A stretch of DNA of 64,000 bases, taken from positions 3,840,359-3,904,358 of the forward strand of contig NC_089272.1 of NCBI RefSeq assembly GCF_963678975.1. The letters run 5' to 3'. The notes under the pieces are model-generated. The model saw only the letters and a program-made list of their open reading frames with translations, had not been told where the DNA came from and searched no databases. Every line of letters begins with the position of its first letter. Within the stretch, counting starts at the first letter, position 1. Positions 1 to 64,000 of this stretch are shown in pieces. This stretch comes from Dysidea avara (Eukaryota; Porifera; Demospongiae; Dictyoceratida; Dysideidae). Position numbers and translations under genes: made by a program.

Positions 1-59
1 CTTGTAAATAAACAGTCTGCACATGTTGACAAGACAGTGATATCACATTACAGCAGACA

Positions 60-161
60 AACACTACACGCACACCCACATGATGCACATGCACACAAAC
101 ACACACAACACACAACACTACACACGCACGCACACACACGCTACACACACACACACACTAC

Positions 162-216
<55 letters not shown>
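60..216. repeat. (CA)n microsatellite
   Basis: This is an almost pure CA/TG dinucleotide tract with scattered interruptions. It lies in an intron of the minus-strand TatD-like gene, immediately after the exon ending at 220. The histidine/threonine-rich reading frame through it on the plus strand is a by-product of the repeat. Confidence 0.95.
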
Positions 217-219
<3 letters not shown>

Positions 220-3200
220 TTTAGCCTCGTGAGGGTGTACACCTACAGTACAGTACAATACTCCTGGTAGGGTCTCAGCCAGAATGAGGGCCTGTTGAGC
301 ATCCTCTAACGTTGAACTAGCAATAATCATCTTATGTACACCAGATGATAATGCCCTTGATATCACCTGCTCCACATTCTCCCTGTACCTAATGGAGAGA
401 CATATGAGCAAAAATGCAATAATAGAATATTATCCTTTATACTGGCTGCTTTACTCATATGTACGAAATCAGGAATTCAATTTCCTTCAATACTGCATCA
501 TGTGAATGTCCTATTAAATTCAGGGTAAACTACAGTGACTGTACACAACCAACACAAGGCACAGGACAAGCATGTCCAACCCTAATTGTGACATGTCGTA
601 CTTTGTGCATCTTGGTTTTGCTAGACAGACCACTTTGAAATAATACAATAGGAGATGCAATCAAGTTGGGGACACATGAGAAGGATAAAGGCTCTAAATA
701 CAAACAGTTAAAAAGTTGACATTAAAACACTGCTAAATGCAGAATAAAAATCGCAGATCTGGTGGTGACTTTATACCCCAGCGACATCTCAGTCTAGATA
801 TACACCAAAGGGGCCACGATAGTTTCTGCTACATTCTACCTTCTCTTAACAACATTCACAAGTGGTGACAATTATTGTATACAGCCAGTATTTCTTTGAA
901 TGATTGATTTCTATTTTAACCCTTCAACCCGCAGAGACCTTTTTGGACATGTGTGTTTACACAATATGGACATGCATGGCAACACTAGCTGGAGTAACTT
1001 AATTCTTACAGCCTACAAATACACTTACGTAGATTAAAAGTGTGTTTACTGGGCTACTTGGAGAAGGTTAACTGAACACTGTAACTACAGTGGCTTACTT
1101 GTTATGAAGCGGTGAACAGCGACGAGTCGCGTCTCCGTGTTTCTAGATTCTTGCCACGTGTTTAATTTCGATTGTGGATTTACTCACGTGCATCATATAT
1201 GACCTGATACAAAATTTCACAATGAATTTAATGAAAGTTGTTGCAAGGCGATAGGATCAACTACCTTCGAGTTATCAACCATTTTATAAAGGTATGTAAA
1301 GGGTTTGCGTGTTTCCTTACCGAAAAGTTATTTTCACGGCTAGTTTTGGCCTCACCATTTAGCATTAGGGTAAAACCCTAACGAAGTTACAACACTTTGT
1401 GCAAAGCATGCATATTTATTAAGTTTAATATCCAGTTTTCTGGATTATGCGGGTTTAAGGGTAAATCTCATGGTAATCAGCATACCCGTTCTTCCTTACC
1501 GGAGCAATACACACATACAAAGTTACATTTAACAAGACATAAAAGTACAATGACAAACAGACAAGGTGACACACACATAAACAAACATAATAAATAAATA
1601 AAAATACAATAACTAATCACTATACAACAGGTCAAAAATACCGTATAGCAGGTTATTTTCGAAACAGAAATTTTCGCACAAGAAGCAAAATCTGAATTTC
1701 GAAAGATTTTAATTTCGAAGAGTGCATATTTCGAAGTCCGGATGGATTTCAAATAAACGGAAATTCGTGTCACAAATTATGAAGATGAGTGAATGATTTG
1801 CCGAAAATTGACTTACTGATGGAATAATCCCCATTTCTGTGCACTGGAGAGAAGACTGAGGGAGTCTCGGGTGGAGTGAATTCACTGGCACGATCACGCT
1901 CGATCATAGCTAGCTATCCTACCATAGATTCTAGAGCAGACGGCATCAATTCCCATTCTGGATCACCTGTTTTCTGGTTATTGGTACAGTAATGGTACAG
2001 TTTACCCATTATCATCAGCAATACTGAGCTAAAACTCGAGGAATACACGAACGAATCGCCGAAAGTTGGACGGCTGCTTTCACTTGTGGGAATTTATTTT
2101 TGAAAAACAACCGGATGTGGGAATTTATTTTCGAAGAGAAAGTCATCTTCGAAATATCCGAAAATAAAAACGTTTCGAAAATTACCAGCTATACGGTAGC
2201 AGTCAGAAAGTTTGAAGATAAAAAGATGTCATAGGATATAACTCAAGGGGAACAAGAGTGTGAAATGTGTATTTGATGGGCACTGTTAAGAAAACTAGAC
2301 ATGGTTGTCGAAATACATAGCAGACCATATAACGACCATATATAATGATCAATTACTCTAATACAGTACAAATCAGCTCTCAGCTACATGACCTAGTATA
2401 CTATACTTGGATGAGTATTGTAAACAAAAAGAACACCTAAAATATAGCCAAGTGAAAATTATCATGTGAGGCATACCTGACTGCCCTAGTAGAGTATCTC
2501 AATCAATCACAGTACCGTACAAGCTCAGCGACCTTATTTTCACCACGGCAACTGCTTTAGTTACTCAATGATACATAACACAAAAGCAAACTCTACAAAA
2601 TGGATGCTTCAAAACAACCTCACTTTTTAAATAAACACTCAGTCTGAGTGTTGTGCGGTATAAAGTTAAAGTGCCTATATATGTACTAACTGTACTGTAT
2701 GTTACAAAGCAACAATTCAAATTTCCCCAAACAGGACAAACGTTACAAATCTGTACGTCTCCCATGTACATATATTCCCCTGCCATACAGGTCACAAACA
2801 TGTGTTTAAAGAATAAGAGTCTGCACTAGAGCTAAGGAGCTTTGAATCGCGTTCTGCAAGATGGATATACAAGACAATGCCTTTACCTGAAGTTGGTCAG
2901 GTTAGCTCCTACATCCACCATTTGTAATCTACTGACATTAATGGCAGTTTTAGCAGTAGCCTTCTTCACTGCTCCACTGCCATCATCATCTGACACCTTC
3001 ATCTTGCCTAGCGAGTCTCTCAGCTTCTGTAACTTGTTGAGCTCTGACTGGGGAATACCCCTCCTAGGCCTGGACTGCATCACAACACCAGCCGACTCCT
3101 GTAAAGACAACAACACTGTATCTAATATGTGTCTGTACACTAGTATACCTCCTCTGTGTGTGTGGTACAGTAGAAATGAAAGGAATACAGTGCAATACAA

Positions 3201-3770
3201 AAACCCACTCACAAAAGAACCTTTACATGATAGAAACTTCTTGGAGGTGTCTACATTATTTCTGGAGCATTTCAACATTTATTGTCACTACAGGTACATT
3301 ACATTCAGACATTCAGACATTCAGACAGACTGTAGTTTACTATGCAGCATAAAATCACTATACTGTACATGTAACTATACAGACAAATCTTCAAGGTGTT
3401 CCGAGTGTCCTAGCATTAATTCAAAGGTCCAAAATGATGCACAATAAATTGCTGGGAGTAAGACCATGGACGAGTAATTTTATCTCCCCACATTCATCCC
3501 TTACCCCAGCCTTTTCTGGTTTCTTCTGCCACTTGTCTGGCTTGCTCTGGTCCTTTGGTTTGCCCAGCGCCACCTTCAACTTCCTCCCCATCATTTCCTC
3601 ATCGTTAAACTTCAACACCTCCTCTACTAGTGCCACATCCACGGTGACAAATGCAAACCCGATTTTCCTGTTAGGGTTGTACCTGAATACCGGTATTTCC
3701 ACTTCTGTCTGTGCTGGAAGCTTCAGAAACTTTATCAAATCATTTTCAGTGGCTGCAAATGGAACGTTAC
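220..3770 (-). CDS. RRM domain plus TatD-type DNase, partial gene (three exons visible)
   Basis: Three minus-strand exons can be seen: 3770-3505, 3098-2887 and 388-220. All have good AG acceptors and GT donors. The first encodes most of an RNA-recognition motif (GNVPFAATENDLIKFL, then GFAFVTV, then GRKLKVALGKPK). The second is a charged linker ending in MVDVGANLTNF, which matches the start of TatD DNases. The third continues the TatD fold (ENVEQVISRAL, KMIIASSTLEDAQQAL, TVGVHPHEAK). Phases fit without adjustment: exon 1 ends in phase 0, exon 2 ends with AG of an AGG codon, and exon 3 begins with the G. TatD proteins are metal-dependent 3'-5' exonucleases of the amidohydrolase fold. An RRM in front is not usual for the family. 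The alternative is two adjacent genes, with TatD starting at a Met inside the second exon. The 5' exon or exons are not identified and the 3' exons lie outside the window. Confidence 0.72.
1641..2196. mobile_element. TA-flanked MITE with CCGTATAGC inverted ends
   Basis: The ends are inverted copies: CCGTATAGCAGGTTATTTTC on the left, and on the right the reverse complement of CCGTATAGCTGGTAATTTTC. Both ends are flanked by TA. The interior is rich in TTCGAA. It lies inside the 2.5-kb intron of the RRM/TatD gene. The TA duplication suits a Tc1/mariner-like mobiliser, but no transposase is present. Confidence 0.75.
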
Positions 3771-5391
3771 CTGCACAATAGAACCACATGAACATGATTT
3801 TAATCAATAATGGTGCATCATACAGTACATAACACAGTATCAGAGAACGTTGGTCAAATGTCATCAAATATTAATTTTCATGATCAGGGTTGGGGATAGT
3901 GTGGGTACAAATGTAACACATTACATAACAAACTTTTGCAGTAAGAAGCAACTGCGCTACTTCTTGTTATTTGATGTACATGTATCCAGCATGTGACCAA
4001 CATGTGACTGGCATGTAGAGTAAGGTATAACTTGTCACTTTTTCTGGGGGTAACATGTAACTACAGCATAGCACACTACATTACTTAGAAGTAACAAGCA
4101 AAATGTACCAAGTTACATCTTCAAATAACCATCACAACTTTGCTTAGAAATCCATTCAACATAAGTGTAGAAAATATTTCCTCGCTATACTGAATTACAT
4201 GGGAGCAGCATGCACAAACACAGATGCTCGCAGGTTGGCCACAAGTTGGCTATGATATATATTGTACAATGACGTTGTATTATGGCTCACTTGAGCCTTG
4301 CTCACACTTTCATTACAACGTCAAATGTTGCTCTGGCAGAAAGTCAGGTACCTTCTCTGTTGTGATCACAGTTTTATTTGTTTACATCTGGTGCTAGAAG
4401 TGACAGCAAGGGGTGCTGGTATCCCCGGGAGAAAAATACCTTGGGTACAACCACAGGCCAACAACCTCAATACTTCAAATTGCAGCTGGCTGAACATGCC
4501 ACAGACCAATTCAATAACACATGATGTACTCACACAAAGATCTATGTCTGTATGAGTACAAAATCATAGATATACTAACCCAGCCAAAAACAGAGACACT
4601 TTCAGTGTATGTTAAATCTTAAGAATTTGGCACCATTGCCAGTCTTTAGAAAACCTGTTTCACAATTCTGAGGAAGGTTGTAAGTTATTTAGATTGTCAC
4701 TACCCAATAGTTCTGCTTTGTTTGCCATTCTAGTTGGAAAATTTGTGTCTGCTTGATTAGTCTACAATGTGCCGGTTTCATTTAAACAGTAGTTCTATGC
4801 ATGCAGGCAGTGCATTTCTCCTCTGTTCTTTATTTTCTAAAATCTTGCTTTGAGAAAGACAAGAATTTGCAACAATAGTGCATTAGTTATTTACTCAAGC
4901 TCATGCAACACTATAAGCATTGAGCTACTGATTAAGTGAAATAGACACTTAATAGACTGAACCAGTGAGGCAGAACAAGCAGACAAAATTTGCCACTCAC
5001 CTGTCTATTTCTTGACAAATTTCTCATTGTTAAGTCAGGCGAAAGGGTACTATAGGGTAGTGACAATCTATTTAAACTCAGCAACTTAACAAGAAATATT
5101 TAAAATTTCCCAGGGAGAAAAGACTTGCAAAATTCTTGCAAGACTTGCACGAAAAGGGACATTTCTGTGCAAGAATTGCAAGCTACACTTGTATTGCTTG
5201 TGAGAATCTTGTTAGGAGAAATGCAACCACTTCCAATCCTGTACCTGGATAAGATGCGTATCTATGGTATAGTTCATATATGCTGTGTTCTCAGCTGTGC
5301 TCAAGATGTAGAACCATTAGGCCTTATCTAATCACACAATTACTGGCCATCATCCCGATAGTCTGCCCACACACACACGCACACATACAGA
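3771..5391. other. No gene recognised; upstream region of RRM/TatD gene
   Basis: The missing 5' exon or exons of the minus-strand gene should lie here, but I could not identify one with a matching phase. Around 3880-4140 the sequence is rich in GTAAC/GTTAC words and resembles a decayed copy of the hAT-like element seen intact at 56781-57301. Confidence 0.5.
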
Positions 5392-6840
5392 CAGGGCCGC
5401 CGAGAGAATTTAGGGGACCCAGGACAAATTTAGAAGGTGGGGCCCCTAATTTTCAATAAAGAATAACAGACAAAAGGACATTACACGAAAACAAGCTTAG
5501 CTGACTACAACTAAAAGCAAACTAGCTACTAACTGATAAACTTATTAACAGTTTTAGCTTGCAAACCAAGCTATAGTATGTTCACATTGAGCTGAATCCT
5601 GAAAAACAGCTAAAAATTAAAAGTGGATTTTTTTCTCAACAGAGTTAACATTTCAGCCAACCAGATGATTATTGGTAACAACAAAGGTGTCAACAACAGA
5701 CACGTATGGTTTGGCTCCATTACAAGTTCGGCAAAGGACTGTAATGGGCATTGTATTTATATGGCTTCCACATAGGAAATATATCGTGAAAATTTTTATT
5801 GGCCGTAAATATTATGTCAAACATTTGAACAAAAAGATTTTGAAACATTTTTAGCGGGTCAAGCAGTACTACAAATGAGCCAAATTTCAAGATCGTGTGT
5901 AACTGCATCCATGAGTTATTAAATGTTTTTGAGGATTCAGCTCAATGTGAACATACTATAGGGGGGGATGCCCTCCAGATTCTCTAAGATTGAATATGAG
6001 AGCAATTTACAAGAACAAGCTTAGCTAACTAGCTACTAGACTACAAGCTACTAACTGATAAGCTTTTTGATAGTTTCAGCATGCAAAGCATGCCAACCTA
6101 GGGGGGTCCCGGAGAAAATTTAGACTCTGAGATTAAATATGAAAGTGACTTCACAAGAACAAGCTGACTATAACTAAAAGCAAACCGCTAGCTACTAACT
6201 GATAAGCTTATTGACAGTTTTAGCATGCCAAGCCAGGGGGTCTGGGGAATACCCCAGGAAATTTTTGAAAGTAGACTCTCCAAGATTAAATATGAGAGTG
6301 TTTATCACAGTATAATTATAATTTATTGGATTGTTGTATTAGGGTGCATGCTGTATTAGGGCATCTCAAATTTGAATTTTACAGCAAGCTTTCTGCCAAA
6401 TACATACCACCTAGGAAATTTTTGTACCCTATGCCAGGCTGATTTTTAATAGTTACTATGACTGAATATTTGCCTGACTGCTGTAATAGGGTAACTGTTC
6501 TATTAGAGTATCTTGATCTTACGCAGAAGTCACACTGTCTGTATAGGTGCCTTATAAGATATATTATGAGTAATGGTTTGCTGCCACTGCCACACTGCAT
6601 TGCTATAGATTTCACTGAGCAGAGTTTGGATGGTATCTCTTATACTGAGGCTTCTTATGTATCTTTGAGTCTACAGGAAATGATTTACACTGTTGCACAT
6701 CCGTTTTATTGTAGCTATGCGTGGATAAGTAGCTATGAGGCAGCTACTACTGTATGAGGCCCTTGAAAGTACCCCCTTGGGGCCCCTTACAAAGTGGGGC
6801 CCAGGGAAAATGCCTCAATCTCCCCCCCGGCCGGCAGCCC
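5392..6840. mobile_element. Decayed DNA transposon with GGGGCCC-rich ends and internal direct repeats
   Basis: The left end starts CAGGGCCGCCGAGAG and is followed by a GGGGCCC word. The right end carries GGGGCCC words and finishes with an inverted GGGCTGCCGG. The inside has three direct copies (near 5490, 6010 and 6150) of a roughly 80-bp segment around AGCTACTAACTGATAAGC. Terminal CAGGG and GGGGCCC resemble old hAT elements. I found no exact 8-bp target duplication, so the class and ends are uncertain. Confidence 0.5.
5572..5960. mobile_element. MITE with a near-perfect TIR of about 28 bp
   Basis: The terminal inverted repeats begin TATAGTATGTTCACATTGAG and run on through GCTGAATCCT on both sides without a mismatch. 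TA flanks are embedded in the palindromic ends. It interrupts the first of the three direct repeats of the surrounding element, so it is the younger insertion. Confidence 0.85.
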
Positions 6841-6951
6841 ACACACATTCACCAGAAGCAGACTTTAAAAAAAAGGGGAGGGTTCAAGTTTGGAACATGG
6901 TAATTGCAGCTATAGTACAGTCTACCTACTAGTAGTAATATTAGTACTAGT

Positions 6952-7105
6952 AATAGCATGGATAGCAGTGAAATTTGGGATAAATACCACGAGTGTTGTA
7001 TTGGAAATGGGGAAAAATTTCACAAGGCGAAGCCGAGTGAAATTTACCATTTCCAATACAACACTCGTGGTATTTATCCCAAATTTCACTGCTACCCATG
7101 CTATT
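6952..7105. repeat. Long hairpin (near-perfect inverted repeat)
   Basis: Two arms of about 56 bp (AATAGCATGG...GTGAAATTTGGGATAAATAC and its reverse complement) flank a spacer of about 36 bp. The spacer itself contains another inverted GTGAAATTT pair. One mismatch in the outer arm is visible (GATAGC against GGTAGC). It is most simply a short palindromic MITE. Confidence 0.85.
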
Positions 7106-7804
7106 CCCAGTTAATACCATACTCGCTGCATACACCCATGCTGTGCATTAGCATTGCTATGTACGCAATTTGTCACTATGTACTAAACACGTGTCAACAC
7201 TAATTGACGCTACATTGTTAACATAAATTCTAGCCAATGAAATTGCAATTACAAGTTTTACACTGCTGTCAGTGAAATACAGGATAAATTTCACTGCTAC
7301 TATTGAGACTTTTGTATGGGCAGTGAAACAGGTATGGTATTACATATCAAATAATCACTCTACAACAATGCGTTACTGTTAAATCTTACTATTTAGGCCT
7401 TTAGAAATTCCTTTAAGAGTGTAATAGATCTATAATAGAGGTGCCTATTGTGTATGAAGATGCTGGGATAGCAGTTTTGTATGACTTTGCAGTACAGAGA
7501 GGTAATTTTTACCATGAAGACTATATTTTCACAAACAGTGGTTAGAGGGGTACGTAATTAAATTCGTGTTTACTTTATCTCAACAGTTTTTGTGCCTTCT
7601 TGCCATGAAAATCTACGTATTATTATTCTTCTATAATGCAAGCAAGTTCCCCACCAATGACATAAGTCCAAAATGTCTACATAAACAGGGTAGCCATGTA
7701 TACAACTGCTTAACAACACTTCCAAAACAATGGAAATAAAATTTTCAGCGGATTTTGTTTTTGTAGAGATGCATTCGTGAAAATTTGTTTTGCACACTTA
7801 AGAT

Positions 7805-8272
7805 CCATGATAAATTATGAGCGATATCCACAATGATGTTTCTTGACATAGCAATTACGTTTCATGTATTATCTATGATGTCACAAAACAAAACAGCCGC
7901 CATAGTGTGGGTACTTTGTACAAGCCATATTGTGCGAGATAGTGTTTCCTATGATAGCATTTATAAATTTGAAAAGAGATGAAGGTGAGGCATACAGTAT
8001 ATAACGCAATACAAATAAGCCTATTTGTGTGCGAATTTAAATTTTCGGTCTGCTTTCCTAGTCAGAGCGCATTTTTCACTGTCACGGTATGTGGACTACT
8101 TCTTACCTTTATTATCTCATGGTTCCATGTGTAAAAAACTACAGACAACATTCATTTCAAATACTGTGTGCCAAAGTCTCTAAAGCCCCCCTCACTAACA
8201 TGGCCATTTTGTCAGTTAAGACATCAAATTTTGTAATCACTATGTCAAGAAATATATCGCTCATAGACATGG
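7805..8272. repeat. Inverted repeat pair, probable MITE
   Basis: The left arm around 7817-7855 contains ATGAGCGATAT...TTCTTGACATAG. The right arm near 8236-8268 is its reverse complement with one indel. No gene lies between the arms. Ends and target duplication are not resolved. Confidence 0.5.
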
Positions 8273-8916
8273 TAAAAACCTGCTGCTACCACAAATGTTT
8301 GTAATAATAAAATGATTTTGGTTTACTGAAAAACTTGTCAATTAACACAATTATAGTTTTGTGCCCAGACCTCCCTTTTGTATTTGGGTGGAGGAAAAAA
8401 GGGTCTGGCGTCACACCATTTGGAAGAGGTCTAGTGTCATTTCTAAGCTTGAACAACCTTCTTGTTTGATAGCATGGGTCAAAACTGTAATGTCCCAGTT
8501 CATGATGAAAAGAATGACACAAGTCTCAACTCCTCGAGACTTATGATCAATTAAATGAGCGCCAATATTTTTTCGTATAGGTACTATACAAATCAATAAT
8601 TTTGTTCTTCTTTTTGTCTATCGCTATAATTGCGAAAGTTCTTACCAGATAAGGCTGAAAGCTTAACAGCCCCATTGCAGGTATGTCAAATAGGTATGTT
8701 GTGCCATATAGCAGGCCACTCCAAATAAATTGTCTGTTTCCCATCCTGGTTCCAGAATACTTACATGCGCGTGGGCAGTCCATTTCCATTAAAAGATTGG
8801 CAGCTTTTCAAGCCATTATTTTTCCTGGCATAACCATAGAAAGCTTCATAAAAGCATGCTTAAGCTTGTAACTTCCTTTTTAAGTTACACAAATAACACA
8901 TATGCCAACTTGATGG

Positions 8917-9002
8917 TAGTCTCATACCCAGACCACTTTTTTCTCTTTTGTATTTGGGTGGGGGAACCCAAAATACAAAAAAGCGGTTTGGGTATGAGAC
9001 TA
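8917..9002. mobile_element. 86-bp palindromic mini-element
   Basis: The ends TAGTCTCATACCCAGACC and GGTTTGGGTATGAGACTA are inverted copies. The inside is also palindromic (TTTTGTATTTGGG against CCCAAAATACAAAA). Related half-sites occur at 8360-8405 and 9770-9800. Confidence 0.75.
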
Positions 9003-9029
9003 ACAATGATAGCACAATGACGCTCATTA

Positions 9030-9297
9030 TGCACCTATTAAGGTCACGCCCCACCTACCCCAGGTCGGGCAGCAGGTGGGGATTTGTCACCCAAGCTCGT
9101 CCCCAGGGTAGGGGCAATTGCAACATGAATATCCGTACTTTTCCATACTGTTGTGATTCCCGGGATAATTAGTAGGGGATTTGTAACTCAAAGTTGTCCC
9201 CAGGGGTGGGGAATTTGCATTCTCGCATTTGCAAATCCCCAACAATCTCCACCTCTGCCCGACCTGGGGCAGGTGGGGCTTGACATTGATAGGTGCA
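9030..9297. mobile_element. PIF/Harbinger-like MITE with TTA target duplication
   Basis: The inverted ends read TGCACCTATTAAGGTCACGC and, reversed, TGCACCTATCAATGTCAAGC. Both continue into CCCCACCTRCCCCAGGTCGG. TTA lies directly outside both ends (9027-9029 and 9298-9300). A 3-bp TTA duplication is the hallmark of PIF/Harbinger insertion. No transposase is present. Confidence 0.75.
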
Positions 9298-10184
9298 TTA
9301 CAAGATCGCTTTTACTGAGCCTGTACAGTATGCAAGAATAACCGGACAATAATGGAAGAATACTGAATAATGGAATATTTAGAGCCCAGGGGGCGGTGGA
9401 CGGGAAACAGAAAATCCATTTGGAGTGACCATAGTGATTGCTTTTAGATGGTTCCCTTCAAACCAAGGGGTAGCTATCGTATTGGGACTCTCGTACACTA
9501 TCTGAGAAATCCAATTATAAATACATGAAATATTTATTGAAATAATACAAAAATACGTTTTGAAATACTTAAATATTGGGACTCTAGTACACCATGTTGG
9601 GTTTTTGCGTGGGCGCTGGCTACCCCCCGCTTCAAACGATCCCCAGAATCTGGGGACTCACACTACTAGAATTAAACCAGACTCTATTTCCCCCACTACT
9701 CTAATTATTTTTTTATTATTACTATTAACACTTTACAATGACCAGCACTGAAGGTCTGACATAAAATACAAAAGAGAAATAGCGGACTGGGTACGAGACT
9801 AACACGATTACGGCAATACACCATACTAACCGATAAATATTCTTTGTGTGATCTTTTCCGCCATGTTTACTGATACCTTGATCACCACTTGGACTCGAAA
9901 AAACTGCACTCTGATTCGACCACGAGCTCGACAAAAAATCCTTTGTAGTGCACACACGTGATGGGTGTGCGCATTATTTAGAACACCACATTACATTACA
10001 TTACGGATTTCAAATTTATAGGCGAAAGCTTCAGGTCTGACTAGATAATATGTATATATATATTCTTTTAAGCTCATAGTACAAATGATGTGTAGATGTA
10101 GTGTGTTTAATTAAATTATTCCATCGTGGGGCGTGGCTTCGATTGCTGTTGCTGGCTGGCTGGCTGTATTTATTTATTTATTAA
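9298..10184. other. No gene; SINE tail fragment (minus strand) at 9700-9757
   Basis: Plus-strand 9700-9757 is the reverse complement of the tail of the SINE at 32955-33204 (GTCAGACCTTCAGTGCTGGTC, then a TAA-type microsatellite). Two TATTGGGACTCT(C/A)GTACAC words lie at 9480-9600. Nothing else here is supportable. Confidence 0.5.
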
Positions 10185-10339
10185 TTATGCACAGAACCTC
10201 ATAAATGAGTATGTGTGTGTGCATGTACAAATTGTTCAGTTTGTCAGTAAATTTATCTAAACTAGAGGTGGTAACTACATCAGCTGGCAGAGAATTCCAA
10301 TCACGGATTGTGGCTGGCAAAAATGAGTGTATTGTACTA

Positions 10340-11620
10340 TCCTGGGGTTTGCTGCCCGAGCATCACCCATGTGTCTAGAGAAGCAAAGTTAAGTTTGTTG
10401 GCGTGTGTCAGTACTTCCTCTGACTTAATGCTGCAGGAGCTTGGCCTCCAGTTACAGCTTGGGAATGTTGCTTTGCAAATTAATGACAATGACTACTCCA
10501 TCCTGTCGATTGCCAGGAAACAGTTATCTACACTTCCATCTGCTCGATCCCTATATGGTAAAGCCAAGAATCAGTTGAGAGACTACACTAAGAGTCAATG
10601 TGAAGACCATCTGCAGACACTATCTGTTCAGTCCAAGTTTGAGGGCTCAGCTGAACTAGAGAATTCCTGTAAAACTTGGAATAGGCTTTTAAAAGGCTTT
10701 CATCCTGGTGAACTGTCATTCCTCCTACAGGCAGCTTCTGATACTCTCCCTACTCCAGTTAATTTACAGCGATGGTCACTACAGTGTTGTGCAAGGCGTT
10801 CACTTTGCAATACAAACCGTCCCACTACAGCTCATATTCTGAGCGGCTGCCCTGTGGCATTGACTCAACAGAGGTATACATATCAGCATAACCAAGTGCT
10901 TTTCGTTTTAGCAACTAAATTTGTTGAAGCCTTCACTAGTGCTCCTTTCATCAAAGTGTTTGCCGATTTACCAGGTTTCTTTGCTGATAACACTCCCCAG
11001 TCAACAATTCCAGCAAGTCTTTTTATTACGCCCAACCGTCCTGATATTGTAATTTACAACCCTCAGAGCTCATCCATTGCACTGTTAGAATTAACATGTC
11101 CACTAGACTCTATTCATCATATTCAGTTGGCTCAATCTAGAAAACAGAATAAAACTGATTACCTTCAGTTGTTAGCTGAATTTGATCGCCCCAACATTGC
11201 TAATTATTATGAAACAATTGAAATAACCGTATTGGGGCACTACCAAGTCTCTTCTATCCAGAACTTGGTCAATTTGTTTAGATTTATCCTTCCTGAGTTA
11301 AACACATCAAAAAGTGGAATCAGGAGTTGGTTAGATGAAGCAGCCTCTGCCAGTATCCCTGCCTCTCAGAGGATTTTCATGGTGAGACAATGTAAAGAGT
11401 GGTGTCTGAACTAGATACGTAGTTAGCTAATATTGTAATAATCATTGTAATTGTATGTATAATTGTGCGTGTTGTTTTTTTTTCTTTTTGTACCTTGCCA
11501 TGCCCACAGTTGTGCTCTAGGCAGCTTACTCTGTGGTCGCATGCAGTCCAAGGTTACACATGTTTTTTTTCATACCTGTACATATTTTCTCATGTAATGA
11601 TGGCTCTCTTTGTGAAATGA
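10340..11620 (+). pseudogene. 5'-truncated R2-type LINE: zinc knuckle and restriction-like endonuclease
   Basis: An open frame ends at 11414. It carries a Cys/His knuckle of the type found in REL-endonuclease LINEs (C-R-R-S-L-C...TTAHILSGC, about residues 160-181 of the frame opened at 10308). A PD-(D/E)XK-type endonuclease follows: RPDIVIY near residue 243 and ALLELTCPLD near 260. This arrangement is the C-terminal part of the R2/NeSL-like polyproteins. No RT domain precedes it, so the copy is 5'-truncated. About the first 11 codons of the open frame are antisense of the host LINE, which continues on both sides of this block. About 200 bp of 3' UTR follows the stop. The endonuclease frame is still open over more than 350 codons, which suggests a fairly recent insertion. 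Confidence 0.8.
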
Positions 11621-12186
11621 ATTAATTCTTGTTTGCAGTTGTCTAAACTTTAATTGGTGTCCTCTAGCCGGTGTTTCAGAAGGGGGGCAGAGTTGAAGTC
11701 AACTTCCACTAAATTATTAAGGATTTTGTAGAACATGATTAATCTGGACTGAATTCTTCTGTCTTGTAGTGAGCTCCATTTCAGTTCCTGCAGCATGGCT
11801 GTTACACTTGAATAAGATGAGTAGTCATTAAAAACAAATCTGGCTGCCTTTTGCTGTACCATTTCTAAAGTATTTATATCAGAGTTTGTATGTGGTGACC
11901 AGCTAACTGCAGCATACTCGACTATAGGTCTGACAAATGCTAGATAAGCTTTTGATTTCATAGTAGTGGAACACTGTTTTAAATTTCTTTGTAAAAAACC
12001 ACGAACTGAATGTGCCATGTTTGTAATAATGGAGATGTGTTTACTCCAACTGAGATTGTCTGTAATTGTGACACCAAGGTATTTACTAGAGTTAACCTTA
12101 TTAATAACACAATTGTTAATGATATAGTCCGATAAAATTTGTTGTTTGATTAGATGTTCACATTTTGATAAATTAAAGTGCATTTA

Positions 12187-12616
12187 ACAGGGGCGGATCC
12201 AGGACCTGGCAAGGGGAGGACAGGCCAAGTTGCAGGTGGTTGGGGAGACCCAGATTCTCTTGTTAATAGATGCATTTTTGAAGCAGTAAATAACACACCT
12301 CTTAGTAGTATCTCACTGTTATTTTGGCCTTTGCAGGTGGCTGTGAAGTCTTAAAAGCTGTTTAAACGCTCTGGATGTCTTAAACAACAGCAATACAATA
12401 ATTATTCTTAGAGGCGCTTAATACACACGAAGGTGCTGGATGACAATTTCATAGTTAGTTTGACTTTAGTTTCAGTAATAAATGCTAGTAAAATGTACAT
12501 ATTTTCATGAGTTAAGCTGATCTTGGCTTGACAAAGTTTAGTATTTTAATCAGAAGTATGGCTCCTCCACAAGGGGGGGCATTTGCCCCAAATGCCCCAT
12601 CTTGGATCCGCCATTG
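12187..12616. mobile_element. hAT-like non-autonomous element inside the LINE
   Basis: The ends are CAGGGGCGGATCCAGG and the inverted CAATGGCGGATCCAAG. A TGCATT repeat lies at both junctions (12179-12184 and 12615-12620). Removing the block brings two adjacent parts of the LINE reverse transcriptase together (WAKDWLM before, HFNLSKCEHL after), which confirms an insertion. Confidence 0.8.
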
Positions 12617-13170
12617 CATTAGCCAATCTTTGGCCCACTGAGTCAATTTTACCAAATCTTCTTGCAATTTAAGTACATCTTCATTAGAATTGATATATCT
12701 ATAAATGATGATATCATCGGCATAAAGTCTAATTGTAGAGGATATTTCATTTGGTAAGTCATTGATATAAAGCAAAAAGAATACGGTTCCTAACACGGTA
12801 CTCCTGATAAAACCTGTGAGGAACCGCTGGTGATTCCATCCAAAATGACCTTCTGCTGTCTATTAGATAAATACTCTTTGATCCAGTTAAATAAGGGGCC
12901 ATTTATGCCATAATGTGAAACTTTATACAAAAGTCATTGGTGAGACACTTTGTCAAAGGCTTTAGAAAATCCAAAAGTAATAAATCAGTCTGTTTACCAT
13001 TGTTTAATGCCATAGAAATATTGTTGATGGTCTCTAATAACTGTGTTTCACAGGGTTGATTTTTTCTAAAACCATGTTGCTCTTTGCAGATGATATTATA
13101 ATGATTCGCATGTTGAGATATAGCTGAAGATATAACGTGCTCAAAAACTTGTAGTTGGGTGTCGCTCACC

Positions 13171-14711
13171 CTTTTGCAAAAAGTAAGTTTTGCGAAGGGG
13201 GCACCTGACTAATTCCGCTGGTTTGTAAACAAATCACACACTTGCATGCTCACATGATGCATTTGTCATCAAGAAGTGACACCAGAAGGCTTTACAGCTC
13301 TCCTAGGGTTCTCTTTGTTCTATGCCTGTATGGGCAACAATTTCTCAAGAAAATATAATAATGTGAAAAGTCTCTAAAGAGGATGTAGCCACCTCTGCCT
13401 AAATTTAATACACACATATAGCTATACAAATTTATAGCTACCATGCACTAATAAAACTGACTATTCAGACATGATATTGTCACGTGTTACATCCTTAATC
13501 TATTACCTACATATATGTATAGGTGCACTGATCAAAGTGCTATCAGTCAGAGCAGACATTATGGCAAGACTGTTGCTGTTAACTTCTTTACTCAGCAAGC
13601 AGTTCAGTAATATAATAATGTATAGTAAGCTTTTATATATTTTTAGTGTTTTGTTGCGTCTTTAGTGGAAAATGTGAAAGTGTATGTGGTAAACTGGAAA
13701 AGTATGTCAGATTTTGCAGTAAAACTAAAACATTCATAAAAGATATCATGCTTTTCTGTAATGGAGAAAATCTTGATTTTTTTCTTGAAATTCTGCAAGT
13801 GGTTCAGTTGTGCATTTGTGAGTATAGTGCTATGCTGTTGCAGAAGTTGCACAAATGACCGAGATTTGGCACAAATTTCATCATGCATGGGATGTTTGAT
13901 AACAACATTTGATATCATAAAGATAATACATATCTTTACTACCATGATGGAAAGAAGCTAACAGATGAACACAATTTGAGATCCTTGTATTCGTGATTTC
14001 AACAGTGTTATGGTGCTTTTGGGCACATACAAGCTATCATCGTTTCCCCTGTTACCTTATCCCTATCACATTGCTACTACAGTAGCAATAGTGCAACTAA
14101 TAGCAGAGATCACATCATGTGTTATTTCAGTCAAGTCTAATGAAAAATTGGATGTAGAAGGTTGTTTATTTTTCTGAAACTCTGATTACATTATGTATCA
14201 ACAGTGCGTAATGTAACATGCATCAATTTCACAAATTCCAGCATCATGCATGTCTTCGAATAGTTACGTATATGTGATTGCTGCGCATGTATACAAATCT
14301 GGATGATAATGTGTATGTTGTCACTAATATCTAATACCAGTATACGTAGCTGCATAGTTATATTATGGTTTGTCATCAATGCACATGCATAATACCAGTA
14401 AAATCAAAATGCTGAGTCAACTACGTGTGTGATTATACTTCTTACTCCCTGATCAGGATCTTCTCATTGACAAGTAGAGTGTTATCATATATAATATGTG
14501 TGCACTAATGAGCAATGAGTACTGTGAGTTGAATTAGGTATGCATTTTATATAAAGACACAGCTACATACTGTAATAGAGAGAACAGTGCACTCAATGTT
14601 TGTCAACCCATTCAAATTAAATGGGCATTACTTTCATAGAGTGTTAATTTAATTTTACTATTTTAAGTTCAGTAAATACATACTAACACAACCCACAGTA
14701 TGTGTATAGTA
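13171..14711. other. No gene recognised
   Basis: The reading frames here are short, overlap on both strands and show no recognisable domain. A small inverted repeat (CCCTTTTGCAAAA / TTTTGCGAAGGGGG) at about 13167-13198 lies directly beside the broken 5' end of the LINE and may mark another insertion edge. Confidence 0.5.
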
Positions 14712-14776
14712 GAACTGCACATCTCTTAATTGCTATCACTTCTTAGAAGTGATATCAATTAACAGATGTGCAATTC
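14712..14776. repeat. Short isolated hairpin of about 63 nt
   Basis: The arms TGCACATCTCTTAATTGCTA and TATCAATTAACAGATGTGCA pair with a few mismatches, and TCACTTCTTAGAAGTGA closes the loop. The size is that of a small RNA precursor or a tiny MITE. Nothing else in the sequence separates the two. Confidence 0.6.
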
Positions 14777-15015
14777 CATGTATATGGATCATTCGACAAG
14801 GCTGCGTCTGTATTCCTTGTGCTCATCATATTAGTGTAGTGATGCACTGACAAGAGATTTTACCAATTATCATATTAGCCAATATTGATATTCATGTAAT
14901 GGCCTATACTAATAACCATTCCGACATTTATGTTTACCAAAATTTCACACTTGTTTAGTAAAATTGCCATTTTTAACCATTATTTCTGTCTTGTTGTATG
15001 AAAACAATAGCATTT

Positions 15016-15253
15016 GTGACTGGATCTGCAAAAAAAGGAGTCTTATAGCCTTTCCAATTGCATGTACTTGGCAATCCATAACTTGACTTGCATAATTGTG
15101 TGCATGGTACCAGCCTGAAATTTGGTAACCTTACACTCTTAACATAACACTATTCCTGGATGTCAATGGGTTAAACACATGATGAGTTATGACTCATCAA
15201 AGTAGGAAATTTGGAAAGGCTAGAAGACCCCTTTTTTTTGCAGATCCGGTCAC
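15016..15253. mobile_element. 238-bp MITE with a TIR of about 43 bp
   Basis: The left end GTGACTGGATCTGCAAAAAA and the right end GCAGATCCGGTCAC are inverted copies, and the similarity runs inward through GCCTTTCCAA. ATTT flanks both ends (15012-15015 and 15254-15257), a probable 4-bp target duplication. Confidence 0.75.
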
Positions 15254-15972
15254 ATTTAGGGTCAGTACTGAATACAAATACAATGACACAATATATCAAA
15301 TATTTTTATTATGGTATGCATTCCATACAGAATTGTAAGTGATCACAGACTCAAATATAACCTGTAGACTTGTTCACGTTTGTGCAGCTTTAGCTTAAAT
15401 GTTTTTCAAATGTTTACCAGCAATTGCAATGAAACCAGAAGTGCTAGAAATTAACAAAATGGCTAAAATACTTTTCTGCCATACAAACTTACATGCTAAT
15501 GAAAACAATGACCTGGAAAGCTCAATGCTTCATACATCTCTCTCCTGCAACTCTCAGGACTGTAAAGTGTGGCCAAGAGTCTGGAGTGTATAGAGACTGG
15601 CATAGTACTGCTATAGCATAAAGCAAGATACTATAATAGAGCAATAACCTCTTCTAATAAAACAGTCAACTAAGTGGTATGCATGTAACCAAGTACAGGG
15701 ATAAAATCACACCTTTCTTTGGAGAGAAGTTCACCCAATTCCAATACTTTTTAGAAGATGACTGCATGCAAACTAGAAACATATGTCATATCTTCCTTGG
15801 TGAAGATTGAGTAAAGCATTTGTAAGGAGTTTCATCTTTGCTGAGTCATTGAATGTATTATCAGTAAGCGCAAGGATAGGATCATTGTGCCTTTATTTGT
15901 TTGGAGAAGTTCACCCAATTGGCCAATTCCATAACATTTAGAGCCATTAGGAAGATCTTTACTTTTAATTGT

Positions 15973-18063
15973 ATCTAATCCAAAACAGCCACGCTGTAAA
16001 AAAAGAGTGCAGCCCCCAAAAACGCTATGGTGAAAAAAGATGTGAAATGGTGGCGGCCAAGAAATGGCTGTGATGGTAGGTTAATGGTAAAAATGTTAAT
16101 AACGACAATTCAGGTGAATTTTGTTCCGCAAATTTTAATAACAACAATTCAGGTGAATTTTGGTGCCGCTTGGTCTTGGCACAAAATTCACCTGAATTGT
16201 CGTTATTAACATTTTTACCATTAACCTACCATCACAGCCATTTCTTGGTCGCCACCTTGGATTTCACATATTTTTTCACCATAGCCTTTTTGGGGGCTGC
16301 ACTCTTTTTTTACAACTTGGCTGTTTTGGATTACATTTTACTTCTTTTTGTATTTGTATACCCCAAAGCTGGCCTATGGCCGGTTTTGGGACTTTTTAAA
16401 CCTATCTTTTTTTCTTTACCACAGGAAGAAAAAAAAGATGAAACAAATGTTGAATACTTTAAATATTTCTGATTTTATCAGTAAATGTACATATTATATA
16501 TGTAATACATATTATATATGTAATACATATATTTATTACAGAACTCTCCATGGTGATTTCTTTGTAACTGAACACTTTACAGGTAACTTCTTCTAGCTGA
16601 TCTCTCTACAGGGTGAATTGTTTGTAGCTGAACTCTCTACAAGGAAACCTCTTCTAACTGAGCTCTGTACAGGGTGATTTGTTTGTAGCTGAACTATCTA
16701 CAAGGTAACTTCTTCTAGCTGATCTCTCTACAGGATGATTTGTTTGTAGCTGAACTATCTACAAGGTAATTTCTTCTAGCTGATCTCTCTACAGGGTGAT
16801 TTGTTTGTAGCTGAATTCTATATAGGTGATTTGTTTGCAGCTGAGCTCTTTACAGAATGGTTTCTTTGTAGCTGAACTCTATACAAGGTAACTTCTTCTA
16901 GCTGATGTATCTACAGGGTCACTGTTAGTTTGTAGCTGAACTCTCTACAAGGAAACTTCTTCTAGCTGATCTCTCTACAGGGAGATTTGTTTGTAGCTGA
17001 ACTCTCTACAGGTGATTTGTTTGTGGCTGAATTCTCTACATGATGGTTTCTTTGTATAGCTGTACTCTCTACAAGGTAACTTCTTCTAGCTGATCTCTCT
17101 ACAGGGCGATTTGTTTGTAGCTGAACTCTCTACATGGTGATTTGTTTGTAGCTGATCTCTATACAGGTTACTTGTTTCTAACTGATCTCTTGAATTCTGT
17201 TCAGGGTGACTGCTCTATTAGGATGACTGCTCTATTAGGATGACTGCTCTATTAGAGTATCTCGATCTCGCACTTACTATATACACCAAGTTGGATTTCG
17301 TGTTATAACTCCGTGGCTTTAAGTCTAATTCTTCTACACCATTGAAGAGCCTTTCTAAGATGATTATTCCATCTGTACAGCGAATTTCAAAGCATTATCC
17401 CAAGCGGTTTATCTGGTAGGCGTGGCAAGTAGTCGTTTTTTTTATTAGCTAATCTCGGTTGCGTAATTGTTACACACTATTGGTTTTTTCGCTGTATCTT
17501 CCTGGTTTTTAGCTCGATTTCTTTCAAACCACAAAAGGTTTGAGGTTTAATAGTTAATCTATTCACCCACCGATTTTCAGCTTCTTCCCATACGCGGTTT
17601 ACCCTGTAGGTGTGACAACATATTGGTGTTATTTTTCGTGAATAATCGCTCATAACTCTTTCCCTGTTTATGGTATTCCAGCCAAAGTTTACACCGAGAT
17701 GCGCCTTTATACCCCCCTTCTGTGTACCAAATGTCAAGGAAAGCGGATGAGACGTTCGCGTTTTATAGCAGTTTTTGTAAGTGTGCGAAAAGATGAAGAA
17801 AACTAAGAAGAAAAAAAACCAAGAAACTAAGCCAATTTTTGAAGTCGCATATCTCGGGAACACCTTAAGCGATTTCGCTAAAATTTGGAATGTGGAATAC
17901 TGAAGTTGGAGGGAGTGTTTACAGAAAAAATCGTCTTGTTTCGTCAAGGCAGCACAGAGCTACAGAGGTGCGAAAATTGCGTTTTCTTTCTTCCTGTCAA
18001 TATACTCACGGGTGTTGCGCGCCGGCTTCTTGGGTCGCACGACACACTACCGTGTGTCTTGAT
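15973..18063 (+). mobile_element. Composite Helitron-like element, copy 1 (2.1 kb)
   Basis: The element begins ATCTAATCCAAAACAGCC. A palindrome of about 340 bp follows (15980-16330; arms contain GACAATTCAGGTGAATTTTG). Next come a minisatellite array, the motif CTATTAGAGTATCTCGATCT, and a single-copy stretch of about 800 bp. It ends in a GC-rich hairpin (CACGGGTGTTGCGCGCC...CACTACCGTG) and GTGTCTTGAT. The same order is found at 40068-45815 and, inverted, at 19584-23048. No Rep/helicase frame is present, so it is non-autonomous. Confidence 0.75.
16545..17200 (+). repeat. Minisatellite array of composite element copy 1
   Basis: These are about 20 degenerate units of roughly 31 bp. The core reads TAGCTGAACTCTCTACAGG, followed by GTGATTTGTTTG. 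Variants alternate CTGAACTC with CTGATCTC, and GGTGATTTGTTTG with AGGTAACTTCTTC. Length is the main difference among the three composite copies. Confidence 0.9.
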
Positions 18064-18105
18064 ACTGTAGTATCATGTCTTTGCATGAACTCGATTGCTG
18101 ATATA

Positions 18106-18762
18106 CAGGTCAAACCTCTCTAATCCGACGCTCAATGGAAGCCATAAATTTTGCTGGATTAAGGAGGTTGTTGGATTATCAAGTCAGTTCTTTAATCCAA
18201 CATTGTACAATATCTAGAATTATGTCAGATTATGCAGGTAAAACGGATCACACAAGGTTATTAATTTTAGAATTTGCANNNNNNNNNNNNNNNNNNNNNN
18301 NNNNNNNNNNNNNNNNNNNNNNNNNNNNNNNNNNNNNNNNNNNNNNNNNNNNNNNNNNNNNNNNNNNNNNNNNNNNNNNNNNNNNNNNNNNNNNNNNNNN
18401 NNNNNNNNNNNNNNNNNNNNNNNNNNNNNNNNNNNNNNNNNNNNNNNNNNNNNNNNNNNNNNNNNNNNNNNNNNNNNNATTTGCAAGTATTACAGCTTTT
18501 TTCTATTATTGTCAACCAATTAAATGCTTTGGTTGCTCAAAAATTATTTTTTGCGATTGTTTTTAATGCTGCTATTATTCTCTGTCCGGTTACAAAGGTC
18601 AAAAACAATGTATTTCCAAATCTAAGGAATCATATTTTGTGTTGAAGTACAGAGTAGAGAGGTGTCAGATTACAGAGGTTTTTTTCTATACAGAAGTGTA
18701 GGTGAATGATATTTTGGTTGGATTAGAGAGGATTCAGGTGTCAGATTATAGAGGTTCAACTG
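18106..18762. mobile_element. Pogo/Tigger-like non-autonomous element, with assembly gap
   Basis: The ends are inverted (CAGGTCAAACCTCTCTAATC on the left; GATTATAGAGGTTCAACTG on the right) and flanked by TA. The CAG...AACCTCT.TAATC.GAC terminus is typical of pogo/Tigger elements. The middle holds the run of N, so the true length is unknown. It abuts the end of composite copy 1. Confidence 0.8.
18279..18478. other. Assembly gap of 200 N
   Basis: Two hundred consecutive N replace unknown sequence inside the Tigger-like element. Apparent reading frames crossing it are artefacts. Confidence 0.99.
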
Positions 18763-19583
18763 TACATTGATATTTTGAAAGTAAGGATTGGGATGGCGTA
18801 TATGAGGATGGTTTAAGCCTTACAGATGATGCTTTTGTTTGGTCAGTTTACTGAAAACCAATGTTTTAGTTTCTTCTGTCTCCATCGTAATGTGGAAAAA
18901 TAACATCTATTCCATCAAAGAATAAATCCCTAAACAATGTCTAGAAATTATCACAATAAGGTGCCAAGGAACACGAGACATAGTTCAGACAAGTCAGCAT
19001 TTTTTTATAGTTGCAGATAACTCTCTGACAAGCTCCCTGAGGCTGAACAGAACAGTAGATATAAGTTGAACTGCATGGATGGCATCATGAATCATGATCA
19101 GCGGATGACAAATTATCAACTACATCCACATTTATGACAAGATACTTTGGGATACAAAACTATAGCTGATGGACAAAATATGAACTATACCAGTGGCGGA
19201 GCAAGTAGTTGAGTGAGGGGGGGCTGATCAAAGTCAGTAGATGGAATATCTGGCGGAAGGGGGTCTGTCCCCCCCAGATGCTGTAGTCATCCCATTGCCA
19301 TTATTAAACTCATTGCACACACCTCATAGCTAGCTGATTAACTGACTTCACTTTTCTTTTTAACATGCAATTATTATTATTATAAATTATACTACCAAAT
19401 AAATAATAAATAAATAATGCTAATTAATAATAGCAGTATACTTATTTATACTTAGTAGGGTGCTCTTGGATTTGGTCTCTTGTTGTGTGCGTCCCCATTA
19501 TGCCCCTGGGTATCCACTTTGGAATGCATGTAACTACAGGAATATTAAAGCATGTAACATTTAACAGTATTTTTTGGCATGAG
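18763..19583. other. No gene; possible hAT terminus at about 19194
   Basis: A single CAGTGGCGGAGCAAGTAG word followed by a G run near 19194-19230 resembles a hAT left end. I could not find its partner. The rest is AT-rich without a credible reading frame. Confidence 0.4.
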
Positions 19584-19647
19584 ATCAAGATACACGGTAG
19601 TGTGGCGTGCGGCCCAAGAAGCCGGCGCGCCACACCGTGAGTATATT

Positions 19648-19680
19648 CATAGATCCTTTATCCTTTATAAAGGATCTATG
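19648..19680. mobile_element. 33-bp TIR-only mini-element with 7-bp target duplication
   Basis: It consists of little more than two inverted CATAGATCCTTTA ends. GTATATT is repeated directly outside both ends (19641-19647 and 19681-19687). The other two copies of the host composite element lack it and read straight through. The ends match those of the 614-bp element at 30319-30932. Confidence 0.8.
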
Positions 19681-20439
19681 GTATATTAAAAGGAAGAAAG
19701 AAAACGTCATTTTCACACTTTTGTATCTCGGTGATACCTTATCCAATTGAAACGAAATTTGCTGCAGAGTTGCCCGCCACCTAGGGAAGTCTACATTCCA
19801 AATTTGAAGGAAATCACTCAAGCCATTTCCGAGATATGAGCGGCCAACGTTTCGCTTTTTTTTTCTTCGTCTTTTTGCACACTTGCAAAAATTGCTATAA
19901 AACGCAAACGCGTGCTCCGATCGCCTTGAAATTTGGCACACAGAAAGGGAGTCCAACGACGAATCCTAGCATCAAATTTGGTGCAAATCCGATGAATGGT
20001 TCAAGAGTTATGACCGATTATTCGCGTAAAACAAGATCGATTTGTTGTTACGCCTACAGGGTAAACCGCTTCATGGAATGAGTTGAACATTACTATGTAG
20101 ATGGAGTAACCATCGTAGGAGTGCCTTTTGGTGGTTTGATAGGAATCGAGATTAAGACCACAGAGGTATGACACAAAACCCAACCTGTGTCACAATTACG
20201 CGATCGATTTTTAGTAATAAAAATGTATTAGTTTTTACGCCTATTGTACCAGGCAAACCGCTAAGAGCAATGAGCTGAAAATCGGTGTATAGCTGGAATA
20301 ATCTTCATAGAAAGTCCTTGCAGTAGTATAAAAGAATTGGCTTACAAACCACTGAGTTATGATTCGAAAGCCAACTCCGTGTAGCAAATGCGAGATCGAG
20401 ATACTCTAATAGAACAGTCACCCTAATAGAGCATTCAGC

Positions 20440-22600
20440 TAATTTATTTACTCCATTATAGAATTCTATTACATTACAAGTTATTCTGTAGGGACTTCAG
20501 CTGCAAACAGTTAATCTTATAGACAGTTCAGCAAGAAGCAAGTCACCCTGTGGAGAGTTAAGCTACAGTTACATCACTGTAAGAGTATCACTACTTCAAG
20601 TCACACTGAAGAGAGTTCAGCTATAAACAAGTCATGCACCCTGTAGAGAGTTCACCTACAATTAAATCACTCTCTAGAGAATTCAGCTACACACTTGTCA
20701 CTGTGCAGAGAGTTCAGCTACAAACAAATTACCCTGTAGAGAGATCAGCTACAAACAAAACACTTTGCAGAGATTTCAGTTACAAACAAATCAATCTTTA
20801 GAGTGATCAGCAACAAACAAATCAACTTGTAGAGAGATCAGCTAGAAACAAATCAACCTGCAGAGAGATAAGCTACAAACAAATCAGCTTGTAGAGAGAT
20901 CAGTTACACACAAATCAACCTGTAGAGAGATAAGCTAGAAACAAATCACCCTGTAGAGTTCAGCTAAAACAAATCAACCTGCAGAGAGATCAGCTACAAA
21001 CAAATCACCTTATAGACAGTTCAGCTACAAACAAATTACTAGGGACCCGCCGATTATGCTGGCATAATAATGAGCATAATAGGTGCCTGAAAGCATTGAG
21101 CATAATGCTAGCATAATAGAGAGAAAACTTGTGCCATGCTATAAATTCTTGCTTATCAAAATACTTATCCAACAAAAAGATCGATATACTCTAATAGAAC
21201 AGTCAGTAACTCTAATAAAATTATCAGGTAGCTGACTGTTCTATTAGAATATATCGATCTTTTCTGTGACATGCATTTTGACAAGCAAGGATTTACAGTC
21301 TGTGTTTCAACCACTTACTGCTTTTCCATAAAGTGCAAAGTTATTAGAAAAACATGGGAACTGAGGTAAAAATATTGAGCATAATTTGAGCATAATAGGT
21401 AAATATTGAGCATTAATTTAAGCATAATAGGTAAATTTTTGAGCAGTGCAGCATAGCATAATAGGTAAAATAATGAGCATAATCGGCGGGTCCCTACAAA
21501 TTACCCTGTAGAGAGATCGACTACAAACAAATCAACTTGCAGAGAGATCAACTACACACAAATCAACTTGTAGAGAGATCAGCTAGAAACAAATCACCCC
21601 GTAGAGAGTTCAGCTACAAAAAAATCAACGTGCAGAGAGATCAACTACAAACAAATCACCCTGTAGAGAGATCATCTAGAAACTAGACACAATGTAAGGA
21701 GTTCAGCTACAAGCAATACACCCTGTTGAGACTTCAGCTACAAACAAATCAACCTGTAGAGCGATCAGCTAGAAACACTGAAATCACCCTCAGTGAACAG
21801 AGGTCAGCTACAAAAAATCACCCTGTAGAGAGATCAGCTAGAAACAAATCACCCTGTAGAGACTTCAGCTACAAACAAATCAACCTGCAGAGAGATCAGC
21901 TACAAACAAATCACCCTGTAGAGAGATCAGCTAGAAACTAGACACAATGTATTATATAAGGAGTTCAGCTACAAGCAAATCACCCTTTAGAGAGTTCAGC
22001 TACAAACAAATCAACCTGCAGAGAGATCAAATCACCTTATAGAGAGTTCAGCTACGAACAAATTGCCCTGTAGAGAGATCGGTTACAAACAAATCAACCT
22101 GCAGAGAGATCAGCTACACACAAATCAACTTGTAGAGAGATCAGCTACAAACAAATCACCCTGTGGAGATCAGCTAGAAACTAGACACAATGTAAGGAGT
22201 TCAGCTACAAGCAAATCACCCTGTAGAGAGTTCAGCTAAAACAAATCAACCTGCAGAGAGATCAGGTAGAAACAAATCACCTTATAGATAGTTCAGCTGC
22301 AAACAAATTACCCTGTAGAGAGATCGACTACAAACAAATTAACCTGCAGAGAGATCAGCTACACACAAATCAACTTGTAGAGAAATCAGCTACAAACAAA
22401 TCACCCTGTAGAGAGATCAGCTAGAAACTAGACACAATGTAAAGAGTTCAGCTAGAAGAGGTCACCTTATAGAGAGTTCAGCTACAAAGAAACCATCATG
22501 TAGAGAGTTCAGCTGCAAACAAATCACTCTGTATAGAGTTCAGCTAGAAAAAGTCACCTTGCAGAGAGTTCAGCTATATTTTAAGTCACCCAGTAGAGAG
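20440..22600 (-). repeat. Minisatellite array of composite element copy 2
   Basis: This is a degenerate array of roughly 31-bp units (CTGTAGAGAGATCAGCTAC, then AAACAAATCAAC), the reverse complement of the units in copies 1 and 3. A MITE at 21042-21494 splits it. Reading frames through the array are repeat artefacts. Confidence 0.9.
21042..21494. mobile_element. MITE with GGGACCCGCCGATTATGCT ends
   Basis: The inverted ends are 19 bp (GGGACCCGCCGATTATGCT and its reverse complement) and are flanked by TA (21040-21041, 21495-21496). The inside is full of GAGCATAATAGG words and holds two facing copies of the CTATTAGA...TATCGATC motif. It is related to the element at 27115-27521, which has different outermost bases. 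Confidence 0.85.
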
Positions 22601-23431
22601 ATCAGCTGCTAAAAAATATCCTGTGGGGAATAATGGGAAAGTAATAAATATATGTATATAATTTGTATAATTACTAATAAAATCAAAAATAATTGAAGTA
22701 TTAAAAATCTTCTGTAAGTTCTTTTCTTCTTCCTGTGGTAAATAAAAAAACACATAGGTTAAAAAAGTCCCAAAGTCAGCCATAGGCCGGCTTTGCAGTA
22801 TACAAATACAAAAAGAAGTGATATCTAATCAAAAACAGCCAAGTTGTAAAAAAAGGTGCGGCCCCCAAAAAGGCCATGGTGAAAAAAGATGTGAAATCCA
22901 AGGTGGTGGCCAAGAAATGGCTGTGATGGTAGGTTAATAGTATATAAAAATTTTAATAACGACAATTCAGGTGAATTTGGTACCAAGTTCACTATGGCCA
23001 TTTTGGGGGCCGCACCTTTTTTTACAGCTTGGCTGTTTTTGATTAGATAATAACTTACAGTACTTGCATCTGTTCTTACTTAACTCTGTTATCAAAATGT
23101 ATAAGAAACCTATATCAAGCAGCATTAGGTTTCATTGTGAGTTTCATTTTATATTAAAGTTTTGCAGTAATGATTCAGTGACATTCACATTGCATTAAAA
23201 CAACGTCACAAACTTAATCATTGACATCCTTAACAGTTGGCACCCTGTGTGGCTGGTTTGTATCCCATAGGTGGATCCATTGCTGTGTGGGCTGTGTCAT
23301 CCAAAAAATGACAAATTAGCCATGTATCTTTTTTTTAAATGTCTAAATGCATCTCACAATAGATATTAAAGCTTATTGGGAGAGATGCCCCAGATAATAT
23401 ACTCAGTTCTACATTATCTTTCAAAGAGTGG

Positions 23432-23667
23432 CACTGCTTGAAGGTTCTTAGTTTACTAATTTGTTAAGATGCCTTACTGTAGTTATACTGATAGTAAAGT
23501 GTCAGTAAACTTAAGTATATGGAACATAATTATTTTACTAAGTTTTAAACTCTCAGTAAAACATCAGTGATGCGGGTTTACTGAAAAACTACTAAAATAA
23601 CAAACAATTAACTGTTCCATATACTGGGGATATACCACTGTAGTAAACTAAGATACTTCAAGCAGTG
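23432..23667. mobile_element. CACTG-ended MITE with 3-bp TGG duplication
   Basis: The ends CACTGCTTGAAGGTTCTTAG and, reversed, CACTGCTTGAAGTATCTTAG form a TIR that continues into TTTACT. TGG lies outside both ends. CACTR termini with a 3-bp duplication suggest a CACTA/EnSpm-type mobiliser. The element holds no coding sequence. Confidence 0.7.
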
Positions 23668-24177
23668 TGGGCATATGGGATTGTCTCACTGACTTTTGTG
23701 GCATAAGTCGTTCTATACTATGAATTGTTCTAATTTTTAGAATGTATGATGACATGAGATAACTAGCTAGAAGCTTTTCCACAAACAAGTCTAACTTCTA
23801 ACACCAAGGCTATGTATGAAAGCTTATTTTTATACTTATCATCTTATGTTAATCATATTTTAAAGCTAAAATTAAGTGTTTAAACTTATGGTAAACATAA
23901 TATACTAAATTTTACTGAGAAAGTCCATAAGCTAAAATCTTATACCACTTAATTCTCTGTGAGAATCTCATATACTTTCTGCATTGTGCAGTGTCCTTTT
24001 TTCATATACATTGGTCAACTTCTGAGAACTAGATTATATACGTATAGTGTAGAGAATAGAATTGAGTCGATTGTGGGTTTTTGCTGGCAATGATTACAGT
24101 GTACATACACATGTATACCATAAAATATAACTTGTACAATTATTAAATCCTTTTATGTGTACAAAAGTAAGTAGCGT

Positions 24178-24849
24178 TTACTTAAATAATTCAAAGATTG
24201 AAACTAGGGCACACTTATTCACATCCACCTCAACATTTGCAAGAGTCATAAATAAGTGCTCTATCCACTTTATAATTAATGTTGGTGCTGCTAATCCAAG
24301 AGCAATAGCCAAACCAAAAGATCTGCGATCAGAGCAAATAGCACCCACAAACACTGCTAGGCCTGTAAGAAGAATTATTATTACAAGGTCATCCATTGCT
24401 TCTGTCTCAGTATAGTACACGTATTTGGCAGCATCCATAACCAAAGTGAATAATATCAACACTGCTCCTAACCCTTCATCAACAAATCGCCCTCTGGAGA
24501 TGTCACTTAATGCTCCAGATGAAATGTATGATAAAAATCCATGCATTAACTCAAATATTCCATCAATTCCTTTACCTCTGTACAAACTATTTAACCCAGG
24601 GATTGGAATGATACTCAGTATCAGGGTAATTATCCAATAACTTCTTCCCTGTGATCTACAACTATCTGTGTCAAAGAAATAATCATATAAAAGCCATATC
24701 CAACTTCGCATTTTTTGGTCCCACAATCCACACAATAACCAGTACCAACACAACAGAGAAGAACTGCAAAAGAAATTCATATTATAGCATACCATAGGTA
24801 GCTACTGTGTTTATGACAACTTACATACTAACAGTATGAACAATTTCAT
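24178..24849 (-). CDS. Signal-peptide/TM2-like membrane protein family, copy 1 (one frameshift)
   Basis: Exon 1 (24849-24825) encodes MKLFILLV and stops in phase 1 at a GTAAGT donor. A 61-bp intron and a TTTTGCAG acceptor lead to exon 2 (24763-24178), which opens with LLCCVGTGYC, completing a signal peptide. The mature part has a cysteine motif, CRSQGRSYW, a TM2-like turn (PGLNSLYRGKGIDGIFELMHG), four hydrophobic stretches and the tail DVNKCAL. The tail runs eight residues past the usual family end. Between the first cysteine pair and SWIWLLYDYF one base is missing compared with the 38.6 kb copy (near 24697-24706, next to an A6 run), so the signal-peptide frame and the main frame do not join. 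It is either a recent pseudogene or a sequencing error. All other coding features are preserved. It is the only copy on the minus strand. Confidence 0.72.
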
Positions 24850-25264
24850 TGTTGAAGCAAATGTACTGCAGCTCTCTTTGATGAATTTACTATCTACTAC
24901 AACATTGGTGCATCACAACTTGGCATTCAGTTTAAGCAAATCTGTCAACTGTGCACTGTATATGCACTGATGTGATATTTATAATTATGCACATGTGTGT
25001 TGATATAAAAGTGCTGACTAATGACAGAAGAGATTTTTGTGGCTTAATGTAAGTATTCCCCTTGTATTTGACAATGTGATTATAACAACTGCTGCAATTC
25101 ACACCTAGCTGTTGTATTTGTATATCATAACCACAACCATGTACACCTATTTAATTTTTAGGAATCAGTAGTCCTTGTAATATTACTGTAAAAAGTTTAT
25201 TGAGAAGCTGTTACATGCAAACATAACAGTACGAATGATACACACTTTGCTTAATACTTTACAG

Positions 25265-25350
25265 CGGGTCCTGCCTTTACAGCAGCTGTAACAGATCCTG
25301 AACTTGAATTGTTTAGTGATGGTGCTGTGAGTGTGATTCACACACTGCAG
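25265..25350 (+). CDS. Orphan exon-like segment
   Basis: A TTTACAG acceptor is followed by an open phase-2 frame reading GPAFTAAVTDPELELF, then SDGAVSVIHTLQ, and a CAG/GTGAGT donor. The composition is protein-like, unlike the AT-rich surroundings. I do not recognise the protein and found no companion exon on either side. It may be a stranded exon of an unrelated gene or chance. Confidence 0.35.
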
Positions 25351-26475
25351 GTGAGTCTTCTGCCCTCTACGTAATCTCACTCATTTCATATCAATCTCAC
25401 TCATTTTCACTTATGTTCTCACTCAAAGTGATTTCCACCAGTTGAGAGTTCTGCTATTAGGGTATTTGAACGTTCTATTAGTCTAAGAGTATATTGATCT
25501 TTTTTCGCACTAAGTTTCAGCCTTACTCCAAGAATAATAATTTGGGTGTTGTAATTCTGAAGGGGGGCTTAGCCCCCCTTGGCGGACTAAGGGAGGCTTC
25601 AGCCCCCTAGCCCCCCCTTTCCACCGCCCCTGGTCACTGTATGTAGCTACCATTAAGAGAATGACTAATGGTGTTTTGTATTAACTGAAACAAAAATTAA
25701 TAGCACAATAGTATGTTTAAATGTTTTTCCAAGAAAATCACTGGATATAGCCACATGTATAATATTATATTCCATACTTCGCCATAAGGCTCATTTTGTA
25801 TCACATCCTTGTCTAACTGCAAAGGATTAATTGTGATTCTATCAAAATGGCATTTAGTATGCAGCTACAGTAGTTGAATGTAATAATTATACACAATGGC
25901 ATATCACTTACTGAGAAAGTCCATAAGCTAAAACTTTATGCCACTTAAAATAAGAATCTGTGGATGTGGTGGTGCTTTGTTAGTTAGTCATGATCACCAC
26001 TGGATCACCACTCTCAGGACTCTGCCCAGTCTGAGTATAGAAAGGGACTGTGTGATTTGTCTGTACACAGAGTATAAGCCTCAGCAGTTCATCAAATTTA
26101 TACTAAAATGTGTACACAGCTATGCCCATATTTTCTGTAGTGATTACAGAGACATTTCTGGTACTGTTCTTCGAGCTTCATTTGTATTGATGTGTAACAG
26201 GCGGAAGACAAAGCATAATGACCACTGCACTTTTCAGTAATGACTGAAGTATAGCGTACATTTTTAGCTATTCCCTTAACTACATTTTTATTCTTTGATC
26301 CCTAATCCAACTTTAAAAAATTCTATATAAGGAAAATTTTATTTATTTATTTTATTATTACTGTACAAACTCAGAATTGAGTATACCATACAAAAATAAA
26401 GAAAAACAATTGCGTAATTAAGGTAGTTAAATATTAAATTTACTTTTTGATCATGAATTTATGTTTATTCTTAAG

Positions 26476-26559
26476 TATCTATTTTATCCAAGTGCCATTA
26501 GACTTTGGAACAGCTTGCCAACTAACACAGTGACATCCACCATCCTTGAAATAATTTAG
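26476..26559 (+). pseudogene. LINE reverse-transcriptase C-terminal scrap
   Basis: The frame reads FYPSAIRLWNSLPTNTVTST and stops at 26559. This is the characteristic W-N-S-L-P end of CR1/L2-like LINE proteins. Nothing recognisable of the LINE precedes it. Confidence 0.7.
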
Positions 26560-26952
26560 TTTGCAACTGTCCGAATCATAATAGGTGACCCCTTATAGCA
26601 CTGTAAATGTTAACTAGCTGCATCCTTCAGGTGGGTTGGTGTCAACCAAATTGTTAGCTATATTATATATGTAATGGCATGGAGGCCATCACATCTATTT
26701 TGTAAGGTTTCCCACTGCAGATGTTGTAGCATGTCTGTCATGCTAGCAGTCCTACCATAATTACCATGCAGTCGCAAAATGTGTTTCCTGTCTCTGTACC
26801 ATCTCAATATTTAATATAATATGCCCATACACTGCAGGACTAGTGTAGTGCAGTATGGGGTGAACATAAGTAGTATAGAAGCTATAGGAGCATTTGACAT
26901 GACTTGCAGCATTTACACTAGTTACATTGCAGGAACGATGCTACCTTAATCT

Positions 26953-27740
26953 ATCATACAGGATGTAGTTGCTCTTCAGGATGATTTAAACACAATAATG
27001 CATGTAGATTGGCAAATGTCAGTTAACCCAAACAGATCTGTGTTTTTAAGGATTACAAACAAGGTCAAGTACATATTATCATCTGCTTACTGCTTGAGAA
27101 ATTGCCCAAATATAGGCACCAGCCTATTATGCTTTTAATTTTGCCTATTATGCTATGCTGCAGTGCTAAAAAATTTTGCCTATTATGCTCATAATTATGC
27201 TCAAAACTTTTTGCTACAGTTCCTATGCTTTGTGACTTTCTAATGGATAATGATAAACTTTGGCTTATGAACAACTGAAATGTACTCGTCATGCATTAAG
27301 AATTTAGCTACATTGTAAACTATAATAACAGTCATGTCTAATAACTACTTAATGCCATATGAGTGGCATCGACTGTTCTGTTATTGTAAATCAACCTTTT
27401 TCTGTGGCATGCATTTTTGCTTACAGTATGACAATTATTCTGCCTATTATGCTAGCATTATGCTTGATGCTTTCAGGCACCTATTATGCTCAAAATTATG
27501 CCAGCATAATAGGCTGGTGCCTACCCAAATACCCCTAGCAAATCATGCAAAATCCCTGGGAGTGATCATTGACAAACATCTAAACTGGACTGATCATGTT
27601 AACATGATAACAGCTACAGCAAATTCTGTAAGAGGATTCCTAAACGTAAATGTCCTAGCCATGTTAAATGCTCCTCCTATACTAAGGATCATAGAAAAAA
27701 GTAGTGAAACAAGGGAGGTTGCCAACACCTGCAGATAAAC
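26953..27740 (+). pseudogene. LINE reverse-transcriptase fragment split by a MITE
   Basis: Residues LQDDLNTIMHVDWQMSVN (from about 26974) belong to the RT segment after the catalytic box. SLGVIIDKHLNWTDHVNMIT and SVRGFL (from about 27555) belong to the thumb. The MITE at 27115-27521 lies between them. It is truncated at both ends and non-functional. Confidence 0.75.
27115..27521. mobile_element. MITE with GGCACCAGCCTATTATGC ends
   Basis: The inverted 18-bp ends are flanked by TA (27113-27114, 27522-27523). The inside is dense in CCTATTATGCT words shared with the element at 21042-21494, in the opposite orientation. It interrupts a LINE RT frame, which proves insertion. Confidence 0.85.
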
Positions 27741-29640
27741 TAGTGGACATTTAATCCATAATTCAGTCATGAGTATAGGCTGAAGTAGGGATTAATGTAC
27801 AATAGTAGTTATATCTGCAGGTGGGGTGATTTCCTTCAAATTTGGTATGTGCACTCCCCTATCTGACGGGCATCTCTACAGTACATTGTATTGAGCAACA
27901 CAGAGCTTTATGTGTATTGTGAGCTTTTACAGGTCTATGTAGTAAGGCTCAGTGTGGTTGCTAATTTTAGACTAGTATAACTTACTCAATTATGTACTGT
28001 CTCAATATAGTGAAGTTATAGTAGTAGGCTTAATGTATACAAGTAGTTATAATTGTATTCACTATTACCTTTGCCCAAATTTTCTAGGAATTCAATTTAA
28101 ATATAAGAGATAATTGTCGTGTACATGGTAGCAACATGAGAGTTCTAGATTTTAGAATGTTTGATGAATAGTGAAAGACTTTCTTACCACAAGATGCTGA
28201 ATCCAGGTAGCTACTGTTGTTCACACGTCCTGTAAGATCAACTGTAGGACAAGAGTTCCTGAATGGAATAAATCCTGCAAGGCAGGAAGGATGTCATGAA
28301 CTGATTGTATTTTGTTGTATATGTAGAGCGATTTTTTGTAATCTTGCCATTTTATTGTGTACTTTAACTACTTTTAAACTGTCACTATTGAATTCAAATC
28401 ATGCAGGGCTGACAATTTTTGTTGTAGAATCATCATAACAGAACTGTACATGATTAAAGATTAAAAGGCTCACCAGAAATACATCACAGTGTTCAAACAG
28501 CTCATACAGCTATTTTAAAATCTCTGCATGCATATTTGAAAATTGCGTGATTACAAAAAAACGAGCTTTATAATTCTGAGAAAGCCTTTCTATTGCCTAC
28601 TGTATTAGATACCACTTGCATTGGGCTATCAATAACGCAAGAACACTGGTCAATTATAGTATTAGCTGGCACACTGAAATCACTCCAAGCAATTAGTCCC
28701 ACTCATTTTTGACCCATGTACATATTAAATAGGGACCTGGTAGCTTTAATTTTCTTGACTGCAAGAAATTAGAAGACTATTATCAAGCTTAATAAAGGAA
28801 ATGATCACAGTAAGTGGAATAAGAAAAATATTAAAGCTGATGATACGTAACTGCATAACAAATAAGGAAATCTTTCCAAGTTTCTATGGTGTTTTCTAAC
28901 CAATGCCTTCAGCCAAACATTATTCAACAATGCATTATTCAACAGCATAAGGCTATGGGCTTGATTTTTTCACTGTTCAATGTTTCTTCATCTAGCGGCA
29001 GGCCATGCAACTGCAGTACATACAATACATGCATATTGTCCTCCTTTAATAATAATAATAGATGTGAGAGGTTTACATGCTCATTTAATATCAAGCTAGT
29101 AGGCTTTATGTTATGGTGCATGAGTAAAATGAAGAAGCCATTACAAGATCAAAAGTAATTAATTTCATGTGAATTATTTGCAGCTGCTTGTAACAAACAA
29201 AATTGTAACAATACAGATTATCCAAATACTGGGGAATGGTATTTGTATAACACTGGTCAATTCAATCACACAAGTGTCCAGAAAAGCATAAGTCAGCGGC
29301 AAATGTTGATCTTTCATATATCCACTTACTCCAATGGTATACACACAACATTATAATATTATGTAACTGAACAGATACTGTTGGCATTAAATAAAACAAA
29401 ATGATGTTTAAGGTGTTCAAGGCATTGACTCTCCTCTGTAATTTTCTTGTAAAATATTGTAGGTTTCACTTTATTCAAACAAGAAATTTTTGTTTACAAT
29501 TACCTATATAGTGGCTACATAATTATATTAACTGTATGCATTATAATTATGTTTATTCTGTTTCTTTTTATTCTTGGGCATATATGTACCAGCTGTGCTT
29601 ATAAATAAATATATAAAATAAATATGCAATGTAACAATTA
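27741..29640. other. No gene recognised
   Basis: This is AT-rich sequence. The longest frame (28217-28438) has no recognisable domain, and neither a promoter nor splice sites support it. A CAGCTGTGCTTATAAATAAA word near 29590 resembles the end of a LINE tail. Confidence 0.45.
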
Positions 29641-30318
29641 TTAATTAAATGCTATCCCACTAGGGACCTGTGAGAAGGCTAAAGCCTGTGAATACAGGGA
29701 GTCTGATTATGCTACAGTACATAGACCAGTGAAGTCACAGAGCATGGTGTTGTATATCTGCATGTATTGGCTAAGGAATAAGATGACCCTTAGCTTCTTG
29801 CTTGGTAGCTAATCACTGTACTTTAAAGGTGAATCATAAATTGTGAGTGAGATTTATAACAAATCTGTTTGTAACACTTAATTGCAGTGTACCAGAATTT
29901 ACAGTAGCAATATAGAAAGTACACTTTATAAGTTAATTTAAATACCAATATCATTGGACTTTTAATGGTAACCAAACAGCCAGGCAGCAGGTAAAATAGT
30001 ATGAGAATCCATACAGTGTGATAACTACTCAGCATGCATCCACGCTAACATGCATAGAGTTTCAGTGTCAATGAGAAACTCATGACATCACTGGTATGTG
30101 CTAATTACAATGTTTCTCTCCAATAACATGCCAAATTGACACTCACTTGTCAGCATGTACAATGGTTTTGAGGTACGTCAAGTAATAATTTGAGTTACTA
30201 CAATGTACATATGTGATTGAATACTCCTTGTTAATACACTGTATCTTAGTAACACACCAACATACCATCTATTGAATCATGCAGGGAATATTTGTCTTTC
30301 ACACCTGATCAGTTACAG

Positions 30319-30932
30319 CATAGATCCTTCATACCCCGGGATAGGAATCTCCGCATACTTGCTGTACTTACGTGCTGGACTATCCGCCGTGACCGTTATT
30401 GGTGTTGACTGGAAGGAGAAAACTCTGATCCATTGTTCTGTAGTGAATTTCGTGTTGTTTGATATAGTAATCTTGTTCTTTACTTCGAATAGTGATTGTG
30501 GACGCAAAAACAGTGACACAGAAAACTCGCTGACAGACCCAAGCGATTAAAACTTTGGCTAGCTGTAACTCTCGAATTGTTCACTCTATGAGCGTCAAAT
30601 TCAGTCCGTAAGTATAACTTGGGATAAGGAATCGAACCAGCGAAGTCATTAGTCCATATCTCCGTGTTCAAATCTTGTTGTTTGAGTGGCGGCGACAAAT
30701 TTTGCCGGCTAGCTCTACCCGCCTGAAACAACGTCTTCTTAACTTACAATTTGTTTCGTGTACTTATCCATCCTTTGTTAATCGAACTGAAGTAAACCCA
30801 TTGCCCGTACTGTCCACTAAACAGAGAATTAATACGCTAAAGTCGAGTTACTGATGCAAAGGTGTCAATGGAGGTGCGGATGGAAGTGTTAAAAACAGAA
30901 GATTCCAATACCGGGTGTGTAAAGGATCTATG
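30319..30932. mobile_element. 614-bp CATAGATCC-ended element with 7-bp target duplication
   Basis: The ends CATAGATCCTTCATACCCCG and, reversed, CATAGATCCTTTACACACCC are inverted copies that continue through GGNATNGGAATC. The 7-mers outside are GTTACAG and GGTACAG (one mismatch). The paralogous unit at 63.8 kb reads across the site. It shares ends with the 33-bp element at 19648 and the first seven bases with the element at 61260. Confidence 0.75.
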
Positions 30933-31013
30933 GGTACAGTGAAACTATAGTTACACCCATACAAATACATTCTTCATATAATTGCCAGATCAGCACTCAG
31001 TAAACTGGTCGTC

Positions 31014-31021
31014 TATAAATA
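31014..31021 (+). promoter_or_regulatory. TATA box in the conserved family promoter block (unit A)
   Basis: TATAAATA sits in a block also found at 52637 and 63931 (GCCAGATCA-CAC...GT-TATAAATA...TCACTGACCA). No family exon 1 follows within 200 bp. The nearest is at 32596, so this copy of the promoter may be displaced or unused. Confidence 0.55.
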
Positions 31022-31614
31022 TATAAGTCACTGACCACTTCATCAGTATTGTGCAAAAATGTATCTGCAGTATTTTGTGTGTACACAGCTCCTACAAGGT
31101 GACAGTAATCTGATGACATAATGGTCCTCATTTTGCAATCACACATCGCTGAAAGCTTACTTAAATTTGCTATATAAAATACAACGACATTGAATAGCAA
31201 CATAGTCATATTGATATGCATCTTTACACAGCCGCACATGCATTAGCACACTTTTGTTAGAGGTATTCCATTGTTTCCTCCTATAATATTTGGATATCAA
31301 ACCACCTAACTTAAACATTTGTCTAGTAACTGTATGTGCATGTGTGTTTTGTATGTGTTTCTTCGTGTTTTTCTTCTTTATGTAACTCCAAAAAGGAAGA
31401 ATGGCTTTGCAGATTGTTGAGAGGCTACAATAATAATCAATAAATTAATCCATACAATCTCAATGTTGCTTTACTTATTAATGGATGCACACTGTAGTTA
31501 CTATAATAACTAACACCGACCTACGTACGTATAAGAACAAACCATCTGTAACTAACTGCCAGAATACAACATATAAAAAGCCATTTATATACACTAGGAC
31601 AGGAAGATAATTAT

Positions 31615-31870
31615 CTAAACCAAAGCAACCAAGTTGTAAAGGAAGGTGCAACTTTTCAAAAAAACCAGGGTGAAAAAGTTGAGGTGGTGGCCAAGAAATA
31701 TATGTGGCAGTGATGGTATACGTTAATGGGGAAAAATTTAAGATAGGCAATTCTGATGATTTACTGAATGTGCTGCCTCCTCCAAGGATTCTGCACCAAA
31801 TTCACCTGAATTGTCGTTATTAAATTTTTTTGCCATTTACCTACATCAGGGTAGCATATCTCCAGAAGCA
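31615..31870. mobile_element. Diverged palindrome fragment of the composite element
   Basis: The left half shows AACCAAGTTGTAAAGGAAGG and GGTGGTGGCCAAGAAATA. The right half contains TTCACCTGAATTGTCGTTAT. These are recognisable parts of the palindrome at 40075-40390, heavily mutated and without the minisatellite. Confidence 0.65.
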
Positions 31871-32595
31871 GGGGTAGCTATGGGGGCTATGTTCCCAAAA
31901 GCTGTAATCATTTCAGATTTTGTAATCCAAAAACTTTATCAGAACAATTTAAAGGCATAAAATTATAATGCAGTAGCTAATATTTGACTTTATATTATTT
32001 TTAATAATGTTGGACTACAAGCTACATAAGAGCAAAGTCTTCTTGTGTACAACACTAGAACTGATAACATGTATCATTAAATAGAATGAAACGTAATAGT
32101 TAGAAGGAAGTTCATTATCTAATATGTGCATGGAGAAGAAATAAAAAGGAAAACTACAAGAAGAAGCATACAGTTTTGTGCAATTCACATCGCAATGAGC
32201 ACCTAACAAGTCTTATCATATAGACACAAGCTTGGGTGAAAGAAGGGACTAAAGACATGCAGGGGTTGCAAAAGCAACTTATTAATAAGTATTATAACAA
32301 TTTTTCAAGTAACATCAGGTATTACATCATATATAATTATCACCTATTAATAGCAGGCATGGGACATTTTAGCTAGTGAGCAAATGCTATAGCAATAAAC
32401 CACAAAAAGTCCCTGCACATCATTGTTGGCCACATTTGCATAGCCTGCATTTTTAAAACAATATAATACAGTATATGCATGGTAGCTACAGTGTATATAG
32501 TGAAGTATTTGGTATATAGTGGAAGCCACGGTATATTCTGGACCTACAGTACTATATACTGTATATTTGCATACATATAGCATGTGCAATTAGAT

Positions 32596-33972
32596 ATGGC
32601 AAGATTGCGTTTTCAGAGTCTATTCATTCTCTTGTGTAAGTGTTCCAGTAGCTATATATACAGGAATGTGGTATATACTGTTGTATTGCTGTATAATAAT
32701 TTACATTATAAATAATATAGCCGCTATGATTGTATGCATGAAAAGATTTTTCTACTATACATTATGAAAGGTTGCTTATTATTATAGTAATCATTTTTAA
32801 TTTCCTAGCTAGTGAATCTCTTCAGTGACAGCAAGTCCTTGAAATTAGGTTAGGTAATCCTAAGGCTGCAGCACATGTTACTGTCAGACCTTCAGTGCTG
32901 GTCACTGTGAAGTGTTATAATAATAAATACTTTGGGTTTAAGGAAGAAAATCCATCCCTCCTGGAGGAAGACTGAGTGTAGACATTGGGTTACGTGCAGT
33001 TCGAATCCTGGGGTTGGAGGGATTTTTTCCTTACTTTGGCCCCTTTTCTGTTACACCTTATCAGTCATTAAGTCAAGTCATTAAATCAGTCATTAAGTCT
33101 AAGTCCTTGAAACTAGGTTAGGTAATCCTAAGGCTGCAGCACATGTTGCTGTCAGACCTTTAGTGCTGGTCACTGTAAAGTGTTATAATAATAATAATAG
33201 TAATAAAAAGCTCATCTTATTGCCTTATTGTCCATCAGTCATTATGATAACTATGTAGATCTAAAATATTGCTAGCTATACCATATGTAGTAAACCATTA
33301 TACTAAAGTAGATTGTACTGATAAAGCGTCCGTGATTACACCTGTTGCAGTAGTTAGATATGTACTACAGATTCATATTTGTTTCTTAATGTAGTTCTAT
33401 GTATTTTGAGTTGTGGTTACTGTGATGACAGCAAAGATGATTGTAGCAACAGATTATGCAATAGCTGGCATGACTACTTTCATGACAAAGAGAACTGTAG
33501 ATCACAAGGAGGAGTTGATAAACACACCATGCATTTGTTGAGCTTTCTGCCTTTTGGATTTAGTAGCTTCTACAGAGGAGAAATATTTGATGGAATTTTT
33601 GACATTTCACTGGGAACCTTTACTCTAGTTTCACTACTGCTACGATGTTGTTGTAATGAGTCTAGACGAAACTCTGATTGCAGTGGTACAGTGATAGCTT
33701 GGAGTGGTCTGATTATAAACATTTCAATTATCATCTTGAGTGTAGTAAAGATCATAATATGTGGAGAAATATTTGAGATTTTTGTAATCCCTATCACACT
33801 CGTATTGTCATGCCTATTCTGTTGTTCTAGTCATCCTGTAGAACGGGAGAAAGAATTGATTTGTGGAATAATATGTTTCACAACGTCGATGCTATTATTA
33901 GAAATCATTAAACATGTAGCAATGGCATATTCTGACTATGAGGTAGATGCAAGTGGATGTCCTCTGGTATAA
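32596..33972 (+). CDS. Signal-peptide/TM2-like membrane protein family, copy 2 (intact)
   Basis: Exon 1 (32596-32635) encodes MARLRFQSLFILL and ends in phase 1 at GTAAGT. Exon 2 (33395-33972) follows a TTCTTAATGTAG acceptor and opens with LCILSCGYC, completing a signal peptide. The total is about 205 residues. The mature part has DDCSNRLCNSWHDYFHD, then CRSQGGVDK, the TM2-like turn GFSSFYRGEIFDGIFD, four hydrophobic segments separated by cysteine-rich links (LLRCCCNESRR, LSCLFCCSS), and the C-terminal DASGCPLV. The frame is uninterrupted. The intron (759 bp) is long for this family because two SINEs sit in it. Function is unknown. The TM2-like motif and the secretory leader suggest a multi-pass membrane protein entering the ER. 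Confidence 0.82.
32808..32936 (+). mobile_element. SINE, 5'-truncated copy
   Basis: From about 32838 it matches the 3' body of the adjacent SINE over roughly 100 bp (GGTTAGGTAATCCTAAGGCT and GTCAGACCTTCAGTGCTGGT), ending in ATAATAA. It lies in intron 1 of family copy 2, in direct orientation. Confidence 0.7.
32955..33204 (+). mobile_element. tRNA-derived SINE
   Basis: The head is tRNA-like over 68 nt (32955-33022): acceptor halves TCCCTCC and GGAGGGA pair perfectly, and a B-box AGTTCGAATCC precedes the 3' half. T6 follows. The D arm is degenerate and the T stem is weak, so it is not a working tRNA gene. The body runs through CTAAGGCTGCAGCACATG to a TAA microsatellite. A tail fragment of the same family is at 9700-9757. 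Confidence 0.6.
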
Positions 33973-35040
33973 CTGTGGCATATTTAACTATGTAGTGTAA
34001 AATGTAGTTACATCATGTACATTCCACCTATAATGTATTGTAAATGCTTTAACACCATTGATGAATATTCCTTCAGCGCCATGACTGGGATCTGACTCTA
34101 ATATACTGTAAGTAGGTCCTCAGACCCTGCAATTGTGTTAGTTATGACTTTGAACAGCATGACATAACATAGTCACACAAAATAGCAAGCACAGTAAACA
34201 CAGACATTAATTAAGTTAAGCCATTACCAAGGTGGTTTGATGAGTTACATGATAGCTGCATAGCTGTAGAGTGTACTTTGTGAAGCACCAACTGTAAACA
34301 GTTGCAAATTATGTGTTATGTATATAGCTATGTAATTATAACAAATGTGTAACTTGCACAATGATTCACCACTGACACATGCAATTTGAATTACACTGCT
34401 TTTTTGAAATGCAAATATGCATGGCATTCTGCATTAAGGAAATTATGTGAATCTTGATTCACTGACAACGTAATGACATTATCAATAGGGATAAGAAGGC
34501 ATTCCTTCTAGTGTTTAGTAATTACTTCAACCATGCAGGTATGTACTGTAACAAATGTGTGCAGGTAAGTAAATGCTTTTAGAAAGCAGCATGAATAATT
34601 CTCTTTGATGTTGACACAGTTAATGAGGTTATTAATACCACTTAGAGACCTGAGGTAAGGGCTCCAAGTTTCATTTAGAGACCTCTTGTCACGTGAAATT
34701 GTTATGGTAAATTCAGCAACACTCCAAAGAGTTTTCTATGTCACTGATTTAATTAGTGGTTGTATGGTTAGTGAGAGTTGGGTTTTTACCTTCATCAGCC
34801 ATACCAGCACTAGACCAATCTAGCCATCAACCGAAAGAGCCAGCTGCTCGATGCATATCACAGTTACCCCAACAATGTTCACATTCACAACTAGCTAGCC
34901 ATCAGTGAAACTACTGGTGTTGCGAGTTTGCAGCAAGCCATTTACGTTCGTCTGCTTGTCAGCACTGTCGCCATTGTACCATTAACACACTTCAGCTATG
35001 CTATTGCGCCTGTTTGTAACATCTGTCACTCTGTGGCTAG
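33973..35040. other. 3' flank of family copy 2; nothing further recognised
   Basis: After the stop, CTGTGGCATATTTAACTATG recurs after the family units near 47320 and 63130, so about 50 bp of 3' flank is shared. The rest shows no credible coding sequence. Confidence 0.5.
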
Positions 35041-35430
35041 TTATAAAGCCTGTAGTTTCGTGGCCAGCTGTTATAAAGCTTGTCGCTTCGTGGCCAGGTT
35101 ATAAAGCTTGTCGCTTCGTGGCCAGCTGTTATAAAGCTTGTCGCTTCGTGGCCAGCTGTTATAAAGCTTGTCGCTTCGTGGCCAGCTGTTATAAAGCTTG
35201 TCGCTTCGATTCGTGGCCAGTTGTTATAAAGCTTGTCGCTTCAATTAGTGGCCAGTTGTTATAAAAAGCTTGTCGCTTCGTAGCCAGTTGTAATACAGCT
35301 TGTCGCGTTGTAGCTAATAAAGCTTATCGCTTCGCGGCATCAGTTGTAATAAAGCTTGTCGCTTTGTGGCCAGTTGTAATACAGCTTGTCGCGTTGTAAT
35401 AAAGCTTGTCGCTTCGTGGCCAGCTTGTAT
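35041..35430 (+). repeat. Minisatellite of roughly 30 bp
   Basis: About 13 units of TTATAAAGCTTGTCGCTTCG plus TGGCCAGCTG are present. The left end is homogeneous, with indels and degeneration rightwards. The reading frame through it (KACRFVASCY repeated) is an artefact of the repeat. Confidence 0.9.
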
Positions 35431-35590
35431 TAGCCAGTAAACAAGCTTTGGACCTAAATAACAGCTACTAAAACAACACTAACCTGGCCACTAAGCCGGC
35501 GACACAAGCAAACACGCTGTAAAGGACCTTACCTAGCGTGACTCTGTGCTTCTTTTGTCAGTGCTGGTAACGAGCTGCTTTCTAAATAGG

Positions 35591-35752
35591 TTAGATACCC
35601 ACTGTCGTTTTTTAGTAGGGTTGAAACCCTCGTGCTTGGTTTGGCACCTCGGCTGCGCCTCGGTCACTAATTAATGCCACGCCTCGGTGACCAAACCGCG
35701 CCCTCGGGTTGTCAACCCTACTAATTTAAAAAAACCTCCAGTGGGTATCTAA
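35591..35752. mobile_element. Palindromic MITE with TTAGATACCCACTG ends
   Basis: The inverted ends are TTAGATACCCACTG and CAGTGGGTATCTAA. Inside, TAGTAGGGTTGAAACCCTCG pairs imperfectly with its inverted partner, and the centre is a GC-rich CTCGG palindrome. The target duplication is unclear. Confidence 0.7.
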
Positions 35753-36181
35753 TATACACGTAATATGAGAATTCTTACAGTGTATTGACTATAGTCATAA
35801 CAAAGTAAAATATGCTCTACTAGCATGGTACAGTGTAGCTAGCTATGTAGTTGAGTAACTCAATGTGCATTCCATGCATATATGGTATCATGATTTACTG
35901 CACATAGCTATTTCTGTCCAACAACGTCAACATACAGTACCAGCTAGTAAACTTGATAGCTAGCATTCATAACAACTTCAACTACACTACATATACAGTA
36001 TGATTGTCTCCTTGTTAGTGCATTAACATCTCATACCAGTCACTACTTGGGGGATCCAAGGGATTTTCTTGTAATTTAAACTTAATCATGTGCAATATAC
36101 TAAACCTTAATTCAAGCCATACAAAATGCATTCTTTGTCAAGCACATGTTTGCCAGATCAACACTTCTTTTAATGGTTGCC

Positions 36182-36515
36182 TAAATATATAAGTAGCTAC
36201 GACCTGTGCTTGTGCATAAATACTCACATTAGCTATGGTAGTTAGGTATCTACTGAGTTGGTAATGGCAAGACCAAGTTTCATACCTAATTGTGTTACTG
36301 TGTAAGTTAAATATACATAGCTAGTTAGCACTGTAATAGATTGTTCTTTGTAGCATTCTGGTTCATCAGTGATGGGTACTGCAGTGTATGTGATAAGAAA
36401 ACTGAACACTTTCAAGATGAAAATGGATATAATAAAAACTATTTGATTGACATGTGATGGTGCCTTTCTGCAATGGACAGTTTTATGATGGTGGCTATCT
36501 TTTTAATTAGCGTAC
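36182..36515 (+). pseudogene. Signal-peptide/TM2-like family, degenerate copy 3
   Basis: A promoter-like TAAATATATAAG (36182) precedes an exon-1 relic (ATG at 36263, MARPSF, GTAAGT donor). A 50-bp intron ends in TTCTTTGTAG. The exon-2 relic starts at 36354 with GYCSVCDK. Further on, GQFYDGGYLF corresponds to the TM2-like GK-YDGIF turn of the other copies, and a stop follows. The exon-1 frame does not join exon 2 and most of the hydrophobic part is gone. About 0.4 kb of the shared upstream flank is recognisable from 35760. Confidence 0.6.
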
Positions 36516-36879
36516 TGATGTGGTAGACACAGGGTGGTAGGAATACAGGGATATTCCCAGCCGATTAAAAAGCAACGGCAGCTAATTAATGATGTACTGG
36601 TGAACATGGCTAGCTCCCAGACCGCTTTACCATATTGTCCTCACCGATTGAGGTATCGATAAATTTGATCACATCTCAACAATCACAGTTATAACTGCCA
36701 TTAGTGCTCCTACCTTAACAACTCTTGTGTGAATTCTGTAAGCACCTGCATCTTTATCAGTTAAATCTTTATCTTTACCTGTTAAAGATATTCAGATACA
36801 CTGACAATGAGTATATTGAACTTTAATACTTGTGTGCATACTAAGCTCTATTTGATTTGTATGCAAGAAACTTTTAGCT

Positions 36880-37570
36880 AATTGAGAGATTTTAACTAGA
36901 CAGGTTTTGCACTACTAGACTGTTTTTACTTGAGAGATTTAGGACAACTCCAGATAGAGACTTCGGTTACTTGAAGTTATTTAAGACTGTTTGAGAGCTT
37001 TTCAGTTGAGAGATTTTTGACTATACTTGACAGATTCTATACTTAAGAGATTTTGCTTGAGAAACTTAAATTACACAGTAGGTATTTGAGAGCTTTTCAA
37101 TTGAGAGGTTTTAACTATACTTGAGAGATTCTACTTTAGAGAATTTTAAAGTTAATTACATGTTTCTGGTTCCCTTCCTGGTTATTTTTATGCTGAATGA
37201 ATTGCATAATCATCATACTATAAAGTATAGAAAAAGTGTTTACAAGACATGAATTCAAAACCTTTCCATAGATAATATTTATTATTGTAGTTTTATACTT
37301 TTCCCTATAATTTCATGTACTGCTATGTCAATGTGGTGGACCACATCAAAAATCTGCAAAAAAAAACAAAAAAAACTTAGGCCTGGTCATTTTTAATTGG
37401 TTAATTTATGGGGAATTGGTAGGACCAGAAACATATAGTTAGCTTTGTACAGCCTTACTTGAGAAATGTTACTTGAAAGATAGCTGTCTGACTACCTGAG
37501 CTGACTTTCACTCCTGAGAGCTTTGGACTACTTTTGTGCTTGAGAGATTTTATATCTGAGAAATGTTTAG
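36880..37570. repeat. Degenerate ACTTGAGAGATTTT repeats with an inserted small element
   Basis: About 15 irregularly spaced variants of CTTGAGAGATTTT occur at 36880-37140 and 37450-37560. Between them a block of about 275 bp (37158-37434) has inverted ends CATGTTTCTGGTTCC / GGACCAGAAACAT, which suggests a MITE inserted in the array. Confidence 0.6.
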
Positions 37571-38636
37571 CAGTATGCAGATTTTTGCCATAGAAATTTT
37601 CCAGTCAGTTATGTACCACCAAAGTCACTTTACTGTAGAAATCCATTGCAAGATATCTGGATAAGATGTGCGGAGCAAGAGATAAAAGTTTAAGCCATCC
37701 ATACTATTATGATTGGGTATGTCAGCATATATGTGTAGCAACTAAGTCATACACTACGTTTGCATCTGTGACTAGCTAGAAAGACATATGAGAGTTTTGA
37801 ATTAATGGAGGGGCCAATTTATTACCACAGTAATGCTGCTTCGGTTATGTATTTCAACCACAAAATTTCCCTGCTAGGATTTTGTCAGCACTTTTTAACC
37901 ACATAAATTATATGCATGCCGCTGTTTGTATTTATAGAGAGAAGTCTTGCATAAACATTTTGCAGATGTGCATAGCAGGAGTGAACCAAAAATAATCAGA
38001 TTGTAATTACCAATGAGGCAACACTTATTGTTTGGCACTTTACTGAGTGAGTTGTAAAAATATGGTTATTATATAGTATTCAAATTTTATATACACACAT
38101 TTTGCTGTGTTGGCACTAATATGCAGATTAGGTAGGTAGCTCTAATTATACAAAGATATTCACTTGATTTGCAATTACTAGCTCTTTTTAATTGTATTAT
38201 AATAACTATATACTTGTAAACTGCAATCAGTGCATATAGTGTAAATGCATGTGCAATTATTCTCTACTGTTGAACATCACTTCAGTCAAACACAGGTAAA
38301 AGTGTCTTTTGACAATCCATGCCACATGTAGTATGTGCACTGCATGCATCACAGATTATGTGTCCGCTTTCGTTTGTGCAGTTGATGATCTTCTTGTTAA
38401 AGCATCTTTTACTGTAATAATCCCACATAAACATGTATTGGTAACATGGATTTGCATTATGTATCTAGCCATGGCCAATAGCTACTGCATGTAAATTAAA
38501 ATGGTTGTAGATAGTTAACAGTACCAGAGAGGATTTATCATTAATCTGCTCAGTGTAACGATAGATATTTATTACTCAAAATAAGAGCAAGCACACATAT
38601 TGGTGTATGTAACAGTGTATACAGTACAGTATAATT
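37571..38636. other. No gene recognised; upstream region of family copy 4
   Basis: A family-type exon 1 (hydrophobic leader plus GTAAGT) for the gene at 38637 was looked for here and not found. Confidence 0.45.
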
Positions 38637-39245
38637 ATGCATGACAATTGTACTCTACTACTGTACTTCATCTTCATTGTAGTCCTTCTTTGTTGTATTG
38701 GCACTGGATACTGTGCAGAGTGTGGTAGCAAATACTGTGACAGTTGGACAGCCTTTATATTTGACACAAATGATTGCAGATCAAAGGGAAGAGTGTACTG
38801 GGTATATACACAATTGTGGAGCTTGGTGCCTTTAACTGGATTAAGCAATTTTCATATTGGAAAAAGACTTGATGGAGCTGTAAAACTTTTTCATGGGTTT
38901 GCTACATTTATACTAGGAGCTGCAATGGGAGATATCTTGAACAGCAAACATGTTAAAGATGATGGGCTCAGTGTATGTATGGCATCTACTGTTCTGATAG
39001 TTGACATGGTGAAGGTGGTGTGGGATTACTTCACAGAGAAAGAAGCACTAAGTGAACTTATAATAGTTGTGATTGCACTTCTTATATCAGGATGCATACT
39101 TGCTATCATTCCTGAAGATAGAGTACGGTTTATCTGTAGTGCATTTGCTCTAACAGCATCTCTAGGAGTACTGGAATGGCTGAAGCACATTGTGATGATA
39201 TACTTCAACATAGAACTGGATATAAATGGATGTGCACTACTTTGA
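38637..39245 (+). CDS. Signal-peptide/TM2-like membrane protein family, copy 4 (intact, start uncertain)
   Basis: The open frame gives 202 residues from the ATG at 38637. The start region MHDNCTLLLYFIFIVVLLCC is itself a plausible signal peptide. The other copies have an intron acceptor at the matching place, and here too TCATCTTCATTGTAG precedes the conserved LLCCIGTGYC. The natural product may therefore use a distant first exon starting exon 2 at 38683, or former intron sequence may have become coding. The mature part has CAECGSKYCDSW, then CRSKGRVYW, the TM2-like LTGLSNFHIGKRLDGAVKLF, four hydrophobic segments and the tail DINGCALL. It is the closest relative in the window of the minus-strand copy at 24.2 kb (both have CRS-GR-YW and -SELI/-DDLV links). 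Confidence 0.8.
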   Translation: MHDNCTLLLYFIFIVVLLCCIGTGYCAECGSKYCDSWTAFIFDTNDCRSKGRVYWVYTQLWSLVPLTGLSNFHIGKRLDGAVKLFHGFATFILGAAMGDILNSKHVKDDGLSVCMASTVLIVDMVKVVWDYFTEKEALSELIIVVIALLISGCILAIIPEDRVRFICSAFALTASLGVLEWLKHIVMIYFNIELDINGCALL

Positions 39246-40067
39246 AAATTGTTGAAGTTGCCAGCTAATTAGCAGACTGATAATTGTACAGATTATGCAA
39301 TTAATTCTATTGAAGGCTTAGTGTATGGTAGTTGTCAAGGCATTTTAATTCAGCTCTCCATAAGCAATGATGAATAGTATATATTTTGGTGTATGTCACT
39401 ACAATGGTATACAGTGCTAACTATGTATCATCTTTCCATAATATCCTGTTCTACTTTTCATAAGTCGTAAAAAAGTAGGTCACTTTGTCCAAAAATAGAA
39501 TATTCAAAGTTGACTGGCTTAGTAAACGTACAGTTATATGGTAGCAGTGTAATAGGCATGTTCAGGTACTGCCAAGGGCCATAGCTAATTCACAACAATG
39601 CATGCATATCTGACTAACAAGTCACCATTAATATGTACGTATGTATAGCAGTAATTCAACTATAGATACAGAAGCAATACTAATCATGTGTCACAGTATG
39701 AATGTGCTATAATTATTTACACTGCACATCACTTCATTAGTATTCAGTGTTTTGAAGAGAACTTAAAAGAGCATTTGATAGCTATGAAAGCACACAGAAC
39801 AGATTCAAATGTGAATAAATATCTTAAATTCCACAAAGTAGCTATCAATTCACACAGTTGATTAATATGTATGGCACATTATGGTAGATAGTATTTGCAA
39901 GTTTATATATAACTACAAATTGTATGATTTATGTAGTGTTTATTATGTATGAGAAACTAAAACTAATGCCTTATATGGTTCCCAAAAACTGAAACAACTT
40001 GTTTCCAATAAAACTAAAGTTGGTAGCTAATAAATAAAAATGATTAGCTTATAGACGTAATTACAAG
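39246..40067. other. Intergenic; right part is duplicated unit flank
   Basis: No gene is seen. From about 39990 (CCAATAAAACTAAAGTTGGT) the sequence matches 60716 onward, so the flank of the 46 kb unit begins here and resumes beyond the composite element at 45816. Confidence 0.6.
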
Positions 40068-43000
40068 ATCTAATCAAAAACAGCCAAGCTGTAAAAAAGG
40101 TGCGGCCCCCAAAAAGGCCATGGTGAAAAAAGATGTGAAATCCAAGGTGGCGGCCAAGAAATGGCTGTGATGGTAGGTTAATGGTTACATCTTAATAACA
40201 ACAATTCAGGTGAATTTGGTGCCAAGACCAAGCGGCACAAAATTCACCTGAATTGTCGTTATTAAAATGTAACCATTAACCTACCATCACAGCCATTTCT
40301 TGGCCGCCACCTTGGATTTCACATCTTTTTTCACCATGGCCTTTTTGGGGGCCGCACCTTTTTTTACAGCTTGGCTGTTTTTGATTAGATATCACTTCTT
40401 TTTGTATTTGTATACCGCAAAGCTGGCCTATGGCTGGCTTTGGGGCTTTTTTAACCCATGTGTTTTTTTCTTTACTACAGGAAGAAGAAAAGAACTTAAA
40501 GAAGAATTCTATTGTAGTGCTTCAATTATTTTTGATTTTATTAGTAATTATACAAGTTATATACATATATTTATTACATGCCCATCCCCACAGGATATTT
40601 TTTGCAGCTGATCTCTCTACTGGGTGACTTGAAATGTAGCTGAACTATATACAGGATGGTTTCTTTGTAGCTGAACTCTCTACAAGGTAACCTCTTCTAG
40701 CTGGTCTATCTACAGGGTATTTTGTTTCTAGCTGAACTCTCTACAGGTGATTTGTTTGCAGCTAAACTCTCTACATGGTGGTGTCTTTGTAGCCGAACTC
40801 TCTACATGATGGTTTCTTTGTAGCTGAACTCTCTATAAGGTGACTTCGTCTAGCTGAACTCTCTCTGTAGGGTGATTTGTTTGCAGCTGAACTGTCTACA
40901 TGATGGTTTCTTTGTAGCTGAACTCTCTACAAGGTGACTTCGTCCAGCTGATCTCTCTACGGGGTGATTTGTTTCTAGCTGAACTCTCTACAGGTGATTT
41001 GTTTGCAGCTAAACTCTCTACATGGTGGTTTCTTTGTAGCTGAACTCTCTACATGATGGTTTCTTTGTAGCTGAACTCTCTACAAGGTAACTTCTTCTCT
41101 ACAGGGTGATTTGTTGTAGTTGAATTCTCTACAAGGTGGTTTGTATGAGGCTGAACTCTCTACATGGCGGTTTCTTTGTAGCTGAACTCTCTACAGAGTG
41201 ATTTGTTTGCAGCTGAACTCTCTACATGATGGTTTCTTTGTAGCTGAACTCTTTACAAGGTGACTTCTTCTAGCTGAACTCTCTACGGGGTAATTTCTTT
41301 GTAGCTGAACTCTCTTTATGATGGTTTCTTTGTAACTGAACTCTCTACAAGGTAACTTCTTCTAGCTGATCTTTCTACTGGGTGATTTGTTTGCAGCCGA
41401 ACTCTCTACATGGTGGTTTCTTTGCTGCTGAACTCTCTACAAGGTGAACTCTTCAACCTGATCTCTCTACAGGGTAATTTGTTTGTAACTGAACTCTGTA
41501 CAAGTGCGTTTTTGTGGGTGATCTCACTGCAGGTTGATTTGTTTGTAGCTGAACTCACTAAAGGGTGATTTTGCTTGTAGCTGAACTCCTTGCATTGTAT
41601 CTAGTTTCTAGCTGATCTCTCTACACGGTGTTTTGTTTGTAGTTGAACTGTCTATAAAGTGATTTATTTGTAGCTGATCTCTCTGCAGGTTGATTTGTTT
41701 TAGCTGAACTCTCTACAGGGTGATTTACTTGTAGCTGAACTCCTTACATTGTGTCTAGTTTGTAGCTGATCTCTCTACAGGGTGATTTGTTTGTAGCTGA
41801 TCTCTCTACAAGTTGATTTGTGTGTAGCTGATCTTTCTACAGGTTGATTTGTTTGTAGCCGATCTCTCTACAGGGTAATTTGTTTGTAGCTGAACTCTGT
41901 ACAGGGTGCTTTTTTGTAGGTGATCTCACTGCAGGTTGATTTGTTTGTAGCTGAACTCACTAAAGGGTGATTTGCTTGTAGCTGAACTCCTTACATTGTG
42001 TCTAGTTTCTAGCTGATCTCTCTACAGGGTGATTTGTTTGTAACTGAACTCTCTATAAGGTGATTTGTTTGCAGCTGAACTCTCTACAGTGTGGTTTCTT
42101 TGTTGCTGAACTCTCTACAGGGTGTTTTGCTTGTAGCTGAACTCTCTACAGGGTGATTTGTTTCTAGCTTATCTCTCTACAGGTTGATTTGTGTGTAACT
42201 GATCTCTCTACAAGCTGATTTGTTTGTAGCTGAATTCTCTGCAAAGTGTTTTGTTTGTAGCTGACCTCTCTTCAGGGTGATTTGTTTCTAGCTGATAGCT
42301 CTGCAGGTTGATTTGCTTGTAGATGAACTCTCTACAGGGTACCTTGCTTGTAGCTGAACTCCTTACTTTGTGTCTAGTTTTAAGCTGATCTCTCTACAGG
42401 GTGATTTGTTTGTAGCTGAACTTACATTGTGTGTAGTTTCTAGCTGATCTCTCTACAGGGTGATTTGTTTGTAGCTGATCTCTATACAAGTTGATTTGTG
42501 TGTAGCTGATCTCTCTGCAGGGTGATTTGTTTGTAGCCGATCTCTCTACAAGGTAATTTGTTTGTAGCTGAACTATCTATAAGGTGATTTGTATGTAGCT
42601 AATCTCTCTGCAGATTGATTTGTTTTAGCTGAACTCTGATTTGTTTTTAGCTTATCTCTGTACAGGTTGATTTGTGTGTAACTGATCTCTCTACGAGCTG
42701 ATTTGTTTGTAGCTGATCACTCTGCAGGTTGATTTGTTTCTAGATGATCTCCCTACAGGTTGATTTGTTTGTTGCTGATCGCTCTAAAGGTTGATTTGTT
42801 TGTAGCTGAACTCTCTGCAAAATGTTTTGTTTGTAGTTGATCTCTCTACAAGGTGATTTTTTGTAGCTGACCTCTCTTCAGGGTGATTTGTTTCTAGCTG
42901 ATATCTCTACAGGGTGATTTTTTGTAGCTGACCTCTCTTCAGGGTGATTTGTTTCTAGCTGATCGCTCTACAGGTTGGTTTGTTTGTAGCTGAACTCTCT

Positions 43001-45815
43001 ACACGGTGATTTGCTTGTAGCTGAACTCCTTACATTGTGTCTAGTTTCTAGCTGATCTTTCTACAGGGTGATTTGTTTGTAGCTGATCTCTCTACAAGTT
43101 GAATTGTGTGTAGCTGATCTCTCTGCAGGTTGATTTGTTTGTAGCCGATCTCTCTACTAGGTAATTTGTTTGTAGCTGAACTGTCTAAAAGGTGATTTGT
43201 TTGTAGTTGATCTCTCTACAAGGTGATTTTTTGTAGCTGACCTCTCTACAGGGTGATTTATTTGTAGCTGAACTCCTTACATTGTGTGTAGTTTCTAGCT
43301 GATCTCTCTACAGGGTGATTTGTTTGTAGCTGATCTCTCTACAAGTTGATTTGTGTGTAGCTGATCTCTCTGCAGGTTGATTTGTTTGTAGCCGATCTCT
43401 CTATAGGGTAATTTGTTTGTAGCTGAACTCTCTATAAGGTGATTTGTTTGTAGTTGATCTCTCTGCAGGTTGATTTGTTTTAGCTGAACTCTCTACAGGC
43501 TGATTTGTTTGTAGCCGATCTCTCTACAGGGTAATTTGTTTGTAGCTGAACTCTCTACAAGTTGATTTATGTGTAGCTGATCTCTCTGCAGGTTGATTTG
43601 TTTGTAGCCGATCTCTCTACAGGGCAATTTGTTTGTAGCTGATCTCTCTACAGGGTGATTTTTTTGTAGCTGACCTCTCTTCAGGGTGATTTGTTTCTAG
43701 CTGATTGCTCTACAGGTTGATTTGTTTGTAGATGAACTCTCTACAGGGTAATTTGCTTGTAGCTGAACTCCTTACTTTGTGTCTAGTTTGTAGCTGATCT
43801 CTCTACAGGGTGATTTGTTTGTAGCTGATCTCTATACAAGGTCATTTGTTTGTAGCTGAACTATCTATAAGGTGATTTGTACGTAGCTGATCTCTCTGCA
43901 GATTGATTTGTTTTAGCTGAACTCTCTACAGGGTGATTTGTTTCTAGCTTATCTCTCTACAGGTTGATTTGTTTGTTGCTGATCGTTCTAAAGGTTGATT
44001 TGTTTGTAGCTGAACTCTCTACAAAGTGTTTTGTTTGTAGTTGATTTCTCTACAAGGTGATTTTTTGTAGCTGACCTCTCTTCAGGGTGATTTGTTTCTA
44101 GCTGATATCTCTACAGGGTGATTTTTTGTAGTTGACCTCTCTTCAGGGTAATTTGTTTCTAGCTGATCGCTCTACAGGTTGGTTTGTTTGTAGCTGAACT
44201 CTCTACAGGGTGATTTGCTTGTAGCTGAACTCCTTACATTGTGTCTAGTTTGTAGCTGATCTCTCTACAGGATGATTTGTTTGTAGCTGATCTCTCTGCA
44301 AGTTGAATTGTGTGTAGCTGATCTCTCTGCAGGTTGATTTCTTTGTAGCCGATCTCTCTACAAGGTAATTTGTTTGTAGCTGAACTGTCTATAATGTGAT
44401 TTGTTTGTAGCTGATCTCTCTGCAGGTTGATTTGTTTTAGCTGAACTCTCTACAGGGTGATTGCTTGTAGCTGAATTCCTTACATTGTGTCTAGTTTCTA
44501 GCTGATGTCTCTACAGGGTGATTTTTTGTAGCTGAACTCTCTACAGGGTGACTTGTTTCTAGCTTATCTCTCTACAGGTAGATTTGTGTTGATTTGTTCA
44601 TTGCTGATCGCTCTAAAGGTTGATTTGTTGCAGCTGAACACCCTGCAAAGTGTTTTGTTTGTAGCTGATCACTCTAAAGGGTAATTTGTTTGTAGCTGAA
44701 CTCTCTCCACAGTGACTTGTGTGTAGCTGAATTCTGTGTAACTGAATTCTCTAGAGAGTGACTTAATTGTAGCTGAATTCTCTACACAGTGCATGACTTG
44801 TTTATAGCTGAACTTTCTTCAGTGTGACTTGTAATGTTCTGAATCTCTATAGTGATATATTTGCTTAACTCTCCACATGGTGACTGTCTTGCTGAACTGT
44901 CTATAAGATTAACTGTTTGCAGCTGAACTCCCTACAGAATAACTTGTGATGTAATAAAATTCTATAATGGAATAAATACATTAGCCGAATGCTCTATTAG
45001 GGTGACTGTTCTATTAGAGTATCTCGATCTCGCATTTGCTACACGGAGTTGGCTTTCGAATCATAACTCAGTGGTTTGTACTCCGATTCTTCTGTACTAC
45101 TGCAAGGACTTTCTATGAAGATTATTCCAGCTATACACCGATTTTCAGCTCATTGCTATAAGCGGTTTGTCTAGTAGGCGTGAAAACTAATACTTTTTTA
45201 TTCATAAAAATCGATCGCGTAATTGTGACACAGGTTGGGTTTTGTGTCATATCTCCGTGGTCTTTATCTCGATTCCTTTCAAACCACCAAAAGGCACTCC
45301 TACGAAGGTTACTCCATCTACATAGCAATTTTCAACTCATTCCATGAAGCGGTTTACCCTGTAGGCGTGACAACAAATCGATCTTGTTTTATGCGAATAA
45401 GCGGTCATAACTCCTGAACCATTCATCGGATTTGTACCAAATTTGATGCTAGGATTCGCCGTTGGACTCCCTTTCTGTGTGCCAAATTTCAAGGCGATCG
45501 GAGTACGAGTTTGCTTGTTATAGCAATTTTTGCAAGTGTGCGAAAAGACGAAGAAGAAGAAAAAATAAACGAAGAAAAAAAAACGAAACTTTGGCAGCTC
45601 GTATCTCGGAAATGGCTGGATCGATTTCCTTCAAATTTGGAATGTAGACTCCCTTGGCTGGCGGGCAACTGTGTAGCAAATGTGGTTCCAATCAGATAAG
45701 TGATCACCGAGATACAAAGGTGTGAAAATTACGTTTTCGTTCTTCCTGTCAATATACTCACGGGTGTGGCGCGCCGGCTTCTTGGGCCGCACGACACACT
45801 ACCGTGTGTCTTGAT
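40068..45815 (+). mobile_element. Composite Helitron-like element, copy 3 (5.7 kb)
   Basis: It opens with ATCTAATCAAAAACAGCC. The palindrome at about 40075-40390 is near-perfect with arms of about 150 bp. A pyrimidine-rich stretch, the long minisatellite (40605-44930), the CTATTAGAGTATCTCGATCT motif and the 800-bp single-copy end follow. The GC-rich terminal hairpin ends in GTGTCTTGAT. Flanks read ACAAGA before and TATCAGTAACA after. The paralogous unit at 60767-60785 reads ACAAGAATACTGTAACA without the element. Insertion between A and T with no target duplication, a 5' TC and a 3' hairpin 8-9 bases from the end fit Helitrons. The terminal CTTGA is not the canonical CTRR. Confidence 0.78.
40605..44930 (+). 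repeat. 4.3-kb minisatellite array of composite element copy 3
   Basis: There are roughly 140 degenerate units of about 31 bp (TAGCTGAACTCTCTACAGGG, then TGATTTGTTTG). Sub-families occur in higher-order blocks, for example CTCCTTACATTGTGTCTAG appearing every few hundred bases. It contains no coding sequence and no CRISPR-like spacers. Confidence 0.92.
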
Positions 45816-46180
45816 ATCAGTAACAAAACTATGTATACAAGTAAATAATGGACTCTCCAACTGTTTAAGAGATGAGAGAATTTTATAATTCAGATGTTCA
45901 AAAGCACATGAACTACCAGCTCACATAACGGTAAACAAATCACAACCACAAATACCATGGGTAAGTGTGAAACGCGGAAGTTATTGTAGGCATGAATACA
46001 GGGGAATGTAACCATGTTAACCACTAACCAAGAATTTTCCGGCCATTCAGCCATACACAAGAAAACTTTGTAAACAACATCATCTACATTGGACATATTA
46101 TATGCCCTGTATGTACTATGTATGTAGCTGAAAATTTAACTCTCATTTGACATACGTACGCATATCCTGCAAGGCTTACA

Positions 46181-46850
46181 ATGAGACTCTTGTTCATCAC
46201 CTTTATGTAAGCATTATAGTTTGGTGCATATAACATGCAAACTTTTCTGTGTGTATGACAGTTCTTTGTTACATTGGATTGGCTACAGTGAATGTCATGG
46301 TGGCAGCAAATATTACAATTTATATGGCCTGACTACTATAACAATAAATATTTGTGCAGAACAAAAGGACAAGTTGATAAGGCCACAGTGATAGTGTTAA
46401 GCTGGACACCTCTCACAGGTTTAAGTAGTTTCTACAGTGGGAAGCACTATGATGGAATATTTGAGGCAATAGCTACATGGAACCAGTGCAACAATCTTAC
46501 CTTGTATATGTGCTGCTGGCACAGTGAGCAATTCACATTATATTGCATTGCTCAGGGTGTGGAGCATGTATGATTTGGATAATTGTAATTGTTGACATGA
46601 TAAAGATAGCCATAACATTGACCATGTGAAAGTGGGTGGAGTTCATTATCATGATTATCTCATTCATATTATCATGCCGTTCATGGGATGAATTTGCCCA
46701 ATATAATATTATGGATCTTGCTGCAAGGGTCCTAACAGCATCATTAACAGTGATGGAATTTATTTATTTATTTATTAAGGCTTTACAGCAATGGATAAAA
46801 CCTGTACACATCATCAATGTGATAGGGAGTTGGCCCAGTTGGGTATAAAT
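46181..46850 (+). pseudogene. Signal-peptide/TM2-like family, broken copy 5
   Basis: Exon 1 (46181-46206) keeps MRLLFIT and a GTAAGC donor but is one base longer than in the 61.2 kb copy. A 55-bp intron ends in GACAG at 46261. Exon 2 has lost one base near 46278, then recovers a frame with DYYNNKYLCRTKGQVDKATV and the TM2-like LTGLSSFYSGKHYDGIFEA. Further indels follow after 46470. A stop replaces the segment near 46627, and a 31-bp LINE tail interrupts the last hydrophobic segment at 46760. It is clearly derived from the same duplication as the intact copy at 61188-62690. Confidence 0.85.
46760..46790 (-). mobile_element. Minimal LINE 3'-end insertion
   Basis: The paralogue at 62.6 kb reads straight through. 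Here TTATTTATTTATTTATTAAG plus GCTTTACAGCA is inserted between ATGGAAT and ATGGAT, an imperfect target duplication. On the minus strand this is a terminal scrap with an AATA tail like the LINE tail at 10185. Confidence 0.6.
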
Positions 46851-47749
46851 CGATGCAATCATCTATCTAGATGTATATACTGTAACAGAGTGTGTAGTAG
46901 TTGGTGAAAATAAGTATGCTGTAGCATAAATTTTGAGGTGATATTACCGTACTTTTATACATGATCACCAGATCAGCTTTTTTTTTTCTCAGGAGGTATT
47001 ATAGTTAATTAGCAATTTTTCAACATCATAAGTACCTGTTACATGTATCATGGTCTTGCTCAAGCTTGTGAACCTTTGATTGAGGAAACCCATGCAGAAA
47101 GGGATTGCTGGTTGATGCAATATAAACTAATTATTTCTGGTAGTATAGCATTAAAACCTGAGGTGAATTTTGCCATCTGCAGTATGAGATAAGGAAATGA
47201 TTTGTGGAATATTGTGTTTCACAATAATATTATCAGAGATTGTATGCTGAGAATGTAGCTAGCAATGGTATTACTTTAACATGAAGTGAAGGCAAATGAA
47301 TGTCCTCCCATGTAACTGTGACATATTTAACTATGTATATGTACGTATAATGTCACATCATAGATTACACCACATATAATTACAATGTATAACTTCATTA
47401 GTAGAATGCATTCCATTTACAATGATTTCAACACTATAGATTGATCGTGATTAGCTAACAATCACATTAACAATAGGAATAATCTTGTTTGGTACTAACT
47501 TAAAGATGAGTCATATAAATTGTACATCATGTGAGTGTGGTTTACGTAAGATTACTTAATTGCTGTTCTACAGAGTTTGCAGCAGCAATTTTGTAATAAG
47601 AAAATATACCCAATCACATTTATACATTGATTTAGATTCTGTGGACTCATAAAACCCAAATCATTGGACTCTTAACAGTGACCAGGCAGTTAAAGTATAT
47701 GTAATGTGAGAATCCTTATAGCATAGATATATAACTAAGCGACATGCAT

Positions 47750-47798
47750 GCCGACACTCCCACTAACATAGTACTACTATGTTAGTGGGAGTGCCGGC
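47750..47798. repeat. 49-bp near-perfect hairpin
   Basis: The arms GCCGACACTCCCACTAACAT and ATGTTAGTGGGAGTGCCGGC pair with one mismatch around a tiny loop. The paralogous site near 63610 has a single CACTCTTACTAACATGAT arm only, so the second arm arose after duplication or was lost there. Confidence 0.8.
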
Positions 47799-47960
47799 AT
47801 TAGTAGATAGAGCTTCTATATCAGTGAGAAACTCAACATAATATATTCTATGGCATCACTAGTACATGCTATTTACTATATTTCTCTCCAATAACATGCC
47901 AACTACTAGTATTGCCACTTTATTGTCAGCATGTACGTATATGGCTATGAAGTAAGAGTA

Positions 47961-48994
47961 TATAGTTCAGGCTTACACCTTTTGTACTTGTCCTTCCCGG
48001 TCTGTGGTAAATTGATAATTATACAACCAAGTACTAAGAATAATACGAAACGCGGTTAAAATTACGTCATAAATAAATAAATAATTAATAATTAATGTTT
48101 GAGAAAACTATGAGGCCTAGAGACATGAACTAACCGGGGATAGATTCGCCTTTGAATGAAGGCACAAACGTATAATCATCGCTCCTGTTTGTGCTGATGA
48201 CTTGACCATACGTGTAATTCTATATAACGCCCAGTACCACACCCTTGCTTAATTACTTACATGTGTAAACAAGAAGATTACAAGTAAGTTTTTATGTTTG
48301 TAACATCTCAAGTCTCCATGCCAGCTGCCAGTGGATTCATTCACGTAAATAAACAATACAAGAAAACATTAAACTGACATATGCCACGCTCTTTACAATA
48401 AGCTTACAGTTACATATAAAATACAAGTAAACAATTTTGTCTTGTGCAGCTGGCATGGCGAACTTTCTTTGTGTTGGTGTCAGGCAATTCAATACGTGCT
48501 TAATCTTTTTTGCCTTCACCTGGCGTAGCTACTAGGCTCTAGTGGCTTGGCTGTCTTCCTTTATCTGGTTCATCTGGCTTGCATACGCCTACAGCATTGT
48601 GTAGCTATCTCCTGAAAGTTGTGTATGCATAACTATAGTGTGTCACCCATCACTGTGCCATTGCTACATCACTGATGAACCTTACTTAGCTCTAGTTGAT
48701 GTTGATATGCATTGATGTATATTGGCTAATAATTTTTATCTGCATGGTGATGTTGCCTATAATGTATTGCTGCATACAATACTGCAATAATGTATAGTTC
48801 TCTCCTGTATGTTTTGTATACATATACTTTGTACACATCACTGTGCCATTACCACACCAATGATGTACTGGCACTTAGCTACTGGTGGCCTTTAGTTATG
48901 ATGCCACTATTGTGTTATATCTGTCACTACTGTGACATATTGAGTTGATTTGGAGATAATGCATTCACCACCTAATAACCTCACCGGGGGGCTG
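47961..48994. other. No gene recognised
   Basis: This is AT-rich sequence between the duplicated unit and the hAT-like element. It contains a short AATAAATAAATAATTAATAA tract at 48070 and no supported coding sequence. Confidence 0.4.
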
Positions 48995-49345
48995 CAGGGG
49001 CGGATCCAGAGTTTCGAAAGAGGGGGGGCACCTTTCTGAAAAACAGTTGCCAGAAGACCAAAAAAACTTGCTGAAAACCAGTTGAAGACCAAAAAAAAAA
49101 AAAAAAAGGTCACAGCAATAATAGCTAGTTATCCTTACCAACTATATCACGTCTGTTATGCAAAATAAAATCCTATTTGTAGCTTCATAGGTAAGCTACA
49201 CTGCTTCATGAACATGGTGACTGCTTTATTAGAGTAATTGACTGCTCTATTAGAGTATCTCGATCTTGTATGCAATTTCTTGAAGGGGGGGGGGGGGGGG
49301 GGGGGGGGCATTTGCCCCAAATGCCCCATCCTGGATCCGCCACTG
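48995..49345. mobile_element. hAT-like element with CAGGGGCGGATCCAG ends
   Basis: The ends CAGGGGCGGATCCAGA and, reversed, CAGTGGCGGATCCAGG match the element inside the LINE at 12187-12616, including GCCCCAAATGCCCCATC near the right end. GGCTG lies outside both ends. The inside holds A- and G-homopolymers (a G run of about 22 at 49287) and two copies of the CTATTAGAG motif. Confidence 0.78.
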
Positions 49346-49399
49346 GGCTGTCACGTTGGTGTATGTACTTGGTTGTATGTGACGCGGTCCTAGTAATAA

Positions 49400-49596
49400 T
49401 AATAATAATAATAATAGTTACTAATATGTACAGTGTGATTGAATACTCCTTGTACTACATGGGGATTTTTTTTTTATCATTCACACCTGATCAGCTGCAA
49501 AGCTACAATGCAACCCGTACAAATGCATTTTTCACATTTTGTCACATCAAAACTTTTGCCACATCAACACTTTCTTAGCCTAAGCTATAGTTGTCT
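49400..49596 (+). promoter_or_regulatory. Upstream half of a split family promoter block (unit E)
   Basis: GTGATTGAATACTCCTTGTA, CACACCTGATCAGCTGC, CAAATGCATTTTTCACATTT and CATCAACACTTTCTTAG match 63720-63930 in order. The match stops at TTGTCT (49591-49596) and resumes with TTGTCTATAAATA at 52632. An insertion of about 3 kb separates the two halves. Confidence 0.75.
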
Positions 49597-49629
49597 TAGT
49601 TTCGCGGCGCCCGACCACTTCAAATAGCA

Positions 49630-49785
49630 TACTGAGGTTTTCACCAGCGTTCGAATCTGTGTGGCGCTGTGCGTGAGTATGTAGCAGTTAGCGTGATTGC
49701 ACACTCAGCCTTTTGCCATCACGCTAACTGGTACGCTCTCACGCACGGCGTCACACAGATTCGAACACTGATGAAAACCTCAGTA
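49630..49785. mobile_element. Palindromic MITE
   Basis: The arms from TACTGAGGTTTTCACCAGCG and from its reverse partner extend about 65 bp each (TTCGAATCTGTGTGGCG, GTGCGTGAG, AGTTAGCGTGAT) around a short spacer. It is nested in the 3-kb element. Confidence 0.8.
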
Positions 49786-50169
49786 GATCCTTTACAAATA
49801 GTAATGCGTATAAAAGATTTCAAAAGACTCGCGGCTCCGGCGCGGTAATTCATCAGTGTAGTTATAGCTAATCTTTTTTATTTTACATCCGGTGTCCCCT
49901 GAGGTGAGTTTAGCGCTTAAAATCATAGCGAAAACGGGCATACAAACTCACAATTTCTGTTGGGCTCGCTTTAATGTTGCATAAGTAAAGTTGTGCCATC
50001 GGGTTGGTGTTGGTGTTGCTATAACTGAGCGGATTTGGCTGCGGTTGTCGAGACGTAACCGTATGTCGAGCAGTATCTCCTGGACCTGACTGTATCCCTA
50101 ACTTTGTACTAAAACTCTGTAGCTCAATCATTGCTCCAGTACTACAGGTAATTTTCACTCAAAGCCTTA

Positions 50170-52570
50170 AAAATCAGACACTTCCTACAGACTGGCTATC
50201 TGCTAACATTGTACCGATCCACAAGAAGGGTAACAGAAACCTGGCATCCAACTATAGGCCTATTTCTCTTACATCTACATGTTGTAAAGTAATGGAGCAT
50301 ATTGTATTTCATTTCATAATGGAACATCTCAACAACAATAACATCATTAATAAGCATCAACACAGTTTCAGGCCTTCTCATTCCTGTCAAAGCCAGCTAC
50401 TGCTACTAACCGATGATATTCTTAAAGCTATGGACGAAAAGAAGCAAGTAGATCTGATCTTTTTAGATTTTTGCAAAGCCTTTGATAAAGTGCCACATAG
50501 ACGGCTATTAAACAAACTAAAGCACTATGGAATTACTGGTAACCTTGTTAAATGGATAGAGCAATGGCTGACTAAAAGAAACCAACAAGTAACTCTAGAA
50601 AATCATGTGTCAAGTAAACTACCCGTAAAGTCTGGAGTTCCACAAGGAACCGTATTGGGACCTCTCATGTTTTTGTTGTACATTAATGACATTGATGAAA
50701 ACATTTCTTCAACTGTTCGGCTATTTGCTGATAATTGCGTTATGTATAGGATAATTGATTCCTTAGAAGATTCACTGTGCCTTCAAAGAGACCTCAGTAT
50801 CATTCTTAACTGGACTAAAAAGTGGCAGATGCAATTAAACATTGACAAATGTGTAGTATTAAGGTGTACAAGATCAACATCTCCCATTAATTATGACTAT
50901 AATTTAAATGACGAAACTCTTCAATTAACAGAACAACATCAATACCTGGGACTTATTTTTCATGAAAGCATGCAATGGTCGCATCATATTCAAGCTATGT
51001 GCATTAAAGCAAACAGATCCTTAAATTTTCTTCGGCGCAACTTAAGTAAATGTAGTAGTAATGTCAAGCAAAATGCCTACATTACCATCATAAGACCATT
51101 GTTAGAGTATGTAGCTTGTGTCTGGGACCCTTATCATGAATACTTAATATATGACATAGAAAAAATCCAACGACGTGCTGCAAGATGGGTCCTTTCTGAT
51201 TTTAGTTGGTACAGTGGTGTGTCAGATATGTTGAACTTCCTTGAATGGCCAACCCTACAAGAGAGAAGTAGCGATTCCGGAATTCCGTAAATTTTGCATA
51301 AAATTTTCTCCGTGAACCTTCCATTGGAGAGTTGGCACAATCAATTCGCTGCCATACGAGTGATTGATCAAACAATTGGATCGTTTTTAGGGTTTCTGGG
51401 GGCAAGGAATACGATGGTGCAGTTAGTTTTCTGCTACAAATATGTTTGTGCGGAGTTTTATGCCAATTATAATATTATTTTGCAATATAGCCACCACAAT
51501 GTTATGTTCTCTTTGCAAGAAACAACCCAGCACATGTTAGTTACACCAAGGTGAACATTTTTGTCCATGTAGTTTTCAATATTACTATGCTAAAAGTCAA
51601 CAAATTTGCACCACAAATAGCTCATCTCTTTGATGCACCATTTTGGTAGCTGTCAAGGAGCTGCACATTAAGAGAAAAAATAATCATATAAGCAGCTATA
51701 AATCAACAGTACAACTCGTTGCTTTGTATGCACATGGTATTATTGAGTGGAGGTGACTGGTACAGAGTGGTTGCACTTCACCATGCGTATGCTGTATTGA
51801 CATCCACAAGATGCTAAATGCATATGACTATTTAATGGCTTTCTATGGAGGTGACCTTTATTCAGAGGGTCTTACAAGTATGGTTACACTGTGGCCCATG
51901 TATTAAGGTATTTATAACAGAAAACAGAAGTTCAAAATGTAATAGCAAAGCTCAGCTATAAGCATTTGTTCAATTGTGCCATTTTTGGGACCTTTTTCAA
52001 TGGAAAGATATGGAGAAAATTTTGCCTATTTTAAAGGACAAAATTGCTTATAACTCCACCATTCTATGACGGATTTTTAAAAACTAAGTGTTTATGAGAT
52101 CCTTAGGGAGTACTGCACAAGGCTATGCTAAATAAAAACTATTTCCATTAATTTTAAAATTCTCCCGGAATCGCTAAGAGAAGACACATTAATAGGTTAA
52201 GCCAATTTCACAAAATCGTTCATCAGCTTACTCCTTCCATACAGCTACCATCTTATTTCTTACCAACTCAGTATCCAACTAGACAGCTTCATCAACATCG
52301 ATTTATAATCCCAGTCAGTTCCACTGTATCGTATCAGAAAAGCTTCTTTCCGAATACTTTAAGAGAATGGAACACTTTACCTAACAACTTTATTGAAGAG
52401 CAATCCACAGAAATTTTTACCAACCACCTTGTCATCACACAATAAATAATTTTATGTATGCATGTATATGTTAAATGTTTTTTTTTGTCTGTAATTACCT
52501 GGGTCAATTATCAGCTGTGCTGTCTCGACCCAGTATATAATCATAATCATAATCATAATCATAGTATCTA
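50170..52570 (+). pseudogene. 5'-truncated CR1/L2-like LINE reverse transcriptase with mutated active site
   Basis: The frame opens near 50170 (WLSANIVPIHKKGN, then NYRPISLTSTCCKVMEHI) and runs to 51270 as fingers, palm and thumb. Landmarks are FLDFCKAFDKVPHRRLL, SGVPQGTVLGPLMFLLYIND, TVRLFADNCVMY and QYLGLIF. The catalytic box reads FADN in place of YADD/FADD, so the second metal-binding aspartate is lost. A 904-bp MITE (51271-52174) interrupts it. The C-terminal part resumes at 52177 in a compatible frame with NTLREWNTLPNNF and stops near 52443. The 3' end is a TAATCA microsatellite at about 52540. Endonuclease and N-terminal parts are absent. Confidence 0.85.
51271..52174. mobile_element. 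904-bp TA-flanked element in the LINE
   Basis: The ends GCGATTCCGGAATTC and, reversed, GCGATTCCGGGAGAA are flanked by TA (51269-51270, 52175-52176). The LINE frame is continuous if the element and one TA are taken out, which fixes both ends. It encodes no protein of its own. Confidence 0.85.
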
Positions 52571-52636
52571 TGCGTAAACATATAGTACTTCCGTAGTCTT
52601 TTATATAGGGTCGGGAGCCGCGAGACTACATTTGTC

Positions 52637-52644
52637 TATAAATA
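52637..52644 (+). promoter_or_regulatory. TATA box of family unit E
   Basis: TATAAATA is followed by CCATTTGTGCTTGTTGTGCAA, as at 63931. The family exon 1 starts about 140 bp downstream. Its upstream half was displaced to 49400-49596 by a transposon. Confidence 0.6.
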
Positions 52645-52842
52645 CGTTGGCCATTTGTGCTTGTTGTGCAAATAGCTACAGTAAAAATATATGTAGTTTC
52701 TACTAAAGCTTATAAGCAAGGTGACAATAATCTCCAACTAGCTAGTGGCTAGCTATATTGAGACTGATATAATTGCATGGGAATGGCACGACTGAGCATC
52801 ATACTCATCATCTTACTGTGTAAGTTACCAAGAGGTTAACTA

Positions 52843-53077
52843 CAGGCCTGCCAACCTGGAAAGTAAAAAAATCTTGAGATTTCTGTACCTTTATTGTAGT
52901 ATTGCAGTGTGTAGTAAAAAAAACTGGTAGATGCTATGCTGAGACCAAAAAAAAAAAAAAAAAAAAAAAAAAAAGGTCTCGACTTTTCTCAAAAACCGTG
53001 AGATTCGATCTGCTGCCCTTGAGCAGGGTAGTGAAACCGTGAGACTCACGGTAAACCCGTGAGAGTTGGCAGGCCTG
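52843..53077. mobile_element. CAGGCCTGCCAAC-ended element in family intron
   Basis: Perfect 13-bp inverted ends (CAGGCCTGCCAAC) are flanked by AACTA on the left and by AACTA, one base offset, on the right. The inside contains a 28-base A run and several CGTGAG words. It lies directly behind the splice donor of the torn family copy. Confidence 0.75.
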
Positions 53078-53139
53078 CAACTATCATAATACATGTAATA
53101 GTACACTGTAAAAACGATTTTGTCAAATTGTTTGTTAAC

Positions 53140-53209
53140 TACCACCGTTTCGTAATTCACTGAGTTGGGCAAGTTTTTGTATCCAAACAACAGGTACGAA
53201 ACGGTGGTA
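53140..53209. repeat. Hairpin with 15-bp perfect arms
   Basis: TACCACCGTTTCGTA and TACGAAACGGTGGTA flank a 40-bp spacer. It lies directly between the outer TIR and the LINE tail. Confidence 0.8.
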
Positions 53210-53214
53210 TTGAT

Positions 53215-56200
53215 TTGATTTGATTTATAATTTAAACTCAAATCAGTCGGCATAGCCGTTCTTCCCTGGCCGAGGAAACATACAACAGAACACAAATACG
53301 GTGGGGACTATTCTACGGAACGGAACGGAACGGAACGGAACGGAATGATGGACTAAACTGCGGAACGGAATGCTTTCTCAGATTGAAGCTTGCAGCTTAC
53401 CATTGCTGTACAAGTTATCAGTGGCACTTCCAGCAGGTAATCAAACGTACCCCAAGAAAGATAAAACGAATTTAAGGATCGATTGTGGGTTCTTGTTGGT
53501 TGTCATTAGTAACGAAGTACTAATTGTGGGAATAGCTGACTCAGTGATTTCATCTTCGGATATATCAAGTAGGGAACTTAATGCATGACTTGTTTTTACT
53601 AGTATGTGAGTTATTTTTACTTACTTGACTTTAGAATATACAGTCTGAGGCCCAGCCTTTCTAATCGGCATAAATCAGTATGTGTATAGCTACACTACAA
53701 AGGAAACAAGTATGGTGACAAGCTGAATCAACTCAGTCTAAGTAGAATCTAAAGGAATTTTGTGCAGTGTGTGAGGAGCAAACATTCAGATACCTCAAGG
53801 AGGCTATATTGTGTGAACATCAATGATTCATTAACAGAGTAGTGGACTATTGTCAGATATCTCAGCCTGAGTACTGAGTTGAATTCTGGATGGGGTCTAT
53901 TTTACAGAATGGAATGCTTTCTGAATCAACTTGCAGCTTGGCTAGCTGCTATCATTGCATTTTATCAGTGGAACCTCCAGGAAAATGGAATAGGATAATT
54001 ATAAAACATTAATTAAGTGATTGTTTAGGTAATCATGACTTTATTCAGTCTAATAAACAGAATATATGGTTGATTGAGTGAGGTATCACTTTCAGAATGT
54101 TCAGACGACCAGTGATGAGATGCATGGATTCATCGAATTATTGTTGTGGTTGGAGACATTAAATATCCAAAAGCAAACTGACTGTATAATATTAATTCAC
54201 TTTCTTTATATTTTCTCAATTTTGAGCCTGTATACAAATAATTGAATTTTCCTTGTCAATAGAAATCCTAGAATAAGATGGGAGAGAAACTTATCTTTGT
54301 TTACCTATACTGTACAACCAAGAGTTTGTAATACTGATTTGTATGGGGGAGAGTGTCTAACTCTCAGTATGGCCTGTACAAACACCCTGTGTAAAGTTCA
54401 CCTTTCATCAAATCAACACCTTTACTGGGGGATAGAAAACTGTTGATTAGAGTTGCTGAAGAAGGTAAAGCCTTTGCTCTGAAATAAGGCCGAGGTGTTA
54501 CTTTAAGCAGGGTGTTTGGTGAATGCATTCAAGTTAGACACTCTCCACCTTATTATGAACTCTTGGTACAACTTCAAAGGAAATGAAGAAAACATACAGA
54601 TGAATCAATAAAATCACTACAGTAAGGTGAATTACAGACTAGTGAGATCTTGGTTAATTAATGACAGTGGTTGGAGATTAAGTGTGGTAGCTTCTTGCTC
54701 TTGAATATGTTGCAAAGTGGAAGTAAAAATCAAAATGGGATATCAATTTCATTATGAAAAATTTGTATACATAAATAATCTAGCATTACTATTTCATTTG
54801 TCCTCCACTTAAACATGCTACAACAGTACTAGTGTCAGTACATTGGCAGTGAGTCTACCTTGAAATCTCAACTCTAGAGTAGATCCAACACAGGACAGCC
54901 CGCACTGTAACAAATACATGTGATCCCATTGTAATTTCATGGACCAGCTGGACTGGGAATCGCTTGAAAATAGACGAACAAATTTAACCTGTTTTGTTTG
55001 AAGTGAAGCATGTGAAATATTACACTTAAGAAATCCTAGGATTCTTAGGTGGTATGTAATTAATGTAAGTGTTCCATTTCAGGTCTGACTAGATACATTG
55101 AAATTACACACACATCCTGGTCCAAATCACGTTTGCCTGGTGGCTACGGGCATGGTTTCACATGCGGCTTATAATAGAGATTTGGCTGATCTTGAAGTTT
55201 TGACATTTAGCCTGATTCAAGGCTAGCAGTCAGACACATCCTTGAATTGTGCAGCAGATAAAATCAGCTCACTATTGAATACGGCATTAGTCCACTGCAC
55301 CAGCTGTTAATATATAAATAACTCCATGCATACACTTCAGTGATGTTTGCAGAATATACCCTCCTTGTGGTCTGCCAAAATATTTGCTCCTCACACACTG
55401 CACAAAATTCTTCAAGTTTTAATTCAGCTGGCTCTTCCTGTTACCAGTATCTTCCTGCTTGCTTTATTTATACACTGACTTATGACTTGAAAGACCGGCC
55501 CAGACTGTATTCTAAAGTCTAAATAAGAAAAACAGCTCACATAAAGTTCCCTTCCGTGTGGATGAACATCACTGATACAGTTCATCCCACAATAATACTT
55601 CGTTACTAATGACAACCAACAAAAACCCACAATCGATCCGTTAATTCTTTTTATCTTATGTTTAACCACCCACTGGAGATTCCACTGCTAACTTATAAGG
55701 GAAGTTTCAGCAATGGTAAGTTGCAAGCTTCAGTTTGAGAAAGCGTTCCGTTCCGTGGTTTAGTCCATCATTCCGTTCCGTTCCGTTCCGTTCCGTAGAA
55801 TAGCCCCCACCCACAAATACATACACTTACAACCATGAAAATGCATAACATAATTTATACACACAATCAGTTAGTCAATAAATGTGAAATTAAGTGGAAG
55901 AAAAATCTTGTGCCATCACCATGTCCTCAGGAAGACTGTTCCACCATTGTGCGGTCTTGAAACGAAAAAATCTCTGAACAAAGGAAAGATGACAACGGAC
56001 TGGCTGAACAAACAATGCAGATGATCTTGTCCCATATGAATGTTTCTGCCCAAGCACAATAGGTGGGTACTGCATACGCTGGAACTCAAACAAGTTGTGC
56101 ATAGCACACAAGCTGCGATGCTGAACCAAAAGCTCAAATGGAAACCAGTTCAGTGCTGGATAGTGATGTCTTACATGATCATACTTATACAGATCCCTAC

Positions 56201-56330
56201 AGAGACATACAGTATGGTTTTGCATTTGCTGCAGCCTCTGAAGGTGATACTATACTGGGAAAGTGAAGGGCCCCAAACTGACAGTGAATAAAGTAAATGA
56301 GAGAGCACCAAACTTTCAGTAAGAGTTTTC
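53215..56330 (-). pseudogene. LINE 3' end split by a MULE-like element
   Basis: On the minus strand, 56330-55880 carries RT C-terminal sequence: FGALHFPS, then in a shifted frame HLQRLQQMQNHTV, ALNWFPFELLVQHRSLCAMH, HSYGTRSS and TAQWWNSLPEDM. The 3' UTR continues to 55812, jumps over the 2.5-kb element, and resumes at 53299 with a TTCCTCGGCCAGGGAAGAAC word and an ATCAA microsatellite at 53215-53230. It is 5'-truncated with at least one frameshift, so it is inactive. Confidence 0.75.
53300..55811. mobile_element. MULE/foldback-like element with long TIRs and perfect 9-bp target duplication
   Basis: CACAAATAC lies directly outside both ends (53291-53299 and 55812-55820). The TIR starts GGTGGGGACTATTCTACGG, passes through tandem GGAAC pentamers (five on the left), and stays similar for over 500 bp inward: TGAAGCTTGCAGCTTACCAT, GATCGATTGTGGGTT, GTCATTAGTAACGAAGTA, TTTTGTGCAGTGTGTGAGGA. 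Near 53895 a further degenerate copy of the TIR start begins. Long TIRs with a 9-bp duplication are characteristic of Mutator-like elements. No transposase frame is seen, so it is non-autonomous. Confidence 0.88.
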
Positions 56331-56780
56331 AACAAATCTTCTTTGATCACATGATGATGTTTGTTTATAAGATAACAAACAGTTTGTTAAAATGACAAAA
56401 TTATTTTTACAGTGTATAACTGCATTATATAGTGCTAATTTTTTGATCGGTGATGGCTAGATCCAGTAGCTACTGGTGAAGATACTTACACAAAATAATT
56501 GTAAAAGATTTACCATATTTGGAACCACGATTGCAGTTGTACTGTGGTTGTTGCTGTGATAAAAATCATTGTTACCTTTTATGTTGAGGAAAATAAAGCA
56601 AAACTAATAAGATGGGAGTTAGGCATATATTCATTGGTACAAAACAGTGTAATGAGCTGCTGTTGCTGAGTCATAAACTGCATGGGAGTATACCCTATAG
56701 CTATCCCTATATATCCCTGTGTCTGCCAATGTTGCTAATAATTGATAATAAAAAACTTTGTAACAGATGACAGTAGCTGT

Positions 56781-57301
56781 CAGTGTTGGGAAAGTTACTT
56801 GTAAAAAGTAACTAGTTACATATGCATATTACATATTACTTGCAACTGAAGTGTTTAGTTACAGTTACATATTACCCATAAAAAAGTAACTATAATAATA
56901 TTACATATTATATTACTTTGTGTTCACAGCCTTAAGCTGTCACGTGTGAAACTACCACCTTATCACGTGACATAATTTCCTTGTTGGACAATGTGCAAAT
57001 CTTAGTTATAAGTAAGAAGCTGGTGAATAAGCTTCGTTCAGTAGGCTTCATTACTTCGTTGTGGCTAGGCGTTACTCAGTGGATTACTAACGAGATTAGT
57101 AACTTCGTTACTTGTAGTAATATTATTACGTAATATTAGACTAGTTACAGTAACTATATTACTTAGGTAATACGTTACATTAGTAAGTAAAATAGCATGA
57201 GTTATATTACCTGTTTTTAAAGCATATTTCATTATATTACTTAGTTACCACAAAAATATTACATAACGCATTACATAAGTAATGCGTTACTCCCAAAACT
57301 G
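56781..57301. mobile_element. hAT-type non-autonomous element with perfect 8-bp target duplication
   Basis: The ends are CAGTGTTGGGAAAGTTAC and GTTACTCCCAAAACTG. GTAGCTGT is duplicated exactly outside both (56773-56780 and 57302-57309). The inside is built from GTAAC/GTTAC words. The CAGTGTTGGGAAAGTNAC terminus is widespread among animal hAT elements. Confidence 0.88.
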
Positions 57302-57437
57302 GTAGCTGTTGCCATCCATGCATGACAAATAACTTCATATAATTTTATTTGTATGTGAATTATTCTCACTGTGTACATAGTTTGCAAACTGCATGTAATA
57401 TTATGAACTCTTGCTAATATGCTGAAAAACATAAGTG

Positions 57438-57803
57438 CTACTTGTACAATTCAAACATGAGATCAAGCCACATTCGTCCATTGCAGAATGGTATGCATGT
57501 TCTTCCCCGGCATAAATGCCTTAGTCTTCCCACAGATGTTAATACTCTCAGCCACATCACTGTATATGCTGCAATATCCAACACAAATGCAGCAAATAGG
57601 CCTGCGTCAAAAAGTGGACTATTATGCATCAACCCAGCTATAGACTTGTACACTTCTTTTGTATGTATCTGTGTGTATGTACTCCCAAATGGAGGTCTGC
57701 ACAGTATTAATAATAAATATGCAAGCATATTAAATAAAAAGCGTAATAGACTGGAGTGGTATGCTAGCATATTAGGTGGATATTTCAAACTATGGAGCTT
57801 CAT
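57438..57803 (-). CDS. Hypothetical membrane protein, 121 residues
   Basis: This is an open frame on the minus strand with two hydrophobic stretches (FNMLAYLLLILC; LFAAFVLDIAAYTVMW) and a basic, cysteine-containing end (LRHLCRGRTCIPFCNGRMWL). I do not recognise it. It lacks the cysteine and TM2-like motifs of the neighbouring family. No splice sites or promoter were assigned. It may be an exon of a larger gene, an old transposon product, or chance. Confidence 0.3.
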   Translation of the reverse strand: MKLHSLKYPPNMLAYHSSLLRFLFNMLAYLLLILCRPPFGSTYTQIHTKEVYKSIAGLMHNSPLFDAGLFAAFVLDIAAYTVMWLRVLTSVGRLRHLCRGRTCIPFCNGRMWLDLMFELYK

Positions 57804-57810
57804 TCCATGA

Positions 57811-60680
57811 ATAATCTCTCATAAAGCAGTCAGTGGAAAGTGCAAATTGTAATAGGGCACTCAGTACATAGCTCCTTAGACCAATACTCTCTAATAAAAC
57901 AGTCAGATTGTAGTGAAATACTTTAATAGAGCATTCGCTGGTTAAAATGTTCCAAGATTAATTGTAAGAAATGTTGCTAACCTAGGAGCATAATACAAGC
58001 ATAATGGGATCACTGAAGTGCATGATAGGTGAAATTTTTGTTCACATAATAAAGCAGTGAAATTAAAGGATAGCAGCTTTGACTTGCTGCATCCTAAATT
58101 AATTTTTTAAACTCTAATTGGCTGGTAATTTGGCTGCCTTTTTTTGCTCTATACACTGACTATTAGAAAAGGTGGTCAAATTACCAGCCAATTAGGGTTA
58201 AGAGAAATCAATTTAGAATGCAGCAAGAGTGAATGTAGAACACAGCTGAAAGATAAAGGTTCAATGTTAAACTATTTTGCTAATTTCATAGTTGTATATA
58301 AACATTCATTCTTGGCCGCTTCAGATATCAATTGCCAGTTACTTTCATTAGTGCACTTGTTTTACAGCCATGCAAGATGTTCGTATAAGGACACCATTCT
58401 GCAGCATAGGTGTTTTGGGTGGATATAAACTAAACCCCACAATCAATAATACACTGTTTGTATAAACAGGAGCTCATAAGTGCCGCAAGGTAAAATGAGC
58501 CCTTGGTATAACAGAGTACAGCCACACAACACTGGTGTGACTTAACAGTGCGAATATCCAAATGTCATAAAAGTGCAAAGCATATGAATTACAAATTGAC
58601 AATTAATACTATCAAGAGCAATCTCCTCCATAATAACTATTGGTCACCAATTAGTAACAATTCTGATGAGACAAAAACTTGATAATATGTTGTATAGTGG
58701 AAAAGTTTTATTGCAACAAGTTTGGGCTTTGGATGTATGTGCATGGTGTTTGACTTGACCCATGACTACAGTATATTATATAAGTAACATTAAAATTGTA
58801 TGCAAAACTACACTTTACTTTATAGCTAGCCAGCTGTTAACCTATTTCCTATTAGTTGCCTTCAAAGAGAGTTGTAAGGAGGGATGTACCCATGCATGTA
58901 TTTTGCATAAGATGTTAAACAGCCTTTTAGACTGATTCTTGTTCCAAAAAGTTATTATTTTAAAATATTTGCAGATATTTCTCCGTATTTTACTTGTTAA
59001 TTACTGTCCGATAGTAAATTTTCAAGCGATATAGGCGATACCGATAGTGATACTATCCCGATATTCCGATATGCACATACTATCCCCCAGCCCTATATAC
59101 ATGTATCACATATCCAGAAAGTTTTGGCTATCTATTTTTTGAACAATGACAGTTAACAAAGCTCAACGGAAAGAAATTTTTGTATATACTGATCTACATA
59201 CACAATATGTTGGGAATAGTAACACTTTTATATAGTAGTATAGCTACATACTAGTTTTTCGGCTTCTAAGTAATATAACATGTGGCTATAATGCTATTTA
59301 TAGTGTACCGGTATAGTGGAACCTCTTTTTTTCAAGATAGCCCAAATTAGAGTTAGTCATGTGGCCTGTAGTCCATTTACAACAATGAAGTTTTGGTTGG
59401 ATGAAAAACATAGATATTCTATTCTCTGTACTATATGGATGAAAGCACAACAAGGGGGTAGGTTGTTGTTTGTCAGTTAGGTAGCTTGTTTATTCTACTA
59501 TTAATAACCACCACTACTTGGTTGCTATGATAATAAATTTTCCAGTGCATAGGACTGGAGTCTGGAGTGACCATGAATGCTTCCCCCTCTGTCCACTAAA
59601 TTGCATGCACTAACTGATAACATTAACAACATTTAATTTACTTGTATTTACCTGTCATTCAGTTACTGTACCATATTAACATACATTCTTAGTTACGGAC
59701 ATTTCTGAGATACAGACATTAGGATGTACCAGAGTGCTGGGATAAGAAAGGATCCACTGTAAAATAATTGCTATGGTATCATTGCTTCAATAATGTAAGT
59801 CTTCATAAATTATTTTATAGGAAAAGATTAGCTTGATATGGATACAATGTTGTCCGTCCCCTAACATGGCTGACACACATATTGCTTTGTGTTTGCCAGA
59901 TATGCTAACTTGCTATTTTACTCAATAACTGCAATGTCATTAGGAATAGTAACCAAATCACCCACACCATAATTATTTCATTACAATGGGAAAGTCACCA
60001 CAATTAATACAGTATACCTTTGTGTGGCCACACAATAAAGCATGCTTTACAAACATTAAATGTAAAATGTTTATATAATTTGACATAATTATATGAAGCT
60101 CTTGTGAGAAAAAATTGTTCTGATGTTTGCATGAACCAACACTTTTAAGACTTTCTATTTAGTCAGGTATAAATTTATTGATGAATGCCCAGTCAGTCTG
60201 CCATGTGTTTGGCCATCTTCATTGGGGTCACATCTATCTGTGAAAACATGGATTGTTTCAAACAGCTACTAATCTTCAATATTCTGGTTTCCGTTGCTGA
60301 TATGGTAATAGATTTTGTGGTACAGAAATTATGCTCAGGACTATCCCTTGTCAGTAAACTTAATGAGAAGTATTTTAATGATGCAGCCAGCTGCTGCTAG
60401 TGCTAGTGTAAGTATTTAATTGGCTCTAACTTAAAATTCTGCAATCTGACCACTAATTAGTTTCATGGTGTTAAAGTTGGGCTATGTAATATTATGTGGC
60501 TGGATTTGCTAAAGAGGATCTTCCACACACATCCAATTTACCAAATTAGATGACTCATAACTTCAGATTGAAAAAATATATTTGTTAGTCAGTAGTGAGC
60601 ACAAACAATATGTTTAATAGAAAGAGAATTTTCAGGTCTAAATAGCTAGTGAAAAGTGTAATTGTACATAGTTACAAGAG
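57811..60680. other. No supported gene; some repeat traces
   Basis: At 57880-57930 there are diverged copies of the CTATTAGAG motif. A GCATAATGGG word near 57995 hints at a relic of the GCATAATAGG MITE family. The frame at 60185-60400 contains a hydrophobic VSVADMVIDFVV stretch vaguely like the family's VDMVK segment, but it lacks every cysteine landmark. Confidence 0.4.
58081..58230. mobile_element. Palindromic MITE
   Basis: The left arm (GACTTGCTGCATCCTAAATT, then CTAATTGGCTGGTAATTTGG) and the right arm (CAAATTACCAGCCAATTAGG, then AATTTAGAATGCAGCAAG) are inverted copies around a spacer of about 40 bp. The apparent reading frame starting inside is not supported. Confidence 0.7.
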
Positions 60681-61187
60681 TCACTGCAATTCATGTCTTA
60701 TGATACAGCTTAATCCCAATAAAACTAAAGTGGGTAGCTAATAAAATAATGTTTTCCTGTAAAGTTACAAGAATACTGTAACAGCTATAGCTAAACTATG
60801 TAACTTCCATAAAGTAAGACTCTTGAACTTGATGTGATCCAAGACTTGTATAATTTAGATATGCAAAAGCCATGCACTGAAATAATTATATAGTTGCAAT
60901 TGCCAGCTCACATAACAGCAAACAAGTAACAACCAGCCAACCACAAATACATACTACAGGTAAGTGTGAAATAAGGACGTTATCGAGTATGAATACAGGG
61001 GAATATAACCATGTTAACCATTAACTTTCCCATTTAACCATACATGATCATGTGTATGATATACGTCACATATACACTGTATTTAAACAAAAAAAACTTT
61101 GTAAACAGTGTCATTGGTACATGAGCCCTGATATGTACGTAGTTGTTACTAGTGACGTAAACTCACACTTATCCTGTAAGGCTTACA

Positions 61188-62690
61188 ATGAGACTCTTGT
61201 TCATCACCTTGTGTAAGTTGAAGTAATTATGACAAGTATTATAGTTTATTGGATATAACCATAGATAATAGAGTAAAGGGATAGGAAACGCAAGCGATTT
61301 CCGGTTTGATTTCCGTTACGCGTGACTTGATAGGACAAGACAGTTTTGTGCTCAAGCATGAGAATTAGTGTTCTAAGCAGCGTAAATAGTAATCCAACAG
61401 ACTACAGCAAGTATTTAGGCCTATGTGAGAGATTTTGGCGAGAGAATTCAGACCGTAGATTTTGTAACAAAGCGTATCGCATTAACCGTGGTTGTTACAC
61501 GCTGTCACACTTTCGCTCATAGTACCTTCATGCCTCGTCCATACCGCTTCTTTTATAGCCGGTTCCACTTTCGAATCTTGTAGTAAGCTAGGCGTGTCAC
61601 CAACACAGTCTTTTACCGTTGCGTTGTACTGCAAGGTGGTTTAAACTTTTGGTTAAAAATGGAAGATACTTAGTCGTTTCTTCAAGCAACAGTTCCTGTT
61701 TTGCTCCGATATTTCCTCTGGTTCCCTCTGTTAAATGGTAAGGAATAGGTTTATCACAGTTAAAAGGATAGAATATATTTACGAAGAAAATAAAGTGGTT
61801 TAAAGTAATTTTTGGGCCGTTTTTTTCACTTTCAATCTCCTTTAATTTTGCGTATAACTTCCTTGAGGGTTGGTACCATCCTATTTCCCTCGATTACTTA
61901 CTTGAGTTCACTGTAGCGAAGTTTCACAGTCGTTGGTTACAAAATTCTGTCTTTACAACAATTTGTTTCTCTTTGATACAAGCGCAGCAAGCGTAACGAG
62001 TATGTTCGTGACGTAATACGCGAAATTCCAATAGAAGTGTGCGTATTTGTGACGTCACGTTATTGCGTTTCCTATCCCTTTTAAGTACTCTATTATCTAT
62101 GATATAACTTATATACAAAAATTCTTATGATAGTTCTTTGTTGCATTGGAATTGGCTACTGTGAGCCTGAGTGTGGCAGCAAATATTGTAATACATGGTC
62201 TGACTACTATAACAATGAAGACTTGTGCAGAACAAAAGGAGGAGTTGATAAGGCCACTATGATAATGCTAAGCCGGATACCCTTCACAGGTTTCAGTAGT
62301 TTCTACAGTGGGAAACACTATGATGGAATATTTGAAGTAATTCATGGGATCAGTACAATTATCTTAGCTTGTGTGGCCTGCGCAGTGAATAGTTCACATC
62401 ATAATGATTGTACAGGGTGTGGAGTATGTATGATTTGGATAATTGTAATTGTTGACATAATGAAGATAGTTGAAGCATTCATTGTGGGAAACTGGGTGGA
62501 GCTCATAATCATCTTTATCTCATTCATATTTTCATGCTGTTCATGGAATAAAATTGTAGAAGATAGAATCAATTGTCCCCGTGCTGCATTGGTCCTAACA
62601 GCATCATTAACAGTGATGGAATGGATAAGGCACATTGTCAATGTGAGGCTTGACTGGGAGTTGGATGTAAATGGATGTAAACTTTTGTAA
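61188..62690 (+). CDS. Signal-peptide/TM2-like membrane protein family, copy 7 (intact)
   Basis: Exon 1 (61188-61212) encodes MRLLFITL and ends in phase 1 at GTAAGT. Exon 2 (62134-62690) follows TTCTTATGATAG and opens with LCCIGIGYC, completing a signal peptide. The total is about 193 residues. The mature chain has PECGSKYCNTWSDYYNN, then LCRTKGGVDK, the TM2-like FTGFSSFYSGKHYDGIFEV, hydrophobic segments around IIVIVDIMKIV and LIIIFISFIFSCC, and ASLTVMEWIRHIVNV before the tail DVNGCKLL. The frame is clean. The intron is 921 bp only because of an 842-bp transposon; without it the intron would be about 70 bp, as in copy 5. A TATTTAAACA stretch near 61078 could serve as promoter. The function is not known. 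Confidence 0.85.
61260..62101. mobile_element. 842-bp CATAGAT-ended element in intron 1 of family copy 7
   Basis: The inverted ends CATAGATAATAGAGTA and, reversed, CATAGATAATAGAGTACTTA both lead to AAAGGGATAGGAAACGCAA. The 7-mer ATATAAC is duplicated exactly outside (61253-61259 and 62102-62108). The paralogous intron at 46207-46261 holds a single ATATAAC and no element. A 7-bp duplication with CATAG ends most resembles P-superfamily elements, but there is no transposase to test. Confidence 0.85.
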
Positions 62691-63930
62691 GAATAGTGTA
62701 GAAATTGTATCTAGCTATAGCAAATAGTGTAACAAATTGTGAAGTAGGTTTTTAAGGTGAAAATAAGTACGTATGATGTAATAATTTTTTTGAGGTAGCT
62801 ACTATTACTGTATACTTTTCCACATGGTCACCAGATCAGCTTCTTAATTTCTCAGGGAATTTTCAACATACGTATCATCTAATATCATAGCCTTTCCCCA
62901 GTTGGCGAACCCTTGAGGAAACCCAGAAAGGGATTGCTGGTTGATGTAAAATAAACTAGTGACAATTAGACAGATTTAAAACCTGAGGTGATTTGTCATC
63001 TGCAAGGAAATGATTTGTCATCTGCAAGGAAATGATTTGTGAAATATTATCAGAGATTACTAAAAAAGTAGCAATGGTATTATACTTGACCATGAAGTGG
63101 AGTCAAATGAATGCCCTCTCATGTAACTGTGACATATTTAATCACATGTACACATGTACTATAATGTCACATTATAGAGTACACCACATGTATCATCACA
63201 GTTGCTAACTTCATTAGTAGATGCATTTCACTTTCAATGATTTCAACACTATTGATCGATCATGATTAGCTAACAACCACATTATCAGTAGGAATAATCT
63301 TGCTTGGTAGCTACTAACTTAAAGTGATCATGAGTCGTATAAATTGCACATCATGTGAGTGTGGTTTATGTCAAATCTGTTCATAGCTAACACTTAATTG
63401 CTGCTCTACGAAGTTCACAGTAGCTATTTTGTTATTAGAAAATACCCATTCACAAATTCATTTAGATTCTATGTACTGATAAAACCCAAATCATTGCCTT
63501 CTTTATAGTAACCCAGCAGCCACGCAGCAAGTAAAGTACTGTATATGCTGTAATATGAGAATCCTTACAGTGTAGTATAACTACAGTGTAGTATTAACTA
63601 AGCAACATGCACTCTTACTAACATGATATTATGAGACTACTAAAATTGACACTGTCTTAGCTTGTCGGCACATTTATGGTTATGAAGTATGGGTAATATC
63701 TTTAACTACAAGTACACAATTATGACACTCCTTGTTAGTACATTGTATTTTTAGTAACACACATACCATTTACTACATGGGGAAATCCAGGGGTATTTTT
63801 GTTATTCACACCTGATTAGCTGCCATAATAAATATACTTAACCACAATGCAAACCATACAAATGCATTCTTCACATTTTGTCACATCAAAATTTTTGCCA
63901 GATCAACACTTTCTCAGTAAGCTGGTTGTC

Positions 63931-63938
63931 TATAAATA
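63931..63938 (+). promoter_or_regulatory. TATA box of a further family unit at the right edge
   Basis: TATAAATA is preceded by GCCAGATCAACACTTTCTCA and followed by GGTCACTGACCATTTGTG. The same arrangement precedes exon 1 of the torn copy at 52783. The window ends 62 bases further on, before an exon 1 would be expected. Confidence 0.6.
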
Positions 63939-64000
63939 TGTAGGTCACTGACCATTTGTGTTTGTTGTGCAAATACAGTAATATTAAGTGAATGTAGCTT

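What the first reader, a model, noticed from the sequence alone, without database searches (positions are those of the whole stretch)
24178..64000. Expanded family of secreted/multi-pass proteins with a TM2-like turn and a cysteine signature
Seven copies or relics share gene structure and motifs: a phase-1 intron inside the signal peptide; C-G-x-K-Y-C-x2-W-x10-C-R-[ST]-[KQ]-G; G-[FL]-[SN]-[SN]-[FL]-[YH]-x-G-[KE]-x2-[DF]-[DG]-G; four hydrophobic segments; and a C-terminal D-x2-G-C-x-[LV]. The turn resembles the TM2 domain (G-x-HRFYLG-x3-GI), but the cysteine frame around it is not one I can name. Three intact, one frameshifted and three dead copies within 40 kb point to birth-and-death evolution, as expected for immune-type, recognition or allelic-diversity genes. 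Function is inference only.
Basis: partly seen in the sequence, partly recalled or inferred. Interest (0 to 1): 0.82.

Follow-up and report, generated by a model that had tools for sequence, protein, structure and literature searches.

The report
Divergent TM2-like membrane gene cluster
A run of small membrane-protein genes in an animal-like genome appears to be a fast-changing, repeatedly copied offshoot of the TM2 protein family, whose human members are linked to Notch signalling and Alzheimer's disease; the few comparisons possible show no sign of the rapid selection expected of immune genes.

Summary
In detail: seven loci (three intact, one frame-broken, three relics). The intact copies share a signal peptide, the cysteine motif, a G-x-[SN]-[SN]-[FL] turn and D-x2-[GK]-C-x-[LV] near the end; two of three show the phase-1 intron. 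The cluster runs about 22 kb past the window; an intact copy lies on C4. Pfam TM2 does not match them.

Another protein set in this genome has Cys-rich ectodomains, a GAANFY turn and a C-x-L end; 31 of 31 aligned members hit Pfam TM2 at E <= 0.1. Profile-profile comparison joins the two sets (probability 95-96%, E about 1e-8; score 58-61 against at most 30 in 400 permutations). Paralogues in the same genome look intermediate. Adding TM2 relatives raised AlphaFold pLDDT from 56 to 78.

So this is most likely a derived TM2 branch with a shortened ectodomain, an inserted transmembrane hairpin and a tandemly duplicated two-gene unit. Birth and death is real. Immune-type diversification is not supported: dN/dS is 0.45 and 0.47 in the two unsaturated pairs, and three subfamilies have close relatives outside this assembly. 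Function is inferred only: perhaps membrane-protein trafficking, as reported for TM2D3 and Notch.

The parts
24825..24849 (-). Exon 1 of copy 24178 (start of signal peptide), phase-1 donor GTAAGT
   Evidence: sequence and splice model
24178..24763 (-). Exon 2 of copy 24178; reading frame is broken within the cysteine motif; the long downstream part is open; groups with the C4 copy and P0004
32596..32635 (+). Exon 1 of copy 33358 (MARLRFQSLFILL)
33395..33972 (+). Exon 2 of intact copy 33358; relative P0007, from outside this assembly, is 70% identical
38637..39245 (+). Intact copy 38613 read from an in-frame ATG (202 aa); exon 1 of the two-exon model not found; relatives P0002 (66%) and P0003 (69%)
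46254..46794 (+). Dead copy, relative of 62103
47188..47330 (+). 3' relic of a 33358-type copy, co-duplicated with the gene upstream
   Evidence: protein match alone weak
61188..61212 (+). Exon 1 of copy 62103 (MRLLFITL)
62134..62690 (+). Exon 2 of intact copy 62103
63083..63141 (+). 3' relic of a 33358-type copy (DNA similarity only)
   Evidence: (family D12)
62101..63496 (+). Two-gene duplication unit (62103-type gene plus downstream relic), matching 46254-47737 (72%, for 62126-63583) and 80224-81616 in window coordinates (79%, outside the window)

Best explanation
The genes encode a derived, tandem-duplicating branch of the TM2-domain protein superfamily. The product enters the secretory pathway by a signal peptide. 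A short Cys stub (C-x2-[KR]-x-C ... C-R) faces outwards. It is followed by the TM2 helix hairpin with a cytosolic G-x-[SN]-[SN]-[FL]-x2-G turn, an inserted helix hairpin that the TM2 relatives lack, and a last helix ending in [EK]-[WI]-[IL]-x-H...D-x2-[GK]-C-x-L, the counterpart of the relatives' W-W-I-A-D...D-G-x-G-C-x-L. Shown: family, gene anatomy by sequence, duplication and decay, profile-level similarity to TM2 proteins with controls, and no sign of gene-wide positive selection. Inferred: topology and a structural or disulfide role for the Cys stub. Most likely mechanism (inferred, about 30%): like TM2D3, it associates with partner membrane proteins in vesicles or the ER and controls their delivery to, or uptake from, the cell surface, with the copies specialised for different partners.
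For: (1) hhalign of the family (A2, 11 rows) against 31 TM2 proteins (A3): probability 95.6%, E 1.2e-8, score 60.6, covering CR-Cys, turn and C-terminus in order; against 13 (A5, which shares rows with A3): 96.0%, E 3.9e-9. Controls: reversed profiles 15.0 and 15.1; 100 ten-column shuffles max 31.9, 100 twenty-column max 27.3, 100 full max 19.9; with gap-rich columns dropped, real 61.4 (A3) and 58.4 (A5) against a best of 30.3 and 24.4 in 200 hydrophobicity-class permutations each. (2) Sub-blocks against A5: Cys plus turn 94.8%, turn alone 72%, C-terminus alone 34% (E 4e-4), middle 0.2%. (3) Pfam TM2 matches 31 of 31 rows of A3 at E <= 0.1; L032 9e-9 (over the cut-off), L037 0.0017, L043 0.002, L040 0.077 (all below it): a gradient towards the window family. 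(4) Ungapped stretch from Cys to turn: 12 of 30 residues identical between copy 62103 and L040, 14 of 30 with L043. (5) A tree on an alignment that already assumes homology puts these own-genome paralogues on the family's side of the branch to the other TM2 proteins (93/100, not starred). (6) AlphaFold2 of copy 38613: pLDDT 56.1/pTM 0.44 with the 11 family rows, 78.5/0.68 with 10 of them plus 17 TM2 relatives. (7) Two further divergent matches end in D-G-x2-C like TM2: 65064 minus strand ...EEMDGTGCLFL and -14 kb ...GLDGHDCLLL; a third, 64129, does not. (8) L037 has a candidate phase-1 intron in its signal peptide (1 of 5 such loci examined). Function by analogy: TM2D3 binds Notch1 and raises its surface level (PMC10684865: abstract and section 5 read).
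Against: No family member matches the Pfam TM2 model: 0 of 11 at E <= 5 and 0 of 8 at E <= 10, though the program drops most matches above about 0.1. Against the own-genome paralogues alone the profile match is weaker: 84.7% (A4), 79.5% or 91.7% by direction (A6), 74.4% with gap columns dropped. The C-terminal block alone is weak. The Cys motif C-x2-[KR]-x-C is at the right place in only 8 of 31 TM2 rows. The TM2D hallmark DRF is absent. The family stem in the tree is very long (2.97 changes per column). Neither model gives a Foldseek match at E <= 0.001 in the PDB, nor the second in the viral library, where one weak row was named TM2 (Fadolivirus, E 1.9). No control with real, unrelated multi-pass families was run for hhalign or AlphaFold. 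Only 1 of 5 TM2 loci examined showed the signal-peptide intron. Nothing here tests trafficking.
Confidence: 0.7

Rival explanations
1. An unrelated multi-pass family that converged on a TM2-like turn and a cysteine near each end.
For: No Pfam TM2 match in 11 of 11 members; low absolute identity (17-28% of copy 38613 to the TM2 rows); no control with real unrelated membrane families was run.
Against: Collinear profile match at E about 1e-8, at least 28 score units above the best of 400 permutations; intermediate paralogues in the same genome; better model when TM2 sequences are added.
Confidence: 0.13
2. A rapidly diversifying immune, allorecognition or symbiont-recognition gene family.
For: Clustered, unequal copies with many relics; cell-surface type architecture.
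Against: dN/dS 0.45 (24178 against the C4 copy, dS 0.47) and 0.47 (62103 against the 80 kb copy, 123 codons, dS 0.13); ectodomain reduced to a short Cys stub; three subfamilies with relatives outside this assembly. Gene-wide dN/dS cannot exclude selection on a few sites, and one partner in each pair is broken.
Confidence: 0.1
3. A family under relaxed constraint that is dying out, with no important present function.
For: Three relics and one broken copy among seven in the window, more broken copies beyond it; dN/dS of 0.45-0.47, higher than is usual for strongly constrained genes (the comparison is recalled).
Against: Three open window copies and one on C4, with shared motifs and, in three of these four, matching splice signals; relatives at about 66-70% identity in contigs from outside this assembly.
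Confidence: 0.12

Closest known systems
TM2 proteins of the GAANFY / WWIADLVIF / DG-x-GC-x-L type (Pfam PF05154; here L032 and the 28 of P0009-P0056 aligned in A3)
   Same: Signal peptide, membrane-proximal C-x4-5-C pair (31 of 31), hydrophobic segment, G-x-x-N-F-Y turn, last helix with W, C-x-L close to the C-terminus (31 of 31).
   Different: The window family has a much shorter ectodomain, mostly S-S-[FL] in place of A-A-N-F-Y, [EK]-[WI]-[IL]-x-H in place of W-W-I-A-D, and an inserted hydrophobic hairpin; Pfam TM2 does not detect it.
Own-genome paralogues L037, L038, L040, L043 (contigs C1 and C6)
   Same: C-x2-K-x-C (4 of 4), C-x3-G, then F-T-G with the same spacing as in 62103, and a D-G-x-G-C-x-L end (4 of 4); L037 has a candidate phase-1 intron in the signal peptide.
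   Different: Fuller Cys-rich ectodomain, GA[AT]NFY turn, no extra hairpin; three tested (L037, L040, L043) are still marginally seen by Pfam TM2 (E 0.0017-0.077, below the cut-off).
Animal TM2D1-3 (fly amx, amrt, bisc; TM2D3)
   Same: Signal sequence, divergent ectodomain, two membrane helices joined by a short cytosolic turn (PMC8714088, passages read). Two TM2D-like genes exist elsewhere in this genome (L030, L031).
   Different: TM2D proteins carry DRF in the turn and occur as three separate genes per model species (PMC8714088, abstract start seen); the window family lacks DRF, has extra helices and is a multi-copy cluster.

Membership tests
Pfam TM2 domain (PF05154) | Score over the curated cut-off of the PF05154 model | tested here: not met
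   0 of 11 family rows match even at E <= 5, 0 of 8 at E <= 10; the genome-wide PF05154 search returned four places, none in the cluster
TM2 superfamily (broad sense, homology) | Significant profile-profile similarity to recognised TM2 proteins | tested here: met
   hhalign probability 95.6-96.0%, E 1e-8 to 4e-9, permutation controls clear; weaker, 74-92%, against the own-genome paralogues alone; TM2 rows of A3 31 of 31 at E <= 0.1
TM2 superfamily (broad sense, homology) | Helix - short turn with Gly and aromatic - helix hairpin | tested here: inconclusive
   AlphaFold2 model: H55-62, H69-74 (turn), H77-102, mean pLDDT 78.5; profile search of A3 against PDB sequences found no TM2 structure
Animal TM2D1-3 | DRF motif in the intracellular loop | tested here: not met
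   G-x-[SN]-[SN]-[FL]-x2-[GR] in 11 of 11 rows of A2; definition from PMC8714088
Animal TM2D1-3 | N-terminal signal sequence and ectodomain | tested here: met
   splice models and hydropathy; in silico only, no signal-peptide program run
Animal TM2D1-3 | Role in Notch surface presentation or phagocytosis | not testable with these tools
   needs cell experiments
Immune or allorecognition diversity family | Excess of amino-acid-changing substitutions | tested here: not met
   of 15 pairs: dN/dS 0.45 and 0.47 in the two unsaturated ones; 0.25-0.50 in 11 with near-saturated dS; two gave no dS. Gene-wide only
Immune or allorecognition diversity family | High allelic polymorphism within the species | not testable with these tools
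   one assembly only

The most novel reading that the evidence does not exclude
A lineage-specific radiation of TM2 proteins with a new five-helix layout, made by inserting a membrane hairpin into the TM2 core, in which each paralogue has become a dedicated escort or co-receptor for a different surface receptor, so that one genome holds a diversified TM2 'partner code' next to its canonical TM2D genes.
Probability: 0.15. Interest if true: 0.7.

Novelty: new variant of a known kind. Interest (0 to 1): 0.42.

Why it matters
TM2D proteins are linked to Notch signalling and Alzheimer's risk, yet the molecular functions of their domains are described as unknown (PMC8714088, passages read). A lineage that has copied TM2 proteins many times and built a hairpin into them offers natural variants that show which parts of the fold are dispensable (DRF, long ectodomain) and which persist (Cys pair, turn, C-terminal C-x-L). 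It also shows that the Pfam TM2 model can miss a whole branch, so TM2 counts in little-studied animals may be too low.

Tried and rejected

Sequence search: single-sequence and profile search (only the 7996 candidates sharing most words scored) of the protein collection gave only the family itself (3 and 8 proteins, the window's own included). Pfam strays in the family: Aa_trans in 2 of 11 (best E 0.0045); none of the strays listed reaches its cut-off. NCBIfam: three single matches, best E 0.0037. PDB by sequence: none for A2, one row at E 0.25, a cytochrome oxidase subunit, for A3. Phage records: none. Viral contigs with A3: 37 pattern matches, none confirmed. hhalign with the single sequence L032 was too weak (probability 1.1%) until relatives were added.

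A first permutation control gave scores up to 140; one such case was opened and was a nine-column end-gap artefact. It was redone with gap-rich columns dropped; the artefact run is not counted as a control.

A first motif count was too generous: C-x2-[KR]-x-C in 16 of 31 TM2 rows and the C-terminal motif in 10 of 11 family rows included matches elsewhere in the chain. Recounted at the right place they are 8 of 31 and 9 of 11.

Rejected: the 38613 ORF as proof against the two-exon model (a distant exon 1 or a true loss are both possible); shared intron phase as strong evidence of kinship (1 of 5 loci, and phase-1 introns in signal peptides are common; the latter recalled). The tree is used for order only, because its alignment already assumes homology.

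Literature: searches with TM2 domain/sponge/gene family expansion, TM2D/Notch/almondex, TM2 domain/sponge, TM2 domain-containing/expansion/Amphimedon/choanoflagellate/protist and PF05154/sponge/Porifera/TM2 showed no paper on a TM2 expansion of this kind among the rows listed; listings only, open-licence library only.


Full report
What was checked. The window is bases 3,840,359-3,904,358 of contig C1 in a 550.8 Mb, 108-contig assembly. The assembly is unnamed.

tblastn joins copies at 24178-24801 (-), 33358-33972, 38613-39245 and 62103-62690 (+) and a relic at 46254-46794 with cross E-values down to 1e-41 (HMM). Two 3' relics, near 47188-47330 and 63083-63141, rest mostly on DNA similarity. 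In four loci (33358, 62103, 24178 and the C4 copy) I read an exon 1 ending inside the signal peptide with a phase-1 GTAAGT donor and a matching acceptor. Spliced, 33358, 62103 and C4 give open proteins of 205, 193 and 202 residues; 24178 stays broken. For 38613 my filter found no exon 1, and its ORF carries its own start and signal peptide. There is no transcript evidence.

Beyond the window, in window coordinates, further copies lie at 64129-64677, 65064-65642 (-), 66191-66773 (broken), 80211-80809 (broken), 81175-81267 and 85358-85677, with a weak match at -14.0 kb. The first two are open but have lost the CR and turn motifs. A copy open by splice model is on C4:6,545,308 and a fragment on C6. 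A block holding a 62103-type gene plus a downstream 33358-type relic was duplicated: 62101-63496 matches 80224-81616 at 79%, 62126-63583 matches 46254-47737 at 72%, and the 3' part matches 68942-69542 at 74%. That is tandem birth and death.

What it is. No Pfam family fits: 0 of 11 rows match TM2 at E <= 5, and the strays are inconsistent (best Aa_trans, E 0.0045, 2 of 11). The genome's own PF05154 hits led to the answer. One of them (L032, C10) is a 207-residue protein (from its ATG) with signal peptide, Cys-rich ectodomain, LLSVFLGGVGAANFYIDRDGLAVGQL and a C-terminus AWWIADLVIFANNDRDDGSGCKL.... Forty-eight relatives came back from the protein collection at E <= 1, and more paralogues from this genome. 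In an alignment of 31 (A3: 28 of the 48 plus L032, L037 and L040), 31 of 31 match Pfam TM2 at E <= 0.1; not all reach the curated cut-off.

Profile-profile comparison of the window family (A2) with A3 gave probability 95.6%, E 1.2e-8, score 60.6, aligning the CR cysteine, the turn and the C-terminus in order. With A5, an overlapping 13-member set weighted to the own-genome paralogues, it gave 96.0% and E 3.9e-9. Against the paralogues alone it is weaker: 84.7% (A4), 79.5% or 91.7% by direction (A6), 74.4% with gap columns dropped. Controls: reversed profiles 15.0 and 15.1; column shuffles at most 31.9, 27.3 and 19.9 in 100 each; with gap-rich columns dropped, real scores 61.4 and 58.4 against at most 30.3 and 24.4 in 200 hydrophobicity-class permutations each. 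A control with real unrelated membrane families was not run. Cut into blocks, 'Cys plus turn' reaches 94.8%, the turn alone 72%, the C-terminus alone 34%, and residues 100-160 nothing (0.2%), all against A5. I read that middle stretch as an insertion.

Bridges exist in the same genome. L040, L043, L037 and L038 keep a GA[AT]NFY turn and a DG-x-GC-x-L end but also have C-x2-K-x-C (4 of 4) and C-x3-G, as in the family. L040 and copy 62103 share 12 of 30 residues without a gap from that cysteine to the turn, L043 and 62103 share 14 of 30. Pfam TM2 sees three of these only marginally (0.0017, 0.002, 0.077). In the wider TM2 set the cysteine pair C-x4-5-C is there in 31 of 31 rows, but with K or R at the family's position in only 8 of 31. 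A tree on an alignment that assumes homology puts L037, L040 and L043 on the family's side of the branch to the other TM2 proteins (93/100, not starred), with a very long family stem. Two divergent matches in the cluster end in D-G-x2-C, as many TM2 proteins do; a third does not.

Anatomy. AlphaFold2 on copy 38613 gave pLDDT 56 with the 11 family rows and 78.5, pTM 0.68, with 10 of those rows plus 17 TM2 relatives. The better model has helices 55-62, 69-74, 77-102, 111-133, 137-157 and 161-189 after the signal peptide and two short helices in the stub. The inserted stretch is thus a two-helix hairpin (111-133, 137-157), and inserting an even number of helices would leave the sidedness of both ends unchanged. 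Hydropathy of the C4 copy shows five segments after the signal peptide, L032 three; in 38613 and 62103 some segments fall below the threshold. By analogy with TM2D (signal sequence, turn in the cytosol; PMC8714088, passages read) the Cys stub faces out and the C-terminus in; this is inference. No PDB structure matched either model at E <= 0.001, nor a viral-library model the second.

Selection and conservation. Nei-Gojobori dN/dS is 0.45 for 24178 against the C4 copy (dS 0.47) and 0.47 for 62103 against the broken 80 kb copy (123 codons, dS 0.13). Of the 13 other pairs, 11 have dS of 1.3-2.5 with ratios 0.25-0.50 and two gave no dS. One partner in each unsaturated pair is broken, so these ratios may be inflated. 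P0002 and P0003 group with 38613, P0004 with the C4 copy, P0007 and, less firmly, P0008 with 33358. Searches of this genome with 38613 and P0007 found no place as close to them as these (next best 41%; best 70%), so the relatives of these two groups come from other genomes, whose names the collection does not give; the three subfamilies therefore probably predate a species split. This looks like maintenance of distinct members with turnover, not an arms race, although a few selected sites cannot be excluded.

How it most likely works. The best-tested relative I read about is TM2D3, which binds Notch1 and raises Notch at the cell surface; the tagged protein sits in small vesicles, mostly apart from ER and Golgi markers (PMC10684865: abstract and section 5). 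I propose, at about 30%, that the window proteins are escort or trafficking factors for partner membrane proteins. Every step after 'multi-pass secretory-pathway protein of TM2 descent' is inference.

Known or new. It is not a Pfam TM2 member by the curated cut-off and not a TM2D protein (no DRF), but it is most likely homologous to TM2 proteins. I file it as a new variant of a known kind: a derived TM2 branch with a reduced ectodomain, an inserted hairpin and a tandem cluster. Five literature searches showed nothing on such a branch among the rows listed (open-licence library, listings only).

Noticed in passing
G000 C1:55.801-55.821 Mb, C1:33.58 Mb, C4:7.87 Mb, C4:47.68-48.55 Mb, C5:27.52 Mb, C6:22.30 Mb, C10:28.73 Mb: About 14 places match the GAANFY-type TM2 proteins, including a tandem group on C1 (some with stops) and five spread places on C4, four of them with stops in the longest stretch, some at weak E-values: perhaps a second TM2 expansion in the same genome.
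   Followed up: partly
window 39242 (copy 38613), 62687 (62103), 33969 (33358): Three intact copies end exactly in C-A-L-L, C-K-L-L and C-P-L-V, which resembles a prenylation (CaaX) signal if the C-terminus is cytosolic (resemblance recalled); other members carry longer tails, so this may be chance.
   Followed up: no
window 20247-22600 and 40540-45200: Two large arrays of a 31-base satellite in opposite orientation flank the 24178-38613 part of the cluster (arms up to 95% complementary).
   Followed up: no
window about 21040-21496: The left satellite array is interrupted by a stretch with 15-base terminal inverted repeats (TAGGGACCCGCCGAT), like a small non-autonomous DNA transposon (seen by eye).
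   Followed up: no
window 50025-51290, 10275-11414: Retrotransposon pieces: a reverse transcriptase ORF (RVT_1, E 6e-35) and a zf-RVT-like ORF (below the Pfam cut-off).
   Followed up: partly
window 35040-35423: Short array of about 30-base repeats (GTTATAAAGCTTGTCGCTTCGTGGCCAG).
   Followed up: no
window 118-429 (-): Piece of a TatD-type DNase gene (Pfam TatD_DNase E 1e-9) running into a simple TG repeat.
   Followed up: no
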